Assembly: GCF_032917945.1 (NCBI RefSeq)
Contig: NZ_CP136624.1
Coordinates: 3,224,001-3,288,000, forward strand
From: Bradyrhizobium sp. sBnM-33
GTDB taxonomy: Bacteria; Pseudomonadota; Alphaproteobacteria; Rhizobiales; Xanthobacteraceae
Length of the DNA: 64,000 nucleotides
Reading direction: 5' to 3'
A program made the position numbers and the translations under genes. This document shows positions 1-64,000 of this stretch, piece by piece (positions within the stretch are counted from its first letter, which is position 1; each line of letters opens with the position of its first letter). The notes under the pieces are model-generated. The model was not told where the DNA came from. It saw only the letters and a list, made by a program, of their open reading frames with translations, and ran no database searches.

Positions 1-2
1 AT

Positions 3-272
3 GACCACGCCCGCGTCAACGATCCCTTTGCCAAACTCGGCAAGCTGCAGATCGCAGTGGAAATATCCAGCGTCATCCGTGCCTCGCCGGAAAGCTTTCG
101 GGTCGCCTGGATCGAGCGCCGCTACGACAATGGGCAGCTTACCGCCACCGAGCGCTGGACCGCCATCCTCACCATCGTGATCGAAACTCCGCGCGATGCC
201 GATCGTCTGCGCAAAAATCCTCTCGGGGTCTATGTCAACGCCATCAACTGGTCGAAGGAGCTTGGGCAGTGA
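3..272 (+). CDS. trbF: Conjugal transfer protein TrbF, C-terminal part
   Basis: The reading frame is already open at the window edge and ends with TGA at 270-272, so only the last 89 residues are visible. The segment (LGKLQIAVEISSVIRAS, then RWTAILTIVIETP, ending YVNAINWSKELGQ) has the VirB8-like fold pattern of TrbF: a periplasmic nuclear-transport-factor-like domain with a conserved YVxxINWSxEL tail. TrbF is an inner-membrane scaffold of the type IV secretion channel for conjugation. It overlaps the GTG start of trbG and is followed by trbI and DUF2274, the usual trb order in alphaproteobacterial integrative elements. Its start lies outside the window. Confidence 0.9.
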   Translation, partial: DHARVNDPFAKLGKLQIAVEISSVIRASPESFRVAWIERRYDNGQLTATERWTAILTIVIETPRDADRLRKNPLGVYVNAINWSKELGQ

Positions 273-1252
273 ATATGCAGATTCCTGGAGTCGCTAGCCC
301 GAGTGTGCGCAAGGTCATGGGCCCGTTTCTGTTTGCTTGCATGTTTGCACTCAGCGGCTGTGCCACCTCCAAACCGCCGCAGATCAGCTACGACGACGAT
401 ATCCCGCCACTTCCCAGTCCGCCGTCGCTGGCGGAGGATCGTCCGCGATCCCTTCACGTTCCGCCGTCCTGGACGCCGGCGAAGGGAGGCAAGAGGGGAA
501 ACGTTGAGGCAAAGGAGCCTATTGCGCGGATCGAGACCGCCAATGACGCTGCGCGCGTCGAGCCGCGTAGCGCCGGCTACTTCAATGCTGTGCAGGTCTT
601 CCCTTTTAGTCCCGGCGCCCTCTATCAGATCTACGCGAGCCCCGGACAGATCACCGATATCGCACTCGAGCCTGGCGAGCAGCTCACGGGTTCGGGGCCG
701 GTATCGGCTGGCGATACCGTGCGCTGGGTCGTTGGCGACACCGAAAGCGGAAGCGGCGATACCAGACGTGTCCACATCATGGTCAAGCCGACGCGGCCTT
801 CGATTGAGACCAACCTCGTGGTCAACACCGACCGGCGCACCTATCTCATCGAGCTGCGCTCGCGTGAAAAACCCTACATGCCATCAGTCGCCTGGTTCTA
901 TCCCGAGGACAGGCCCGGCCGTGCCCGAGCTGTTTCCCCGACGCCAGTTCTTCCTGACTCTTCTCAGCGGCGCTTTCGCTACACCCTCGAGGGCGACAAT
1001 CCGCCTTGGCGGCCGGTCGGCGTCTATGACGATGGCCGCAAGGTCTATATCGAGTTCTCACCCGGCATCGTTCAGGGAGAAATGCCTCCGCTGTTTGTCA
1101 TCGGTCCGGACGGCAATTCCGAGATCGTCAACTACCGAACCTATCGTAACGTGCTGATCGTCGATCGGCTGTTTGCCGCGGCCGAGCTGCGACTTGGTGG
1201 CGACCCTCAGCAAAAGGTCCGAATCATCAGAAGCGACGGGAGGCCGTCGTGA
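269..1252 (+). CDS. trbG: P-type conjugative transfer protein TrbG
   Basis: 327 residues from a GTG start that overlaps the trbF stop (GTGA), a sign of translational coupling. A hydrophobic signal runs to a lipobox LSGC with the lipidated cysteine at residue 31, followed by a proline-rich linker. The VirB9-like region begins near residue 100 (NAVQVFPFSPGALYQIYASP) and ends with the typical YRTYRNVLIVDRLF. TrbG is the VirB9 homologue of the outer-membrane core complex of the mating channel, where it works with TrbI (VirB10) and TrbF (VirB8). Length and order are normal and no damage is seen in this gene. Confidence 0.93.
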   Translation: MNMQIPGVASPSVRKVMGPFLFACMFALSGCATSKPPQISYDDDIPPLPSPPSLAEDRPRSLHVPPSWTPAKGGKRGNVEAKEPIARIETANDAARVEPRSAGYFNAVQVFPFSPGALYQIYASPGQITDIALEPGEQLTGSGPVSAGDTVRWVVGDTESGSGDTRRVHIMVKPTRPSIETNLVVNTDRRTYLIELRSREKPYMPSVAWFYPEDRPGRARAVSPTPVLPDSSQRRFRYTLEGDNPPWRPVGVYDDGRKVYIEFSPGIVQGEMPPLFVIGPDGNSEIVNYRTYRNVLIVDRLFAAAELRLGGDPQQKVRIIRSDGRPS

Positions 1253-2445
1253 CTGATAAGCAAACGACTGGCGCCGGTGGTCCTGGTTCTGCCTCGCCGA
1301 AGAGCACTGCGGAGATCGCCAGCTCACTGCGCCTGCGTCCAGAACGTCCGCCCGTGACTCGCCTGTCGCGTAAGGTATTGGCCGGGGGCACGGCACTCGC
1401 GCTCGTTCTCGTTTCCGCAGCCGTGCTGTGGGCCCTGCAGCAGAATCGCACGCGTGGTCCAGCTTCCGAAGAGCTGTACAGCATCGATCACCACAATGTG
1501 GCCGACGGCCTTGACGGGCTGCCACGCGACTATGCGGGCATTCCGCGCGAGGTGCCGCGCCTCGGGCCGTCATTGCCGGGTGATCTCGGTCGCCCCATTG
1601 TTGCGGCCCAGGCCCAGTCCGGCCCGCTTGCGGTCGATCCCGAGCAACAGCGGATGAGCCAGGAAAGCGAGGCCGCGCGCACCAGCAAAGTATTTGCGTC
1701 GACGAATGTTCGGCCACCGGCGGCAGCGACTCCTGCCGAGACGAACTCAAATGCCGCATCACCGTCCGATGAGGCGTTTGCCCAGAATGGACAGGACCGC
1801 AAGCTCGCTTTTATTAGCGTTGCCGTTGATCGGCGGACCACGAGCCCTGACCGTGTGGCGAAGCCAGCCTCGCGTTATGTCGTCCAGGCAGGGTCTGTGA
1901 TTTCGGCCGCCCTTATTACGGGCATCCGCTCCGATCTGCCCGGGCAGATCATGGCGCATGTGACCGAACCGCTATTTGATACGCTGTCCGGTCAAACTTT
2001 GTTGGTGCCCCAGGGTGCGCGGCTGATAGGAATCTACGATAGCCACGTTACACATGGACAGTGACGCGTGCTCCTGGTCTGGACACGCCTGATCATGCCG
2101 AACGGCCGATCGATCGTCCTTGAGCGCCAGCCGGGTGCCGATACCGCAGGCTATGCTGGGCTTCACGACGAGGTCGATCATCACTGGGGCGAGCTGTTCA
2201 AGGCGGCGTTGCTGTCGACTTTGCTTGGTGTAGGAGCCGAACTTGGGTCCGGCTCGGATGCTGGCAACGGAAACAGCGCCATTCTGCAGGCCCTTCGCCG
2301 TGGGGCAGGGGATTCCCTGAACCAGACCGGTCAGCAGATCGTTCGGCGCAATCTCAACATCCAGCCGACCCTGACAATCCGGCCGGGTTTTCCGGTGCGG
2401 GTAATCGTCAATCGCGACCTCGTGCTCGAACCATACAGAGGCTGA
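1249..2445 (+). pseudogene. trbI: TrbI (VirB10-like) gene interrupted by an in-frame TGA
   Basis: The frame starts at GTG 1249, overlapping the trbG stop. It encodes a cytoplasmic N-terminus, a membrane segment at about residues 41-62 and a proline/alanine-rich periplasmic stretch, then stops at TGA 2062-2064 after GIYDSHVTHGQ. The same frame continues at once with RVLLVWTRLIMPNGRSI and the rest of the conserved TrbI beta-barrel domain to 2445. Homologues read GQSRVLLVWTRL here, so a single codon, probably serine, has become TGA. No frameshift is involved. TrbI spans both membranes in the channel, so without readthrough conjugation is probably lost. I see no reason to think the TGA encodes selenocysteine. 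Confidence 0.85.
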
Positions 2446-2449
2446 AAAA

Positions 2450-2689
2450 ATGGCAAAGCTGAAGCTCGGCGCCATTGCCGATGACAAGCCGGTAAAGCTC
2501 ACCGTGGAACTGCCGGCCGATGTCCATCGCGACCTCGCGGCCTACACCGACATGCTTGCCCGCGAAACGGGGCAGTCGATCTCGGATCCGGCAAAGCTGG
2601 TCGCACCAATGCTGGCGCGATTCATGGCAACCGACCGAGCCTTTGCAAAGACCCGCCGCAAGGGTCAGCCTGCGCAAGGCAGGGGATAG
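2450..2689 (+). CDS. DUF2274 domain-containing protein
   Basis: A 79-residue protein starting four bases after the trbI frame ends. The sequence (MAKLKLGAIADDKPVKLTVELPA, then YTDMLARETGQ and LVAPMLARFMATDRAFAK) matches the small DUF2274 family that usually follows trbI in integrative elements. Its helix-rich, charged pattern resembles ribbon-helix-helix or accessory regulatory proteins, but its biochemical role is not known. The 3' end overlaps the convergent LysR gene by 25 bp, an arrangement also usual for these elements. Confidence 0.85.
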   Translation: MAKLKLGAIADDKPVKLTVELPADVHRDLAAYTDMLARETGQSISDPAKLVAPMLARFMATDRAFAKTRRKGQPAQGRG

Positions 2690-3621
2690 CGCTCGCTCAA
2701 CAGTTTGAGGAAGTTTGCCAGCGCCGGATTGTCATTGTCCTTGCGCCAATGTGCTGAATAATTTACCTGGCTCGGCCCCGTGCCGTCTCGTACCTCTCGA
2801 TAAGTCAGGCCGGCAAAAGTGACGCCGATGTCGGACTCGGCCACCAAACTGACACCGAATCCTATGGATATGAGGGTCTTGATGATACCTCTGCTAACGT
2901 CATGGCGTTCGATCTTGGGACGGTCTGCTGTCGAGATCAGCTTCGCCAACAAGATATCCTCAAGTTCTCGTCCCGGGTCATAATGGCTGAGAAGGACCGT
3001 CTCATTCCGCAGGTCGGTCCAGTAGATCGCCTTCTTCCCAGCCAGTTGGTGTCCCTCAGGCAAGGCCACCAGGACGCGCTCGCTCCACAGCGGCAAGGCG
3101 TTGCTGTCAAAGACGTGTCCCCCGTCGGTCGCGATGACAATGTCGATTGCACCATTGCGTAAGGCGGTGACGAGGCGCATCCGCGACCTTTCGACCATGC
3201 CAAGTGCGACCTGTGGACACCGCTGCCTGAAATCTACCAACGTCGCCCGTAAATTGCCGGCCGACAGCGATGTATAGAATCCCACAGACAGCCGCCCAGC
3301 CTCGCCGCGTCCGTTAGACTTGGCTGACGTAACCAGCGCATCCATTTGTTCGAGAATTGACCGCGCCGTTCGGAGAAAATCCCGGCCAGCCGACGTGGCG
3401 CAGACGCCGCCGCTCGATCGCTCGAACACAATCACGCCTATTGATTCCTCGAGCTCCCGAATACAGCGGCTCAGAGTTGACTGCTGCGTCAACAACGCTT
3501 CTGCAGCCCGCCGAAAGCTGCCATACTCCGCGGAAACAACCGCATATCGGAGGTGTTGAAGGGGGATCGTTGCAGATTGATTGCGGAGAGATAAATATCT
3601 GTGGTCTTGTTCATCGGCCAT
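2665..3621 (-). CDS. LysR-family transcriptional regulator at the end of the trb operon
   Basis: 318 residues. The winged-helix domain (PLQHLRYAVVSAEYGSFRRAA, then LLTQQSTLSRCIRELEESIG) lies at about residues 20-78. A substrate-binding-like domain follows (GRLSVGFYTSLSAGNLRATL, then DIVIATDGG and LVALPEGHQLAGK). LysR proteins bind promoter DNA as tetramers and respond to a small ligand. One of this type is commonly found convergent with DUF2274 in alphaproteobacterial conjugative elements, so it probably belongs to the element. No strong ribosome-binding site is visible before the chosen ATG, and the start could lie some codons downstream. The ligand cannot be inferred. Confidence 0.88.
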   Translation of the reverse strand: MADEQDHRYLSLRNQSATIPLQHLRYAVVSAEYGSFRRAAEALLTQQSTLSRCIRELEESIGVIVFERSSGGVCATSAGRDFLRTARSILEQMDALVTSAKSNGRGEAGRLSVGFYTSLSAGNLRATLVDFRQRCPQVALGMVERSRMRLVTALRNGAIDIVIATDGGHVFDSNALPLWSERVLVALPEGHQLAGKKAIYWTDLRNETVLLSHYDPGRELEDILLAKLISTADRPKIERHDVSRGIIKTLISIGFGVSLVAESDIGVTFAGLTYREVRDGTGPSQVNYSAHWRKDNDNPALANFLKLLSERYPLPCAG

Positions 3622-3806
3622 TCGCGACCATGATGCTCTGAGAATGCAGGAGCATCGATAAGATATTTGGAATCGGGTGATTTCATCGGCAGGTTGTGTT
3701 TTTTATTGGGCCGATCCGTGCTCTGCCGTCAGCGTCCGGCAGGCGATGGGGCGCCATCCGGACCGCGTCGCCCGAGTAGCGCACGCTTCTCTCAGATCGT
3801 CGGATA

Positions 3807-3938
3807 AGCGACATCGCGTTACGCTACGCGTGGCGACTGCACCTCGTCGTGAACATCGCGCGGGCGAACCTGGAGGAGACCGGGATGTCCTATGGCCTGG
3901 AGATCGACATGATTGCAAAGGCGCACGGGCCTGAGCGA
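3807..3938 (+). pseudogene. Fragment of a PEP-hydrolase-like TIM-barrel protein
   Basis: Frame 3807 onward reads VVNIARANLEETGMSYGLE followed by IDMIAKAHG. This matches the conserved block NLEETGMxxGLEVxMIxxAH of the phosphoenolpyruvate-hydrolase-like TIM-barrel family (PF09370 type). The match covers only about 30 residues and is flanked by unrelated sequence, so it is a remnant of a lost gene. It abuts the 3' end of the broken quinone oxidoreductase on the other strand. The identification rests on motif memory. Confidence 0.5.
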
Positions 3939-3984
3939 TCGGTCGGCGCAAGTGCCTTGGTGAGCCCTCGCGCAGCACCATGGA

Positions 3985-4690
3985 TGTCTCCCGAAGGGGA
4001 ATTGTAACGCGCCAGATCGGCCTTGGTCTTGCCCCAGGCCATGTAGAAGCCAAAGTACAGGCCGATCACAGTGAGATTCTTCACTAGGATGATGTTCGCG
4101 GGAATATCCGGAATTCGGCCCGATGCGAATCCCATTGGCAGAAGACGGCCGAGTGTCGCGACGCAGCGCAGAGACTCGTCGAAGACGTCGCCGCCGGCGG
4201 GATCGAACACAACGTCCGCCCCGCGCCCCCCGGTGATCTCCAGGACCCGGTCGCGGAAGCCGCCCTTCCTACAGTCGATGGCATGATCGGCGCCGTATCT
4301 CTTGACTGCCTCAACTTTGCGATCGCCGCTGGCGGTCGCGATGATAGTCGCTCCCAACGCACGACCGATCTCAACGGCCGCCAGTCCGCTCGCACCCGCC
4401 GCGCCGTGGACGAGCAAGGTCTCGCCGGGTCGCAGGTTTGCGCGCAACTTCAAGCCGGGCATAGGCCGTCGCGTAAATGGTCGGAAACAGCGTCGAGCCT
4501 TCGAAGCTCAAGGGATCCGGAAGACGTTGGCGGCGTCCACGATCGCCTCGTCGGCGAAGCCTCCTGACGGCAGGCCGGCGCAAACGGTCTGACGCTCACT
4601 GCCGGCGGTGCTTTCCTGGTAGCGAGCGGAGGGTCCTTCTATTACGGGCTGACCGGATTGGCGTTGACCGCGAGCGGCGCCCACATCTTG
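3985..4690 (-). pseudogene. Decayed NADPH:quinone oxidoreductase / zinc-type alcohol dehydrogenase
   Basis: On the minus strand the nucleotide-binding half of a quinone oxidoreductase is readable (RPGETLLVHGAAGASGLAAV, then GGRGADVVFDPAGGDVFDES and IPANIILVKNLTVIGLYFG). The preceding N-terminal part lies in two other frames (SERQTVCAGLPSGGFADEAI, then AANVFRIPDPLSFEGSTLFP). At least two frameshifts and a deletion in the N-terminal domain are present, and the C-terminus is lost beyond WGKTKADL. The intact family is a soluble MDR-superfamily reductase of about 325 residues. This copy cannot give a working enzyme. Confidence 0.75.
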
Positions 4691-4740
4691 AAAAAACAGC
4701 TTACACATCAATGGAGAGCTTACACATCAATGGAGATTGA

Positions 4741-5300
4741 CTGACACTCTGTCCGCCGCTGCACTGTTCTCCGATGCATCCGATCGTTCGCACCGACAGC
4801 AGAACAATGGATCGCGCGACAATTCTCGTGATGTTACCCCCCAGTCACGGCGCAAACCGTAGTTTCTGAGTGTGGGGTCGTGACGGTCTCTCACTCATCG
4901 TCTTCAGCGCCACGTCGAAGAACTGGAGCTAGCGAAAAGGATGGCAAGCATCGCCGGCCATGCCTAAGCGACCGTCTGAAAGAGCAATTTGACATGACTG
5001 CATGTCCGGGATTTGGACCTACTCTTGTCCGCCGGATGGATCGCTCACAATCGGCGGCTCTTGGCAGCCTTCCATTACTGGGCCTCGCGAGTGCGAGAGC
5101 GATCGGGCCCCCTCCGATAGCAGTATGGCGAGGCTCCACCATGTGCCAAGCTCATGCCACCATACTAAGGACAACAGCGGTTCTTCGTGTCGGTGGGTTA
5201 CGTGTAATTCCCTCCCTGGGCATCATTAATTCGCTTCGAAAATTGCTCTTATTTAGTCCTTGCTCTCAAGTGATCGCGAAGTTCACGGTAACGCGTGGGG
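4741..5300. other. No gene recognised
   Basis: Open frames here (the longest is 147 codons on the plus strand from 4880) have no recognisable domain, no convincing ribosome-binding site and atypical composition rich in Arg and Ser. A short direct duplication (agcttacacatcaatggag) occurs twice in tandem at about 4699-4736. The stretch lies between two gene remnants and is best read as non-coding debris. Confidence 0.5.
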
Positions 5301-5371
5301 TACCGGCACCATCAGACGAGTGAATTCGATCAAGACCGCAGGATGATCCCTTACGCGCGTTTTCCCATTGG
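5301..5371. repeat. 71-bp direct repeat, copy 1 (integrase 3' end)
   Basis: Begins taccggcacc and ends tttcccattgg. A second copy in the same orientation lies at 15303-15373. By eye five of 71 positions differ. This copy contains the last codons and stop of the integrase remnant (stop at 5351) plus 50 bp beyond it, so the repeat is the 3' end of an integrase gene with its downstream flank. Confidence 0.8.
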
Positions 5372-5934
5372 CACCACGTTTCCATCGCTCCGCGGCACCA
5401 GGGACACGACTGCCGCCCTTGCGAGGTCTTCCAAGGCGGTCGCAATGTATTTCGCGTAGTGCCGTTCGATCATTTTGACTGAGGTGTTGTGCAGTTTGGC
5501 CCGACCTGTTGGATGGGCAGGCCCTTTCGGAGACCGCGCACGATGCTCGAGTGCCGCAAAGCATAGGGAATCACCTCCGGCATACGGGCGTGCTCGCGAA
5601 TGGCCATCCACGGACGTGCAAGTTCGCCTCTTTTCCACGGACCGCGTTCAGACTTCTTCCACGCAATGCCTCCCGGCTCCTGTTCATGGATCCATCGCTC
5701 GAAAAGAGGTGCATCGCTTGGCCGCCCGGCGATTGCGGGCAAAAGCACCTCAATCACATCGTCGCCCACCGGCACCGGGTCTGAGCCGCCAAAGCCGCCG
5801 CGCCCCTTGCAGGAGCCCGGCACCATCAGACGCCGTGCAGAAACCTGTACGTCGCTCACGCGCATTCGCCTGACCTGGGCATACCGCGCGCCGGTCCCGG
5901 CCAGACATACACAATGGACACTCGTGACACCCAC
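5351..5934 (-). pseudogene. Truncated, frameshifted tyrosine-type integrase
   Basis: The C-terminal catalytic half of a phage/ICE integrase is visible: GTGARYAQVRRMRVSDV with the first catalytic arginine region, then PYALRHSSIVRGL, and in a second frame HNTSVKMIERHYAKYI with the nucleophilic tyrosine. A frameshift near 5500-5515 separates the last two blocks. The N-terminal half is missing: the frame opens inside the 3' end of the neighbouring SDR/SPW gene. The natural stop is at 5351, inside the 71-bp repeat. Integrases of this type insert elements at tRNA genes, and a tRNA 3' fragment lies beside the second repeat copy near 15.2 kb. Confidence 0.75.
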
Positions 5935-8471
5935 TACACCAGCACGCGGCTCCAGTTTCCGTACCGATCTCGGATCGGGCCGCGGCGGACGCTCAGAGCG
6001 ATGAGCGCGACGCCTGAAACGACGCTGGCGATAGTCGCAACCATGTCTGCGCCGTACACAAAGGGTGTGACGAATAGCGCGGCGCCGAGCAGGGCGTTAA
6101 CATACCGCACCGGGCGGGCGACATCCGCCGCCGCGATTGAGACCATGGTCAGGACGAGGGAGCCGATCAGGTGATCGGCGTTGGCCTGGGCGCCTTCAGC
6201 GCCGACAGTTAAGCGCGTGAACAGCAGCGACAGGCCGATGACGGCGGAAACAGCAAGGTTCCATGGCAGGCTGACGCCGCTGCCAATCATGTCCTCGACG
6301 ATGGTCCCAGGCGGCCGGTCGAACTCGTCTTTGAGTGGCGCGGGATGTCGAGGGTCCGGCATCTCGTCAGTGCCGCCGACAAGAAGCACGCGTAGCCAAC
6401 TCTGGCCCGCCTTTATCCGGCGACGCATGAACTGCAATGTCGCGAGCAATTCGTCCAAGGAATAGGGGATTTGAACGAGTACCGCCGCGGCTGCGATCAA
6501 GGCAAGCGTGCTCCAAGTTCCGATGACAATCGGCTGAATCACGATGAAGATGATCGAGGTGATGCCGAGAGGCGCAATCATCAGGCCGAACAGCAACACA
6601 AGCCAGGGCATTGTGCGCCAGCGCGCGCGCGAGCCGACGATGCCGGTGAGAATTTCGAGTAAGTAGGTGTAGCCGCCGACCGCAGCATCGGAGACTGGCC
6701 AAGCCTTTGAAACGGATGAAGTGATGATCTCTTCGGTGCCGTTTCTGGGGTCTGCCGCAGAGCCGGCGAAGAACGGCTCCCATACTTCGGGTATATGGCC
6801 CAGCTGGTACGCGGCGAGATAGCGAGAAACATAGAGGCCCACGAGCGCCAGCACGATGATGGGCAGCCGCTGCGTCCATGTCGACGGATTGTAGCTCCAG
6901 CCCGGCGGGATTTCAGGGCCGGTCAGCGCGGCGAGGGCCGAAGGTCCCGGGTCCGGCTTGGTGCAGACGGCAAGGCCGAAGATCAGCGCGCCGACAAACG
7001 TATCGGAGAGATAGGCGGCAGCGGTCGCGGTCGAAAACAGGAAGGGCGCAGCCATCACCAGCGAGCCGATGCCGGCGCAGGCCCAGCGTGCCCATTGCGC
7101 GCGCCAGGACAATGCCAATGCTGCGCAAACGAACAGGGCAGTCCCAAGGATCAACTCGCTCCAGCGCAGGAGCGGCTCGCTGACGTTGATCAGGGGCGGC
7201 TGCGTCACGAGCCAGGTTCCGAGACCCATGTTGACGAAGTGCGCCCAGCGGTTGGCCATGTGCTCAGCCCTGACTTGCGCCTCGTGGCGGACGGACAGCT
7301 CTTCCGGGTTTTCACCCAGTTTTCCGGCCGCGCTGAACCAGGCAGGGGGCGTAACGCCGTTCGCCTTGTACCAGCCGATCGGATCGTTCTTGAAGTCCGC
7401 AACGATGCGGGGCAGCACGTCTTTCAGACGGTGCCGCGGCTCCCACCCCAGCAGGTCCCGCGCACGCCGGATGTCCAGCGCGTAATGATCGTCGGCCATC
7501 GGAACCATAAACGGCTTGATGAACGGCGGCTCGCCCTTGTCGATCATGTCGGGGATGACCGGCTCAAGCTTGCCCTGTGCCCAGGAACCGGCAACGGCAA
7601 CGGCTTTCGGCAGACGCATTGTCGGCCAGTCATTCGCGCCGTGCAGCAGATAGCCGAGCTCATCTTGGAGCGCGTCGTACCCGACCGCGTCCGGCTCGCC
7701 GACCAGGATTTCCGTTTCGGGCGGCAGTGCATTACGCCTATCGACGGCGCGGCAGAAGGCGTCGAGCATGTCCTCTCGATGAAGCATCGCCTGGCCGACA
7801 AGGGTGCTGCCTGAATAGAAGTAGCTCTGGAAGTCGCGCTCATAGATCCGCGCTATTTGCTGAGCTAATGTCGGAACCATGGAGTGCTCGTCATAGACCC
7901 CGGCTAATCGCAGAATCACATACGGTATTTTTTTGTGCTCCGCGCGGACGACGTTTTCAGCTTCCGCCTTTGATTGCGGGTACGCCCATCGGGGCTCGAC
8001 CCGCCGGCCCTCGTCGATGCGCTCGCCGGGGTCGCAAGGCGCATGCACGAGCATTGTGCTCGAGTAGACGAATTGCCCGACGTTAAAGTCCTGCAGCGCG
8101 CGGAGCAGCCGGCGTGTACCCTCGACGTTGACAGTCCGGTAGAGCGGGTTATCCTTACCCGTAAAGTCAAAATAGGCGGCGAGGTGGATTACGCTTGCGA
8201 TGTCCGAGCCGAACGCGTCGCGGAACTTCCAGAATGCCAGTTCGACAGCCGCATCTGATGTGAAATCCGCCTCGATAACCGGGAAGTCAGCGCCCTCGGT
8301 CGAAAGGTCAAGTCCTACGATTCGGTAGTCGCGGCAGAGAGCCGCGCCGAGAGAGCGGCCGAGATTCCCCGCTGCTCCCGTGATAAGGACGATCGGCCTG
8401 TGGTCCGAGGCGTTTTCACGAACGCTCGATTTTCTGCTCGATTTTCTGCTCGATTTTTCTCTTACAGGCAT
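5934..8471 (-). CDS. Fusion of NAD-dependent epimerase/SDR, SPW-repeat and VKOR-like membrane domains
   Basis: 845 residues. Residues 26-380 form an extended short-chain dehydrogenase/epimerase with nucleotide loop GAAGNLG (32-38) and active-site YPQSK (Y164, K168). The rest is membrane-embedded: an SPW-type repeat (about 430-505, LLRWSELILGTALFVCAALA), a four-helix VKOR-like region (about 525-690), and a second SPW-type repeat (about 735-835). As I recall the family, the VKOR-like part carries a redox CxxC in a block like GTWCTLCL. Here it reads GTWSTLAL, so both cysteines are absent and disulfide chemistry is unlikely. The gene follows a CBS gene (50 bp gap) and a histidine kinase on the same strand. 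Substrate unknown. Confidence 0.82.
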   Translation of the reverse strand: MPVREKSSRKSSRKSSVRENASDHRPIVLITGAAGNLGRSLGAALCRDYRIVGLDLSTEGADFPVIEADFTSDAAVELAFWKFRDAFGSDIASVIHLAAYFDFTGKDNPLYRTVNVEGTRRLLRALQDFNVGQFVYSSTMLVHAPCDPGERIDEGRRVEPRWAYPQSKAEAENVVRAEHKKIPYVILRLAGVYDEHSMVPTLAQQIARIYERDFQSYFYSGSTLVGQAMLHREDMLDAFCRAVDRRNALPPETEILVGEPDAVGYDALQDELGYLLHGANDWPTMRLPKAVAVAGSWAQGKLEPVIPDMIDKGEPPFIKPFMVPMADDHYALDIRRARDLLGWEPRHRLKDVLPRIVADFKNDPIGWYKANGVTPPAWFSAAGKLGENPEELSVRHEAQVRAEHMANRWAHFVNMGLGTWLVTQPPLINVSEPLLRWSELILGTALFVCAALALSWRAQWARWACAGIGSLVMAAPFLFSTATAAAYLSDTFVGALIFGLAVCTKPDPGPSALAALTGPEIPPGWSYNPSTWTQRLPIIVLALVGLYVSRYLAAYQLGHIPEVWEPFFAGSAADPRNGTEEIITSSVSKAWPVSDAAVGGYTYLLEILTGIVGSRARWRTMPWLVLLFGLMIAPLGITSIIFIVIQPIVIGTWSTLALIAAAAVLVQIPYSLDELLATLQFMRRRIKAGQSWLRVLLVGGTDEMPDPRHPAPLKDEFDRPPGTIVEDMIGSGVSLPWNLAVSAVIGLSLLFTRLTVGAEGAQANADHLIGSLVLTMVSIAAADVARPVRYVNALLGAALFVTPFVYGADMVATIASVVSGVALIALSVRRGPIRDRYGNWSRVLV
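8424..8459. repeat. Three tandem 12-bp units in the start of the SDR/SPW gene
   Basis: The unit gctcgattttct occurs three times in a row (the last with one extra T). On the coding strand it gives the repeated peptide SSRKSSRKSS near the N-terminus. Such a repeat can change copy number in steps of four residues without shifting the frame. Confidence 0.8.
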
Positions 8472-8521
8472 GGCATTTCATTCACGGCTCTTGTTTTCGC
8501 TCCCTCTTTTCCCCGCGGTCA

Positions 8522-8965
8522 TCAACGATATCCGATACCCATGACGTAGGCGCGCAGGAGCAGTTCTTGATCCGTAACCTCCCTCAAGAGCGCTTGCAGC
8601 GCATCGCGTGCATTAACAACCCCGGAAGGCCGGGAATGCTGATCGACTATGGGAATATGCACAAAGCCGCGTTCTTTCATGATCGCCAAGACATCGTGCA
8701 CCGAATCGTCTGGGCGGCAGGCGGTGACATCTCGCGTCATCACGGCGGCTGCGGTGATCGTATTGATGGCCTCTTGGCTGCTAGCGATCTGACGAACGAC
8801 GTCGGTCTTCGTAATGACGCCGAGCATCACTCCATCTCGATCGCACACGACCACGAGCGCCCTGTGTGTATCGCACAGAAGCTTTGCTGCGTCCGCAAGC
8901 GAAGCATCAGCCTGTATCGTGATTAAACGCTCTAGCGCTTTCGGCAGTATGTTCTCAACAAGCAT
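8522..8965 (-). CDS. Two-CBS-domain protein
   Basis: 147 residues starting MLVENILPKALERLITIQAD at 8965, chosen because AGAGGA stands five bases upstream; a longer start at 8992 lacks such a site. Two CBS motifs are visible: LADAAKLLCDTHRALVVVCD with GVITKTDVVRQIA, and DSVHDVLAIMKERGFVHIPI with VVNARDAL. CBS pairs bind adenosine nucleotides and often sense energy charge. The gene sits between a histidine kinase (23 bp upstream) and the SDR/SPW/VKOR-like gene, probably as one transcript. No effector domain is attached, so it may act on a partner protein. Confidence 0.88.
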   Translation of the reverse strand: MLVENILPKALERLITIQADASLADAAKLLCDTHRALVVVCDRDGVMLGVITKTDVVRQIASSQEAINTITAAAVMTRDVTACRPDDSVHDVLAIMKERGFVHIPIVDQHSRPSGVVNARDALQALLREVTDQELLLRAYVMGIGYR

Positions 8966-8988
8966 AGCGTCCTCTTGCCTGCCGGCAA

Positions 8989-9900
8989 TCAATGCTTCGC
9001 TCGATCATTATCGTGTTCCGAAGAGCCCGCTGGGCTCGACTGAGGGAAGAAGAGATCGAATGTCCTTCCGATTCCGACTTCGCTGCTGACGTTGACGTAG
9101 CCGCCGATCAGTTGCATGAAAGCTAACACTTGCGGTAAGCCCAAACCGGTCCCTTTCTCGCCTTTGGTCGTGAAGAGCGGATCGAAGATCCTTCGCACCA
9201 CGTCCGCAGACATCCCCTGTCCGCTGTCCTGGACGCGAACGCGGACATAAGCGCCGGGCGCGGGCGAGTCGGGCCCCGCGCCTGTGGCTTCCCACCGGTC
9301 TGTGCTGATCCGAACTAGGCCGCCATTGGGCATTGCATCCCGCGCGTTCAGCATCAGGTTAAGCACCGCCGCATTGAACTGCGACGGATCAAGGACGCAC
9401 TGTGGAATGTCGTGGGTAAGTTCCAGGACGATGCGATTCCCCGAGCCGGCGCCGTATTTCAGGAACAGTTCAAGATTCCTAATTAGCTGGGTTGCATTCC
9501 CCGCGCGAAGGTCCCGTTCATGCTGCTTCGCAAAGGTCAGAAGCTGTGAAGTCAGCTGCAGGCCGCGATCAACACCGTCCTTGGCGCCGGCGATATATGC
9601 GCTGACCTTCTCCGGCGCCCCTGAATTCATCTCGGCCAGTCGCAGGGCCGACTCGATGATCGTCAGGATATTCCTGAAATCGTGAGCGATCCCCCCGGTC
9701 ATTTCACCAAGCGCCGCTATCCTTTGTGTGGCGCGTGCGCGCTGCGGAAACGCCTCTCCAGCTCCCGATACCGCAGCGGGCCCGCCGTGCTCCTCGCGAT
9801 CTGATTGGTCCCTCTCATTATCATCAGGAACCGTGATGCGCGCCATGGCACGCACCTTTGCTCGCATCTCATGATAATGTCGCATCTGAACAGTAGACAT
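8989..9900 (-). CDS. Sensor histidine kinase (soluble, HisKA/HATPase)
   Basis: 303 residues from ATG 9900, which has AAGGA seven bases upstream; the frame stays open to 10146, but no ribosome-binding site is seen there. The phosphoacceptor box is GEMTGGIAHDFRNILT with H73. The ATPase boxes are NLMLNARDAM (N), VQDSGQGMS (G1), FDPLFTTKGEKGTGLGL (F/G2). There are no membrane segments and no recognisable sensor domain in the short N-terminus, so it resembles the NtrB-like cytoplasmic kinases of rhizobia. No intact response regulator is adjacent; two decayed receiver genes lie 5 kb away. It probably starts the operon with the CBS and SDR/SPW genes. Confidence 0.88.
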   Translation of the reverse strand: MSTVQMRHYHEMRAKVRAMARITVPDDNERDQSDREEHGGPAAVSGAGEAFPQRARATQRIAALGEMTGGIAHDFRNILTIIESALRLAEMNSGAPEKVSAYIAGAKDGVDRGLQLTSQLLTFAKQHERDLRAGNATQLIRNLELFLKYGAGSGNRIVLELTHDIPQCVLDPSQFNAAVLNLMLNARDAMPNGGLVRISTDRWEATGAGPDSPAPGAYVRVRVQDSGQGMSADVVRRIFDPLFTTKGEKGTGLGLPQVLAFMQLIGGYVNVSSEVGIGRTFDLFFPQSSPAGSSEHDNDRAKH

Positions 9901-10649
9901 AGCGTGTCCTTGCCCGGGATCAGGCGACAAATTGCGGGCCAAGTTCTCGATGATGCCCAAAGGACCTCTCCGTCCGCCAGGCTTTCGGCCGCCTAATCCG
10001 GCTTCAGGCATTGCGCGGGAAAGGAGTTCAGCGGCTGTTGCGCGCTGACGGTTTCCCTCCTTTGACCCTATGGCACCACCCGGTGACAGCAGTGTTTCAT
10101 CAGGGCACTCTTCCGGCAAACGAAACTGTTTGGGATTTGAGTGCATATTTTACGCTAGCTGCGACATGCCCTAAATCGATCCAAGCGCGGCAAGAGCGGG
10201 AATGCTGGCGCGGCGCGTTCGCCTATACTGGTCGGAATCCGGACCAGTTTCAGATGCCGGCAGCAGAAGCGGTAGCAGCACCGACAGGCGGGATCGACCC
10301 GTGGGGTGCGAGCGCCCGACGCTTACTCGGCTACATGGATGGTCAGCAGATCGGCGTGCAGATCTTGCAGCAGCGAAGGCGCTGACGTTAACGCCCGCCA
10401 ACCCGACACCGGCCTCACGCCGCTCACCTCGCCGTCGCCACGGACTATTTTCTCGCTTCGCGCCATCTGATCGAGCAATTCGGCGGGCGTTCGGACCGGG
10501 CAATTCGGCCGCTGGCCTATGTCCATTGCCGCCCAAGGTCGCGTCCGCCGGTGCCTCCGGTACGTGGGGCTTCGGTCTGTCTGGTCTGAACGTGAATCTT
10601 CAATCGTCGGTCCGCGCTAAGCTAAGCTGCCCGCGAACGGCGCGGGCTG
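9901..10649. other. No gene recognised
   Basis: The stretch lies between the histidine kinase and the zinc-ribbon gene. The kinase frame remains open upstream to 10146 but is probably untranslated there. On the plus strand a frame around 10430-10530 reads VATDYFLASRHLIEQFGG, which looks coding-like, but I cannot place it in a family and it is not framed by a start. It may be another remnant. Confidence 0.4.
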
Positions 10650-10856
10650 TCAGCGCGGCGGCCGGAGCTCGCCGGCGAGCCAGCCGACCGCATTGCTGTT
10701 CATCGGATCTACCGCGATCGAGACTTTCTCCGTCCGCCCGCAGGTTGAGCACTGGAACGTCCGCTTCTCAAAGCCGCGCTCGCCGGGAGAGATGCACGCC
10801 AGTGCCATCCGGTGCTTGCACACAGGACACATTGGGCGATCGTTCGGGGAGTCCAT
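10650..10856 (-). CDS. Small zinc-ribbon-like protein
   Basis: 68 residues from ATG 10856 (CCGAGG seven bases upstream; an in-frame ATG two codons earlier is too close to that site). Two CxxC knuckles are visible, CPVC at residues 10-13 and CSTC at 36-39, separated by ISPGERGFEKRTF. This is the layout of a single zinc ribbon. Small proteins of this kind, ending WLAGELRPPR, are frequent in Bradyrhizobium. The role is unknown; nucleic-acid or protein binding is a guess from the fold only. Confidence 0.7.
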   Translation of the reverse strand: MDSPNDRPMCPVCKHRMALACISPGERGFEKRTFQCSTCGRTEKVSIAVDPMNSNAVGWLAGELRPPR

Positions 10857-10906
10857 GTTCATGCCTCGGAGGCTAAGCACAGTCTTAGTGCGATTGGCGG
10901 CCAATT

Positions 10907-11377
10907 TCATTCGAGATCGGAGGGTAGGTGTCCAGGGATATTTGGTCCGGGGGCCGTTCGCCCAGGATCGTGGTCGCTGGTGCGTGCGGGGCGACGGCCG
11001 TCCTGCTGCCCGAGACCTCCCGGCCGGCCCTTGTTGCTCACCAACTGGTAGTGGATCGTCTGCATCTGTATTTTCCCATCCTTGATCAGGAAGGTATCGG
11101 CGCCGCCATTCACATTGAACCGATCGGAGTGAGCTCGCCAGACGAGAAGCGCGTAGGGGCCGCTTACCTGCTTGGACAGGAATTCGAATTTACTGTTCGG
11201 AAGTTGTTCGGCAAGCCGCCTCGCAGACGCGCGCATGGCGTCATGTCCCTGCGCGTTGGAATTCTCGGTCAGCAGCACGACCGCTTCGGAATAGTTTCGC
11301 TGCAGGTCAGTATCCAGATCCCCCTCGACTCTGAGCTTTAGATGATCTTCAAACACCTCGATCGTGCTTCGATTCAT
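10907..11377 (-). CDS. SnoaL-like / NTF2-fold protein
   Basis: 156 residues from ATG 11377 (MNRSTIEVFEDHLKLRVEGD). The pattern DLDTDLQRNYSEAVVLLTEN, HDAMRASARRLAEQLP and ADTFLIKDGKIQMQTIHY is that of the cone-shaped SnoaL/NTF2-like fold used by small polyketide cyclases and many stress proteins of unknown activity. The last ~35 residues, rich in Gly, Pro and Arg, do not look like the family and may be a changed tail after a small indel. It lies 50 bp beyond the zinc-ribbon gene on the same strand. Confidence 0.75.
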   Translation of the reverse strand: MNRSTIEVFEDHLKLRVEGDLDTDLQRNYSEAVVLLTENSNAQGHDAMRASARRLAEQLPNSKFEFLSKQVSGPYALLVWRAHSDRFNVNGGADTFLIKDGKIQMQTIHYQLVSNKGRPGGLGQQDGRRPARTSDHDPGRTAPGPNIPGHLPSDLE

Positions 11378-11441
11378 TTTGTCTTCTCTCGTATAAACGT
11401 CTCGCAGCAGGTCCGGCAATCGTCCTCGGTGCCGCTTCAGC

Positions 11442-13058
11442 TTAACCTTCTTTCATGGTTCTGCTTCGGCGCGCTGCAGCTAACGCAAACAAAAGCAAGA
11501 CAACGAGTACCCCTGAGCCCCAAGCGTATCGGGCGTACTCACCGGCGTGCTCGTATCCGCCTTCGTAATCAGGCCAGACCACTCGAAGATAGCCGTTGGA
11601 AACCGCCGGCAGCGGGAAGTTCTGATCACCGACGTGCATCTCCAGTCTGGCTCCCTCTCTGGAAGTGGTCATCACATGCACTGGTACTCCTGCGGCTATC
11701 AATCTGCCATTCGCGCTAACGTTGCCCAGCGCATAGACCGCCACGTTGGACTTTGTCGGTGGTAGGGTCGCCACGCCTATCCCGCTTCTCCCGTGGTGCC
11801 AGACGTCAAAGCCCACTCCTGCCCAAGTCGTGAAGCGCCCCTGCGGGTCCGACACCATTGGTTCGGTGGCTACAATACGATAGCTAGTCCCGTCGGCCCT
11901 TGGGACCAGGGCATCGATCGCCACTCGGTCGTGCGGCGGCAAGGGTGTTCTGTGGGTGTTGCGGTTCTCGACGCTCATGCGAAGCGTGGCTGAAGTGGGC
12001 GTCAACTCACTTTGCTTTCCGGCTGTCTGCCCAATACCTCCGATGCCTTTGGAGCTTACGACGGCGGAGTTGGCTTCGGGCCCGGTGTAAGCGGCTGCGA
12101 CAATCCCAAGACTCAGCAACGCGACCAAGGACGCGACAGCGCCTATGACACTCCTACATCCCCACTCGCCGAGCTGGCTGCGGCTTGAACTAGTGGCGAT
12201 CAAGTAGCCGGCAACCGCAACAATTACGGTGATCGGCAGGATGACGAGGAATTCCTGACGATAAGACAGCCAATGCACCACGGCAGGCGGTGGATTCTCA
12301 GCCAAGAGGCGAAATGACTGATTAGGCAGACCGTTCGGGCCAAGGAAATGACTGTATGTGGTAAGCAGAAGACCCGTCATTATGCCGCCACCAATAGCAG
12401 CAGTACGGTCAGTGCCCGCAATGACCCACCAAGAAAGGGTAAACGGGAACGCGATGGCAACCCGAACCACAAACCATGCGACGCCCGGAAAATCGTGCAA
12501 AACCAGGGTTTGCAACGCGCCTACCACGATCACCACGCCCACCGACACCACGAGTGCCATCGTGGTTAGGCGAGCAGGTGAAGAAAATGGTCGCCCTCGT
12601 TGAATCCTTTCCACCGAGGCTCGGCGCTGCCACAGCCACAACGCCACCACGTAACCAAGATAATAAACGGCGAAATGAGCAGGCAGTCCGGTGATCCAGG
12701 TATGCTCGAGATCCAGCCACTCGGGATGTGACGGAAGGCCGACTGGCGAAATCGACCAATAAAAAGTGGTGAGCAAAACCATATGCACGGTCGTGAGTGC
12801 TGCCCCTCGCACCAGGCCGATTCCGAGCCAAGCGGTGCCAAGGCCGAACACCGTCGCCATAAGCAGCGTGTCGGTAAGCCAGTAAGTCCAATAAGGGTCA
12901 TTTCCCCAGAGCATTGCGTGGGCGATAGCGGCATCCATGAAGATTGCGAGTAGCGAGGCTAACGCTGTGAACTTGACCACATCCGAAACGGAGATCGCTC
13001 CGAGCACCATTGTTTGATTCTTTACATTGTTGGGGTCGGCATTCGTACGCGTCTTCAT
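11442..13058 (-). CDS. Polytopic membrane protein with C-terminal extracytoplasmic domain, function unknown
   Basis: 538 residues. About eight hydrophobic segments fill residues 20-325 (examples: ALASLLAIFMDAAIAHAMLW, ALVVSVGVVIVVGALQTLVL, EFLVILPITVIVAVAGYLIA). A soluble domain of about 165 residues follows (SATLRMSVENRNTHRTPLPP to NGYLRVVWPDYEGGY), then a final helix (GVLVVLLLFALAAARR). The soluble part has the beta-rich look of a sandwich domain. I do not recognise the family. A possible weak match to the CAA-N3-AATT-N3-TTG motif (tctacgaatttgattg) lies about 100 bp upstream. Confidence 0.7.
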   Translation of the reverse strand: MKTRTNADPNNVKNQTMVLGAISVSDVVKFTALASLLAIFMDAAIAHAMLWGNDPYWTYWLTDTLLMATVFGLGTAWLGIGLVRGAALTTVHMVLLTTFYWSISPVGLPSHPEWLDLEHTWITGLPAHFAVYYLGYVVALWLWQRRASVERIQRGRPFSSPARLTTMALVVSVGVVIVVGALQTLVLHDFPGVAWFVVRVAIAFPFTLSWWVIAGTDRTAAIGGGIMTGLLLTTYSHFLGPNGLPNQSFRLLAENPPPAVVHWLSYRQEFLVILPITVIVAVAGYLIATSSSRSQLGEWGCRSVIGAVASLVALLSLGIVAAAYTGPEANSAVVSSKGIGGIGQTAGKQSELTPTSATLRMSVENRNTHRTPLPPHDRVAIDALVPRADGTSYRIVATEPMVSDPQGRFTTWAGVGFDVWHHGRSGIGVATLPPTKSNVAVYALGNVSANGRLIAAGVPVHVMTTSREGARLEMHVGDQNFPLPAVSNGYLRVVWPDYEGGYEHAGEYARYAWGSGVLVVLLLFALAAARRSRTMKEG

Positions 13059-13592
13059 TTCAACTTCCTCTGCTTGGCATAGGTCCGCTTTACTGCTTCC
13101 GTGCGGCGAGCGAAGCTCGCGGGCGTTGAAAGGAGAACAGTCCGCTGACGCCTAAGTTCTACGAATTTGATTGGTAGTTCAGAGCAGCTATTTTGCTGGA
13201 GATTTCGCGGTCCCCGCGTTGGCTCGTCCAGGCGCTTGCGCGACCCGAGCCAACGCGCACCTTCCCACCCCTCTACTAGCAACGTCCGGCGCGCTCGTCT
13301 CAGATGGAACGTGCAGGGCAGCGCCACGACCACGTTGATGCTGAACGCGTCAGCCGAAGCGCAATGCGAACCGATCACACGAATTGCGTGGTAATGAACG
13401 AACACGCTTTCACAGCTCGCGAGTCATTGCTTTGACAGTATTGAAAGACCGACCGTCGAGCGGCGGATCGATCGGTCTGCCATACATGTCACTTTACGAC
13501 AGCGGAGACCTTCTGGTGGCTATCGCCGAACGACATGAGCTTACGAGCATGGATGGCCCGCATTTCCTAACCGGCAAGTGCAGTCATCGTGA
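13059..13592. other. No gene recognised
   Basis: Open frames on both strands lack ribosome-binding sites and known domains. The plus-strand frame 13384-13764 runs into the sigma-54 activator remnant in a different frame and may carry part of its lost upstream sequence, but nothing in it is recognisable. Confidence 0.4.
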
Positions 13593-13967
13593 TCGAGAGG
13601 ACGCCGGCACGACGGGCACATCGCTCACCTGGCTCAAGTCGTCGCGCCTCTGCTCGATCATCCCTGGCCGGGAAATGCTGGTGAACTGCGCAATGCAATG
13701 GAATGGGTTTCGACGCTGGTGCGCAGTCCCATGGTCGAGGCGCGTGATCTCGGGTTTTTATTAGGCGAGTCCTCGAATACCACTAGGGTGCCATTCAATC
13801 TCACGTTACTTGACGGGGATTTGAACGTCGCAGTCGAATCGCTGGAGCGCGCGATGATCCTGCGAGCGCTCGAGGCCTGCGCCGGAAATCGCGCAGAGGC
13901 CGCGCGCCGCCTCGGCATTCACCGTCAATTGCTCTACAAAAAACTCAAGCAACTTGGCCTCGAATAA
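13593..13967 (+). pseudogene. C-terminal remnant of a sigma-54-dependent activator
   Basis: The frame reads DGHIAHLAQVVAPLLDHPWP then GNAGELRNAMEWVSTLV, which includes the conserved WPGNxxELRN block that closes the AAA+ domain of NtrC-type activators. A Fis-type helix-turn-helix ends the protein (LERAMILRALEACAGNRAEA, then ARRLGIHRQLLYKKLKQLGL). Upstream, a TGA at 13590 closes the frame, and the ATP-binding core (GAFTGA, Walker motifs) is absent. Only DNA-binding parts could be made, if anything is translated from ATG 13698. Confidence 0.75.
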
Positions 13968-14082
13968 GCGTGTAGTGTGGCCCGCAGTGCAAAGGGCCTC
14001 GGATCGCTCCGGAGCCTCTTAAATGCCGCTGGACTTCACCTGGCGACCACTGTTTCGCACTCTGGCGCGCGACTTCGCGCGA

Positions 14083-14283
14083 TCACCGTATCCAGCTGGT
14101 AGACAACAGTAGAAATAGCGCCCGGTTACCCCTGTACTTGGCCGCTGGTCGGGTGCTTTCAAACCCGCCCATAATCGTGGCCCCGTAGCGGTCACAGACC
14201 CGCCATTCCCACCTGGTCGGGCTTCGCTTGGTAATCAAGACTTCCAACACGGCCGCCCCGCCATCCCAGCTGCGTACCGTCAC
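14083..14283 (-). CDS. Small conserved-type protein, unknown function
   Basis: 66 residues (MTVRSWDGGAAVLEVLITKR, then WEWRVCDRYGATIMGGFEST and KYRGNRALFLLLS). The layout WEWxVCDRxGxxIMGGxExTR followed by KYRGNRALFLLL recalls short hypothetical proteins common in Bradyrhizobium. It has no signal peptide or known domain. It stands alone between remnants, and I cannot exclude that it is itself decayed. Confidence 0.5.
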   Translation of the reverse strand: MTVRSWDGGAAVLEVLITKRSPTRWEWRVCDRYGATIMGGFESTRPAAKYRGNRALFLLLSTSWIR

Positions 14284-14534
14284 GATACCAACGGGACTTG
14301 AGGTGTCGGTTCGCTTTTAGACTCTCAGGCGTAGTCTGATGAAAGTGAATGTTTGCAACAATGTTTGAAACACAGCGTCCAGCAATGTCTTAGTTTGGCA
14401 GGTTAATCACCCAGCAGCAGACAGGCAAAGCAGATCAAGGCGCGGTCAGTGCGCAAAGTCAGCTCATGACACCCACAAGGGACATCGCACGTGAATTTAC
14501 AGCTGGCTTGACGCCCATCGCTGAATTGATCACT

Positions 14535-14862
14535 TCAGCGAAGTGTGCAATCAAGAATGGCTTGCAGTACTGGCTTGTCGGCAAACACGGCTGGCCGACC
14601 AGCCGCTCCATACCCGCTGACGAATACGAACAGCAGACCGCGCCGCAACGATCTCCGCAATGAGGCTGATATTGAAGCCAGCGACGCTGATGTCGAAAAC
14701 CGCTAAATCGAATGCGGAGGTGCGGGCCAACGGTTCGGCCGCCTCAATACTGCCCGCCTCGGCAACTACTCGATGCCCAAGCTCCTCGAGCATCTCGACG
14801 ATCATCATCCGAATCAGGGCCTTGTCCTCGACCAAAAATATGGACGCCCCCTTCTTGAAGCC
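14535..14862 (-). pseudogene. Single-domain response regulator, frameshifted
   Basis: A receiver domain begins GASIFLVEDKALIRMMIVEM, with the acidic phosphorylation region AFDLAVFDISVAGFN. After IAEIVAAR the frame is lost; its continuation appears in another frame as LLFVFVSGYGAAGRPAVFAD, with the expected SGYG, and ends at TGA 14535. The conserved lysine region near the end is also altered (DKPVLQAI). A stand-alone receiver of this type normally has about 120 residues. This copy is broken in its last third. Confidence 0.75.
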
Positions 14863-14864
14863 GG

Positions 14865-15142
14865 TCAATTGTTCGGAGTACCGACGTTCAAAAGCTGAGA
14901 CACGGCCGTGACAAGTTGGGCAGGGACGAAGGGCTTCACGAGTAGGATGCTGTTGGGCACGTCGTGCGAGGCCCAATCGTCAGCAGCGGACCCGTCATGT
15001 AAACGATCGGAAACTTCGGTTCGATCTGTTGGGCCTGTTTCGCAACCTCCCACCCGGTCATACGGCCGCTCAGGTTGATGTCAATGACGAGCGCGCGATA
15101 GTTGTGCTCCAGATCTTTTGGGGCACGCTTCGAGGGAAGCAA
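14865..15142 (-). pseudogene. Second receiver-domain protein, frameshifted and N-truncated
   Basis: The frame starting near 15142 reads NYRALVIDINLSGRMTGWEV then EPKFPIVYMTG, the phosphoacceptor aspartate block and the conserved threonine of a CheY-like receiver. The last part is in a different frame: SAADDWASHDVPNSILLVKP then FVPAQLVTAVSQLL, with the conserved lysine in the LLVKPF block. The junction lies near 14990. The first beta strand with the acidic pair is missing. It ends next to the preceding decayed receiver, so two tandem regulators were lost together. Confidence 0.7.
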
Positions 15143-15172
15143 TCCTCTATATTATTGATTGTAAAGGCTTGA

Positions 15173-15217
15173 TGGTGGAGGCACAAGCGATCGAACCTTG
15201 GACCTCTCCCGTGTGAA
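15173..15217 (-). other. 3' half of a tRNA-Val(CAC) gene, probable attachment-site remnant
   Basis: Read on the minus strand the segment gives an anticodon loop TTCACAC (anticodon CAC), stem GGGAG, variable loop AGGTC, T-stem CAAGG, T-loop TTCGATC, T-stem GCTTG (one mismatch), acceptor strand TGCCTCC, discriminator A and an encoded CCA. Upstream of the anticodon loop the sequence no longer fits a tRNA. A tRNA 3' half starting exactly at the anticodon loop is what integrases leave at the distal end of an inserted element. No complete copy of this tRNA was noticed in the window. Confidence 0.7.
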
Positions 15218-15243
15218 AAGCCGCCGCATCATCGCGACGGCTT
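15218..15243 (-). terminator. Hairpin with short T-run
   Basis: aagccgccgc and gcgacggctt pair with one internal mismatch around a six-base loop. On the minus strand the stem is followed by TTTTC. It could end transcription that reads toward the tRNA fragment, but the U-tract is short. Confidence 0.4.
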
Positions 15244-15264
15244 CTATTAACGCTCTTGGAAGGA

Positions 15265-16251
15265 TCAGGCGGCAAGTTTGGTGCGGATCTCGTCAGCGTG
15301 ATTACCGGCGCCATCAGACGAATGAATTCGATCAAGACCGCAGGATGATTCTTTACGCGCGTTTTCCCATCGGAGAGCGGATAGGCTGACTTGTGACTGT
15401 TGTCCGCCAGTTTTCTCTCGTCGATTGTATCTCACGTGGCCTTCCTGGATGACGACTACGATAAGTCCGAGCAGCTTGCCGACGCGGTCAAGCTCCTTTT
15501 GCAGCGGCGTCGTCTCCTGCTGCGCCGCCTTCAGCATGCCGGCGATACGGCCCATCGCGGTCTGCATACCGGTGGCGGTGACAACCGCGCGCCCGCGCCC
15601 GTAGGTCGCCGACGTACCGCTGAAAACCATGTTGCGCCGATCGCCAAGTCCCGCCTCTCCCGCGACCGGCGCGCTGTTCTTCGACGTCGGCAGGCTCTCG
15701 CCGGTGAGCGCCGCCTCCGCCGTTTGCAGGACGACGGTTTGGAGCAGCCGGGCATCGGCCGGGACCGTGTCGCCTTCCTCGATGAGGACGATGTCGCCGG
15801 GCACGATCTCGGCTGCCGCAATGCTCTGCGGGGCGCCGTCTCTCACGACGTTAGCGTGTGCCGCCGAAATCTGCTGCAAGGCGGCTACAGCCTGCTCCGC
15901 CCGGGCTTGCTGGATATAGCCCATCACGCCATTGAGAAGCACGATCGCGGAGATTGCCATCGCCTCGTACGGCAAGGCGGATTCGCGCTCATAGAGCCAA
16001 AGCACAGCGGAGACGAGTGCCGCAATGAGCAATAGGATGACGAGGACGTCGGCGAACTGAGCGACAAATTTTCGCCACGCAGGCACGGGCTCTTCGGCGG
16101 TGAGCTCGTTCCTACCGAAGCGGTCGAGCCGCGAACGGGCCTCGGCACTGGTCAGGCCGACATCAGCATCGGTGTTGAGCGCTGACAAGACCCGATCGGC
16201 GGTCTGCTGGTGAGGCTCCGCCCGGCCGGACTGGTCGACGTTGATGTCCAT
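15265..16251 (-). pseudogene. Truncated cation-transporting P-type ATPase
   Basis: The N-terminal third of a P2-type ATPase is intact: cation-ATPase N-domain (ADRVLSALNTDADVGLTSAE), two transmembrane helices (FADVLVILLLIAALVSAVLW, MAISAIVLLNGVMGYI), and the actuator domain with VPGDIVLIEEGDTVPADARL and the TGES loop (EAALTGESLP). Similarity ends near 15440 after LGLIVVVI; the remaining ~55 codons run through unrelated sequence and the 71-bp repeat. The phosphorylation motif DKTGT, the ATP-binding domain and the last helices are missing, so it cannot transport. The break was probably made by insertion or deletion of a mobile element. Confidence 0.85.
15303..15373. repeat. 71-bp direct repeat, copy 2
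   Basis: Same orientation as the copy at 5301-5371, with about five differences. Here it is fused to the 3' side of the truncated P-type ATPase and stands 85 bp from the tRNA-Val 3' half. Because the sequence is the 3' end of an integrase gene, this copy marks where an integrase once ended beside its tRNA attachment site. Confidence 0.8.
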
Positions 16252-16498
16252 GGTTCGGGACCCTGTTTCTGCCTCGTTCTCTTGAAGGGACCTATGTCCG
16301 GGTCGTTACGGGAGTACGGGCGTTGCGTCACGTTGTCAGATGTAGCTCAGCCAGCGCCAGTACGTCGCAATGCGTGGGAACATTGATCGTCACTGTGCGG
16401 GCTCGGCTGGCAGCGGCTTAGGAGCGGCATTTGTTGTGTCTGATCGGCGCGGGAGGTGTAGAGTATGGACTTCACCTCCCGTATGGCGGCCGACCGCG

Positions 16499-17132
16499 AT
16501 GAACATGCTGCTTTTGGTACTCGACCTCATCGGGACCTTTGTCTTCGCGCTTAGTGGGGCCACCGCTGCCGTCAAGCGCCGGCTCGACTTGTTCGGTGTT
16601 CTGGTGCTGTCGTTCGTGGCGGGAAACTTCGGAGGTATCACGCGCGATCTGATGATTGGCGCGGTTCCGCCCGCAGCGATCAGTGACTGGCGATATCTTG
16701 CCGTCTCCCTTCTGGCGGGCGTGCTCACCTTCTGCTGGTTTCCCGGCGTCGACCGGTGGCACAACTCCGTCCTCTTGTTCGACGCTGCGGGACTGGCGCT
16801 GTTCGCCGTGTCCGGCACTCAAAAGGCGCTGGCCTTAGGCCTGAATCCGGTCATGGCGGCGCTGCTCGGCATGGTGACGGGAATAGGCGGAGGCATGGCG
16901 CGCGATGTCCTTGTCGCCGAGATTCCAACCGTGCTGCGCGCCGATCTTTTATGCTGTCGCCGCTTTGGCCGGTGCGGCGGTGGTGGTTGCAGGCAGTCTG
17001 TTGCACATTCCCTCAACCGCGACAACGATTGCCGGGGCAGCACTGTGCTTTGGACTTCGCCTGATGGCGATCCGTCGCGGGTGGCAACTCCCGATTGCCC
17101 GTCCGCGCAAGCACTTCGAAAAAGATCCTTGA
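16499..17132 (+). pseudogene. TRIC / UPF0126 family channel-like protein, frameshifted
   Basis: ATG 16499 begins MNMLLLVLDLIGTFVFALSG followed by the paired-glycine membrane repeats of the family (FVAGNFGGITRDLMIGAVPP, then GMVTGIGGGMARDVLVAEIP). Near 16946 a run ctttta carries one T more than expected: frame one turns to LLCCRRFGRC, and the true continuation YAVAALAGAAVVVAGSLLHI is in the next frame and ends at 17132. Bacterial members are homologues of trimeric intracellular cation channels, with seven helices. The break falls before the last two helices. It could be a recent mutation or a sequence error in a homopolymer. Confidence 0.8.
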
Positions 17133-17264
17133 GTGGGAGAGGACGGCAATTGCGCGGTCGTCCGCGGCGCTACCGACAACTCTGTTGGGAATGCTGTATG
17201 GCCGACCGCTCGACTTGCTAAGGCAAAACAACGCATCTTTCCCAACCAGCAAAGAGATGTGAAC

Positions 17265-17588
17265 ATGAGATCCGAGACTAAAATGACCGGACGTTTGATT
17301 GCCGCGGCGCGCGCCTTAACTGGAATCAGCCGGGAGGATTTCGCGGGAGCTGCTGGAATTCCAGCCAACACGTTAGCCTTGATGGAGGCAAGCGGCAGCG
17401 CTTGGCTCCATTCGGAAAGCGATGCCGAGGCTGTGATCCGCGCCTTTGAGAAGTTTGGAGTCGTCGTTATCGAAGAGGATGGCAGCATGGGGGCTGGCGT
17501 CCGTTTGAAATTCACGCGCCAGGACGTGAAACAGATCAATCGACTGGAAAGCGAAGGCGGGATCGTGCGTTCAGACGACGCGCCCTGA
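17265..17588 (+). CDS. Small helix-turn-helix (XRE-like) regulator
   Basis: 107 residues from ATG 17265 with AAAGAG upstream. The N-terminal 65 residues (LIAAARALTGISREDFAGAA, then GIPANTLALMEASGSAWLHS) have the spacing of a lambda-repressor-like helix-turn-helix, and EAVIRAFEKFGVVVIEEDGS is the usual following helix-strand. The tail (VRLKFTRQDVKQINRLESEG) is charged. Such single-domain proteins are common in rhizobia; the target is unknown. The gene stands alone between two broken genes. Confidence 0.75.
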   Translation: MRSETKMTGRLIAAARALTGISREDFAGAAGIPANTLALMEASGSAWLHSESDAEAVIRAFEKFGVVVIEEDGSMGAGVRLKFTRQDVKQINRLESEGGIVRSDDAP

Positions 17589-17934
17589 GATTGTGGTCGT
17601 GATGGATGATCGTACCGCGCTCTACGACGCCAGCGGTAGGTCCGACGGCATTCCGCGTTCCGGCCGCTCGCACTAGGCGTCTTGATTCGTCCAAGGTGGA
17701 AATGTTTTGAACTGACGCTGAGACACCGTTTCGAATGCGTCCGGATCAAAAGCACCACGCGAGGAAACAGCGCCGAAGATTGAGATCGAGCTCAAGTTAT
17801 TGATGCTGTAATCTCGCAAGAGAAGGGACTTTTCTGAAAAGAACGTTGTGGTGGAGATCGATCACAAGGAACCGGTCGCGGCGGATTTGGACTTAAAGTT
17901 AGCCCGCCATTCCAATTATGGCCCTTGCTCAGGA

Positions 17935-18245
17935 GGAGATGCAGATGACCAGCTACATAAGCATCTCCCGCTTTTCAGTCATGATTATGACGCGGACTGT
18001 CCGCCAGTCACTCGTGCATTCAAGGATACCCTGAAGAAAGTCGACGCATTGCTGTTTGTAGCTCCTGAATATAACCGATCGATCCCCGGGCGGCTGAAGC
18101 ACGCCATTGACCGGGCAAGCAGGCCATATGGCGCCAACTCATTCACGCACAAGCCCTCGGCGGTTATCGGCGCGCGCCAGGGGCAATCGGCACTGCTGTC
18201 GCCCAACAAAACCTTGCGTTTTTAGCTTCTGCAATTCACCGCAAA
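17935..18245 (+). pseudogene. NADPH-dependent FMN reductase, truncated and frameshifted
   Basis: The flavodoxin-like core is readable: DYDADCPPVTRAFKDTLKKV, then DALLFVAPEYNRSIPGRLKH and AIDRASRPYGANSFTHKPSA. The PEYNRSIPG block binds FMN. After VIGA the frame breaks near 18177; PGAIGTAVAQQNLAFLAS follows in another frame to a stop at 18243. The N-terminal phosphate-binding loop (GSLRxxSxN) is not found upstream, and the C-terminal third is missing. The gene cannot make a working reductase. Confidence 0.75.
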
Positions 18246-19287
18246 TGAATGCGCCGAAAGTATCCACTTCACGCCGGCCTCGTTACTGACGATGGCGAGG
18301 TGACCGTCTAAAGCGCGCGGCATTTTGCCCGGCGTTGTGACCGCCGATGCCGAATTGGAGCAGCGATCCAATTGTCCTTTCGTGGTCCAATTCGGAAGTT
18401 CGTCCGCTTCGGATCGGGGGAGAGGATTTGTGAATGTCGGATCCACCCCATCGGAGTGTTCTCACGGTCGCAACGTCGGTAAAAACACCATGCGCGACGC
18501 ATGGTTGTTCGCCGCATCGCGACTCCGCAAATTCCTCATCACCGGTTCGGACGGTAGACTCCGATCGGAGTTCATGCGGGAGGGAACATAACGCACAAGA
18601 GCCGAAGCTGGTCTCTTCGCATCGAAGATCGCGCGCCTATGCAGGTGATTGGCGCTGTGAACACGATCCAGGCTTGGGTGGTGTAGAGAACCCCGCCGGG
18701 ATAAAACACTTTCTCGACGCAACAACGAATGTGCTCGTGAGCCTTTGCATCGATGTTACCTTCAGCGCTTTTTGAACTTCACCTGCCTCAAGCCGGTCTC
18801 ATTGCGCAAGCTGCTATCGCAGATCGATCAAGGCCGACTAATAATCAGCGCATTCGCGTGTGCCGAGCGAGCAGCGCTGATGCGATTGTTCGAGATAGCG
18901 GTGGGGACTATGTGCAATATTCTCCGATCCGCGCATCTGGAAACTTAGATTAATTGCTCTCGGACGAGAGCCAGCTACGCTGCGCCCATCGCAGGACCTT
19001 CCCCGGCCACGTCGACGCAGCGTCCAGCTGCGCACGACAGCGTCGCCAAACGGTGCGTGCTTCCGTCGCAATGGTTTTGACGCAAGAAGCGCCTATGTTT
19101 GGTCTGTTATGATCTGCGCGACTGGAATGGACACGCTGCTTACCCGCTCTTTTCTGCACGGCGGACGCTTAATCAGGCTTCTAGCGGACGGTAGCGCTTG
19201 CTGCGGTCCGGTATCACTTCACATCAAAAAATCTGCTTCATGGTTCCTTCCTAGGTTCGCCTCGGTTGCCTTTAGAGGAGTGCAATA
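18246..19287. other. No gene recognised over about 1 kb
   Basis: Only short overlapping frames of 60-110 codons occur on both strands, none with a recognisable domain or ribosome-binding site, and none preferred over its shadows. GC is a little lower toward the right end. The promoter of the Rnk-like gene presumably lies at the right edge; its ribosome-binding site is the AGAGGAG at about 19274. Confidence 0.5.
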
Positions 19288-19692
19288 ATGTCTCTACCTT
19301 CAATCACCTTAACCGCGTCCGACCACCCCCGACTTGAGCAGCTCGCGCTGCTCTCTGCGCAGCGAGGTGACAAGTCCGCGCCATTTTTGCTCACCGAAAT
19401 CAAGAGGGCAAAAGTCGTCTCGGACGACGCTTACGATGTCAAGTCACTTGTGACGGTGGGATCCTGGGTCGCGTACTGGACGAACCGAGGCATTCGCCGA
19501 AAAACAGCGCGGCTGGTTTGGCCAGAAAATATCACGTCCGATCCGAGCGACGTCTCCGTTTTGTCGAGTTTAGGCGCAGCGTTGATCGGCCTACGAGTCG
19601 GAGATCGAATGCCATACGTCGTAGAAAGAGATATGGACGTCATCAGAATCGAGGACGTGAATCCAGTGATCGGACGAAACGCATCAGCTTGA
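19288..19692 (+). CDS. Rnk / GreA-C-domain protein (paralogue 1)
   Basis: 134 residues behind a strong GAGGAG site. An N-terminal Rnk-type segment (ITLTASDHPRLEQLAL, then FLLTEIKRAKVVSDD) precedes a GreA/GreB C-terminal FKBP-like domain (LVTVGSWVAYWTNRGIRRKT, then VSVLSSLGAALIGLRVGDRM). Rnk proteins bind RNA polymerase near the secondary channel; unlike GreA they have no long acidic coiled coil. E. coli Rnk was first described as a regulator of nucleoside diphosphate kinase. This copy is the most divergent of the intact ones in the window. It lies just upstream of the ATPase-inhibitor paralogue, on the same strand. Confidence 0.85.
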   Translation: MSLPSITLTASDHPRLEQLALLSAQRGDKSAPFLLTEIKRAKVVSDDAYDVKSLVTVGSWVAYWTNRGIRRKTARLVWPENITSDPSDVSVLSSLGAALIGLRVGDRMPYVVERDMDVIRIEDVNPVIGRNASA

Positions 19693-19837
19693 ACCAACAT
19701 TCAATCGTGCGACGTGACTTCGCTGCGCGACACATCGGTGGGTGGAAGCGTATCCTCATTCGGATGCCAGAAGCAGCCGGTGCGCTTCTCTTGACGGTTG
19801 TCGCTACCGTTGAGATCGACATAGGAGGGAAATAGGA

Positions 19838-20161
19838 ATGATCGAGTTGTCCAGGCGCGGGGAAGCGTTCGAGAGCAAATTTGCGCACGATGAGGCGTTG
19901 CGCTTCAAGGCTATTGCCCGCCGAAATAAAATTGTGGGCCTGTGGGCCGCGGAACGGCTCGGCAAATCAGGCGCGGACGCCGACGCCTATGCGAGCGCCG
20001 TGGTCCTCGCTGATTTCGAAGAACCCGGCGATGAAGATGTCATTCGCAAGGTCGCCAACGATCTCGAGGCTGCAGGTATCCCTTCTGACGAGGCTGAGGT
20101 ACGACGCGTGCTGGAGGGCTTCATGGTTCGCGCGATCGATGAGATCAAGGCCGGCCTATGA
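19838..20161 (+). CDS. DUF1476 / F1-ATPase inhibitor zeta-subunit-like protein
   Basis: 107 residues with AGGAGG nine bases before ATG 19838. The pattern RRGEAFESKFAHDEALRFKA, ARRNKIVGLWAAERLGKSGA, then VVLADFEEPGDEDVIRKVAN covers the whole DUF1476 family. Family members studied in Paracoccus are the zeta subunit, which binds F1 and blocks ATP hydrolysis. Housekeeping copies usually start MxxFDxREEGFExKFAHDEEL; this one reads MIELSRRGEAFESKFAHDEA, so it is probably a divergent second copy. It sits between a Rnk-like gene and a release-factor-like gene. Confidence 0.88.
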   Translation: MIELSRRGEAFESKFAHDEALRFKAIARRNKIVGLWAAERLGKSGADADAYASAVVLADFEEPGDEDVIRKVANDLEAAGIPSDEAEVRRVLEGFMVRAIDEIKAGL

Positions 20162-20308
20162 GTGTTCTCGGCTCGCCTGCCGAGCCGGAGAGTTGCCGGT
20201 GTTCAGGAGATAATTTCGTCAGTCAATCGGACGCCGATCACTAAGCGTTGGAGATGTTTGAGCTCGATCCGTCCGCACTGGTCTCCTTTAGAAACGGAGG
20301 ACATTAGG

Positions 20309-21424
20309 ATGCTGTACGTCGATATCCCCACTGCCGCGGATATTGCGGCTTTAGCGTTCAATCGAGGCGATGTTTGCGTCTCGATCTATTTGCCTACCAC
20401 TCCTGTAACTCAGCAGACGAGAGGCGATCGCATCGAGCTCAAAAACCTGACCAAGAGGGCCGTCGAGCAGATCCGTTCCGTTGAAGGCGGGCGCGCTGCG
20501 GCCCTGATAAGGGAGCAACTCGATGATCTTGTCGACGACGACGAATTCTGGCGCTTTCAGGCACACAGCCTTGCCGTCTTTGCGACGCCGGAGAATGTGC
20601 GAACCTTTCGCCTTCCGAATTCCCTTGAGCGGCTCCTGGAGGTTTCGGATCGGTTTCACGTCAAGCCGCTGCTCCGAAGCGTGAGCTTCCCCAATGCATG
20701 TTACGTCTTGGCGCTGGCGCAACGGGGCGTGCGTCTCGTCGAAGTGTCGGCTGACTTGCCCGCCGTCTTGGTCAAAGTGGAAGGCCTGCCGGTAGATGCC
20801 GGAAGAGCGGTGCGCGGTGTTGGGGAGATCACTCATTGGCCTAGCGGCCGAATCCAAGGCCGGGAAGGTCAGAAAGTGCTGCTGCGACAGTTCGCCCGGA
20901 GGGTGGACAGTGCCCTACGGCCCGTGTTGGGCGGAAGCGGTCTCCCGCTCGTCCTCGCGGCAGCCGAGCCGCTTGCTTCGATCTACCGGTCGGTGAACAC
21001 ATACCCGCAGCTCGCTGATCCCTTCATCGAGGGAAGCCCCGAGGGATTGAACGAAGCCGACCTCGCCGAGCGAGCTCGGCCGATTCTGGATGGGATCTAC
21101 CGGCATGAGGTCGCGGCTTGGCAAACGTTGTTCCGGCAACGCGCCAACACTGGCCACGCGACAACGGACATCGCCCAAGCGGCTCGCGCGGCGACGTTCG
21201 GCGCCGTCGAGACGATCCTCGTTGACATTGACCAGGTCGTTCCCGGTCGCATCGACGACCAAGGCGCAGTCAGCTTTGCCAAGCAACAAGGCGACGGCAA
21301 TTATGGTTTGATAGACGAAATCGCCACGCGTGTCCTTGCCGCAGGAGGTCGGGTGATCGGCGTCCGCAAAGCCGACATCCCGGACGAGCAGTCGCTTGCG
21401 GCGGTTCTGCGGTATCCCGTTTAG
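20309..21424 (+). CDS. baeRF11-type bacterial archaeo-eukaryotic release-factor-like protein
   Basis: 371 residues from ATG 20309, chosen for the ACGGAGGACATTAGG site; the frame is open further upstream but without such a site. The order of blocks (DVCVSIYLPTTPVTQQTRGD; FRLPNSLERLLEVSDRFHVK; YVLALAQRGVRLVEV; GREGQKVLLRQFARRVD at 184-200; ATFGAVETILVDIDQVVPGR; LIDEIATRVLAAGGRVIGVR) fits the bacterial aeRF1/Pelota-like families, most likely family 11. No canonical GGQ is present. Family members are thought to act on stalled or resting ribosomes. It follows the ATPase-inhibitor paralogue and precedes aconitase. Confidence 0.8.
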   Translation: MLYVDIPTAADIAALAFNRGDVCVSIYLPTTPVTQQTRGDRIELKNLTKRAVEQIRSVEGGRAAALIREQLDDLVDDDEFWRFQAHSLAVFATPENVRTFRLPNSLERLLEVSDRFHVKPLLRSVSFPNACYVLALAQRGVRLVEVSADLPAVLVKVEGLPVDAGRAVRGVGEITHWPSGRIQGREGQKVLLRQFARRVDSALRPVLGGSGLPLVLAAAEPLASIYRSVNTYPQLADPFIEGSPEGLNEADLAERARPILDGIYRHEVAAWQTLFRQRANTGHATTDIAQAARAATFGAVETILVDIDQVVPGRIDDQGAVSFAKQQGDGNYGLIDEIATRVLAAGGRVIGVRKADIPDEQSLAAVLRYPV

Positions 21425-21576
21425 CGTGCCGCCGCTGATGAAGGCGCGACTTCCCCAGCCCGGCGTGCTGCGACGGACGTACTGCCGGAATTGCATCTGG
21501 AAGGCTCGCCTCCTGCAAATGGGAATGCTCACGCACAAGGCTGGAAAATGATGAATCGATTGGAACGGAGGAATAC

Positions 21577-24516
21577 ATGGACAGCTTCCGAACTGCCTCA
21601 CAGCTGAAGGTCGGACATCGCGCCTACACGATCTACCGCCTCGACGCGCTCAAGCGACACGGTTTTGCCGTGGAGCGTCTACCGTATTCGCTTCGCATCC
21701 TGCTTGAAAACTTGCTGCGAACCGAAAATGGCTCTTCCGTGACGCGCGCCGACATCGAGGCGCTGGCGGGTTGGCGACCGAATTCGCCCGAGCGCGCCGA
21801 GATCGCATTTCAGCCGGCCCGCGTCCTGCTGCAGGATTTCACGGGCGTTCCGGCAATCGTCGATCTCGCCGCGATGCGCGACGCCATGGTTCGCCTCGGC
21901 GGCGATCCCGCTAAAATCAATCCGCTGCAGCCGGTCGAACTTGTCATCGACCATTCCATCCAAGCCGACGCGTTCGGCGTGCCCGGCGCCATGGCGATCA
22001 ACCAAAAGCTCGACTATATGCGCAACGGGGAGCGCTATGCGCTGCTCAAATGGGGCCAGCAGGCCTTCAAGAACTTCCGGGTCGCGCCGCCGAACAGCGG
22101 CATCTGCCATCAGGTCAACATCGAATATCTGGCGCGCGTGGTGTTCGGAGCGGACGAGGACTCGAAGGGAAATCCCGCAAGCGGTGCTGTGCTCCCGCTC
22201 GCCTATCCGGATACGCTGGTCGGGACCGACTCTCACACGCCGATGGTGAACGGCCTCGGCATCCTCGGCTGGGGTGTCGGGGGTATCGAGGCCGAGGCGG
22301 CAATGCTCGGCCAGCCTATTTCAATGCTCATCCCAGAAGTCGTCGGCTTCAAGCTGACGGGCAAGCTCCGCGAAGGCGTGACCGCGACGGACCTCGTGCT
22401 CACCGTGACACAGATGCTGCGCAAGAAGGGAGTGGTGGGCCGGTTCGTGGAGTTCTGTGGGCCGGGTGTGAGCAACGTTCCCGTGGTGGACCGCGCGACC
22501 ATCGGTAACATGTCTCCAGAATACGGGTCGACATGCGCGATCTTTCCGATTGATACCTTGACGTTGGACTATCTCCGGCTAACAGCTCGCTCGGAGGAGC
22601 GGGTGGCGCTCGTCGAGGCCTATATGAAGGAGCAGGGGCTTTTCCATGACAGCACCGCGCCCGAGCCGATGTTCAGCGACACGCTAGAGCTTGATCTCAG
22701 CGAGGTTGAGCCCAGCATTGCCGGTCCTGGTCGCCCTCAGGACCGTGTGTCTCTTAGGCGCGCCAAAGTGGCCTTCGAGGCTTGTTTGCCATCGCTCTTG
22801 CCGCCTAGCTCTCCGCGCAGTCGAAAAGGCGCCGATGCTCGCACCTCGCACCATGAGCGACTGGATGTGTGGGGTGAATCGAGCGCAGGGGATTTTGGAG
22901 GCGGCCCGCTCCATCCCGTGGTGGGTGGCGCCGACGTCCTGGAGCACGGCTCGATCGTCATCGCTGCCATTACAAGCTGCACCAACACATCAAATCCGTC
23001 GGTCATGTTGGCCGCTGGCCTGCTTGCTAAGCGTGCGGTCGAACGTGGCCTCAGCCGGCAACCTTGGGTCAAGACCTCCCTCGCGCCGGGCTCGCGCGTG
23101 GTGACCGCTTACTACGAACGCGCAGGACTCACGCCCTATCTCGAACAACTCGGTTTCAACCTGGTCGGCTATGGTTGCACCACCTGCATCGGGAATTCCG
23201 GACCTCTTCCAACCGAGATATCGGAGGAGATCGAGCGCAGGAACCTCGTCGTCGCCGCAGCGCTGTCCGGGAATCGCAACTTTGAAGGTCGTATCCATTC
23301 GGAAGTACGTGCCAATTATTTGATGTCACCGCCGCTCGTCGTTGCTTTCGCGCTCGCCGGACGGATCACAATCGATCTCGAAACCGAGCCGCTAGGGCAT
23401 GATCGAGAGGGACGCCCCGTATTTCTGCGCGACATTTGGCCGAGTCAGGAGGAAATCCGGCTGACCATGCGTGAGGCGACCGGTTCGAAACTTTACCTCG
23501 AGAACTACCGCGAGATTTTCGCCGGCGATGAACAGTGGCGCACGCTGCAGGCACCCACGGGAAACATTTACAATTGGGACCAGACTTCCACCTATGTCCG
23601 GAGTCCGCCATTCTTCGAGAAGATGCCCCGCAAAGCTCCTCTGGAAGTCGAGAACATCCGTGGTGCTCGCGCGCTCGCAGTGTTTGGGGACAGCATCACC
23701 ACGGATCACATCTCGCCCGCAGGAACGATCCAGGTGCAGTCACCTGCCGGAGAGTACCTCGTTTCGGAAGCCGTTGCACCAAAGGACTTTAACTCATACG
23801 GGTCACGACGCGGCAATCACGAGGTAATGGTTCGTGGCACTTTTGCGAACGTTCGCATTCGCAACCGGCTCGCTCCGGGAACAGAAGGCGGCTACACGAC
23901 CTATCTGCCACGTCACGAAGTGACTTCAATTTACGAGGCGAGCCAGCGCTATCTGGAGAAGGGCATTCCTCTTCTGGTACTCGCCGGCAAGGATTATGGA
24001 TCCGGCTCCAGCCGGGACTGGGCGGCGAAAGGCCCCTACCTCCAGGGGGTGCGAGCCGTTATCGCCGAAAGCTTCGAGCGGATTCACCGGTCGAACCTCG
24101 TTGGCATGGGCATACTGCCCCTCCAGTTCGCGGACGGGTCCTCGGTAGCCAGCCTCGGACTCACCGGGTCGGAGATTTTCGATATTGACGGAGTCACCAC
24201 CGGCGTCGCGAGCGGCTTCGCGCAATCGCGCCGCTTGAAGGTGCGCGCTCGCCGCGAGGACGGTAGCGCAGTCGAGTTCGAGGTCAGTGCCCGCATCGAG
24301 ACCCCGCAAGAAGTGCTCTACATCCGCCACGGGGGCATCCTGCAGTACGTCCTACGTCAACTCCTTGGAGGTCCGTCGGAAGTCTCTGCGACCCCCGCCC
24401 GCAAACCGCACCCGCTCCCGGCAGAGGGAGCCCAAGATAGGACCGTTGACGAGGGTTCGATCCAGTCGTTCCCGGCAAGCGATCCGGCCTCGTATACGGG
24501 AAGCACGCGAGTTTAG
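21577..24516 (+). CDS. acnA: Aconitate hydratase AcnA with extra C-terminal tail
   Basis: 979 residues; AcnA enzymes usually have about 890-905. The 4Fe-4S ligands are C468 (ITSCTNTSN), C534 and C537 ([10 protein letters not shown]), with normal spacing; substrate-site blocks [20 protein letters not shown] and [15 protein letters not shown] are intact. Two parts are unusual: a long, low-complexity-like loop before the first cysteine (about residues 390-445), and a tail of about 50 residues after YVLRQLL containing [18 protein letters not shown]. The SFPASDPPS-type motif is known from small separate proteins. The enzyme converts citrate to isocitrate in the TCA cycle. GGAG stands ahead of ATG 21577. 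It is probably a second, accessory aconitase. Confidence 0.93.
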
Positions 24517-25259
24517 CTCTGCGTTTGCAATTTATGCGACGTTTGGTGATTTCGGTGTGCCCAAGCCGGTTGATGCGCGCCTTTCGATCGCATTCAGGCT
24601 CGCTCGTCTTGTCTTCCACATTCGCAAGCTGCTGGCCCGGCGCCTCGTGATACAAGCGGACGCCGATTTCACCCGTACAGAGAGGAGAACGCATCGAGTC
24701 GGCTGTCACGTCATCGGACAAGCCTGCAGCCGAATGCCTACGGCAGGATGCCAGCAATGGTTAATCTCCCAGTCTAACCCGTTTTCATCATTCCAATCGA
24801 TCGTTTTGCCATCACCGAATGCTAATAGACGCTTCCAAGCGGTGAAGGGCCTGAGATGACGTCGGGTGTCTCGACGTGATCTGAAATGTCGCGTCAAATC
24901 GGCGCGCCCCGGAGCAGCTAGCTTGATTCCTATAGTTGGATCGCCAACTGAACAAGAAATTGCGTTCCGGCCACGCAGGCCTTCTTAAGAAGGGCCAGTA
25001 ATCCCGGCTGGCCTCAGCCGCCGGGTTAACTTCCCAAATCTTAATCTCGTTGGTCGGGTTGAGTGCCATGCTTGGACGCTTGGCGAACTGGCGAACTGAC
25101 CTGGCTGCCAAGCCCCTGATGTTGCGAAATCGCATTCAATTCAATCCGCTAGCTGGCGCTGAGTGTGTCCCCTCCAATCCAAGGGATCGAGAGCATGCCG
25201 CCATCAACTCGCCAGGCAAATGAGCCGATCTACTCTGAGATCGGTCAGGGGATAAACTG
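24517..25259. other. No gene recognised
   Basis: Open frames on the minus strand (up to 157 codons) overlap the 3' end of acnA and show no domain. A short direct repeat ggcgaactggcgaactgac occurs near 25082. The right end should contain the promoter of the phasin-like gene. Confidence 0.5.
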
Positions 25260-25589
25260 ATGGGTAGGTCGATGTACCCTGAGGCAGATAGCCATCGAGC
25301 CGTTTCGGAGGCGACCCTGGAAGTCACCAAATGCGTCTCGAATTACGGACTAGTCACGGCAAGGTTGGTAGCTGCTAGTCATCTCGAGGCGCTACAGCTT
25401 GTGAGCCGGCTCGCTTGTTCGAATAACGGAGCAGAAATCATCAAGCTTTCGGAAGCGCAGTATAGAGCTCAGGCCGAAATAATGCGCGAACATGCTATGG
25501 GTCTCTTCGAACTCGGTCGCGGGATCCTTCTCGGAACGACGCGTCCGTTTAGAACGCAAGCTATCACTGCTTGCTGCGTCATTTTGTAA
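25260..25589 (+). CDS. Phasin-like small helical protein
   Basis: 109 residues. The central part (ARLVAASHLEALQLVSRLAC, then EIIKLSEAQYRAQAEIMREH and GLFELGRGIL) has the amphipathic helix spacing and the LSEAQYRxQAE pattern of phasins, which coat polyhydroxyalkanoate granules. No polymer synthase gene is nearby. It ends with a hydrophobic, cysteine-containing tail (ITACCVIL) that is not typical and may be a changed end. The ATG at 25275 (MYPEAD) is an alternative start. Confidence 0.5.
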   Translation: MGRSMYPEADSHRAVSEATLEVTKCVSNYGLVTARLVAASHLEALQLVSRLACSNNGAEIIKLSEAQYRAQAEIMREHAMGLFELGRGILLGTTRPFRTQAITACCVIL

Positions 25590-25599
25590 GGAGAATTCG

Positions 25600-25650
25600 A
25601 TGAAACAGTCTTCATTGCGAAGACAGTATCAGACTGAGGCGGCTCGTTAA
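25600..25650 (+). CDS. Possible 16-residue peptide with a strong ribosome-binding site
   Basis: TAAGGAGAATTCG precedes an ATG that opens MKQSSLRRQYQTEAAR and then TAA. The site overlaps the stop of the phasin-like gene. The peptide is basic and has no known family. It may be the start of a gene whose remainder was lost, or a short regulatory reading frame. Confidence 0.25.
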   Translation: MKQSSLRRQYQTEAAR

Positions 25651-25879
25651 ATTCCGGTTTGCACTTTTGATGTCTGAAATTAATCGAGCGCATTTATGCA
25701 GGCATGGTGAGTACTTCAAAAACGTCGCGAAGCTGACGGGTCGGTGACGTAAGGGTTGACAGCAGCAGTAGGACGCAAGGTTCTCGTGTGCTCGGAAAAT
25801 TTTTGCGACGCGCAGATCAACGTTTCGGTGCTTTCACCAAGGGCTGCAATTTAGAAATTGGCGTAGGTAAGCATGAAGT

Positions 25880-26165
25880 TTCAGGGTCTCGAAGGCGACT
25901 ATTGACGGCCGACTGCCCCGAGGATGTCTGCGAGTTTCTTCGTGAAGAACTGGACCGAGGGCGCATACTCCGTCAAGCGATTGGAATCGGAGATCGTTAC
26001 CTTGGGAGCAAGTCGAATTTGGAGATGGCATTCAGTTTTAGGAAATCATGCTCGAGATCCATCCGAGGCGCATATCGAGAACAGACGCGTGTCTGTAATG
26101 ACGCTTATTGGGGCGGCCCTCATGGACTCTCGGTCAATCAAAAAAATTCGCTCCGCTACAGTTTT
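25880..26165 (+). pseudogene. Decayed Rnk / GreA-C-domain gene
   Basis: One frame carries CEFLREELDRGRILRQAIGI, aligning with the FLREEIERA helix of intact paralogues. A neighbouring frame carries EAHIENRRVSVMTLIGAALM then DSRSIKKI, aligning with ISVLTPVGAALIGLxxGxSI. At least one frameshift separates the halves, and the key glycine of the last block is lost. This is a third-frame wreck of the same family as the genes at 19.3, 31.3, 56.5, 61.4 and 61.9 kb. Confidence 0.65.
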
Positions 26166-26281
26166 AGCGATCCACGCCAGCTAAACGGTGTTCAATGTCA
26201 TAGGTTGTCGACTTGCGAAAGGCCATTCGCGTGACCAAATAGACGTGTGATGCACCTCAAGAGCGACGATACCAGGGCGGC

Positions 26282-27112
26282 ATGAAGGACGTACTGCTAA
26301 TCACGACGCCAGTTTATACGAACGCTCCCGGACAGGCGACCAATTACGCGTGCGCTTTGGCTCGCCTGGTTGGAGCACATGTCACAGCATGGATAACCGA
26401 AATAGAGTCTGACCCGGCCACTGGGATGATCGAGCCCGATCTCATGCAAGTCGGGGACGAGGTGGCCGAACAGCTAGCTAAGGAGTGCGTGCCACGTACG
26501 GTCGAGCTTGTTCAAGATGCGGCAAGTCGCGCAGGAGTGACTTGCACCGTGGTGGCGCAGCCTCCTTCTTCAGCGCTCCGTGAGAAGTTGATCGACACTG
26601 CACAAGCACGCGACGTCGTAATCTTCGACGTCTGCCGCTCGTTGCGTCATCCCCGCCAGGGGCTTGTACAAGCTGCGCTCTTTGGGAGTGGCCGCCCGAT
26701 CATCCTCGTCCCAGGCGGTGCTCATACGCCGGCAGCGGAAAGAGTCCTAGTTGCCTGGGATGGCACGCGCTCCGCCGCTCGAGCATTGCACGATGCTTTG
26801 CCGGTATTGACCCATGCGCGGGAAGTGGTGGTCACGACGGTGGCTGATGACAAGGAACGTCGAGTCTCGGAGTCCGGCGACGAAGTTTGCCGTTATCTCG
26901 GCCGATGGGGAGTGCGCGCGCGCTTCGACCTTTTGCAGCGCGGAAATCGGAGTGTCGGTGACATTCTTCTCGGCCATGCAGCGGAAATTGAAGCTGGTCT
27001 TGTAGTAATGGGAGGTTTCGCACACGACATGGAGCGGGAGTTCCTCTTTGGTGGCGCGACCCGGAACATCTTTCAATCCGCACTTCAGATCCCTGTCTTG
27101 TTATCGCATTGA
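26282..27112 (+). CDS. Universal stress protein, tandem Usp domains
   Basis: 276 residues. The second half has the Usp signature (RVLVAWDGTRSAARALHDAL, then GAEIEAGLVVMGGFAHDMER in pattern, ending FGGATRNIFQSALQIPVLLS), including the ATP-binding-type GxxxR/N arrangement near the C-terminus. The first half is a degenerate Usp domain (LITTPVYTNAPGQATNYACA). Proteins of this build in rhizobia are often induced by low oxygen or starvation. It is followed after 73 bp by a second, broken Usp gene in the same direction. The ribosome-binding site (CAGGG) is weak. Confidence 0.88.
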   Translation: MKDVLLITTPVYTNAPGQATNYACALARLVGAHVTAWITEIESDPATGMIEPDLMQVGDEVAEQLAKECVPRTVELVQDAASRAGVTCTVVAQPPSSALREKLIDTAQARDVVIFDVCRSLRHPRQGLVQAALFGSGRPIILVPGGAHTPAAERVLVAWDGTRSAARALHDALPVLTHAREVVVTTVADDKERRVSESGDEVCRYLGRWGVRARFDLLQRGNRSVGDILLGHAAEIEAGLVVMGGFAHDMEREFLFGGATRNIFQSALQIPVLLSH

Positions 27113-27185
27113 TTGATGGCATCCAGCGGTCTAGAACTTATAACCGTGAAATGTAAGGCGAGGGGCGCGAGGTTGGACGAGCCCG

Positions 27186-28015
27186 ATGTTCAAGAAAATC
27201 CTTGCTCCGATCCGAGGTACGCAAGAGGACGCCGCCGCCCTGGACGTGGCGTTTCTGCTGGCGAATCAATTCGGATCTAGCGTCGAAGCACTTTACGCTG
27301 CACCCTTGGATGCAGCTTCGATTACGGTCGACGTGATCGATTGCAAACCTGCCGGCGAGATAGCCCTTCCCGACGGCACAGAGCTGCAGCGAGCCGCTCT
27401 CGTCCTGTTTTCGCGCCGCCTCGAAACTGCAACAACGATAGTTCCGCTGGACAGCGGTTTATCAGGCCGTTTCTCGGCACTGCCGGGCACAGAGCCGGAC
27501 TTGATTGCAGCGAATGGCCGGATCTCTGATTTGATCGTGATCACGCGTCCGTCTGCGGCCGAATCGGCTTGGCCCAATCTTTCGCTAGAGAGCGCTATTC
27601 GGGAGACGGGTTCTCCCGTGCTGTTGATTCCGCGGGCGGTTTCTCGAATCGGTGGCCGAACGGTGGTCGCCTGGAATGGGAATGTTGAAGCGGCGCGGGC
27701 GGTTCGGTTCGCGTTGCCGCTCCTTCGGAAGAGCGTCCAAATCGTGGTTGTGATAGTCGGAGGTCAGCCCTGCACATCCTCTGGCGCTAAGCTGGTGGAG
27801 TATCTACGCTGTCATGGGGTCCGGGCGGAGATGTGACACTACCGCTGCAACGCGCTTCAGAAGGTGCGACTCTGCTTCAAGAATGCCTGGCTCGCGAAGC
27901 TGATCTAATCGTGATGGGCGCCTTCACGCGCTATCGCTCCGACCGTCTGACATTCGGCACCATGACCCAAGCTATGATCATGCAAACCCAAATCGCCGCA
28001 TTGATGGCCCAATAG
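27186..28015 (+). pseudogene. Second universal stress protein, frameshifted near the end
   Basis: The frame from ATG 27186 gives two Usp-like halves (MFKKILAPIRGTQEDAAALD; GGRTVVAWNGNVEAARAVRF) up to CHGVRAEM and then TGA at 27834. The natural continuation TLPLQRASEGATLLQECLAR, then EADLIVMGAFTRYRSDRLTF lies one frame over and ends at 28015. A single missing base near 27833 explains this. The lost part carries the MGAFxxxR block and the last strand needed for nucleotide binding. It may be a very recent loss or a sequencing error. Confidence 0.8.
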
Positions 28016-28859
28016 GCATCATGGAGCGCTCCTAGTCTGGTGCAGCTCTGTAGGATATTCCATTCTCTTGGAAATGCGCCCTGATACCTGCCTCTCTCCG
28101 CGATTTTCGACTGCTTTGTCGACCAAGCTCGACGGCTGTATAGCTGCTCGCACGCTCCGGGAGCGCCCCGATCGCGAACCTCCGTCTAGAGGCGCAGGTT
28201 GGATCGCGGATCTCCTAACGCGCAATTTGGTGCAAGCTCGTCGCGCGCAACAGATGGACGCGAGGCCCAGCCGCGACACGCGCCTCAATTTGCGTTCCCA
28301 ACGCGCGGGGGCGGCGCGCTTTTGGAAAAATATCGCAATCAAAGACAAGTTCTGAACACGGAGGTCAGCCGTACGAAAAAGTCAGACGCATGATTGGCGG
28401 CCCGATTTGGGGCCGAAGCTACCCGAGCGGCCACCGGTGAATTGTCAGCGTCATCGAGTGCCTTCGCGATGTCCAAATGATAGAGCCGCAGTGAGGATTA
28501 GCCATTACGCCAGCCCCGAGTGCTTTGATCATACCGCCAACCCTGAGCAAGACTAACGTTGCTACATCAGGTAACAAGAGCGACGACAAGAATGTCGAAT
28601 CTGTCTTCGGTCGCATAATGCACGCGACGGTCGCGCGCGGGGTGCAAGCGAGGCCGGCTATCTTGGCGCGCCTGGTTCATATGTCCTAGAGTTATGAATC
28701 ACCCTGTCTCAGACCGAGAGCACGGTAAGCAGGGTTGGCATTGTGCTGAATGGATGAACTTGAAGCCGGCGCCCGCCCGCGGATCGGCGAAGGTGTGATG
28801 GATGCCGTGGTGATCGCCGCTATGACTACCGAAAGACATCCGGTGATAGACATGCTAAC
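28016..28859. other. No gene recognised
   Basis: Frames of 60-110 codons occur on both strands without domains or ribosome-binding sites. The minus-strand frame 28692-29090 enters the permease remnant to its right; its left part (SITGCLSVVIAAITTASITP) is hydrophobic but cannot be assigned. Confidence 0.45.
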
Positions 28860-29292
28860 CGCATAGTAAGAGAGATACCGACCGGCATCGATACCGCAGA
28901 AATCCGACGCTTTCCGCATGTGGGTCTGGAATAAATGAAGGTAGAGCTTGTGCTTCCACCGTCGAAGCGGGATCTCCGGTAGGACCTGTTTCGCGGACTC
29001 GCCAACTGGGCGATGTTTCTTGGCCGGCCGGACTCCGATGCGCGTCGTAACAGTTTTCAAGCAACCACGCGCCGAGGGTGTCGAGCTCACGCACCTCCGT
29101 CATGTCGATCTTCAGGGTTGTCGCCTGTTGAAGCTTCGGCAAGGCTACGTCGGAGAGACCCTCCAGCTCATTTGCGTGAATAGCCGTCCAGGATCCACTG
29201 GGACGGAGCTTCAGTGTTTCGCCCCGGCTTGCTGTAGCCAGGCAAGGTGCAAGGCTCGGGATATTCGCCGACCAGGAACCAATCTTCGTCAT
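28860..29292 (-). pseudogene. Remnant of an MlaE-type permease with STAS domain
   Basis: The minus-strand frame reads LKLRPSGSWTAIHANELEGL then TLKIDMTEVRELDTLGAWLL, the pattern of the STAS domain that precedes some MlaE/ABC lipid-transport permeases (WTxxxxxxLE, IDMxxVRELDTxGAWLLE). After YDAHRS the frame is lost, and no permease helices follow. Only the first quarter of the expected ~370 residues is recognisable. Confidence 0.5.
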
Positions 29293-29310
29293 GAAGTTGA
29301 GCTCCCGATC

Positions 29311-29796
29311 CTACCGATCGAAGATGAGGCAGGTGGTTGTTCCGTGCGCAAGAAGACGACCCTCGCTGTCGGTCAAACGCCCTTCAGCGGTACCGATGCG
29401 CTTACCACTGGTAATGACGATCCCCTCAGCTCTTATCGGGCCCGTCTCTGGCATCAGAGATCGCAAAAGTGAGATCTTGAATTCCAGTGTCGTTGAGCTG
29501 AAGCCCGTTCCAATTGTAGTAAGAACTGCGAGTCCCATGCAGGTATCGAGCAATGTTGCTGCGAAGCCTCCATGCACGGTTCCCGCAGGATTGAGATGAT
29601 CTGCCGAGGGGGCAGCGGTTACGATAACCCGTCCTGCCGTCGCTTCAACGATATCGTAGCCTAGCGTTCGGGCCATGGTGTTTAGTGGCAATGCGCCGGT
29701 AACGAGCCGTTGAACGAACTCAAGCCCACCCAAGGCGCGTCGCTCGTCAGCAGACACAACTCCGTAACGTCTTTCTATCGAAACATTTGGCGACAT
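29311..29796 (-). CDS. PaaI-family hotdog thioesterase
   Basis: 161 residues from ATG 29796, with GGAGGA five bases upstream; the frame extends four codons further to a TTG that lies inside that site. The hotdog core is visible: ADHLNPAGTVHGGFAATLLD with the catalytic HGG-x7-D arrangement, then LEFKISLLRSLMPETGPIRA and GRLLAHGTTTCLIF. Enzymes of this type hydrolyse acyl-CoA thioesters, often aromatic ones. The neighbours are remnants, so no pathway is suggested. Confidence 0.9.
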   Translation of the reverse strand: MSPNVSIERRYGVVSADERRALGGLEFVQRLVTGALPLNTMARTLGYDIVEATAGRVIVTAAPSADHLNPAGTVHGGFAATLLDTCMGLAVLTTIGTGFSSTTLEFKISLLRSLMPETGPIRAEGIVITSGKRIGTAEGRLTDSEGRLLAHGTTTCLIFDR

Positions 29797-29855
29797 ATGG
29801 TCCTCCAATTCGCTTTTACCGTTCGATCTGACCTCAGCCTAACGTGATGGATAGT

Positions 29856-30215
29856 TCATGTGTAAGATTCGTCGGCCAGTTCAAAACGCAGAGGACGCTG
29901 GGTTAGCAAGGTCCCATCCATCCGGGCCGCCGCGACGCCGCGTGTGACGCGCTTTCGGATTTTCGATCTTGATGTGTAGCTGGGCGGGACGGCGGCGAAG
30001 CTTATCTCGAAGCCTGGCCTGCTGTTGGGGATGCAGGGATCGATATGTAGAGACGATCCTTCACACTCTCGAGCCCGGCACGTTGCATCCATCCGGCAGA
30101 GCCTGTGTACCAGGTCCAGCCCCCATCGCCGACGTGATGGGAGGCGGCGTAGATGTCGGCAGCGATTACATAGGGCTCCACCTTGTAACGCCGCAACTCG
30201 GCTCGGGTTCGAGCA
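29856..30215 (-). pseudogene. Remnant of cyclic beta-1,2-glucan synthase (GH94 C-terminus)
   Basis: Two minus-strand frames together give the C-terminal glycoside-phosphorylase end of an NdvB/ChvB-type protein: RYKVEPYVIAADIYAASHHV, then GDGGWTWYTGSAGWMQRAGL in one frame, and SLHIDPCIPNSRPGFEISF with VTRGVAAARMDGTLL in the next. The PYVxAADIYAxxxHxGxGGWTWYTGSAGWM block is characteristic. The intact protein has about 2800 residues; only about 110 remain, with a frameshift near 30050. The rest of the giant gene is absent here. Confidence 0.75.
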
Positions 30216-30335
30216 CACGTTGTCTCCGTAACTTTAGTTTAACCACAGTGGTAACGACGGTTCTTTCGACCCGCTCACTTTCATCGTTGCGCGTCGCCTC
30301 AGCGATGATCTGAAGAGTCATCTCGCAAGGACGTT

Positions 30336-30354
30336 AGACAAACGAATTCTATTG
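30336..30354 (+). promoter_or_regulatory. CAA-N3-AATT-N3-TTG dyad, site 1
   Basis: agacaaacgaattctattg, an imperfect palindrome, stands about 30 bp before the decayed lysR copy at 30384. The same relation holds for the intact lysR at 50269. Confidence 0.55.
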
Positions 30355-30383
30355 TCACTTAAATGCATTTTTCCGGATGTATG

Positions 30384-30545
30384 AGACCGGCATCGAGCTT
30401 GCCAGACCCTTTCCCGTCTCTCAGTACGGAGTGTCGTTAAGAGCGCTGATCGATTGATTGCCGACCAAACGACGGTCGGCGCACAGGCTCGCATCCTTGA
30501 GCAACAGCTCGGGGGACAGCTAGGAGCTTGGATTCACAAGCGCGT
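30384..30545 (+). pseudogene. Remnant of a LysR gene (sister of the one at 50269)
   Basis: The DNA matches the 5' end of the intact lysR at 50269: catcgagcttgccag against catcgagctcgccag at the start, then gccgaccaaacgacggtcgg and cttgagcaacagctcggg. The protein-level trace is ADRLIADQTTVGAQARILEQ then QLGG. Stops and indels break it, and the regulatory domain is missing. An IS5-type transposase tail follows within 20 bp, so the gene was probably cut by an insertion. Confidence 0.65.
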
Positions 30546-30559
30546 AGCAAATTCGGATT

Positions 30560-30645
30560 GATGCGAGCTAATGAAGGTCAGATAGTTGGCGGCGAGTTTG
30601 TCGTATCGGGCCGCGACACGGCTGCGCGACCGCGAAGTTGCCAAG
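30560..30645 (-). pseudogene. C-terminal tail of an IS5-type transposase
   Basis: On the minus strand the frame reads SRVAARYDKLAANYLTFISS, which matches the end of IS5/IS427-group transposases (RxATRYDKLAxNFL). No other transposase part and no terminal inverted repeat is recognised. It lies directly after the lysR remnant. Confidence 0.5.
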
Positions 30646-31327
30646 CGCTTGCGCGCAGAAACCAGCGCGGAGGCAGCGCATGTCATCCCGTCTACAGATT
30701 CCCGGCGCGGACACGACCTGCAACCGAATTGGAAGCACGCGCTCTGATCCTCGCCGCGAGTGTCGCCGTTGACTTTCCGCAGCGAATGCCTAAGTATTGC
30801 ATCATCATGTTGAGCTTAGCGACATTTCGTCGAGGCCTGTGTCACGCAGGCAATCTGATCGCGGGCATTTAGCCCCGAGCTCAGCGGGCGCCGTCGTATC
30901 CCGAGCTCGGGGACCATCACACCAAGCTGACTGAAGCGGGTCGCCACTTTGGTGGTCGATCGCCCAATAGCCGATACGGCGCATTCTTCAAAAGCTTTGT
31001 TCACCCGCTCCAGGCCGCACAGCCTGCTGGCGCGTGTCCGCAATCCAAGAGCCGCCGGACTAAGTCCGCTGCGGAGGAGGTGCGCTATGAACGGCGAATC
31101 GGACGCAACGCTCTCCAAAAAGCTAAGAACAGACGAGCAGCCGCCAACTTTCGGTTCGTTTCGCGTGAGGAGCGACAGCCAGAGCCGATGCAGCCGGGAG
31201 AGACCGTTCGGAAATTCCAGAGACCGCGAGCCAGCATGCAAGCCGGCGTCACTGGGACGACAATGATGACGATCCGGGTCCGACCGCTGCCTTAACTGCA
31301 GATTTCGAACAGGAATAGGAGATGATC
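30646..31327. other. No gene recognised
   Basis: Frames here are short or overlap on opposite strands (for example 30816-31241 minus, 31080-31295 plus) and show no domain. The AGGAATAGGAG at the right end is the ribosome-binding region of the next Rnk-like gene. Confidence 0.45.
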
Positions 31328-31753
31328 ATGATAACACAACGCAAGGCGATAGCCATTAGCGGTGAGATCAAGCCGTGCATAACGCTCACGGCCAAGGATT
31401 ACGAAGGAATCTCGCGACTCGCGCGAGCGGCAGCGACGAGGATGCCGGACCTAGTGTCGGTCCTTACCGAGGAGCTTGAGCGGGCGCACGTGCTTGCGGA
31501 TGGCCTTTCAGAGCAGACTGTGTGCATGGGTAGCGAAGTCGAGTTCCGTGATGACACGACGGGAAAGGTCCAGACCGTGATGCTCGTCTACCCGGGTGAT
31601 GCGGACATTTCGCAGGCAAAGATATCCATTCTCACCCCCGTCGGGGCCGCGCTGATCGGCCTCAGCGCCGAAGATTCCATCACCTGGGAAACACGGACCG
31701 GAGAAATTCGGCAATTGACCGTTCTTAAGGTCCGCGAGCCCCAGTTTGCCTGA
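31328..31753 (+). CDS. rnk: Rnk / GreA-C-domain protein (paralogue 2)
   Basis: 141 residues from the ATG at 31328; an ATG two codons earlier is too close to the GGAG. The N-terminal Rnk helix pair (ITLTAKDYEGISRLARAAAT, then LVSVLTEELERAHVL) is followed by the GreA/GreB C-domain with all family landmarks: MGSEVEFRDDTTGKVQTVML, VYPGDADISQAKISILTPVG, AALIGLSAEDSITWET. It is the most typical member in the window and is very similar to the broken copy at 61.9 kb. The protein should bind RNA polymerase; what it does there is not established in rhizobia. It is followed by speD after 80 bp. Confidence 0.9.
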   Translation: MITQRKAIAISGEIKPCITLTAKDYEGISRLARAAATRMPDLVSVLTEELERAHVLADGLSEQTVCMGSEVEFRDDTTGKVQTVMLVYPGDADISQAKISILTPVGAALIGLSAEDSITWETRTGEIRQLTVLKVREPQFA

Positions 31754-31833
31754 GGCTCGCGGCAACCGCCGCTGCCTGGCAGCGCCGGTCCATCTTACGT
31801 AACCGGCAGAGCATCTGCAACGTGGAGAATCGA

Positions 31834-32340
31834 ATGGAAAGCACGTCCCGCGTCAGCATGGCTGCACTCTCCAACCCTCTCGACATCAATCATGAAGAGG
31901 CCCGTTTGCGCCATGCCGATGGTGTTACTCCGCGCACGGCTTCTCATGTCATGCCAAGCGGCACCGTCCACGACCACTTCGTCGAGCGAGATGGCCTGCG
32001 CTTCGCCGGAACGCATCTCGTCATCGATCTCTGGGAAGCATCTAATCTTGACGACATCGAAGTAGTCGAGACGGCGCTGCGCGACGCCGCTGTGGCGGCG
32101 GGGGCGACGCTTCTTAAGATGGACCTTCACAGCTTCACGCCTGGCGGCGGGATCACGGGCGTGGCCGTGCTTGCGGAGAGCCACATCTCGATCCACACAT
32201 GGCCGGAGCGCGCCTACGCTGCCGTCGACGTATTCATGTGCGGTGACGCTGATCCGCATAAAGCCATCGGGGTGCTCAGGCACGCCTTTGGCCCCCGGAT
32301 GTTGACCGTCTCGGAGCACAGGCGAGGAGTAATGCCATGA
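31834..32340 (+). CDS. speD: S-adenosylmethionine decarboxylase proenzyme
   Basis: 168 residues from ATG 31834 with GGAG six bases upstream. The self-cleavage and active-site block is AESHISIHTWPE (E115, S116, H121): cleavage before S116 generates the pyruvoyl group. C136 in VDVFMCGD is the usual proton donor. The N-terminal ~45 residues exceed the small bacterial SpeD and are poorly conserved. The product, decarboxylated SAM, is the aminopropyl donor for the next gene product; the stop of speD overlaps the start of speE (ATGA), so the two are coupled. Confidence 0.93.
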   Translation: MESTSRVSMAALSNPLDINHEEARLRHADGVTPRTASHVMPSGTVHDHFVERDGLRFAGTHLVIDLWEASNLDDIEVVETALRDAAVAAGATLLKMDLHSFTPGGGITGVAVLAESHISIHTWPERAYAAVDVFMCGDADPHKAIGVLRHAFGPRMLTVSEHRRGVMP

Positions 32341-33263
32341 ACGCGTTTCAGGAGAAGCTCTACGAGCACCACTCGCAAGTCTTCACCATGGACGCCGATC
32401 TGTACCAGGCGCGAACCAAGTTCCAGGATGTCCTCATATTTGAGAACCGGCTGTTTGGCCGCGTATTGGTTCTGGATGGCGTCGTGCAGCTGACCGAGCG
32501 CGACAACCACATTTATCACGAGATGATCGCGCACGTGCCGCTCATGGCACACGGCGCGGCCAAGCGCGTGCTCATCATCGGTGGAGGCGACGGCGGCACC
32601 CTCAAGGAAGTGCTCAAGCATCCTGTCGAACGAGTCGTGCTGGTTGAGATTGACGATGATGTCATCGAACTCTCGAAACGGTTCTTTCCGCAGGTGTCGG
32701 ACGGCGCATTCGAGGATCGACGTGTTACTCTCGTCATCAGAGACGGCGTCGAGTACGTGACGCAGGCGGAGGCAAAATTCGACGCCGTGATCGTTGACTC
32801 GACTGACCCAATCGGACCCGGCGAGCAGCTATTCACCACGGCGTTCTACGAACGCTGCCGGAACTTGCTCCGACCGGGTGGCATGATCGCCCTCCAAAGC
32901 GGGGCACCCTTCTACAATCCAGAGCAGTTGGATAGCGTCTGCAGCCGGCTTGCCCGTTCGTTCCACGCTGTTCGGCCCTTCCTTGCGCCTGTTCCCACCT
33001 ACGCGGGCGGAATGCTGGCCCTGGTTGCCGGCGGTGAAGACCACAAAGCACTGCGGCCACCCATCAAAGCGCTACGGGAGCAATTCGATCGGCTGCGGCC
33101 GAACACGGGTTACTACACGCCAGAAATTCATCGGGCTGCGTTCACATTGGCACCAGCTTTCACGCCTGCTCCTAAGAGGCTGGCGAAGCCGGAACGGCCT
33201 CCGCTGCCCGACCAACTGGTGCCCCTCACCATCCTTAGCAAGATCAACGAGTCGCTGCGCTGA
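32337..33263 (+). CDS. speE: Polyamine aminopropyltransferase (spermidine synthase)
   Basis: 308 residues starting within the speD stop. The SAM-type nucleotide loop is VLIIGGGDGGTLKEV (GGGDGG at 82-87). The binding acidic residues VVLVEIDDDVIELSKRFFP and the catalytic VDSTDPIGPGEQLFT follow, and the gatekeeping N-terminal part is QVFTMDADLYQARTKFQDVL. It transfers aminopropyl from decarboxylated SAM to putrescine, giving spermidine. The length is slightly above the usual 285 because of a proline-rich C-terminal tail. No ornithine or arginine decarboxylase gene is in the window. Confidence 0.94.
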   Translation: MNAFQEKLYEHHSQVFTMDADLYQARTKFQDVLIFENRLFGRVLVLDGVVQLTERDNHIYHEMIAHVPLMAHGAAKRVLIIGGGDGGTLKEVLKHPVERVVLVEIDDDVIELSKRFFPQVSDGAFEDRRVTLVIRDGVEYVTQAEAKFDAVIVDSTDPIGPGEQLFTTAFYERCRNLLRPGGMIALQSGAPFYNPEQLDSVCSRLARSFHAVRPFLAPVPTYAGGMLALVAGGEDHKALRPPIKALREQFDRLRPNTGYYTPEIHRAAFTLAPAFTPAPKRLAKPERPPLPDQLVPLTILSKINESLR

Positions 33264-33301
33264 GCCGCCTTGCGACCGCGGCCAGGGGTGAAGGATGGGC
33301 G

Positions 33302-33458
33302 CATGCACCCTGTAGATACGTTGCCGCCAATCACCGTCAGTTGCACGGACTACAACGAGCTCGTCTTCGCTATTAGGTTCGCGAGTGACAAGAAGACCGC
33401 ACGGTTTCTGGCGCAGATGGTTTGGCTCCTTCGATGTGAGCACACCCTGCAAGGATAG
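33302..33458 (+). pseudogene. N-terminal remnant of a Rnk-like gene
   Basis: From ATG 33302 the frame reads MHPVDTLPPITVSCTDYNEL then VFAIRFASDKKTARFLAQMV. This aligns with the start of the Rnk-like protein at 61.4 kb (TLPPVIISETDRENLYAIAT, then NVLREI). The frame ends at TAG 33456 before the GreA C-domain, of which nothing is found. The identification depends on a short match. Confidence 0.45.
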
Positions 33459-33545
33459 GAGGAGCTTTACAGCTGCTCCGCGTGCGCCGTGCAACTCTCA
33501 AAACGGACCGGTGGTCCAAGGATCAGAATGAGAGAGTAGACAAGC

Positions 33546-34187
33546 ATGTCGACGCCAGTTGTGTTCACGGGGCTTAGCCTCTCTCAAGAAGAAGCTAGGA
33601 CGCTACTCGCAGCCGAAGTCAGACCTCCGGTGAAGCGAGGCGATCTCGATCAACTGAGCGATGGGACGGTCGCAGCGATCATCGATGGAGAACTCGGTGG
33701 AGATTCCGCCGTTCCAATTGATGAGATCCGCCGAGCTCTGCGTCGCGGCGTAAAGATCATCGGGGCTGCGAGCGTCGGCGCTTTGCGCGCGTACGAAGCA
33801 CGGGAGGATGGTATGGTGGGGCTTGGATGGGTATACCGGGCCTACTGCACCGGGCGCATATGGGGCATCGATGAGATCGCAGTCATATACGATCCCGATT
33901 CCTATCGTTCCCTCACGATCCCCCTGGTGAATGTTCGCTTCTGCCTGGAGCGCCTGACTGCCCGGCGTGGCATCAGCGCGGGAGAGGCCGACCACGCCAT
34001 GGCCTCATTGAAGCAATTGAGCATCGGAAAGCGTGATCGCCGAAATATTGTACTTCACCTTGCCGGCCTATTAGGTCGAGAGCGAGTAAGGAAGATGCTA
34101 AAGCTGGTCAGGCCTGCAGAGGACGACGTGAAGAAAAGCGACGCATACGAGTTGCTGCGCACCTTGGCCAAAGGTTCGAACAACTAG
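33546..34187 (+). CDS. TfuA-like protein
   Basis: 213 residues. The family core is clear: VFTGLSLSQEEARTLLAAEV, KRGDLDQLSDGTVAAIIDGE, then EIRRALRRGVKIIGAASVGA and LRAYEAREDGMVGLGWVYRA. TfuA-like proteins normally act beside a YcaO enzyme, for example to bring sulfur for thioamide formation in peptides and in methyl-coenzyme M reductase; the first member came from trifolitoxin biosynthesis. No YcaO, precursor peptide or transporter is seen here. The gene follows speD-speE on the same strand, separated by a Rnk remnant, and may be expressed alone. No good GGAGG is seen before ATG 33546 (AGAGAG is possible). Confidence 0.88.
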   Translation: MSTPVVFTGLSLSQEEARTLLAAEVRPPVKRGDLDQLSDGTVAAIIDGELGGDSAVPIDEIRRALRRGVKIIGAASVGALRAYEAREDGMVGLGWVYRAYCTGRIWGIDEIAVIYDPDSYRSLTIPLVNVRFCLERLTARRGISAGEADHAMASLKQLSIGKRDRRNIVLHLAGLLGRERVRKMLKLVRPAEDDVKKSDAYELLRTLAKGSNN

Positions 34188-35359
34188 GCCGCAATGCCTA
34201 TTCGCGGTGAGCTGCAAAGACTTACCGCATAACAGCGGGATTAGCTTCTCATCTCGAAATGGGATGGAGGAGAGCATCCACACGACCACCTTCCAGCGAA
34301 CAGTAACACGATCCAGCCGATGATGCTGGTACCGGAGCGAAAGCGCTGGCGATTTCTAGTTTGGGCGCAGCGGGCGACCATTGGTTCCATGGTCGCGACG
34401 GTCTTGGCAAGCGGCTTGATCGGATTCGATTTTCGCGACGAGTCCGCCGATACTCTTGAGCCTGCCGCTATTCGCGGCTGGCCCGCCACCGGCGCGGCGG
34501 GAGGCGATTTCGTAGTCGGTCATTACTCTGACCGGCGGTATCTCTCTATCCTAGTCAGCAACACTGCTGCCACGATGTAAAATCGAGGCGCTCTTCGAGT
34601 GTCGTTATCACACATTTTGTGCGAAACTAGTGCTTGTCGGATGTGCGGAAGCCAAGCGTCTGCACGGCGCCCGGCCGAGTTTGCGCGCATCAGGAAGCGC
34701 ACGACTAATGATCATCAGTTAGGCGCCAGGCAGCAAGGCCCATGAGACCGGTATCCCGTGGAACGACGCAAGCGGCGACCGCCTCAGGAATTGGACGGAT
34801 TTGAACCGCTCGATTTTCTACGACCAGAGAAAAATCGCGATCCTGCCCATTGGTTTTTGTTACCCCGGCGCGGCGGCGAACGGCGGTGATAAGCCGCCTC
34901 GTCCGGAATGCGCTCCCCTCTGGCACGGGCGCGTACTTGATCACCTGCCGAATCCTCAGTGACGCTGTTACTTGGTCAATATTCCCAAAAGCGTTATCTG
35001 GGATCAGGTCGGAAGAGCTCGATGACGGAGACGGTAAAAGCATTTCCCGAATATTCCGAAGTTCTTTCCACTTCCACATCCGAGTTGGCGAAGCGGAGTC
35101 TGGATGCAAAGACAACCTTGGTTTGAACAGGAGGTTATACCTCAGCTCAGACGGGCTGTGCGGCGCGTAATCAAGGAGTGAGGCGGTCGAGGGCTGCGGT
35201 CTGCGCTTAAAGCGGGCGGGGACGTATAAGCTCGGGCCTTCGCTTCCGAAAGCCGCGCGTGCCGTTGTCTCGGTACCGGGCACACAGATCCCCTGACGGC
35301 CTTGTTGCAGCGCGCTTGATGGCGTTTGTGACAACCTGATCGGATCGCCTTTGCTCACC
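34188..35359. other. No convincing gene; two weak open frames
   Basis: A plus-strand frame 34320-34580 (86 codons) has one hydrophobic segment (ATIGSMVATVLASGLIGFDF) but no ribosome-binding site. On the minus strand a frame stays open from the 4Fe-4S gene to 34705 without known domains (WKWKELRNIREMLLPS is its most ordered part). It is probably run-on beyond that gene's lost stop. I assign no function to either. Confidence 0.4.
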
Positions 35360-37367
35360 TCCCGGGTGCGTAAGTAATCCTCGGTGGTCATAGTCGGTGG
35401 GCGCGGCACCGCATGAGGATCGAAGCTTTCGCTGACGGCGGCCTCAACGCGGCAGTCTTCACACATCTTTACGACATCGATGCGCCGAGCATTAGCACCG
35501 GCAAACATCCAATGCTTTTCCTCAAGTGTGGCGACTACGCGTTCGATTGTACTTTCGTGCCGAACGGCTTGCCACATCCGATGCAATGGAAGGGATCCTC
35601 TTCCTTCAACACCCGCTGCGGTGCATTCCACGCTTGGAAATCGAAGCGGGGTTGCAGCGCAATGGCGTCCTCGGGACATGTCACTTCGCACAGCCCGCAT
35701 TGTACGCAGATGCTTTCAGTGAAGCGCAGCATTGCGCGGTCTGGATTGTCCGACAGCGCGCCGGTCGGACAAGCGTTCACACAGGAGTGACAGAGCGTGC
35801 AGCTATCGACATTCAACAACACGCCACCGAATGGCGCCCCGGGCGCAAGCGCCACGACAATGACGGGCGTTGGCGCCGCTAGGTGCAGTTCGCGAAAAGC
35901 GGTTTCGAGCAAGCCGCGCTTGGCGCCGCGCGGAACGAAGTTCGCGGGTTTCCGGGTTGCAACGCCAGCCGGCACTGCGTCCAGCATGGCAAGGAGTTGA
36001 TCGGGGTCATCGGTCTCGATGATGCGCACCAGCCCATCGCCGAAGCCGAGCGCTGCGACGCTGGTTTCCGACGTCTCAACAACCCGCCGCAGGCCGAGAG
36101 GATCGTGACTGGGTTTTGCCCGCGTCAGTAAACAGGCACCGGCTGCGCCGTAAGCGAACAGCGCAGCAATCGCTTCGGGTCCAACCTGCGTGACTTCGTT
36201 GACCCGGACCGGGAGCACATTTGCCGGCAGGCCGTCGCCGAACCGCGCCAGCGCGTCAATCAACGGAGCGCCGTTGTCGCCGTCATGAAACAGTACGACG
36301 GCATTGCTGCCGCCGGCCTTGCGATAGGCCTGCACAAGCGTGCGTAACCGTCGCATCAGCACGTCCGCGGCCGGCAGCGCATAGGATGCGGCTCCGGTCG
36401 GGCAGACCGCGGCGCAGGAGCCACAGCCTGCACAGACGGCAGCGTCGATTGCCACCGCGTTGCCGTTCGGCGTGATCGCGCCAGTCGGACAAAGATCAAG
36501 ACAACGCGTGCAGCCGGTGATTCCGGAGCGCGAATGGGCACAGAGCGATTCGTCGAACTGGACAAAGCGCGGCTTGTCGAACGTGCCGACCAGATGGCCA
36601 GCGTCCGCGATCATTTTTTCGACTGCGGCGCGGTCGCGGGGATCGGCGCATAGATAGCCGGGCCGCAATTCATGTGCGGGAAATAGCGGCCGGCCGCCGC
36701 TGATATCCAGCACGATATCGCAGGTCGAGACCGCGCCATTGCGCGGGGCGCCGAACTCCAGCCGGCGGCGCGACGAAGGCGCGGGAAATGCATAATCGTC
36801 GATCGTGAGTTCAAACTGCCCGAGATGCCCACGAGCATGGCGCACGCTACCCTTCAGGACTGGAAATTCGTTTGAGTGGCGAGGCGTCACGTCGCCAGGC
36901 TTGGTCAGAAGCACCGTGATGTCGAGGCGGTCGGCGAGTCGGCGACCGACCTCGATCGCTGCCTCGTCGCGGCCATAGATCAGGGCGACGCCGCGGCTCT
37001 CGAGCGTCACCAGCGCGACGGGCGGCGTATCCTCGCCTGCCGCCGCGATCAGCGCTGCGGCCTTTGGGCCAGCCGCGGCCACATCCTTCGACCACCCCGC
37101 GGTTTCTCGAATGTTGACGAAGGTGAGCGCTGAGGAGGGGACGAGATCTTCCGCCACTTCCCGGAACAAGGGTGCTTCCTGGGTACACGCGACGGTCATA
37201 GGTACGCCATCGGCGAGTGCCGCCTTGAACCGGTCGATTTCGAGCCCGCAGAGCTGGTCGGCCTGGGTGATCTGACCCGAACAGGCACGGGCAATCGCTC
37301 GCGCGTCCACCGGCATCGTTTTCTCGCAGTTGCAGATCATCAGATGAGGCGCGGTATCGACCGTCAT
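35360..37367 (-). pseudogene. Polyferredoxin-like 4Fe-4S protein of the formate dehydrogenase locus, frameshifted near its end
   Basis: 610 residues are open from ATG 37367 (GGGAGGAAAACG upstream). Four ferredoxin motifs are visible: CTRCLDLCPTGAI, CAGCGSCAAVCPTGAA, CTLCHSCVNACPTGAL, CVQCGLCEVTCPEDAI. After CIGCGKPFGTK the frame stops; the natural end STIERVVATLEEKHWMFAGA, then RIDVVKMCEDCRVEA is found one frame over. One A is missing in an A-run at about 35551-35556. Such a gene usually stands between DUF3306 and torD in rhizobial formate dehydrogenase operons and presumably carries electrons or assists assembly. Here it is 3 kb away and inverted. About 65 C-terminal residues with more cysteines are lost. 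Confidence 0.82.
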
Positions 37368-37672
37368 CGTTTTCCTCCCTCGGGACGATCCTCAGAGTCG
37401 GCATGACCAGAGTTTCCATGGGCGTAACTGGAGCCTTGCTTCTGAGTATCGACACGCCACGAATAGGCGAACGCGTTAGCGAACATCTGGAGCATCCACC
37501 ACTTGGCTTGGCTTACCAAATCGGAAAATGGCGGCGCTGCCGCCCATTTCAGTTTCGCACGGAAGTCGCTATCTCAAGAGGGTTCGTTGATGGATTAACA
37601 GTCGCGCGCGAGGAGCGATTTTCCAGATCACGCTAGAAGTACAGGTGAGTTTGGCAAACGCTAAAGGTCAGC

Positions 37673-37686
37673 AATTGATATCAATT
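37673..37686. promoter_or_regulatory. Perfect 14-bp palindrome AATTGATATCAATT
   Basis: The palindrome lies about 120 bp before the small gene at 37808 and 300 bp upstream of the 4Fe-4S gene. Its core TTGATATCAA recurs at 38150. The half-site spacing is too short for an FNR/FixK box (TTGA-N6-TCAA). Confidence 0.35.
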
Positions 37687-37807
37687 TTATTGCTAGAACG
37701 ATCGCGCACGTTGCAAATCGCGGCCACCGGAATCCGCAAGCGCTTCATCTTGCTTTGTGCATTGTTTACCCTAGCTTGTGAGGGCATCCATCCGCGGAGG
37801 TAGCGTC

Positions 37808-37963
37808 ATGAGATCTTTTATTGCAGCGATAGTCTGTTCGGCAGCAATTGGGGTCGGGGCATCTTATTTGCTCCATACACAACAGGAGACCGTCGACGTT
37901 GCGTTTTCGACGATCAGCGTGCGCGTCGGTGATCCCGGGCACAATCTGGTCAGGATAAATTAG
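37808..37963 (+). CDS. Small exported or membrane-anchored peptide
   Basis: 51 residues with CGCGGAGG seven bases before ATG 37808. The first 22 residues (MRSFIAAIVCSAAIGVGASY) form a signal or anchor; the rest ends RVGDPGHNLVRIN. Peptides with an ending like VRVGDPGHNLV are familiar from Bradyrhizobium genomes without a known function. It stands alone between two TTGATATCAA palindromes. Confidence 0.6.
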   Translation: MRSFIAAIVCSAAIGVGASYLLHTQQETVDVAFSTISVRVGDPGHNLVRIN

Positions 37964-38620
37964 AAAGATCAGATCGACCGCGGCCACCGACCTCAAGAGG
38001 GCCCTCGCAGAGGTCAGCGGATGAGCGCACGGCGAACCGACCAAACGGATGTTCGCTCGGTAGAGAGTGAGTTCGCTGGCGGTCCGTCCGTTGCTGAAAA
38101 TGGCGAAGCATGATTGCTTCTCTGTTCTATCAAAGTTCTATCAAAAAAATTGATATCAACTGACGACATTTATCGTTTGTAAAAAGCGCCCGCGCGCCTA
38201 GCTTCGTCCGAAAGAGCACGCATGCCCTGCGGGGAAATGAGAAGTAAGGACTTATGTGAAAGTTGAGTGGCGGTTGTGGCTGCTATCGCTAGTTCAGAAA
38301 GTGAAGCTAAGTGGTAAACGGCGGGTTATCCCCCGTGCCGTTCGATGTGAGGGTTCTCGGGAGCCGTCGCTCGTCTCGGTCGGCAACGGGCATGGTCATG
38401 AGGCCGTTGCCAGGTGCTCATTCCGGTTAGTGATCAGCCGTAATCAGCAGAGTCTTCGCTGAACTCTCTTCTGCCGCAGTACTCGGAAGGCCAGCGTTGA
38501 GGGGAGGGCTAGAGCAGGCGCCGATTTGCGAGAGATATGGAGTCGAACGAAAAGCGGTTCGCGAAAGCTAAGGACGTGTGAGGAGGCCGGATCAACAATC
38601 TCGGAAAAGAAGGGAAGCAT
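37964..38620. other. No gene; second TTGATATCAA palindrome
   Basis: The core TTGATATCAA at 38150-38159 follows an AT-rich stretch with the direct repeat ttctatcaaa (twice, near 38124 and 38135). The frame 38256-38462 shows no domain. The right end carries GAAGGGAAGCAT, the ribosome-binding site of the next gene. Confidence 0.45.
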
Positions 38621-38962
38621 ATGCCCGACATCCAATCGCCTGCGAAACGGCTCGCGCAGAAACGCAGGAAATTATCGCCTAACATCGAAACTGCCTTCCA
38701 AGCGTTCAGCAAGACGGTTTTCGCAGATGGTGCGTTACCCGCTAAGACCAAGCAGATTATCGCCGTCGCGGTCGCACATGTCACCCAGTGCCCTTATTGT
38801 ATAAAGGGGCACACCGAGGCGGCGTTACGGCACGGCGCCTCGCAAGAGGAGTTGATGGAGGCGATCTGGGTGGCCGCTGAAATGCGAGCCGGAGGAGCTT
38901 ATGCTCATTCTGTTATCGCAATCGAGGAAATGGAGAAAGCTACGGCGGAGACGAATGCGTAG
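38621..38962 (+). CDS. Carboxymuconolactone decarboxylase / AhpD-family protein
   Basis: 113 residues. The redox block CPYCIKGH (C57, C60, H64) is followed by AALRHGASQEELMEAIWVAA, the AhpD-core pattern. Preceding residues (FADGALPAKTKQIIAVAVAH) are also typical. Members with the CxxC-x3-H motif act as small peroxidase-linked thiol proteins; others are decarboxylases without the cysteines. It stands 280 bp ahead of the formate dehydrogenase genes on the same strand, and a link to them is not shown. Confidence 0.9.
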   Translation: MPDIQSPAKRLAQKRRKLSPNIETAFQAFSKTVFADGALPAKTKQIIAVAVAHVTQCPYCIKGHTEAALRHGASQEELMEAIWVAAEMRAGGAYAHSVIAIEEMEKATAETNA

Positions 38963-39238
38963 GCGACGATACACGATCGCCTTGGATCTCCGGATGGTCC
39001 GTCGTGATCGATGAATAACTCGAACTGAGTGGAACTAAGCCGCCCGAAGTTGATGCTGCAGGCACCGATGCCCTTCGCTCTGTTCTCAGCGAGCCCGTCC
39101 AGAGGCCTACTGGTTGACATTCCTAATGCAAACGTAGCCGTCTTTGTCATCTTGGCAGTCGTGCCCGGGAAAGTGCTGCACACAAAGCCGCGGCATCTTT
39201 TCTATCAGGCTTCTGATCCAGAACTTGGAGGCAGTCGC

Positions 39239-39757
39239 GTGAACGTAACAGCGCCGCTCGTACGGATTCCCATAGGCATCGTAGTCGAGCGATGCAAGGC
39301 GAATTCCCCGTGGTCTGAATTTATCTGGCGTCCCACCGCGGTGCTTGGTGGCCTTGCGGATGCGGATCCATGGACGCAGCTTGCGATAGAAAAGGAAACC
39401 ATGACCTTCTACGCCGGAGCGTCGGAGATCGAGCTCTATCGCACAGAAACGGAAAACTACCGAGATAATCTCCGTTCGGCCGTGCCCTCAGTGTGGGTCG
39501 CTTTGCTCGCAACTGCAGGCGACCCCCCGTATGAGATTGCGGCCGTCACGGCGGACCCAGCAGAAGGGGAGGCTTTGACAGAACCGGGCCAAGGAATTGT
39601 TGAAGCCGTGCCGATGCCCACCTCGGTGCGTGATACCATTGCCTCGTTTATCTCCGAACACCATGTAGAACGGACCTTCGAGAAGCGTAAGCGCAAGCGT
39701 GCGGATCCGGAAGCGCTGGCGCGGCGTGGCCCGCAATACAGGAGCGGAGATGAGTAA
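39239..39757 (+). CDS. DUF3305 protein, formate dehydrogenase locus
   Basis: 172 residues from GTG 39239, chosen for TTGGAGG seven bases upstream and because family similarity begins with VRIPIGIVVERCKANSPWSE. Other blocks: FIWRPTAVLGGLADADPW, TFYAGASEIELYRTETENYR, then FISEHHVERTFEKRKRKRAD. The frame is open 70 codons further upstream without family likeness. DUF3305 proteins occur almost only next to DUF3306 and FDH3-type formate dehydrogenase genes, so a role in enzyme maturation is inferred. It overlaps DUF3306 by 8 bp. Confidence 0.88.
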   Translation: MNVTAPLVRIPIGIVVERCKANSPWSEFIWRPTAVLGGLADADPWTQLAIEKETMTFYAGASEIELYRTETENYRDNLRSAVPSVWVALLATAGDPPYEIAAVTADPAEGEALTEPGQGIVEAVPMPTSVRDTIASFISEHHVERTFEKRKRKRADPEALARRGPQYRSGDE

Positions 39758-40448
39758 CGACACGGATTTTCTCGCGCGATGGTCCCGTCGCAAGCATGAT
39801 GCGGCTGCAGACAAGATCAGGCAATCGAAGTCGGAGAGTACCCCTGATGGCGTTGTCTCCGGAACTTCGGCGGCTCTTGCGCAGGGCGGAAATAGACTGC
39901 CATTCGACCCTGCGAGTTTGCCTACAATCGAATCCATCGGTGCCGAAACCAATATCCGCGCCTTCCTCGAAGCCGGGGTGCCTGGCGATTTGGCGCGTGC
40001 GGCGCTGCGCCGCGTGTGGTCGTTAGACCCCGCGATCCGCGACTTTGTCGGTCTGTCGGAGAACTCCTGGGACTTCAACGCGTCTGGTGCGATGGCGGGC
40101 TTCGGACCAATCGACGGGGAGGAAGTCGGACGGCTTTTGACGCGGCTGTTAAGAGAACTGGACACAATAGCCACCGCGGCGCATCCGCCTGTCGTATCGC
40201 CGCTGCCAGAAGACTCGCGGAAGCCAGCAGGGGAATCCGATCCGGTCGTGTATCAAGCAACCAACGCAGAATCGGTGACGCTGGTATCCGCCAAAGGTCC
40301 GCAGTTGGACTTCGATGAGATGGACGTCGCCGGCGACGGGGCGCAACAGGGCAGAGCCGCTGGTCCGCAATCCGAACTCACCCCATCAGAACGTCTTTCG
40401 CCAGTTTTGCGTCGACGTCATGGTGGCGCCTCGCCCCAACTCCGGTAG
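39750..40448 (+). CDS. DUF3306 protein, formate dehydrogenase locus
   Basis: 232 residues from ATG 39750, inside the end of DUF3305. It begins FLARWSRRKHDAAADKIRQS and continues with DFNASGAMAGFGPI, the core of the DUF3306 family, and an acidic, low-complexity C-terminal half ending RRRHGGASPQLR (family ends are usually RRRHGGALPR). No membrane segments or cofactors are visible. It is known only from this gene neighbourhood. The 4Fe-4S gene that normally comes next is replaced here by 530 bp of non-coding DNA. Confidence 0.87.
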   Translation: MSNDTDFLARWSRRKHDAAADKIRQSKSESTPDGVVSGTSAALAQGGNRLPFDPASLPTIESIGAETNIRAFLEAGVPGDLARAALRRVWSLDPAIRDFVGLSENSWDFNASGAMAGFGPIDGEEVGRLLTRLLRELDTIATAAHPPVVSPLPEDSRKPAGESDPVVYQATNAESVTLVSAKGPQLDFDEMDVAGDGAQQGRAAGPQSELTPSERLSPVLRRRHGGASPQLR

Positions 40449-40977
40449 GGGAGGAAGGGGACAGACAATAGTGAGTGAGTCTCCACCCCTTGGGTATGGA
40501 AGACGAGCCGGAATAGCCGACCGGCGCAGCAAGCCCCTCAACCGAGAGCCTTGATGGATCGGACGCGGAAACTCCGCAAGCATTTTCAGGGTGATCGAGC
40601 GCGGCCGCGCTCGAGGCCAATGTCGAGCTTTCCTGCGTGGCCCAGACAGTGTTAGGCCGCCTCGCATCATCCGCATTGACGGAATGCACCGGGTAGACTG
40701 GTACGGGAACCACGCTGATCTGGCCGAATTCGGCTGGTCCGTTGCACGCAGCAGGCGACCGTAGGAAGCAGTCTTTAAGAAATACCTCCAGCTCAGCGCC
40801 CGGAATATCTCCAACAAGAAAACTGCACTCAATTCTCAATAATATTCGGTTGTCTCATCGATCCCTCGATGAGACGCTTCCGACGTCGTCTTGTTACGCA
40901 TGTGCATCAAGTGAGCAATTCTGCACAAGCGGCAGCGACGAGCGCACAATCTGCGCATTTGGTGAGAGGCTAACGGT
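40449..40977. other. Non-coding gap inside the formate dehydrogenase operon
   Basis: No plus-strand gene is found. Two overlapping minus-strand frames of about 150 codons (to 40839 and 40832) have no domain and look like chance. In related loci the 4Fe-4S polyferredoxin-like gene occupies this place. The right end is AT-rich (taataatattcggttg) and may hold a new promoter for torD-fdhA. Confidence 0.5.
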
Positions 40978-41820
40978 ATGACCGTGCTTATCCGCACTGG
41001 CACGCCAAAAGAGGAAAATGAAACGAGCGACCGGAGACCCGAGGAGGCTGTTCGGGCAATTGGTGGTGTTCTCAACCCCGCAGATCTGATCGAACCGCCT
41101 CAGCTTCCCGTGTCGAAGTTGTCTAAGGTTCCGGCGCGTACGCTGTCGGTTGAAGCCGTGATGGATCTCGCGAGCGAGATCTTGTGGCCGGAAGTCGGCC
41201 ATGAACAACCCGTCGAGATCGACGAGTTCGATGCGCACCGTGCCCAGGAATATTTACTTCTCGCCATGCTACTGAGCCGTTCGCCAGATGCAGCCACGCT
41301 CAATCGGATTGCTAAGCTTCGCGGCGATGCGACCCCGCTTGGCCTCGCGCATCTGGCCCTTGCGCAGGCAGCCGGCACTGCGAGCGCGGAAAGGATCGCG
41401 CGCGAGTACTTCACCCTTTTCATTGGAGTTGGACGCGGCGAGTTGCTTCCCTACGGCTCATACTACCTCACCGGCTTTCTCAACGAACGGCCGCTGGCGC
41501 GATTGCGCGAGGATCTTCGCGCGCACGGTATCGAACGCGCCGAAGGACAGGTGGAGCCGGAGGATCACGCCGCTACTCTTTGCGAGATCATGGCCGGGAT
41601 GGCCTGCGGTCAATTCCCAACGATCGCTAGAATGCAGCAGGAATTTTTCGAGAAACACCTTGCCTCGTGGACTGGTCGTTTCTTCGCTGATTTGGAGGGA
41701 GCCGAGGCGGCCGAATTTTATCGTCAGGTGGGGACGCTTGGCAGGCTGTTCCTGGAGACCGAGACAAAAGCGTTCCGGCTTCCCACCAGGTCAGAGGTGC
41801 GTAACCCGGAGGACGTGTGA
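40978..41820 (+). CDS. TorD/DmsD-type chaperone for formate dehydrogenase
   Basis: 280 residues behind GAGAGG. Similarity to TorD-family proteins begins near residue 78 (FDAHRAQEYLLLAMLLSRSP) and includes EYFTLFIGVGRGELLPYGSY, YLTGFLNERPLARLREDLRA, then EPEDHAATLCEIMAGM. Such chaperones bind the Tat signal and the apo-molybdoenzyme until the cofactor is loaded. The first ~75 residues are an extension not usual for the family; ATG 41161 is an alternative start. It overlaps the following small Tat gene by one base. Confidence 0.85.
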   Translation: MTVLIRTGTPKEENETSDRRPEEAVRAIGGVLNPADLIEPPQLPVSKLSKVPARTLSVEAVMDLASEILWPEVGHEQPVEIDEFDAHRAQEYLLLAMLLSRSPDAATLNRIAKLRGDATPLGLAHLALAQAAGTASAERIAREYFTLFIGVGRGELLPYGSYYLTGFLNERPLARLREDLRAHGIERAEGQVEPEDHAATLCEIMAGMACGQFPTIARMQQEFFEKHLASWTGRFFADLEGAEAAEFYRQVGTLGRLFLETETKAFRLPTRSEVRNPEDV

Positions 41821-42017
41821 TGCATACGGTCGATAAGCCACTCGGACGTCGTCAGTTCCTTCGTGCGTTTGGTGCCGGAGCGGCGGTCGCCGCCGTGTCG
41901 CCGCTCGTTCTGGAGGCGAAAGCCGATAGCGAGAACAACGATGAAAAGCGCAAGTCTCGCTACAAGGAAAGCGACCACGTGAAGGCCTATTATCGCGTCA
42001 ACCGTTATCCGAGCTAA
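41820..42017 (+). CDS. Small Tat-signal protein of the formate dehydrogenase operon
   Basis: 65 residues from ATG 41820, overlapping the torD stop (TGATG), with CCCGGAGG upstream. A twin-arginine motif GRRQFLRAFGAGAAVAAVSP is followed by a short polar tail (SRYKESDHVKAYYRVNRYPS). Proteins of this form regularly stand just before the FDH3 alpha gene in rhizobia and may serve as a structural or targeting subunit. 13 bp separate it from fdhA. Confidence 0.88.
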   Translation: MHTVDKPLGRRQFLRAFGAGAAVAAVSPLVLEAKADSENNDEKRKSRYKESDHVKAYYRVNRYPS

Positions 42018-42030
42018 AGGAGAGGCGACC

Positions 42031-44949
42031 GTGCTGATCAAGAGAACCGAACGCGAAAAGCACCGCGGCTCGTTCGCCGCCTTCACCAGTGGCTCGAACA
42101 AGCATCTGGATCGTCGTGCCTTCTTGCGCCGTTCGGGCCTTGCCGCAAGCGGCCTCGCCGCCCTGGGAACCATGCCGCTCACGAGCGTGCGAAAAGCGAA
42201 GGCCGGTCCGCCGCCCGCGCCGGGCGCAGTGGTCACCATCCACAAGAACATCTGTACGCATTGCGCTGTTGGTTGCACGGTTACTGCGGAAGTATCCAAT
42301 GGCGTATGGATCGGCCAGGAGCCGAGTTGGGACAGCCCGATTAATAGGGGCTCGCATTGCGCAAAGGGCGCTTCGGTCCGCGAACTGGTGCACAGCGAGC
42401 GCCGGCTAAAATATCCGATGAAGTTGGTCGGCGGGCAGTGGACTCGCATCAAATGGGATCAAGCCATTGATGAGATCGGCGACAAGATGCTGGAGATCCG
42501 TCGCAAGTCCGGGCCAGAATCGCTCTATTGGATGGGCTCGGCGAAATTCTCCAACGAAGGCGCTTATCTCTTCCGAAAGATTGCGGCGTTCTGGGGCACC
42601 AACAACAACGACCATCAGGCGCGCATCTGTCATTCGACCACCGTCACCGGTGTAGCCAACACTTGGGGCTACGGCGCGATGACCAACAGCTTCAATGACG
42701 TCCGCAACTCCAAGACCATGGTTTTCATGGGTTGCAACCCGGCAGAAGCACACCCGGTTTCGCTGCAGCACATGCTTGAAGGCAAGGAGCTCAACAGGGC
42801 AAACTTCATCGTCATCGATCCGCGACTGACGCGCACCGCCGCCCATGCGAACGAGTATGTCCGCATCCGTCCCGGCACCGACATTCCGGTGCTGATGGGG
42901 ATGATGTGGCACATCTTCAAGAATGGCTGGGAGGACAAGGAGTTCATCAAGCAGCGCGTCCACGGTTTCGAAGAAGCGCGCAAGGAAATTGACAAGTGGA
43001 ATCCTGAAGAGGTCGAACGCGTCAGCGGGGTTCCCGGCGCGCAGCTCGAGCGCGTTGCCAAATTGTTCGCGACCGAGAAGCCATCGACCCTGCTCTGGTC
43101 CATGGGCCAGACCCATCACACGGTCGGCACCGCGAATGTTCGCGCCAGCTGCATGTTATTGTTGGCGACGGGTAACGTCGGCAAGCCAGGGACCGGCGCC
43201 AACATTATCCGCGGCCATGACAATGTGCAGGGCGCCACCGACATTGGCGTCGATACCGTGACGACGCCGTTTTATTACGGTCTCAGCGAAGGTGCATGGA
43301 AACATTGGAGTCGTGTCTGGGAGGTCGACTACGATTATCTGGTCTCCCGCTTCGATTCCAAAAAGATGATGGAAACTGCGGGCATTCCCCTGACGCGCTG
43401 GTTTGATGCCGTTCTTCTGCCTAGGGACCAGGTTGATCAGAAGGACAACGTGCGAGGCATGTTCGTGCAAGGACACGCGAGCAACAGCATCACGCGTATC
43501 CCGGAATCAATGAAAGCGTTGCCGCAGCTTGATCTGCTGGTCGTCGCCGATCCGCATCCCACCACCTGGGCCTCGCTGGCCGTGGCGGCCGGGCGCAAGG
43601 ACAACATGTATCTGCTGCCGATTTGCACCCAGTTCGAAACCTCCGGCTCGCGCGTTGCGTCCAATCGCTCGCTGCAGTGGGGCGAACCGATCGTCAAACC
43701 AACCTTCGAGTCCAAGGACGATTATCAGGTTCTGTACTTAATAGCGAAGAAGCTCGGCTTCGCCGACCAAATGTTCAAGAACATCAAGGTTGAAGGGGAC
43801 CGTCCGGTCCCCGAGGACGTCCTGCGCGAAATGAATCGGGGAAGCTGGAGCACGGGCTACACCGGACAGTCGCCGGAGCGGCTGAAGGCACACATGAGGA
43901 ACCAGCACAAGTTCGATCTGGTGACGCTGCGCGCGCCCAAAGACGATCCGGAGGTTGGCGGCGACTTCTACGGTCTGCCCTGGCCATGTTGGGGCACGCC
44001 GGAGCTCAGGCATCCCGGCTCCCCCATCCTCTACAACAGCGACGCCGCTGTCATGGACGGCGGAAATGGATTCCGTGCGCGCTTTGGAGTGGAGCGCAAC
44101 GGCCAGACGCTGCTGGCCGAGGGTTCATATCTGCCGGGTTCGGAGATTAAGGACGGCTATCCTGAATTCACGATGGGTGTTTTCAAGAAATTGGGCTGGG
44201 ACAAGGATCTTACGGCCGCAGAACTGGCGACCATTGAAAAAGTCGCAGGCAACCCCGGTAATATTGACACGGTGTCATGGTCGACGGATCTTTCCGGCGG
44301 CATCCAGCGCGTCGCGATCAAGCACGGTTGTTCGCCCTACGGCAACGGCAAGGCGCGGACGGTCGCCTGGAATTTGCCCGATCCAGTCCCGGTGCACCGC
44401 GAGCCGATTTATTCGCCGCGCGTCGATCTGATCGCACAATATCCGACGTTGCCCGACGCGAAGCAGTTCAGACTGCCGAATATCGGCTTCTCGGTACAAA
44501 AGAGCGCTGTCGACAGAGGCATTGCCAGGGCGTTCCCGCTGATCGTTTCGTCGGGTCGCCTTGTGGAGTACGAGGGCGGCGGCGAGGAGACCCGCTCCAA
44601 CAGGTGGCTCGCCGAGTTGCAGCAGGACATGTTCATCGAGATCAGCCCGGCGGATGCGGCCGAGCGCGGAATCAAGGATGGTGGTTGGGTCTGGGTCACA
44701 GGAGCTGAGAACAGCGCCAAGGCGAAGATGAAAGCGCTGGTGACCGAACGTGTCGGCAAAGGCGTGACCTGGATGCCCTTCCATTTTGGGGGCTGGTTCG
44801 CCGGCGAGGATCTGCGGTCCAGATATCCACAGGGCTCCGATCCGATAGTGCTCGGCGAAAGCGCCAACACGATCATGACTTACGGCTACGACCCCGCAAC
44901 CGGCATGCAGGAGCCCAAGGTCAGTTTGTGTCAGATCAGTGCGGCATAA
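42031..44949 (+). CDS. fdhA: Formate dehydrogenase alpha subunit (molybdopterin, Tat-exported)
   Basis: 972 residues from GTG 42031, with AAAGGAGAGG upstream. Tat signal: DRRAFLRRSGLAASGLAALG (about 26-45). 4Fe-4S ligands C75, C78, C82 and C110 (CTHCAVGC then HCAKGA). The molybdenum or tungsten ligand is C200 in ARICHSTTVTG, where E. coli FdnG has selenocysteine. Bis-MGD binding blocks (FMGCNPAEAHPVSLQHMLEG, MGQTHHTVGTANVRASCMLL) and the C-terminal MopB domain are complete. It oxidises formate to CO2 in the periplasm. Genes for the beta and gamma subunits follow with short gaps. Confidence 0.95.
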   Translation: MLIKRTEREKHRGSFAAFTSGSNKHLDRRAFLRRSGLAASGLAALGTMPLTSVRKAKAGPPPAPGAVVTIHKNICTHCAVGCTVTAEVSNGVWIGQEPSWDSPINRGSHCAKGASVRELVHSERRLKYPMKLVGGQWTRIKWDQAIDEIGDKMLEIRRKSGPESLYWMGSAKFSNEGAYLFRKIAAFWGTNNNDHQARICHSTTVTGVANTWGYGAMTNSFNDVRNSKTMVFMGCNPAEAHPVSLQHMLEGKELNRANFIVIDPRLTRTAAHANEYVRIRPGTDIPVLMGMMWHIFKNGWEDKEFIKQRVHGFEEARKEIDKWNPEEVERVSGVPGAQLERVAKLFATEKPSTLLWSMGQTHHTVGTANVRASCMLLLATGNVGKPGTGANIIRGHDNVQGATDIGVDTVTTPFYYGLSEGAWKHWSRVWEVDYDYLVSRFDSKKMMETAGIPLTRWFDAVLLPRDQVDQKDNVRGMFVQGHASNSITRIPESMKALPQLDLLVVADPHPTTWASLAVAAGRKDNMYLLPICTQFETSGSRVASNRSLQWGEPIVKPTFESKDDYQVLYLIAKKLGFADQMFKNIKVEGDRPVPEDVLREMNRGSWSTGYTGQSPERLKAHMRNQHKFDLVTLRAPKDDPEVGGDFYGLPWPCWGTPELRHPGSPILYNSDAAVMDGGNGFRARFGVERNGQTLLAEGSYLPGSEIKDGYPEFTMGVFKKLGWDKDLTAAELATIEKVAGNPGNIDTVSWSTDLSGGIQRVAIKHGCSPYGNGKARTVAWNLPDPVPVHREPIYSPRVDLIAQYPTLPDAKQFRLPNIGFSVQKSAVDRGIARAFPLIVSSGRLVEYEGGGEETRSNRWLAELQQDMFIEISPADAAERGIKDGGWVWVTGAENSAKAKMKALVTERVGKGVTWMPFHFGGWFAGEDLRSRYPQGSDPIVLGESANTIMTYGYDPATGMQEPKVSLCQISAA

Positions 44950-44961
44950 GGAGGCGATACC

Positions 44962-45558
44962 ATGGCTCGTATGAAATTCCTCTGCGACGCCGACCGTTGC
45001 ATCGAGTGCAACGCTTGCGTTACCGCCTGCAAGAACGAGCACGATGTCCCATGGGGGATCAACCGCCGGCGCGTCGTAACCATCAATGACGGTAAGCCGG
45101 GCGAGAGGTCGGTCTCGATGGCGTGCATGCATTGCACGGATGCCCCTTGCCAGGCGGTGTGCCCGGTGAACTGCTTTATCACCACTGCCGATGGCGTCGT
45201 CCTGCACTCCAAGGACCTCTGCATCGGCTGTGGTTATTGCTTCTACGCCTGCCCGTTCGGCGCGCCGCAGTATCCCCGCGTCGGCAACTTCGGTTCGCGC
45301 GGAAAGATGGACAAGTGCACCTACTGCGCCGGAGGTCCTGAAGCGGATGGCTCGAAGGAGGAGTATGCGAAATACGGCGCAAACCGGCTGGCCGAAGGCA
45401 AGCTGCCGTTATGCGCCGAGATGTGTTCTACCAAATCGCTGCTCGCCGGTGACGGCGAGATCATCGCGCAGATCTACAAGGAACGCGTAATGAAACGCGG
45501 CTACGGCTCTGGAGCCTGGGGCTGGAAGACTGCTTATCAAGAGACCATCGCATCTTAG
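44962..45558 (+). CDS. fdh3B: Formate dehydrogenase FDH3 beta subunit, four 4Fe-4S clusters
   Basis: 198 residues, 12 bp after fdhA with AAGGAGGCGATACC. Ferredoxin motifs: CIECNACVTACKNEH, CMHCTDAPCQAVCPVNC, CIGCGYCFYACPFGAPQ, and a last set split over CTYC and LCAEMC, the usual four-cluster arrangement of FdnH/HydA-type beta subunits. It passes electrons from the molybdenum subunit to the membrane cytochrome b. Unlike E. coli FdnH it has no C-terminal membrane anchor, as expected for the FDH3 type. Confidence 0.95.
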   Translation: MARMKFLCDADRCIECNACVTACKNEHDVPWGINRRRVVTINDGKPGERSVSMACMHCTDAPCQAVCPVNCFITTADGVVLHSKDLCIGCGYCFYACPFGAPQYPRVGNFGSRGKMDKCTYCAGGPEADGSKEEYAKYGANRLAEGKLPLCAEMCSTKSLLAGDGEIIAQIYKERVMKRGYGSGAWGWKTAYQETIAS

Positions 45559-45622
45559 TACGAGCGCGGTGATCAAGGCTCGACTGCGTTGGAAGCGAAC
45601 CTCGCCAGGAGGATGTGACATA

Positions 45623-46633
45623 ATGATTGTTGCCGCCAAATTCCGCGTCATGGTCGGAGCGCTGGCGTTCCTCGTAATGGCGCTCGGAGCGCAGCCCGCG
45701 AGCGCTCAGCAGCCCGCGTTGGTTAACCCTCAGGCGAACGCCGTGAAGGAAGGTCAGCTCTTCCAAGAGATGAATCGCATTTCTGGTCGTTGCACTGTGC
45801 CCGATCAGAAGGCTTGCACGATCGAGCAGCCTGCCGGCCGTGATTGGCGCCATTTCCACCAAGTGACGCTCCGTTGGATTGGTGGCCTCGTCATCCTCGG
45901 TATTCTGGCCGTACTCGTTGTCTTCTATCTTTGGCGTGGGATGGTGAAAATCGAAAGTGGACGCTCAGGGCGCACCGTCGTACGGTTCAACGGCTTCGAA
46001 CGGTTCGTGCATTGGATGACGGCAACCTGCTTCATCATTCTCGCCCTTTCGGGGCTCAACATAACCTTCGGCAAGCCTCTGCTGTTACCCCTCATCGGTC
46101 CCGAGCCGTTTACAGCCTGGTCGCAATGGGCGAAATACGCCCATAATTATCTTAGCTTCCCGTTCACGATCGGCGTGTTCTTGATTTTTCTCATGTGGAT
46201 CGCGGGAAATATCCCCAATCGGGTCGATGTGGAATGGCTGAAGCGGGGCGGCGGCATCGTCGGTCATGATCACCCGCCGGCCTACCGGTTCAACGCCGGA
46301 CAGAAGATGATCTATTGGATCGTCGTTCTCGGTGGCGCCGCTGTCGCGGCTAGTGGCTATGTGTTGATGTTCCCCTTCTATGGCACGGACATCGCCAGCA
46401 TGCAGGTCGCTCAGATCGCACATGCTATCGTCGCGGTGCTGTTCGTCGCTGCCATGATCGGACACATCTATATCGGTACCATAGGTATGGAAGGTGCGTT
46501 CGAAGCCATGGGGACCGGAACTGTCGATCTTAATTGGGCCAAGGAACATCATAATCTGTGGCTTGAGGAGGAGCAGGCGCGAACCGGGCCGAACGAGACG
46601 CAGCGGCAGCCGGCTATCACCCCAGCGGAATAA
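45623..46633 (+). CDS. Formate dehydrogenase gamma subunit (cytochrome b556 type)
   Basis: 336 residues from ATG 45623 (AGGAGGATGTGACATA upstream). An N-terminal signal peptide (MVGALAFLVMALGAQPASAQ) is followed by a periplasmic stretch with one cysteine pair (RCTVPDQKACTIEQ). Then come five membrane helices with the family histidines: RWIGGLVILGILAVLVVFYL, NGFERFVHWMTATCFIILAL, KYAHNYLSFPFTIGVFLIFL, GQKMIYWIVVLGGAAVAASG, ALLFVAAMIGHIYIGTIGME in pattern. It binds two b hemes and delivers formate electrons to quinone. It ends the operon; no fdhD or fdhE gene is in the window. Confidence 0.94.
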   Translation: MIVAAKFRVMVGALAFLVMALGAQPASAQQPALVNPQANAVKEGQLFQEMNRISGRCTVPDQKACTIEQPAGRDWRHFHQVTLRWIGGLVILGILAVLVVFYLWRGMVKIESGRSGRTVVRFNGFERFVHWMTATCFIILALSGLNITFGKPLLLPLIGPEPFTAWSQWAKYAHNYLSFPFTIGVFLIFLMWIAGNIPNRVDVEWLKRGGGIVGHDHPPAYRFNAGQKMIYWIVVLGGAAVAASGYVLMFPFYGTDIASMQVAQIAHAIVAVLFVAAMIGHIYIGTIGMEGAFEAMGTGTVDLNWAKEHHNLWLEEEQARTGPNETQRQPAITPAE

Positions 46634-46873
46634 CTTCGTTCGCGGCGAGAAGGTGAGGTCGATCGGGGCCGCCGTTGGGGTGGGCGCCCAGCGTAAGGCC
46701 GGCGATTACCACGGCCGTCGACTACTCAGGCTAAAACCGCGAGGACATCGACGCAACGGGCTTGGACGTTTGCAGGTCCGCCTGAATCAGCTGTAGCGTC
46801 CATTTCAAGGCTGAGGACTATCGCAGTTGCTATTACTTCTGCCGCGGCGGTTCAGTTAATCGGCTGCCTACGA

Positions 46874-47158
46874 TCATTTCTTCGGAGTGACGTGCTCTTT
46901 ACGATTATTGGGGTGGGGTTGCATTCCGGGCGGCGAATCCCCCTGGGGGCTCGATGCGGGCGTACCGCCGGACGTCGTATCAATCGGCCCGGGATGACCT
47001 TGTGGCTGAGGTTGGATGGGTGCTGCTGTGGTCGGACTACTAGCGGCTGAGTTAGCAGCTGGATTGTTGGTAGGATCTGAATTGGGAGACGCGGTTAGTG
47101 CAAGCGCAGCACCTCCAATTAGCGCAGTGCCAAGCACCAATATGAATGTTACGCGCAT
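46874..47158 (-). CDS. Exported proline-rich protein, function unknown
   Basis: 94 residues. A signal peptide (MRVTFILVLGTALIGGAALA) is followed by a low-complexity segment rich in Pro, Ser, Thr and Asn (PIQPQPQGHPGPID) and a basic end (RKEHVTPKK). A GGGAGGAAACG site precedes ATG 47158. No domain is recognisable. It is convergent with the formate dehydrogenase operon. Confidence 0.7.
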   Translation of the reverse strand: MRVTFILVLGTALIGGAALALTASPNSDPTNNPAANSAASSPTTAAPIQPQPQGHPGPIDTTSGGTPASSPQGDSPPGMQPHPNNRKEHVTPKK

Positions 47159-47389
47159 ATCGTTTCCTCCCTCTCGCCCTTCATTATGATAACCGTTGCG
47201 ACAGCCTGACGTTCCACGTTACCTCTTTGGCCGTGGTTGCTTGACTAATGCTGTCCTTTGGTGAGTTTGATTGAGCTGTAGGCCAGCACGCGTGCGGAAG
47301 TGGTGCAGTCGCGGCTCAGCCGCGGCCCTTCCAAACGTTCAAGGGCACCGAGAGTGAAATGGTGGTGAGGGAACTTGAAAGTAAAATTG

Positions 47390-48960
47390 TCACGCCTGGC
47401 CGGATCCGGAGCGGTCGGTGCTTACGAGTGCGCTCTGCGCGATCCCCCTCTCCATCGAGAGCTCGGCAAGGCTTTCGTGATCTCTAAAGATCGAGGCTAT
47501 TGCCAGCGTGCGTCCGTCGCGCTTGAATCGTAAAACGCAATCCTTGCCAGCGATGTCACCTTCAATTGCAATTTTATCCCAATGTTCTGCATGGCCGACA
47601 TAATTGATCGGAACGTCGTAATGCTGATTCCAAAAGAAGGGAACAGCGTTAAATTCCTCGCGATGTCTCATCATGTTAAGTGCCGCGGTTTGTCCTTGAC
47701 GCTCCGCCACAATCCAGTGTTCGACTTGAATGCTTCGGCCAGAATGCGGATCAGGCCAACGCGCGACGTCACCAGCGGCAAATACACCCTTCGCGTTCGT
47801 TTCCATACAGGCATTCACGACCACGCCCCGCTGGACGGCAATGCCCGCTTTTGCAGCAAGATCAATTCGGGGACGGACACCGATACCGGCAACTACGAAG
47901 TCTCCTTCGAGGATGCAACCGCCCTTTAGGGTCATTTATATTTCCTGTGATTGACAGGGCCGTCTCATTGAGGTGGAAAATGACACCGTGTTCCTCATGA
48001 AGCGATTGTACAAATTTTCCCAGTTCCTGACCGAGGATGCGTTCCAATGGCCGCTTTTCCGGCGCCACCACATGAACCTCGATACCGCGGCTACGCAAAG
48101 CAGCCGCAACTTCAAGCCCGATAAAGCTTGCACAAGTATGATTGCCCTGCGCGCCGTTTGTGCGCGTGCGATGATGGCGCGACAATCGGCAAGCGAGCGA
48201 AGAGAATGAACGTGTCCCTGGTCGCCCCCGGGATCCAGAGACGAACTGGCTCAGTCCCGGTGGCAAGCAGCAATCGATCATACCGAATACTCTGTCCGTC
48301 GGAGAGCGCGACTTCGTGCGAACCCGGATCAAGGCGGACAACCTCCGTCGCGACTCGCAGGTCGATGGCATTATCTGAATAAAACGATTCCGGCCGGAGC
48401 GGCACCCGTTCCTCGGAGGCGTTGCCGGCGAGATACTCCTTTGACAGAGTAGGGCGGTCCACGGGTGCGGCAACGTCGCTACTCAACATCACGATACTGC
48501 CTGCAAAGCCTTCTCGCCGCAGCATTTCAGCGGCGGCAAAGCCAGCTGCACCCCCTCCAACAATTACAATTCGCTGGGGCGTGTCGCAAGTGGACTTACC
48601 GATCTTGATGGCTTTGGCCTTGTTACGCTTGCCGCGAACGAAGACGCGGTTGTTCCGTAGCTCAACTGCCCAACATGACAACGGATCAAAGGCGGGCGCC
48701 CGAAGAGCCTCACCCGACCTCAAGTCAAAACAAGCATGATGCCACGGACATCGTATCGTTTGGCCAACTACTAGCCCCGCAACGAGTGGACCATGGTAAT
48801 GAGTGCAGTGAGCTCCGACCGCAAAAAACTCGTTGCCGATCCGAACTAACAAGACCGCTTTTTCGCCCACGCGGCCGAGCAGCTTGGCTCCGTCAGAAAG
48901 TTCGTCTTGCGGAATACCGAGGGTAAGATCAGGACCACGGGGATCGCGACGACGCTGCAT
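47390..48960 (-). pseudogene. Rieske/FAD oxidoreductase, frameshifted copy
   Basis: From ATG 48960 (AAGGGAGAG upstream) the frame gives an N-terminal Rieske domain with intact ligands (CTHYHGPL; CPWHHACFDLRSGEA), the FAD loop VIVGGGAAGFAAAEMLRREG, and [14 protein letters not shown]. Near 48190 the frame is lost; [20 protein letters not shown] with [20 protein letters not shown] lies in another frame, and [20 protein letters not shown] through the C-terminus in a third, to 47390. At least two indels are present. It is a sister of the intact gene at 51939, with which it shares order and length. It has lost function as a single protein. Confidence 0.85.
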
Positions 48961-49031
48961 CTCTCCCTTTCGACGATGCGGGGGCGCATTGGTGGGCAGA
49001 TTACGTCGCCTCAAACTAACTCCGCATAGCT

Positions 49032-49583
49032 CTACGGCAGCGTATGCACGTGAACATCTCGTGACGAATGTCTCTTCAAGACGTCTACTGCGCGATCCTC
49101 GGCCTTAACGTCCCGGGTTCGCACCCATAGCAGCAGACCCCCATGATCGATTTGCGTCTGCAGATACTGCGCGTGGTTGTCGCCCAGCCACTTAGCTAGC
49201 AGCGCACCGACGACGCCTCCGGTCGCGCCGACTAATGCTCCCACGACGACGGCAACAACGATTGCCCCGCCCGAAATGAGGACCGTTCCGGCCGCAGCCG
49301 TTGCCCCTGCATACACAAGAGCGCTCACTATGCCACCTTGAGCGTCCCCGATGGCCTCAGGCGAGACATATGCCGTTCGCGGAACAACAGGATCATCCTC
49401 CACAACGCGCAAGCTCGCAGAGTCACTGCCGAGCTTTTCATTCACTACTTCTTGACTGGCGAGTAAGCTCAGTTCGGCCCGATCGAAGCCGGAACTTAGG
49501 AGCTCGTCTATTGCAGCCTGAAGATCGTTCTCGCTGGCAAAGACGCCGACTGCTTCGCGCACGGTGTCTGGCTGATCGTCCAT
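49032..49583 (-). CDS. YflT/GSP17M-like stress protein with glycine-rich membrane hairpin
   Basis: 183 residues from ATG 49583. The N-terminal part (VREAVGVFASENDLQAAIDE, then LLSSGFDRAELSLLAS) matches the general-stress-protein 17M-like N-domain. A Gly/Ala/Val-rich region (ATAAAGTVLISGGAIVVAVV, VGALVGATGGVVGALLAKWL) looks like two membrane-inserting helices. The end (HGGLLLWVRTRDVKAEDRAV, then VLKRHSS) is a second small alpha/beta unit. Function unknown. The frame is open 29 codons further upstream into the cytochrome c gene's end. Confidence 0.75.
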   Translation of the reverse strand: MDDQPDTVREAVGVFASENDLQAAIDELLSSGFDRAELSLLASQEVVNEKLGSDSASLRVVEDDPVVPRTAYVSPEAIGDAQGGIVSALVYAGATAAAGTVLISGGAIVVAVVVGALVGATGGVVGALLAKWLGDNHAQYLQTQIDHGGLLLWVRTRDVKAEDRAVDVLKRHSSRDVHVHTLP

Positions 49584-49647
49584 GTCAATTCTTTCATTAA
49601 TGCTCAGCGGGGGAAATGGCGCACCATCTCCTCCATCCCCGTATCCA

Positions 49648-50061
49648 TCATGGCGTATTCTGTTTGCCATCTGCGTCGAATTGCTTCAGGTAAGCGATCA
49701 CGTCTGATATTTCCTGACTTTTCTTCAGGCCTGAAAAGATCATCTTTGTGCCAGGTACGATCTTGGCCGGCGCGCGAAAATAAGCGGATAACGTCCGCTC
49801 GTCCCACACCAAACCCGAATTCTTGTTCGCTGAGGAGTAGCTATAGTTTGGATACTGACCGGCTGGCCGGCCAACGACGCCGTTTAGCACCGGTGCGATT
49901 CCATTTTGAGCGTTAGGACCGATTTGATGACAGGCCGTGCATTTCTTAAAGACCAGAGCCCCGGCATCAGGGCTCCCCGCAGGGATGGCAGCATCCTGGC
50001 CTCGAGCTGAGCCGACCGCGATAAGCATTAGTGTAAGCACTAGCATCGAGATTTGGTTCAA
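49648..50061 (-). CDS. Cytochrome c, small soluble class I
   Basis: 137 residues with a cleavable signal peptide (MLVLTLMLIAVGSARGQDAA). Heme attachment is CTACH (C41, C44, H45), and the distal methionine is probably M107 in VPGTKMIFSG, followed by the C-terminal helix DVIAYLKQFDADGK. The insert (PVLNGVVGRPAGQYPNYSYS) is characteristic of the cytochrome c2/c550 type. It acts as a periplasmic electron carrier. The gene diverges from lysR at 50269; a CAA-N3-AATT-N3-TTG site lies between them. Confidence 0.92.
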   Translation of the reverse strand: MNQISMLVLTLMLIAVGSARGQDAAIPAGSPDAGALVFKKCTACHQIGPNAQNGIAPVLNGVVGRPAGQYPNYSYSSANKNSGLVWDERTLSAYFRAPAKIVPGTKMIFSGLKKSQEISDVIAYLKQFDADGKQNTP

Positions 50062-50217
50062 TTTCCTCTTCCTGGGCAGAGCTCGCGGTTAACCCTTGAT
50101 GCGCTTGTTTTGACGACGAGGGGGAAGCTCGTACTACCTGGTTGTCGACGCTGCGAATTGAGCATCAGGTTTCTTGTCCCCGTTGGTCAATGCTACCCTC
50201 TCATCGAGCAACAGCGC

Positions 50218-50236
50218 AGACAAACGAATTTCATTG
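50218..50236 (+). promoter_or_regulatory. CAA-N3-AATT-N3-TTG dyad, site 2
   Basis: agacaaacgaatttcattg lies 33 bp before the lysR ATG and about 157 bp before the divergent cytochrome c start. LysR proteins usually bind such a dyad in a shared promoter region. Confidence 0.6.
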
Positions 50237-50268
50237 ACATTTGTCCTTATTGATTATGCTATGAAAAC

Positions 50269-51117
50269 ATGGATATCGAGCTCGCCAGGACTTTTATAGA
50301 GATCGTTTCCACCGGGAGCTTCATCAAAGCCGCCGACCGTTTGCATGTCGCACAAACGACGGTTAGCGCACGCGTGCGCCTCCTTGAGCAGCAGCTCGGA
50401 CGACCGCTTTTCGTTCGCAATAAAGCCGGCGCAACTCTCACCCCGGCGGGTGAACAATTCCTTCGTTACGCTCCGACATTCGTACAGTTGTGGCAGCGCG
50501 CGAAACAGCAGGTCGCGGTACCTGAAGGACACCGCGCAGTTTTGACTGTTGGAAGCGAGGTCAGCTTGTGGCAGCCGCTTCTACTCGAGTGGGTCAGGAT
50601 GATGCGGCGCTCGCATCCGGACATAGCGCTTCGCGTACACGTCGACGTTCCTCAAGATCTGATTACGCATGTAGCGGCCGGACTCGTGGATATCGCGATC
50701 ATGTACGCGCCCCACCATCGACCTGGTTTAGAGATAGACTTGCTGATTGAGGAAAAGCTCGTGCTGGTAACAACCGACCTCAAGACGTATCGCGCAAATG
50801 ATCCAAAATACGTTCACGTCGAATGGGGACCGGATTTTTCCCTTCATCATGCGGTAAGTTTTCCGGACACAACCCCGAGCCTGGTGGCCAACCTTGGTCC
50901 GCTAGCGCTCAATTATATTCTGTCAGAGGGTGGTTCCGGTTACGTCCGAATGAATGCAGCTCAGCCCCATCTAGCATCAGGAGAACTGCATCTGGTTCCA
51001 GGCGCGCCTCACTTCTCTTTCCCGGTCTATGCCACGCACTCGGCGAACGTAGATGCCGATACATTGGGTGCAGCTCTCACCGTGTTGCGCGCTGTCGCAA
51101 AGGTAGAAGTAGAATAA
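50269..51117 (+). CDS. LysR-family regulator (intact member of three copies)
   Basis: 282 residues. The helix-turn-helix domain is MDIELARTFIEIVSTGSFIK then AADRLHVAQTTVSARVRLLE (residues 1-60). The effector domain is recognisable by VLTVGSEVSLWQPLLLEWVR, LVDIAIMYAPHHRPGLEIDL and GGSGYVRMNAA. Two decayed copies of the same gene lie at 30384 and 60286, each preceded by the same upstream dyad. The effector is unknown. As the only intact copy it is the natural candidate to bind these dyads. It diverges from cytochrome c. Confidence 0.92.
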   Translation: MDIELARTFIEIVSTGSFIKAADRLHVAQTTVSARVRLLEQQLGRPLFVRNKAGATLTPAGEQFLRYAPTFVQLWQRAKQQVAVPEGHRAVLTVGSEVSLWQPLLLEWVRMMRRSHPDIALRVHVDVPQDLITHVAAGLVDIAIMYAPHHRPGLEIDLLIEEKLVLVTTDLKTYRANDPKYVHVEWGPDFSLHHAVSFPDTTPSLVANLGPLALNYILSEGGSGYVRMNAAQPHLASGELHLVPGAPHFSFPVYATHSANVDADTLGAALTVLRAVAKVEVE

Positions 51118-51311
51118 TCGACGGCAAGCCTTGACGGCCAACCTTCAAAGCTCGTCGATAAAGGACAGCGTCATCTGTGCGATTGTTGCGCAGTCGAGAG
51201 ACATTCGTATCGTGACTCCACAGTGCGCCACCCATTTTCTTCATTCGTCAGGAGAGTTTCCCGTCGGAATTTGTGGCCGGCGCGTTAGCCATTCGGCGAT
51301 CGGTGCGGCTC

Positions 51312-51527
51312 TCAGCCGTTAGTCTTATTCAGAGCCGCGCCTTTATCCATCGCGATGTGGTCGGTCTTATCGCTCTGGATTTCATACTGCGGTTCATCCT
51401 TGCTGGCGCGGTGCATATGTCCTTTGTAGTTAACATCCTTGAGGTGGACCCTGATAATCGTGCCGCTCACGTATCCTGCTTCCGAATTCCAGGTCACGTG
51501 ATCGCCAACTGCGAACCGCTTTCCCAT
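51312..51527 (-). CDS. DUF2945 (HVA1/Tudor-like) small protein
   Basis: 71 residues from ATG 51527 with CGGAGAG upstream. The sequence KRFAVGDHVTWNSEAGYVSG then TIIRVHLKDVNYKGHMHRAS and PQYEIQSDKTDHIAMDKGAA is the complete DUF2945 family pattern, an SH3/Tudor-like small barrel. Members are often stress-induced in rhizobia; a nucleic-acid link is only suggested by the fold. A dyad site lies 170 bp upstream. Confidence 0.9.
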   Translation of the reverse strand: MGKRFAVGDHVTWNSEAGYVSGTIIRVHLKDVNYKGHMHRASKDEPQYEIQSDKTDHIAMDKGAALNKTNG

Positions 51528-51938
51528 GAAGTACTCTCCGTACGATTTTAGGTGTGAGATTCGCAACGCGCCGGATTCCGTAGAGTTCCAGGCGCCCTAG
51601 CGTCGCGCCACACAGAACGCGTCCAGAATAACTCGGGGCGCACTTCCGGCCGCCCGTTATCAACCACGCAGCATGAAGTGTGTTATTAAATCTCAACTAA
51701 ATTCGTTTGTCTGAAGTATGCGTTAGGCTCACGATGCTAGTGGCCGACGATGTGCTTAAGCAGCAGGGCGTTGGCGTAAATGTCAAGCCAACGCGTCACT
51801 GCATGACCACCCGCGGCGTGCACAAGCCCGGCACAGATCTGATCACTAGCCGGATGTTGGGCTGCTTCCGCACAGCGCGCTGACCCGACAGGAGTTTCTC
51901 TGCGTGGCCGTTCGATAGCGGCCTCTGAAGGAGGGAAC
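51528..51938. other. Divergent intergenic region with dyad site
   Basis: The region between DUF2945 and the Rieske/FAD gene contains the dyad site at 51694-51712 and otherwise no frame with a known domain. The GGAGGG before ATG 51939 is the ribosome-binding site of the oxidoreductase. Confidence 0.5.
51694..51712 (-). promoter_or_regulatory. CAA-N3-AATT-N3-TTG dyad, site 3
   Basis: On the minus strand agacaaacgaatttagttg. It lies between the divergent DUF2945 and Rieske/FAD oxidoreductase genes and could serve either. Confidence 0.55.
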
Positions 51939-53465
51939 ATGGTGGAAGAAAGAGCCAAGTCCAGTGGTCCGGACCTTACGCAAGGCATCGCGCTGAGCAT
52001 GTTCACGAACGAGACCCTACTTGGGCATGTCGACGATCAGGATGTTCTGCTGGTACGCGTCGGCCCGGAGATCTTCGCCGTCGACGCGCATTGCAGTCAC
52101 TATCACGGACCGCTCGCCGAAGGGCTCGTGGTCGGCGACAGCATCCGCTGCCCCTGGCGGAACGCCTGTTTTGATTTGCGCACCGGGGAAGCAACCCGCG
52201 CACCGGCGCTCACTCCGCTCGCGGTCTGGCAGATCGAGTACGAAGGCGATTGCATCTTCGTTCGGCAAAAGCGCGAACAACCGAAACCGCTTGGCAAGGG
52301 ACCCGTTGATGCGCCCGGCAAGATCGTGATCGTCGGCGGCGGAGCAGCGGGATTCGCTGCGGCGGAGATGCTGAGGCGGCAGGAGTTTCGCGGCAGCATT
52401 GTCATGCTGAGCAACGATACCGTGTCGCCAGTCGATCGGCCGAACCTGTCAAAGGAGTATCTCGCTGGCACCGCGCCGGAAGAATGGTTGCCGTTGGGTC
52501 CAGGCGGCTTCTACGCTGAAGCCGGTATCGATCTGCGGCTCAACACAGAGGTCCTCTCGATCGACACCAAGGCACGCAACGTCGTCATCGCAGGTGGCGG
52601 CGATATCCCCTTCGACCGCTTACTGCTGGCGACAGGTGCGGAGCCGGTGAAGTTGCTGATCCCGGGCGCGGACCAGCCGCACTTCCACACGCTGCGCTCG
52701 CTTGGGGATTGTCGGGCGATCATCGGGTCTCTGAACGGCGCACGCCGCGCTCTCGTGATCGGTGCCAGCTTCATCGGCCTCGAAGCCGCGGCGGCATCGC
52801 GTGCACGAGACATCGAAGTCCACGTCGTTGCGCCGGAGCAACGGCCGATGGAGCGCGTGCTTGGACCCAATATGGGAGAGTTCGTACGCGCGCTGCACGA
52901 AGACCAGGGCGTTATCTTTCATCTCGGTGATACCGTGGCCGAGATCGATGGCAAACGTGTGATACTGAAAAGCGGTGGCGTATTGGAGACTGACGTTGTG
53001 GTCGTCGGCGTCGGCGTGCGTCCGCGGCTCGGCCTAGCCGAACGGGCTCGTCTATCGCTGGAGCGCGGAGTTACCGTGAACGCCTATCTTGAAACCAGCG
53101 TCGCCGGGATCTATGCGGCGGGTGATATCGCGCGCTGGCCCGATCCGCATTCAGGCCAAAATATCCGGGTCGAGCATTGGGTGGTGGCGGAGCGTCAGGG
53201 ACAAACCGCCGCTCGGAACATGCTGGGACAGCGTGAGGCGTTCGATGCGGTGCCATTTTTCTGGAGTAAGCATTACGACGTAAGGATCAACTACGTCGGT
53301 CACGCGGAGACGTTGGATGAGATTGCTCTCGACAGTAGCATCGCGGCCAGGGACTGCCTGCTGAAGTACAAAAGCAAGAGTCGCGTGCTTGCGGTCGCCT
53401 CGATCTACCGCGACCTTGCCAGCCTGCAGGCCGAACTAGCCATGGAGCGAAACGCGATGCGCTGA
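51939..53465 (+). CDS. Rieske-domain / FAD-dependent pyridine nucleotide-disulfide oxidoreductase
   Basis: 508 residues behind GGAGGG. The N-terminal Rieske-like domain has the first ligand pair C52-x-H54 (HCSHYHGPL), but the second motif reads CPWRNACF (C71, R74) where CPWHxACF is expected, so one histidine ligand is replaced by arginine. The FAD/NAD part is complete: IVGGGAAGFAAAEMLRRQEF (133 onward), LLATGAEPVKLLIPGA, VIGASFIGLEAAAASRARDI, IYAAGDIARWPDP. This architecture is that of AIF-like ferredoxin reductases. Without the fourth ligand a 2Fe-2S cluster is unlikely, though the flavin part should work. A frameshifted sister gene lies at 47.4-49.0 kb with normal ligands. Confidence 0.9.
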   Translation: MVEERAKSSGPDLTQGIALSMFTNETLLGHVDDQDVLLVRVGPEIFAVDAHCSHYHGPLAEGLVVGDSIRCPWRNACFDLRTGEATRAPALTPLAVWQIEYEGDCIFVRQKREQPKPLGKGPVDAPGKIVIVGGGAAGFAAAEMLRRQEFRGSIVMLSNDTVSPVDRPNLSKEYLAGTAPEEWLPLGPGGFYAEAGIDLRLNTEVLSIDTKARNVVIAGGGDIPFDRLLLATGAEPVKLLIPGADQPHFHTLRSLGDCRAIIGSLNGARRALVIGASFIGLEAAAASRARDIEVHVVAPEQRPMERVLGPNMGEFVRALHEDQGVIFHLGDTVAEIDGKRVILKSGGVLETDVVVVGVGVRPRLGLAERARLSLERGVTVNAYLETSVAGIYAAGDIARWPDPHSGQNIRVEHWVVAERQGQTAARNMLGQREAFDAVPFFWSKHYDVRINYVGHAETLDEIALDSSIAARDCLLKYKSKSRVLAVASIYRDLASLQAELAMERNAMR

Positions 53466-53624
53466 AGTCGCCTGACTGTTGTCGCGACGCCCGCGCTTCA
53501 GAATCGTTTCGAGCAGTTCAGCATGAGGAGTGTGACGCAGACGTCGCTCTCTACTGCCAGTTCGCGGGTTCGCGTCCACCCAATCTTGCAGTGAAACCCT
53601 TTCAAACGCAGGAGCCAGCATCCC

Positions 53625-54497
53625 GTGTCCAGCTACGACGAGCGATCGAGAACCGCTTTCGTGTTCGCAGGTGGTGGCAGCTTGGGTGCCATTCACGTCG
53701 GCATGCTGCATTCACTGGCAAGCCGCGGGATTGTCGCCGACATGGTCGTCGGCTCAAGCGTCGGCGCGCTCAATGGCGCCTACTACGCGGGAAATCCCAC
53801 GCTTGAAGGGATCCAACGGCTGGACACGATCTGGCGCGGCTTGCGCCGGAGCGACGTGTTTCCATTGACGTGGCGGACGATAATGGGCTTTCTGTATCGG
53901 CGGGACTTTCTTGTTACGTCTGATGCACTGCGCCAGCTCGTCGATGACAATCTCGGCTACTGCAATCTGGAGGATGCAAAACTTCCGGTGCATATCGTTG
54001 CGACCGATATCTTGACCGGCGGTACCGTCGTGATGTCGGAAGGTCCGGCGGCGCGAGCCATCATCGCGAGCGCTGCCGTTCCGGCGGCGTTCGAGCCAGT
54101 GCACTTCAACGATCTTTATCTTGCGGATGGAGCGGTATCGAGCAGCACCCCGGTCACCGTAGCGGTTGCCCGTGGCGCGCGGCGCCTGATTGTTCTCCCT
54201 ACCGGTTACGCCTGCGCTCTCGAGAAGCCGCCGGCCGGGGCCGTCGCGAATGCCCTGCACGCGCTGACTTTGCTGATCGCGCGTCAACTAGTAAACGAGT
54301 TGCGGGGCCTTGATCATAGCATCGACTATTTTGTTGTGCCGCCGCTCTCTCCGCTGACCGAGTCGCCATATGATTTCTCGAAGACCAGCGAGTTGATCGA
54401 AAGGGCAGCGAGGAGCACCGACGCGTGGCTTTCGGAAGGAGGTCTCGATCATCCCCGCGGTCATGCACAATTGAGCACGCACAAGCACAGGCATTAG
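53625..54497 (+). CDS. Patatin-like phospholipase
   Basis: 290 residues from GTG 53625 (CAGGAG upstream). The patatin motifs are present: oxyanion loop FAGGGSLGAIHVGML (GGGSLG 16-21), nucleophile elbow GSSVG with S45, and the catalytic aspartate D168 in LADGAVSSSTPV. The enzyme is expected to hydrolyse acyl chains of lipids. There is no signal peptide. The C-terminal ~90 residues (LHALTLLIARQLVNELRGLD) are typical of RssA-like cytoplasmic members. Neighbours give no pathway. Confidence 0.92.
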   Translation: MSSYDERSRTAFVFAGGGSLGAIHVGMLHSLASRGIVADMVVGSSVGALNGAYYAGNPTLEGIQRLDTIWRGLRRSDVFPLTWRTIMGFLYRRDFLVTSDALRQLVDDNLGYCNLEDAKLPVHIVATDILTGGTVVMSEGPAARAIIASAAVPAAFEPVHFNDLYLADGAVSSSTPVTVAVARGARRLIVLPTGYACALEKPPAGAVANALHALTLLIARQLVNELRGLDHSIDYFVVPPLSPLTESPYDFSKTSELIERAARSTDAWLSEGGLDHPRGHAQLSTHKHRH

Positions 54498-54770
54498 CTC
54501 GTGAGGCAGGTCGTTCTCGGACGAATCAAGAGGCGCGAACGTCTCAAAGACCGTACCTTCTGAGTCGAGAAATGATAAAATGGTGTCGAAGCAGTTGGTG
54601 ACAAAACGGCACCCGCCTTCGACCGTCTTGATTAAGCGGTTATCATCCCAAGTATCTATAATTGCGCTCGATCAGAATATCACGCCGCCGCCGGCTCTTC
54701 CAAGTCTGCACGTACCCCGTGGGCTCGCGTCACGCGAAGGCAGCAAGGCCGGGCTGATACTCATCAGCAA

Positions 54771-55419
54771 TCATGATTGCCCTATCAGCGGCCAAACCTC
54801 GCTCATCCCGCGCCAGATCATATCTACGGCGACATACAGGATTACAAGCAATCCCACATATGCGATCCACCGGTGCCTGTGCAATAGGCGAGCGATATAG
54901 CCCGCCGCTATCCCCATCAGAGCAACTGATAAACCAAGCCCAATAATCAGAACAGAAAGGTGCTCTCGCGCGGCTCCTGCAACAGCCAGCACGTTGTCGA
55001 GGGACATTGAGACGTCGGCCACAATGATCTGACTTGCAGCCTGAGCAAAGGACTTCCGCGGTGCATGAGTTACAATTGTCCCGTCATCATTGATGTCCAT
55101 ATTGCTCATTGCTTCGATAGCGTCGTCGTGCCCCTCAGCGGAGAGCCGCAATTCTCGGAACATCTTCCAGCTCACCCAAAGCGAAAGAACGCCACCCGCA
55201 AGCACTAGGCCTACGACCTGTAACAACTGGGAAGTGGATGCAGCTAACGTTATGTGCAGGACCGTCGCTGCGATTATACCTACCAGCACAGCTTTCGTGC
55301 GTTGCTGCAGCGGTAATCCTGCCGCGCGCCAAGCCGATGACAATGGCGTTGTCAACGGCCAAGACCAAGTCGATCAAAACGACTGAAGTAGTGCCATGAC
55401 TTCGTTTGAAATGGAGCAT
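54771..55419 (-). pseudogene. TerC/YjbE-family membrane protein, frameshifted
   Basis: The start of the protein (VVLIDLVLAVDNAIVIGLAR with the conserved acidic, metal-binding-type DNAIVIG motif) is in one frame. The continuation GLPLQQRTKAVLVGIIAATV through VADVSMSLDNVLAVAGAARE and GLLVILYVAVDMIWRG is in another, with the break near 55325. The first helix is also incomplete. Family members (MntX/YjbE-like, TerC) are linked to metal efflux and tellurite resistance. One indel inactivates this copy; translation from TTG or ATG within the second frame would miss the first motif. Confidence 0.8.
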
Positions 55420-55506
55420 CGTCGAGACGTCTGACTTCCCGAAGGGTGATCCGGTCTGTTGAACGAGTTGTCCGATCCATTATCGAACTGGCGCCGATGA
55501 CACGGA

Positions 55507-55788
55507 TCAGAGCTCTAGCACTTGTTGCGGATCGCTAAGCATTCCCGCTGCAAATCCAATGAATGCATACGCGCCCGAAACATCCCACAAGGTAATGCCG
55601 ACGCCATCACGATCGGACGACAAGCACCACGCGGCCAGTGCCACGATGGCTGAGAACGCTAGTGCGATCACACTCATCGATTCCAGCAGAAGAGGTGTTC
55701 GAGTCAGAAGCAGAAGGTCGGTAGGGGGGATCGCGACGGCCAACAAAAGGACTGCCGAGATCAGATACGGGCGTTTCCGGGTAAACAT
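55507..55788 (-). CDS. Small three-helix membrane protein, unknown function
   Basis: 93 residues with TGGAGGCGTC ahead of ATG 55788. Three hydrophobic segments (YLISAVLLLAVAIPPTDLLL; SVIALAFSAIVALAAWCLSS; DVSGAYAFIGFAAGMLSDPQ). The ending WDVSGAYAFIGFAAGMLSDP recalls a family of short rhizobial membrane proteins. A dyad site (site 4) lies 80 bp upstream. Confidence 0.7.
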   Translation of the reverse strand: MFTRKRPYLISAVLLLAVAIPPTDLLLLTRTPLLLESMSVIALAFSAIVALAAWCLSSDRDGVGITLWDVSGAYAFIGFAAGMLSDPQQVLEL

Positions 55789-55866
55789 GACGCCTCCATA
55801 ACGCTCTCTTCTGCGATTCCAGATCGAAGGGATGCGTTAAGGAAGAAGTAGGCGTGACCTTCGGTT

Positions 55867-55885
55867 CAGACAAACGAACTCAATT
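55867..55885 (+). promoter_or_regulatory. CAA-N3-AATT-N3-TTG dyad, site 4 (weaker)
   Basis: agacaaacgaactcaatta matches the left half fully and the right half with two changes. It overlaps the 3' end of the DUF488 gene and precedes the small membrane gene by 80 bp. Confidence 0.45.
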
Positions 55886-56452
55886 AGCGCTTTGCTGCAA
55901 GCATTTTGTTCTGGGAAAAGGAGGGCCCGGGTAGGAGAGCGAGCCGTCTGGCAACAGCACAGCCTCTCGAGTGAGAGATGCTGGCACGACCTGATTGGTC
56001 CCCAAGATGTGGAATACCGTCTCGCCCGCCGTGATGAGATAGTCAGTAATTATCCTTCGATGGCATCGCCACCAGACGGCCTCGGCACACATTATTGCAG
56101 ATGTGGTCCCGTGTCCAAGTTTGCGCAGCCTGGCGAGGCCGGACCGAAACTCAGCGCTCATTGCGTAGTCTGCATAATTGTGAAAGCTCCGATTCTCCCA
56201 GAACGCATTCACGCTCGCCGGAACGTCTCGCCCCCTGCCGCGGAGTCCCCCTAGCTCGGGGATATGTTCGTAGCCGATTTCATACTCGGACAGTGCGTCA
56301 GCGAACCGGCCCGCATTGTACTGGGGATTGGTCAGCGAGCGCGGAATGCTTCGAACATCGACGACAAGCTTCACCTCTTGCGACCTCAGCAAGTTCATGA
56401 ACTCACTGAAGGAGCGGGTGGAATGCCCGATTGTAAAGAAGCGAATCGTCAT
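55880..56452 (-). CDS. DUF488 domain-containing protein
   Basis: 190 residues. The family pattern is clear: FFTIGHSTRSFSEFMNLLRS, VKLVVDVRSIPRSLTNPQYN, YEHIPELGGLRGRG and AIMCAEAVWWRCHRRIITDY, with the conserved CAE/CHR residues (usually CAEAxPxxCHR) that suggest a catalytic or metal-binding site. Function is not established. It lies four bases beyond the Rnk-like gene at 56457 on the same strand and may be co-transcribed with it. Confidence 0.92.
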   Translation of the reverse strand: MTIRFFTIGHSTRSFSEFMNLLRSQEVKLVVDVRSIPRSLTNPQYNAGRFADALSEYEIGYEHIPELGGLRGRGRDVPASVNAFWENRSFHNYADYAMSAEFRSGLARLRKLGHGTTSAIMCAEAVWWRCHRRIITDYLITAGETVFHILGTNQVVPASLTREAVLLPDGSLSYPGPPFPRTKCLQQSAN

Positions 56453-56456
56453 GTCT

Positions 56457-56927
56457 CTAAGCTTCCGTTCGACAAGGGTGCTCCTTCGTAACTTTCATTA
56501 GCCGTCGCATTGCCGACGTGTTCCTCGATCCCACTTCAAGAACCGCGAGGCTACGCTCTCTACCTTGCTCGATCCAACGAATCGATTGCCCCGGCCCAAG
56601 ACCGATCAACGCACTTCCGATCGGAGTTAGCACCGAGATGCAGTGGCCGCGCTGAGCCTCGCCCGGGAAGACAAGCTGAGCTTGTTGAATTCGTGCATCT
56701 GCGTGATCCACGAATTTTACGTCACAATCGAGCCTTACGACCGAATTAGGCGCGACATCATCTGGCGCAACATCCGCACGCTCGATCTCCTCGCGAAGAA
56801 AACAAGCAACCTCCGTGTTCAATGCCGCCGGCGAGGCGCCAAGCAACGCGAACAACCGTTCACGGTCCGATGCCGTCAAGACGATAGGCGGCCTTTGTTC
56901 AACACGATTTCGCTCGAAGTCGTTCAT
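56457..56927 (-). CDS. Rnk / GreA-C-domain protein (paralogue 3)
   Basis: 156 residues from ATG 56927 (an ATG eight codons upstream is possible). Rnk N-part: PPIVLTASDRERLFALLGAS and ACFLREEIERADVAPDDV; GreA-C domain: NSVVRLDCDVKFVDHADARI, LVFPGEAQRGHCISVLTPIG and SALIGLGPGQSIRWIEQGRE. The C-terminus is about 20 residues longer than in paralogue 2. It stands directly upstream of a DUF488 gene. Expected to act on RNA polymerase. Confidence 0.88.
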   Translation of the reverse strand: MNDFERNRVEQRPPIVLTASDRERLFALLGASPAALNTEVACFLREEIERADVAPDDVAPNSVVRLDCDVKFVDHADARIQQAQLVFPGEAQRGHCISVLTPIGSALIGLGPGQSIRWIEQGRERSLAVLEVGSRNTSAMRRLMKVTKEHPCRTEA

Positions 56928-57101
56928 GGGTGTTTCTTTCGCAATGATCATTACTGATCACCGAGTGCACTGAGGGCGATAGACCGGGCGAACTGCCTCG
57001 TCACACATGTAATCTGGGCCAGCCTGTTTGCAAACGTCTTGCGAACCTACGAACGCGACGAAGCCGCTTCAGCGGAAAAGTATCCGATCGATGACGTTCG
57101 G

Positions 57102-57533
57102 CTAGCGAAACCGCGATCGCCTACGGTGGGACGAAGTCGAGCGAGAATGAGGCCCTCGTGGGATACTCCGGCCAAGCAAAATCTCTCTCAGAACGACCGC
57201 GTCGTTATGAGCCTTATCATGCGCTGCAAAAATGAGTGTAATCCGTCCTCCTTGGGCGAGAGCGCGTAGTTTGTCGAGCCGGTCGCCGTGCTGATGGACC
57301 TCTTCGGAGTAGCGGCGTCGAAACTCGTTCCAACGAGCCGGATCATGCCCGAACCTCCTCCGCAGCGCAGTGCTGGGTGCAATGTCCTTGGCCCACAGGT
57401 CAATGGCAGCATCTACTTTCCTGACCCCACGAGGCCAAAGACGGTCGATCAGTATTCGAGTCCCGTCACCGGAGCGATCGGCATCGTATGCCCGTCTTAG
57501 CTTGACGTTCTTAGCAACAATCCTTCTGCCCAT
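57102..57533 (-). CDS. DUF488 / YeaO-family protein
   Basis: 143 residues from ATG 57533 (GGGAG nine bases upstream). Landmarks: KLRRAYDADRSGDGTRILID, RLWPRGVRKVDAAIDLWAKD, IAPSTALRRRFGHDPARWNE, FRRRYSEEV, RITLIFAAHDKAHNDAVVLR. This is the short YeaO branch of DUF488, distinct from the longer one at 55.9 kb. Role unknown. The C-terminal ~20 residues (rich in Ser and Arg) look non-conserved. The stop is 22 bp before the end of the upstream gene. Confidence 0.9.
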   Translation of the reverse strand: MGRRIVAKNVKLRRAYDADRSGDGTRILIDRLWPRGVRKVDAAIDLWAKDIAPSTALRRRFGHDPARWNEFRRRYSEEVHQHGDRLDKLRALAQGGRITLIFAAHDKAHNDAVVLREILLGRSIPRGPHSRSTSSHRRRSRFR

Positions 57534-57555
57534 CGATACTGCTCCCGTATCTCGA

Positions 57556-58038
57556 TTAATCTGTTCCAATTCCGCGCGATGATCGTGTGTCGGTGTGCTC
57601 CGGTGCAGCTCTGCTGACCACGTGGGTCGGATCGCCGGAGTCCTTGGTTAAGCTCTGCATGCTGTTTCCCGAAATGGCGATCGACATAAATAGCATCCCG
57701 GCGACCACCCAAAACGTCAACCTGCCGTTACCATCGCCCGCCGAGAGCGGAGTAGAGCGGGGATGACCATGTGACGGCAGAAGATCGATCAAACGAACCG
57801 CCACTATGCTCGCCTCTGACGGCGACCAATGGTCGCTATTCGATTTCCAGATCTTTGTAGCAAGGCTGTTTATCGCCTGAGCCTCAGGAAGCTGAGTCAG
57901 GCGAGCCGCCTCCTGCCAGGGATCGACATCCTGACGGGCGAGTAGGGACAAGACGCTCAATGTCATCTCATCTGTCTCGCAAACCGAAGCGAATAGGAAA
58001 GCATCATACTGGGATTCGAGACCAGATAGTTCGGTCAT
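57556..58038 (-). CDS. Hypothetical protein with one membrane segment
   Basis: 160 residues from ATG 58038 with GGGAG six bases upstream. The N-terminal 80 residues (SQYDAFLFASVCETDEMTLS, then VLSLLARQDVDPWQEAARLT) are helical and recall conserved rhizobial proteins of unknown function. One membrane helix (LTFWVVAGMLFMSIAISG) lies at about residues 108-125, and the tail is polar. It is 23 bp upstream of the YeaO-type gene and probably shares its transcript. Confidence 0.7.
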   Translation of the reverse strand: MTELSGLESQYDAFLFASVCETDEMTLSVLSLLARQDVDPWQEAARLTQLPEAQAINSLATKIWKSNSDHWSPSEASIVAVRLIDLLPSHGHPRSTPLSAGDGNGRLTFWVVAGMLFMSIAISGNSMQSLTKDSGDPTHVVSRAAPEHTDTRSSRGIGTD

Positions 58039-58166
58039 ATTACGCTCCCACTCTCGAAGGAAATGTCCGGTTGGCAAACGGTGCGGCATCGTTGCGCTAT
58101 CGGGGCTGCGGTATCCTGGGCGCCGTCAGCAGCGTCTGACAAGCGACAAATATTGACAATTCATAA

Positions 58167-58364
58167 TCACGAAATTGATAGGTGCCTCCGTTGGACCGTT
58201 GGTCCGCTAGCGTTTCTCCGTGTTCGGACCACGACGCTGGAGGAGTCTGCTGACGAGCGGGTAATCTTCGGGGGATCGCTTGCTGGAAATGTGCCCTCCA
58301 ACTCCTCATCTAACCGACGGTCGATTTCTCTCTTTTTTCGTTGTGTAAAGGTTTTTGCGCTCAT
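58167..58364 (-). CDS. Small protein with FPASDPP motif
   Basis: 65 residues from ATG 58364. REIDRRLDEELEGTFPASDP followed by PKIT contains the S/T-FPASDPP motif known from many short alphaproteobacterial proteins; the same motif ends the aconitase of this window. Function of the motif is unknown. No signal or membrane segment. Confidence 0.75.
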   Translation of the reverse strand: MSAKTFTQRKKREIDRRLDEELEGTFPASDPPKITRSSADSSSVVVRTRRNASGPTVQRRHLSIS

Positions 58365-58523
58365 GACGAACTCCATCCATCTTATACATGTGGTGCAGCA
58401 CAATTGTATCTTGGTGCGGCTCCGATCATTCGATTCAACGCTCGACTTGAAGCAATTGTCCCCGTCAATCCAACCATCTCGCGAAAGAATGGACGGAAAT
58501 CATGAAGGTCGGACCAGAGCGAG

Positions 58524-59036
58524 CTAGGTAACAAACGTTTCAAGCTGCTCGACCTGTTTACGGTGCAGCAGCAGCAAGTACATAAGCTTCGCATTCAATT
58601 TTGAATCGAAGATGTTCAGGACGGCTTCCTCAATCATATCGGCCAGCCTAGCCTGGTTGCGGCTTGCGAATCCGATTGTCCGTCCGAAGCTGCAATCGCT
58701 GTTAGGAACAGCGGTTGTCCTCTTGCGACGAATTATGTTGGCGCCACCTCTTGCGGCCATCTCCTTTTTGAGAAGGATGCAAATCGCGGCCTGAGCCAGT
58801 TCGGACTCAAAAGCGAGGTCTGCAACCTGAGAGTCGGCCGTGCGTCCGATTGCTGCATATGCAGTGACGCCGATGCGTTCACTTTCAAGAAGCTCTTTGA
58901 GAAAATTCAGTATCTCTTCCCTAGACCAATAACCGAGGTAACTGGGGTCGCCCGCATTCGTCCTGCGAGGAGAGGACGCGAAATGTTGGGTCGTGTCGTC
59001 TAAGTCCGCTTGTTGGCCTAACCGGGCTTTCCGCAT
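58524..59036 (-). CDS. Ferritin-like (DUF6306-type) helical protein
   Basis: 170 residues. Helix patterns EEILNFLKELLESERIGVTA, ADLAFESELAQAAICILLKK, and ARLADMIEEAVLNIFDSKLN then MYLLLLHRKQVEQLE form four long helices with Glu and His spaced as in ferritin-like folds. The exact family (DUF6306 is my best guess) is uncertain and a bound metal is not proven. The first 35 residues are polar and variable. Confidence 0.55.
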   Translation of the reverse strand: MRKARLGQQADLDDTTQHFASSPRRTNAGDPSYLGYWSREEILNFLKELLESERIGVTAYAAIGRTADSQVADLAFESELAQAAICILLKKEMAARGGANIIRRKRTTAVPNSDCSFGRTIGFASRNQARLADMIEEAVLNIFDSKLNAKLMYLLLLHRKQVEQLETFVT

Positions 59037-59677
59037 GATTTCGTTTCCCTGCGAGAACGAGATGAGAATCTGCAGCCGTCGTACTCTTCAGACAGAGTGT
59101 TGCTTGGCTGCTGCGCACAACTACTTGCTATTCAGCCAAGTTCTACAAGCGAAAAGTATTGTCAGTTTGCATCAAGAAAGTTGTTACTTGAAAGAGTTGG
59201 AGTGGCGCAGTGCGCGATATGCGTATGTTACGCGGGCGCCGTCTTCCACCTCGCGGGCGGAGCGAGCGGACCGGGCTCATTGGGTGACGCTGTGGACACG
59301 CTGACGTGCAATTGGTCAGCGGCGTTGATGAACATCGCGCCGATAACAGTGGCCGATAGCATTGAAGGAGCGCGCATAAAGATGATGAACCTTCATGCTA
59401 GCAGGTCCAAGTCATTAGCGGAGTGATAGTACGACGGTGAGGCGTCTGATCGATCAGCACTCGTTATCGACGTTAGCAATTCCGGTGTGCCTCAAAGCAT
59501 TGGTGTCAAATTGGATCGAGCGGGATGTTGGATATCGGCGCTGCTTTCGTAGCCATAGGCCTACTCATGATCTTCACGATATCGACAATTGGATTGGCCG
59601 CGACGTAACGACGGGCGATGGCCCTGTTCGGCTAGGCCAAAGGCTGACATTGACCAGCAAGAGGCCTCCAGGCGGCT
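59037..59677. other. No gene recognised
   Basis: Plus-strand frames up to 109 codons have no domains. The region is somewhat AT-richer on its left side. Nothing here is supported as coding. Confidence 0.5.
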
Positions 59678-59944
59678 TTACTCGGCGGGCGGCTCCCTCC
59701 CTTTCCTAAACGGATCGGCCGCATCGTCGTGACCGCTGCGGCTGCTGAAAAACATGAGGGCCATCAGACCGCATCCAATGAGAAGCGAAAAGAATGTGCC
59801 GAGACCGAGGGCGATCCAGCCGTGCTTATCCATCACGACGTCGCCGGAGGAGTTCCATACCATCGTTGCCCATATGCCAGTGAGAATGAGCAAGGCAACG
59901 AGAACTGCGATAAGAGCGATTTGGCCCGGGCTAAGTCGTCGCAT
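59678..59944 (-). CDS. Small two-helix membrane protein
   Basis: 88 residues. Helices IALIAVLVALLILTGIWATM and WIALGLGTFFSLLIGCGLMA are joined by a short loop, with a polar tail DDAADPFRKGREPPAE. The segment KHGWIALGLGTFFSLLIGCG is familiar from conserved rhizobial proteins without a known role. GGCGCTACCC precedes the ATG, so the ribosome-binding site is weak. Confidence 0.65.
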   Translation of the reverse strand: MRRLSPGQIALIAVLVALLILTGIWATMVWNSSGDVVMDKHGWIALGLGTFFSLLIGCGLMALMFFSSRSGHDDAADPFRKGREPPAE

Positions 59945-60242
59945 GGGTAGCGCCTTTCTGTTCCCATCTCCGACAGGCGAGTTGAACCAGCCGAGGCATT
60001 CGCTCCTCAGCGAAATATGGATCAGGACGGGGCGGTTCGCCTATTTGGGATACTTTGGTCATGTACCTATGGAGGTTGTGGTCGATACCACCTCCAAGTG
60101 ACCCAGCTGTTCCTCTACAATACGTTCGCTGGCAAACAAGCTTAAGCCCACACAATGGCAGCTGGAGCTGAGCAAGTCTCGATCGACAACAAAAGCCTGC
60201 GCACGAATGAAGATGCCAATAGTCTCTCATCGAAGGATGCAG

Positions 60243-60266
60243 CATGCAAATGAATTTAATTCACAT
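60243..60266 (+). promoter_or_regulatory. Diverged CAA-N3-AATT-N3-TTG site before lysR remnant
   Basis: caaatgaatttaattcacattt matches the site at 50221 (caaacgaatttcattgacattt) at 19 of 22 positions. It stands the same distance before its decayed lysR copy. Confidence 0.45.
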
Positions 60267-60285
60267 TTGAATGCAACCGTCATGC

Positions 60286-60775
60286 TAGATGAGGTCCCTG
60301 GACATCGAATTGGCTGGGACGTTTTTGGAGATCGCCTCGACGGCAAGCTTCATCAAGGCTGCCGAGTGACTACATGTCGGTCAAACAATCATCAGCGCTT
60401 GGGTACGCTTGAACAGCTTGGGCGTCCGCTTTTTGTCCGGAACAAAGCCGGAGCGTCTCTGGCCCCAGCCGAACAGCAATTTCTGCGTTTCGCACCAATC
60501 TTTGTGCAACTCTGGCCACGTGCACCAGCAAGTGGCCGTGCCAGCCGGAAATCGCGCGGTGCTTGCCGGTGGGTAGCGAGGTCCCTGTGGCAGTCTCTCT
60601 TGCTCAACTGGGTTCGGCGGATGCGACGTTCATACGCTCTTCGCGTTCATGTCGATGTCCACAGGATCCCATCACTCATGTAGCAGCGGGTTGTCGACAT
60701 CACGTGTGCGCCTCAACACCGCCATGACTAAAGATCGATCTGGTAATGGAAGAGGATTTGTCCTGCATGGCTACG
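60286..60775 (+). pseudogene. Decayed LysR gene (second remnant)
   Basis: DNA and protein traces follow the intact gene at 50269 over about 490 bp: ctggacatcgaattgg (start codon changed to CTG), LEIASTASFIKAAE then a TGA, QLGRPLFVRNKAGASLAPAE, QQFLRFAPIFVQLW, and after several frame changes LRVHVDV and KIDLVMEEDL. At least one stop and several indels are present, and the last third is gone. It is about as old a duplicate as the one at 30384 but better preserved. Confidence 0.75.
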
Positions 60776-60782
60776 ATCCCGA

Positions 60783-61187
60783 TCAGGTCGTGCGGACTGC
60801 GGAACGCTCTCGCTCGACGCGTTCGGTGACGTCGCGTGCCACGGCGACCGAACCAAGCACTTCGCCTTCGTCGACCTTGACGATGGCAAAGGTCATTTCG
60901 ACGTAGAGTTTGCGTCCGCTTTTGTGCAGCGCCCGGGTCAGCGTCGGACGACCTTGAAGCTTCGTTGCGCCCGTTGTCATCGCTGCGTTAAAGCCGCTCC
61001 AGTGCGAGGCGCGCAGATGCTCTGGAATGATCAGATCGAGGCTCCGGCCGAGCGCCTCTTCCGCGGAGAAGCCAAATATACTGGTCGACGTGCGGTTCCA
61101 TCGGACAATTTCGCCCGATCGGTTTGCGTAGACAACGGCATCGGCAATTTGATCGAGAATTCTCTCAGCCAAGAGTCGGTCTTCCAT
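60783..61187 (-). CDS. Single PAS-domain protein
   Basis: 134 residues forming one PAS domain: RILDQIADAVVYANRSGEIV, RWNRTSTSIFGFSAEEALGR, SLDLIIPEHLRASHWSGFNA, then a PAC-type end GSVAVARDVTERVERERS. No kinase or other output domain follows; the frame stops eight codons after the PAC end. Free-standing PAS proteins of this type are frequent in Bradyrhizobium and may bind heme or partner kinases. GGAGGCTAACCC stands ahead of ATG 61187. Confidence 0.85.
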   Translation of the reverse strand: MEDRLLAERILDQIADAVVYANRSGEIVRWNRTSTSIFGFSAEEALGRSLDLIIPEHLRASHWSGFNAAMTTGATKLQGRPTLTRALHKSGRKLYVEMTFAIVKVDEGEVLGSVAVARDVTERVERERSAVRTT

Positions 61188-61367
61188 GGGTTAGCCTCCC
61201 GGATATCGGCTCCGCGACGAACGCTAGACGTCTTCTGATTGTCGAGCAACCTGCTGGTCTCGAGGATTGCAGCAATGGTTTTGAGCCCGAGGCGCAAGTT
61301 TTTTCGCTTGTAGAAAGCGAGTGGTAAGCGAGAATTTGCGTGGCTGGATACGACAGGAGCCTGGAAA

Positions 61368-62015
61368 ATGGATGCCGCCGAGTACCATCATCCCGTGACG
61401 CTTCCCCCGGTCATTATTTCAGAGACGGATCGAGAGAATCTGTACGCTATTGCCACCTCCGCGCTGACGAATAGTCGCATGGCGCCGGCTGCGTCAAACG
61501 TATTGCGGGAGATCTATCGAGCGACAATTGTCCCTAATGATCAGCTTCCAACGAATGTTGTGGCTGTCAACTCACGCGTAGATGTACGGGACAACGTCGC
61601 CGGCGCGAACAGGCGAATAGTCCTCGCCCTGCCAGACGAAACGTCTTGCGAACCGAACGCGGTTTCGGTGTTGAGCCCGCTGGGCGCGGCCTTGATTGGA
61701 CTGTCGGAAGACGCGTCGGTCGAATGGTGCACTGCAAGCGGCGATCGAAAGAGTATAACGGTTCTTCGCTCCACGCCGCAATGCTCGCCGATAGGAAAGT
61801 ATCGCAACTCGAAAAGCCCATGTGAGGAAAATGCGGGCAAGGCGAGTAGGGCAGGCAATGTATACAACGCTTCCGTGCGACGGGTTTACAACGTCGCACG
61901 GTCAAGCATCGTGTCAGCGCCGATGAAGTTTGCGGACCGAGATTACGGTGAGTTGCCGCGTCTCTCCAAGGGGCGTTTCCCACGTGATCGAGTGTCCGGT
62001 CCGCAGGCCAATTAG
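61368..62015 (+). CDS. Rnk / GreA-C-domain protein (paralogue 4) with long tail
   Basis: 215 residues. Rnk part: LPPVIISETDRENLYAIATS and NVLREIYRATIVPNDQLPTN; GreA-C part: VVAVNSRVDVRDNVAGANRR, CEPNAVSVLSPLGAALIGLS and EDASVEWCTASGDRKSITVL, ending near residue 140. The remaining ~75 residues have no family likeness and run antisense over the last 102 bp of the next Rnk-like gene, so the original stop was probably lost. AGCCTGG is the only weak ribosome-binding site. Confidence 0.8.
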   Translation: MDAAEYHHPVTLPPVIISETDRENLYAIATSALTNSRMAPAASNVLREIYRATIVPNDQLPTNVVAVNSRVDVRDNVAGANRRIVLALPDETSCEPNAVSVLSPLGAALIGLSEDASVEWCTASGDRKSITVLRSTPQCSPIGKYRNSKSPCEENAGKASRAGNVYNASVRRVYNVARSSIVSAPMKFADRDYGELPRLSKGRFPRDRVSGPQAN

Positions 62016-62343
62016 GGCTGTTCCGACCGGGGTCATCACGGAGATCTTCCCTTGCGAGATGTCGGCTTCGTCAGGATACACGAGTGTAACCCGACGGGCA
62101 CGCCCCGTCGTATCATCGCGAAATTCGACGTCGTCGTTCATGCCCACGAACTGGTTCGCTATTTCGTCCCGGCCTAGCACGTACGCGCGGCCGACCTCCG
62201 CGGCCAACTCAGACGCCAGATCAGGCAGTCTGTTCTGAGCCGCGCGCGCCAAGCGTGGAAAGCCGATTATAGTCCTTTGCTGAGAGGATGATCGCGGGCT
62301 TGACGTCGCTCCTCGCCATGGTGACTGTCTTTTCAATTGTCAT
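61914..62343 (-). pseudogene. Rnk / GreA-C-domain gene with N-terminal frameshift
   Basis: From ATG 62343 the frame reads MTIEKTVTMARSDVKPAIIL then SAKDYNRLSTL and is lost in the run ggcgcgcgcgg (one base too many). The proper continuation ARAAQNRLPDLASELAAEVG, VEFRDDTTGRARRVTLVYPD, EADISQGKISVMTPVGTALI, GLRTGHSITWETPLGETRQL is in the next frame and complete to 61914. It is the closest relative of the intact gene at 31.3 kb. It may be a recent mutation or an error in a GC repeat. Confidence 0.8.
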
Positions 62344-62485
62344 CTCAATTTCCCTGATTCATGCTCGCCAAGTCGCCGTTTTGCTAGGTAAGCATCGGCG
62401 GTCGGACGGCACCGAAGTCATTACGTTATCTTCCTTAGGCGGTCTGCACTGCGGCTTCCGGCGTTAGCTGCCGGCTGATTGCTTG

Positions 62486-62638
62486 TTAAGCGTTGGTCCG
62501 ACGATCAGTCAGGGCGTTCTTGGCCCCGCTGGGGCTCCGACGAGGTCTCGGTGCGCTGAATCCATCGGGGTCAAAAAACAACACCAGGCCTAGCCACAAA
62601 ATCAGGACAGTCGCTGTTAGTATTAGCAACATTGACAT
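62486..62638 (-). CDS. Single-helix membrane peptide
   Basis: 50 residues from ATG 62638 (GAGGAG upstream; another ATG lies one codon before). One helix, LLILTATVLILWLGLVLFFD, then a polar basic tail (RPRRSPSGAKNALTDRR). No family recognised; small proteins of this form are common in rhizobia. Confidence 0.5.
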   Translation of the reverse strand: MSMLLILTATVLILWLGLVLFFDPDGFSAPRPRRSPSGAKNALTDRRTNA

Positions 62639-62745
62639 CATCACTCCTCTATCACGCGAGCTACGACCGTTCCGCCTGGCAGGCGTGCAACGACGCGTGC
62701 CAAGCGGATCGAGTAGGTGAGATTGCAAAAATTGGATAGAATCAT

Positions 62746-62770
62746 CCCGGCCGGCGTAAAGCCGTCCGGG
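62746..62770. terminator. Strong hairpin without clear U-tract
   Basis: cccggccggc and gccgtccggg pair over ten positions with one mismatch around GTAAA. It lies 147 bp beyond the stop of the exported-protein gene on the minus strand, where it could end that transcript. No run of T follows on either strand. Confidence 0.35.
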
Positions 62771-62916
62771 CTACCCGCCAGCTTGCAGGAGGCCCACGCG
62801 AGATTGTAGGGGGAGCGCTTTAGACATCATCATACCTACGAGCTAATCATGAAATCAGAAACGTCAAGTCGTCGTTATTTCACTTCCACGCTCGTACAGA
62901 TCGTCTGTATCGAAGC

Positions 62917-63603
62917 TCAGGAAAATTTATCGGCAAACTGCTTTGCTAGCGCTTCAGCGGTAGCATCGGCAATTTGATAGATGTGATCTTTCATCTCTTC
63001 CCAGGTGTGAGCCTCGGCTTCGTACTTGCGACCTTTCAATTGTTGGATCTGCTGGATGTGATGACCGCCATGCGCCAAAAGAAGGTTGTTAACTGCATTC
63101 TTCGGCAAAAAAGGGTTTGCTTTGCTTAAGAAGCTTGCAATCTCCTCAGCGTTCGACGTCAGAGATTGAGTTGCCGTGCCTTGCTTGGTAGCGTCGTCTG
63201 CGACCGTCGCCACAAGGTAGGCCTTTACAGCACCATAGTGCCCCGCGAGGAGCTTGAAGAAGGTGTCCTTGGCCGCTGCTCCGTAAAATGGTTCGATGGT
63301 CGCGGCGATGGACTGCGCGTTGGTGACGGCTTGTTGCTCTGCTATTGTTGCGGCGGCGTCGTGCTTTTCGATCGTGGCTACCGAGACCGCTCTTACCCAA
63401 AAGATATGTCCTATCCAAAGATCTCGAAGAAGCGCTGCGGTCTCGAACGTTTTATCGGTGCGGGCCTTTCTTTTGGCGCGGTGAGAATGTCTGCTGGCCG
63501 CGAAGGCACTTCCGGAGAGTGGCACTAACGCTGCGATAGCGGCACCGACGGTTAAAAGCTCGCGACGATCGGTGAGGGCCAGTCGTATTACGTTCCGTGA
63601 CAT
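62917..63603 (-). CDS. Exported helical protein, unknown function
   Basis: 228 residues from ATG 63603 with GAGGAGG seven bases upstream; the frame is open 27 codons earlier without such a site. A signal peptide (RELLTVGAAIAALVPLSGSA, then FAA) is followed by long amphipathic helices: LLRDLWIGHIFWVRAVSVAT, ATIEPFYGAAAKDTFFKLLA, AHGGHHIQQIQQLKGRKYEA. Histidines and glutamates (GHIFWVRA, HGGHHIQQ) are spaced as in periplasmic four-helix metal-binding proteins, but no family name is certain. A dyad site (site 5) lies 76 bp upstream. Confidence 0.75.
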   Translation of the reverse strand: MSRNVIRLALTDRRELLTVGAAIAALVPLSGSAFAASRHSHRAKRKARTDKTFETAALLRDLWIGHIFWVRAVSVATIEKHDAAATIAEQQAVTNAQSIAATIEPFYGAAAKDTFFKLLAGHYGAVKAYLVATVADDATKQGTATQSLTSNAEEIASFLSKANPFLPKNAVNNLLLAHGGHHIQQIQQLKGRKYEAEAHTWEEMKDHIYQIADATAEALAKQFADKFS

Positions 63604-63678
63604 TGAAGCCTCCTCGGACGGATCAGCACCGTTTGGCTTGAGTGGTTTAAGAGCTTGTATTTCACCAAGGGTATGATC

Positions 63679-63697
63679 GGACAAACGAATTTAATTG
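63679..63697 (+). promoter_or_regulatory. CAA-N3-AATT-N3-TTG dyad, site 5
   Basis: ggacaaacgaatttaattg is the best match to the symmetric form. It lies 76 bp before the start of the exported-protein gene (minus strand). The rest of the window, to 64000, shows no supported gene. Confidence 0.55.
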
Positions 63698-64000
63698 TGA
63701 TTTCAAATCATCATCGTTGCTAATCCTGCACCGAAGACGCTGCGTCGAGCCGCAGTTCTCGGCACCGAGCTTTCGGCCACGCCGACTGCAGAACTGGTAG
63801 GATGGCCGACATCAAGAACCGTGTCGTGAGTTGTTGAAGCCGACTTATCACGCAATAACACGTGCAGACTGGCGCGTAGATAATCTGCACGCCAATGCCA
63901 AGAAGGCTAGCGACAACGCGTCGCGTCTTGTCGTTCCGTCGAAGGGTGGCTTTCATAATCGGACGGGACCAACTGATACGAGAGGGAATCACAAAGTGGC

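Follow-up and report, generated by a model that had tools for sequence, protein, structure and literature searches.

This locus raises the question of why a short dyad, CAA-N3-AATT-N3-TTG, recurs between unrelated genes in 64,000 nucleotides of Bradyrhizobium sp. sBnM-33 (hereafter the window), and whether a LysR-type regulator encoded in the same stretch could act through it. The comparisons described below point to the motif as the operator of a LysR-type regulator controlling the gene island that holds it, with a probability of roughly 0.78 as judged from sequence comparison.

The dyad is exact in four of the six places listed by the first-pass annotation. When one mismatch was allowed, six matches were found versus 1.1 expected, and none of 100 shuffles reached six. 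The sequence GACAAACGAATT occurs exactly six times in the 9.18 Mb genome, four times in the window and twice (7.567 and 7.576 Mb) near a second lysR. The recurrence was therefore reported correctly, but the dyad is not the full site. The element is 44 bp long and asymmetric, CAAACGAA-N5-ATTG plus GCA-N7-TGC, with TCA-N7-TGA in place of the latter at some sites. The reported dyad is the target-side half of this predicted operator, and its AATT core is only partially conserved across species. When 96 non-lysR sites were picked by the first 18 matrix columns alone, the second half exceeded the 99.9th percentile of background in 81 of them.

The matrix was trained on lysR promoters of other genomes only, and orthologues below 55% identity were kept out. 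In 20 Markov sequences of 64 kb used as background, 0.3 matches per sequence exceeded 4 bits and none exceeded 10 bits. In the window, 14 places were marked:

10115..10158, plus strand: predicted operator before the leftward histidine kinase/CBS/VKOR-SPW-epimerase genes, 43.3 bits
13156..13199, plus strand: predicted operator before the gene of a 538-aa protein (11442-13058, minus), 33.5 bits
30337..30380, plus strand: predicted operator between a 120-aa ORF (29856-30218, minus) and a lysR relic, 39.1 bits
37653..37696, plus strand: weaker site with a TCA-N7-TGC second dyad, before a 4Fe-4S protein gene (35535-37367, minus), 14.9 bits
38138..38181, minus strand: weaker site with a TCA-N7-TGA (T-N11-A) second dyad, before rightward genes from 38256, 21.1 bits
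40811..40854, minus strand: predicted operator before the formate dehydrogenase operon, with a lysR relic on the opposite side, 44.6 bits
50219..50262, plus strand: predicted operator between the cytochrome c gene and lysR, 41.1 bits; holds the predicted lysR -35 and -10, with the ATG 50 nt after the site start (predicted leaderless)
51668..51711, minus strand: predicted operator between the Hva1_TUDOR (DUF2945) gene and the Rieske-FAD reductase gene, 29.5 bits
55869..55912, plus strand: predicted operator before a 93-aa ORF (55507-55788, minus), 24.8 bits
58138..58181, plus strand: doubtful site, 6.6 bits
59144..59187, plus strand: weaker site before a DUF6306 gene (58524-59036, minus), 21.6 bits
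60245..60288, plus strand: predicted operator beside a lysR relic, 39.3 bits; no recognisable target on its other side, where a Pfam search of 59931-60245 was empty
61269..61312, minus strand: doubtful site, 5.2 bits
63680..63723, plus strand: predicted operator at the start of a 255-aa ORF (62917-63684, minus), 34.4 bits

All six places noted earlier are included; they read as described and score 24.8 to 41.1 bits. The partial match suspected near 13152 was also recovered, at 33.5 bits, by a matrix blind to the source genome. The matrix added 10115, 40811, 59144, 38138 and 37653, together with the weak places at 58138 and 61269. The 40811..40854 site is the top window match of a further model, R1, from which 2 of the 49 distinct training sites (L095, L152) were excluded; R1 gave no match at the 37653, 38138 or 59144 sites.

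The candidate binder and its remnants in the window are as follows:

50269..51117, plus strand: intact LysR-type regulator, 282 aa, HdfR-like (Pfam HTH_1 and LysR_substrate)
30409..30522, plus strand: lysR relic 1 (tblastn 55% over 38 aa, E 5e-6)
40621..40725, minus strand: lysR relic 2, residues 238-278, directly past an operator (tblastn 39% over 41 aa, E 0.005)
60298..60781, plus strand: lysR relic 3, frameshifted (82% nucleotide identity to the 7.57 Mb copy over 572 bp, 60225-60765)

In the intact product both the HTH_1 and the substrate domain exceed their cut-offs, which places it in the LysR type, the substrate domain match covering profile positions 2-84 of 209. The genome carries two intact lysR copies, in the window and at 7.57 Mb, which are 79% identical and between which cross-talk may occur. 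Decayed copies had been reported correctly, but there are three of them (30.4, 40.7 and 60.3 kb) rather than two. The sites beside them had been taken to indicate autoregulation; they are no evidence for it, because a dead gene needs no autoregulation. Such sites may have been retained for the sake of the divergent gene; the most plausible case is the 40.8 kb site, where that gene belongs to the formate dehydrogenase operon.

The distribution of the site follows that of the LysR. When the 9.18 Mb genome was scanned with R1 (150 of 846 first-look candidates scored), 16 matches were obtained, all in two stretches of about 85 kb in total, each around one intact lysR. Equal frequency throughout the genome had been named beforehand as the observation against a regulon; all 16 matches lie in less than 1% of the genome. 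Among 296 family genomes, searched with stricter filters than in the single-genome scan, a match was found in 16 of 16 with the LysR (at least 61% identity) versus 2 of 280 without it. Six of these 16 genomes (G000, G036, G040, G112, G144, G236) contributed no model sequence, and the matched sites of the five foreign genomes among them differ from every model row at 9 bases or more. The two exceptions are G200 and G066; in the latter, about 0.3 kb separates the match from a 45% homologue.

At locus level, 68 foreign orthologues (at least 55% identity) were compared, a set that includes near-duplicates (L148 equals L068 and L157 equals L096 at the site). In 55 of them a site lies directly upstream of lysR, and a site above 12 bits occurs somewhere in 64 of the 68 fetched stretches. 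The 13 orthologues without a good site directly upstream count against the operator reading; in L150, one of the 13, the gene is frameshifted, and the upstream step missed a 56.5-bit site close to the gene start. Where LysR identity falls below 50%, a site above 12 bits is present at 13 of 35 loci and absent from 22; the site is not exclusive to the present LysR group, which counts against the operator reading. The 13 comprise 4 of the 21 loci L125-L145 and 9 of the 14 sister-group loci L161-L174. The sister LysRs have weaker site variants; read by eye, these keep the CAAACGAA element and have a different second dyad. In 24.8 kb of a plasmid from Paracoccus denitrificans that carries a 51% LysR, no site scored above 5 bits. 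Among the 80 of 266 LysR loci that were kept, the hosts are nodulating and soil bacteria, mostly Alphaproteobacteria, and the gene lies on chromosomal contigs and large plasmids. The position upstream of lysR, the confinement to its neighbourhood and the co-occurrence strongly support, at the comparative level, the earlier proposal of a LysR regulon, the probable binder being the protein encoded at 50269..51117.

The element has a polarity. Among 100 non-lysR sites of at least 20 bits, examined with a crude ORF caller, a gene lies on the CAAACG side only in 46 and on the other side only in 10. Against the operator reading, 36 have no ORF of 120 aa or more on either side within 250 bp, and 8 have one on both sides. 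In three annotated plasmid records, an annotated gene lies within about 215 bp on the CAAACG side at 13 of 17 sites. The lysR gene starts on the opposite side.

Promoter spacing agrees with this polarity. The CAA end of the site coincides with the predicted target -35. In the target -10 logo only the A and the T are kept; A at +19 with T at +23 occurs in 61 of 100 non-redundant non-lysR sites, while the same pair at other offsets has a mean of 4.3 and a maximum of 11. In the window the pair is present at 5 of 12 listed sites (10115, 40811, 50219, 51668, 60245), a low share for the operator reading. On the other side, 33 lysR sites have an ATG 49-52 nt after the site start, with TTGACA exact in 25; within one mismatch, TTGACA is found in 30 and TGCTAT in 29. 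In other lineages, TTGACA is found within one mismatch in 0 of 22, and CAAACGAA with GCA-N7-TGC is still present in most. Most lineages that lack the lysR -35 thus keep the dyads, which shows that the predicted operator can be separated from the lysR promoter.

The predicted targets in the window, and the Hva1_TUDOR gene, are:

5934..10146, minus strand: histidine kinase, CBS protein and VKOR-SPW-epimerase (operon inferred from spacing)
40978..46633, plus strand: nitrate-reductase-delta-like chaperone, FDH alpha, FDH3 beta and FDH gamma (Pfam Nitrate_red_del; NCBIfam)
49648..50061, minus strand: cytochrome c (Pfam Cytochrom_C)
51312-51566, minus strand: Hva1_TUDOR gene (Pfam)
51939..53465, plus strand: Rieske-FAD oxidoreductase
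62917..63684, minus strand: 255-aa protein without a Pfam match; relatives beside sites in loci L063 and L066

Further predicted targets are a cytochrome oxidase subunit and stress genes. FDH3 beta and gamma exceed their NCBIfam cut-offs, and alpha (455 bits) is below its cut-off of 666. The DUF2945 gene noted at the divergent promoter is present as Hva1_TUDOR, which we take to be the new name of that family. The set of candidate targets noted earlier is incomplete: the formate dehydrogenase and kinase operons were missing, and the predicted targets lie mostly on the CAAACG side. The site could also have been an old feature of Rieske-FAD promoters. This is not supported, since 29 foreign homologue loci have no site (best -4.7 bits); the homologue set comprised 72 matches in 71 genomes and 30 loci, one being the window's own gene, and the G038 copy, which adjoins a LysR and a site, is absent from the 30.

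The mechanism proposed is that the regulator binds the 44-bp element of two dyads. GCA-N7-TGC (sometimes TCA-N7-TGA) would anchor the regulator as its recognition site, with the dyad centre at about -65 relative to the target start, and CAAACGAA-N5-ATTG would be the activation site, whose CAA end would complement the target -35 core (TTGNC), with the -10 box predicted 17 bp beyond this core. The lysR promoter would occupy the element's other side, with ATTGACA as its -35, TGCTAT overlapping the recognition site and the ATG at about +1. Because this promoter lies within the element, the bound regulator would repress its own leaderless transcript. In the presence of a signal, which may be respiratory or redox, it would activate the gene on the CAAACG side. 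Some features fit less well. As a 13-bp dyad, whose position near -65 derives from the predicted -10 box, the recognition site is G-N11-C in 46 of 100 non-lysR sites and T-N11-A in only 4. No covariation was detected in this dyad in target sites (p 0.75, against the operator reading) or lysR sites (p 0.26). The intact window lysR itself has a poor recognition dyad, TTA-N7-TGC.

Other explanations were weighed against this reading. The LysR may bind the sites and chiefly repress its targets, releasing them on a signal, because the CAA end covers the target -35 core. We consider this unlikely, since, in the available text of PMC4834489, LysR-type regulators that activate usually have their recognition dyad near -65 and a further site near -35, and a target -10 that keeps only A and T would suit an activator-dependent promoter. 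Another regulator of the island might instead bind the sites and also control lysR. The evidence so far is linkage of sites and lysR in sequence, so co-occurrence could reflect transfer of the island with such a regulator; G066 and G200 have matches without a LysR of at least 61% identity, and weaker sites lie near sister LysRs as well. However, in these loci no site is commoner than the one at the lysR promoter, which usually also scores best, and the sister LysRs pair CAAACGAA with a different second dyad, the pattern to be expected from coevolution of regulator and site. This explanation is quite improbable.

The -35 cores at both ends, and the three window sites beside lysR relics, would suit mere promoter sharing, or leftovers from duplication of the lysR promoter. 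We regard an element without operator function as very improbable, given that sites lacking a lysR gene conserve both dyads, that most lineages without the lysR -35 keep them, and that about 45 bits of information is more than a promoter alone needs. Stress-type genes (Usp, DUF488, Rnk) are abundant in the island, which could place it in the EcfG general stress regulon with the LysR motif incidental. The EcfG promoter consensus is GGAAC-N16/17-GTT. With four such matches in the window versus 2.9 expected, there is no enrichment, and this idea is hardly credible.

If LysR control is accepted, the regulon may tentatively be explained by copying of lysR-operator modules next to new genes, the extra lysR copies decaying and their operators being kept under one master copy. 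Every stage would then be visible in the window, from the one intact module through three modules whose lysR has decayed to sites that have lost lysR altogether. Operators that appear to outlive regulator genes offer a handle on regulon growth, and module copying, if true, would give a mobile island a route to place otherwise unrelated genes for respiration and stress under one sensor.

The predicted regulon would be a new one of a known LysR kind. In the open literature no paper dealing with this motif was recognised, subscription journals being mostly outside the search. In the divergent LysR systems described in the available text of PMC4834489, the recognition dyad sits near -65 and another site near -35, and the sites overlap the regulator's own promoter, a geometry that the element is predicted to share. 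In contrast, the second site is strongly conserved here, whereas that text speaks of non-conserved sequences. Also unlike classical systems, many predicted targets lie in one stretch of about 76 kb, G-N11-C is commoner than T-N11-A, and lysR is predicted to be leaderless.

HdfR of Escherichia coli and Salmonella gives the regulator its closest matches (best NCBIfam model at 134.3 bits, below the NF002946 equivalog cut-off of 240 bits; nearest PDB chain 6wn5). HdfR is tied to gltBD and motility (PMC2984483) and to std (PMC6173445) in the available parts of these papers. An HdfR consensus was not found in the available parts of PMC7567609, PMC2984483 and PMC6173445, and HdfR does not occur in the main text of the Proteobacterial regulon survey PMC5343134. 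None of gltBD, motility or std is among the predicted targets here. The element thus provides a precise predicted operator for an uncharacterised HdfR-like regulator. It predicts that respiratory and redox genes, including formate dehydrogenase and a cytochrome oxidase subunit, as well as stress genes, are under LysR control in Bradyrhizobium and relatives.

FdsR-type LysR regulators of formate dehydrogenase are encoded beside formate dehydrogenase genes. The present LysR shares this arrangement, but the enzyme here is of the membrane FDH3 type (NF038355), and many of the predicted targets are unrelated to formate.

A dyad of the form CAA-N3-AATT-N3-TTG had been placed by the first-pass annotation at six sites, with a partial match at 13.15 kb, and read as the mark of a LysR regulon. 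All six sites were confirmed in the window. All six were also found by a matrix built from the lysR promoters of other genomes, with no sequence from the window's own genome in it, and the partial match was recovered in the same way. The window has 6 instances of CAAN3AATTN3TTG with at most one mismatch, versus 1.1 expected, and 0 of 100 shuffles reached 6. Six exact copies of GACAAACGAATT are present in the 9,184,954-base genome, four in the window and the others at 7.567 and 7.576 Mb. Above 4 bits, the matrix marked 14 places in the window, versus 0.3 per 64 kb of Markov sequence (none >10 bits) and none in 90 kb from 26 further LysR loci in the window's genome. The sites added by the matrix are 10115, 40811, 59144, 38138, and 37653; two further places, 58138 and 61269, are doubtful.

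The set of LysR orthologues came from 296 family genomes and from 80 named loci out of 266 found. The named orthologues nearest to the window LysR (lysR at 50269-51117, plus strand, 282 aa), among these 80 of 266 loci, are those of B. vignae (85%) and B. macuxiense (82%). Of 68 foreign orthologues sharing ≥55% identity, 55 are preceded by a 44-bp element with the consensus GACAAACGAATTTAATTGACATTTGAATGCAATTTTTATGCTAT (~45 bits). In 33 of these 55, the ATG lies 49-52 nt past the site start, with exact TTGACA in 25/33 and exact TGCTAT in 23/33; this placement puts the lysR ATG at about +1. TTGACA within one mismatch was found in 0 of the other 22, most of which keep CAAACGAA and GCA-N7-TGC. When 96 sites were picked on the first 18 columns only, the second half exceeded the 99.9th percentile in 81.

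The genome was scanned with R1, a sequence-only model from 47 foreign sites. With 150 of 846 first-look candidates scored, 16 matches at E ≤10 were obtained; 12 (9 of them window sites) fall at 3.234-3.310 Mb and the other 4 at 7.567-7.576 Mb. These two stretches make up <1% of the genome. Window sites 37653, 38138, 58138, 59144, and 61269 fell short of the R1 limit. This LysR is present at ≥61% identity in 16 of 296 family genomes, the next group being at ≤47%. An R1 match at E ≤0.05 was found in 16/16 LysR-bearing genomes versus 2/280 others: G066, with a 45% homologue ~0.3 kb from the match, and G200 (E 0.04). Eight of the 16 gave R1 a row, 2 hold an identical row, and 6 are independent; in the five foreign independent genomes, the matches are at least 9 bases away from every R1 row. 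A matrix site >12 bits accompanies 64/68 loci with LysR ≥55% versus 13/35 with LysR <50%, including 9/14 loci of the sister group (<50%). At this looser level, the pairing of site and LysR is less exclusive. Near Rieske-FAD homologues, the element was absent from 29 foreign loci.

The element is asymmetric. Among 100 non-lysR sites scoring ≥20 bits, an ORF (≥120 aa, start ≤250 bp from the site) lies on the CAAACG side only in 46, on the other side only in 10, on both in 8, and on neither in 36. Three annotated plasmid records contain 17 sites >5 bits. For 13 of these, a gene is annotated within ~215 bp on the CAAACG side; among them are genes for FAD-dependent oxidoreductases, ctaD, 5-formyltetrahydrofolate cyclo-ligase, transaldolase, GreA/GreB, and DUF5602, along with a universal stress operon. 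Elsewhere, genes on this side include those for Rieske-FAD reductases, COX1, XdhC, flavodoxin/FAD reductase, CBS-BON proteins, gluconate dehydrogenase subunit 3, and VKOR-SPW-epimerase.

Predicted targets in the window, on the CAAACG side of each site.
Site 10115: histidine kinase/CBS/VKOR-SPW-epimerase
Site 13156: 538-aa protein
Site 30337: 120-aa ORF
Site 37653: 4Fe-4S protein
Site 38138: genes from 38256
Site 40811: nitrate-reductase-delta-like chaperone and FDH3-type formate dehydrogenase
Site 50219: cytochrome c
Site 51668: Rieske-FAD reductase
Site 55869: 93-aa ORF
Site 59144: DUF6306 protein
Site 60245: no recognisable target
Site 63680: 255-aa protein

Outside the window, the site at 3308107 has a gene for cytochrome oxidase subunit I (Pfam COX1) beside it.

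Among 100 non-redundant non-lysR sites, 61 have an N-A-N-N-N-T box at offset 18-23 past the site, towards the target, as do 5 of 12 listed window sites; at 49 other offsets the mean is 4.3 and the maximum 11 per 100 non-lysR sites. TTGNCN, complementary to the CAA end, stands 17 bp away from the box, and the CAA end is therefore read as the target -35. With +1 ~7 nt past the target -10, GCA-N7-TGC would be centred near -65 and CAA-N10-TTG near -40. The dyad placement predicted here agrees with the LTTR layout described in PMC4834489.

A second intact lysR (7570451-7571290) is 79% identical to the window gene, with an exact CAAACGAATTTAATTG ~34 bp upstream of its start. Relics of lysR stand next to sites at three places, 30.4, 40.7, and 60.3 kb; the one at 60.3 kb shares 82% identity with the copy at 7.57 Mb over 572 bp.

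The regulon is very likely real, and the intact LysR, named as its binder in the first-pass annotation, stands as the most economical candidate. This LysR is HdfR-like, yet not HdfR by the NCBI cut-off. The polarity of the element implies negative autoregulation of lysR and control of the genes on the other side, probably by activation. The inducing signal, guessed from the predicted targets, may be formate, respiratory or redox stress.

Sister LysR homologues (43-47%) at six loci (L161, L164, L165, L167, L172, and L205) have CAAACGAA-like elements nearby, with a second dyad of ATCG type as judged by eye, which suggests that a sister system uses a separate operator. The Mesorhizobium sp. B2-1-8 plasmid (L217) carries genes at 3933-4778 and 15001-15852, both classed as LysR (the kinship of the former to this LysR is presumed), with a predicted operator at each; one is common to a LysR gene and 5-formyltetrahydrofolate cyclo-ligase/ctaD. 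In the window, two sites ~0.4 kb apart (37653-38181) point in opposite directions, each to a different gene, and their second dyads begin TCA-N7-TG, nearer the classic T-N11-A. Near the cytochrome c gene, another Rieske-FAD reductase (47390-49014) looks broken, as it is split into ORFs 48112-49014 and 47390-47935 (minus strand). A baeRF-family protein adjoins aconitase at 20162-24516, with no matrix site >4 bits nearby. The E1-E2 cation ATPase at 15265-16251 is an N-terminal 328-aa piece only. A short likeness to lysR residues ~18-27 at 59303-59332 (minus strand) is possibly a fourth, tiny relic.
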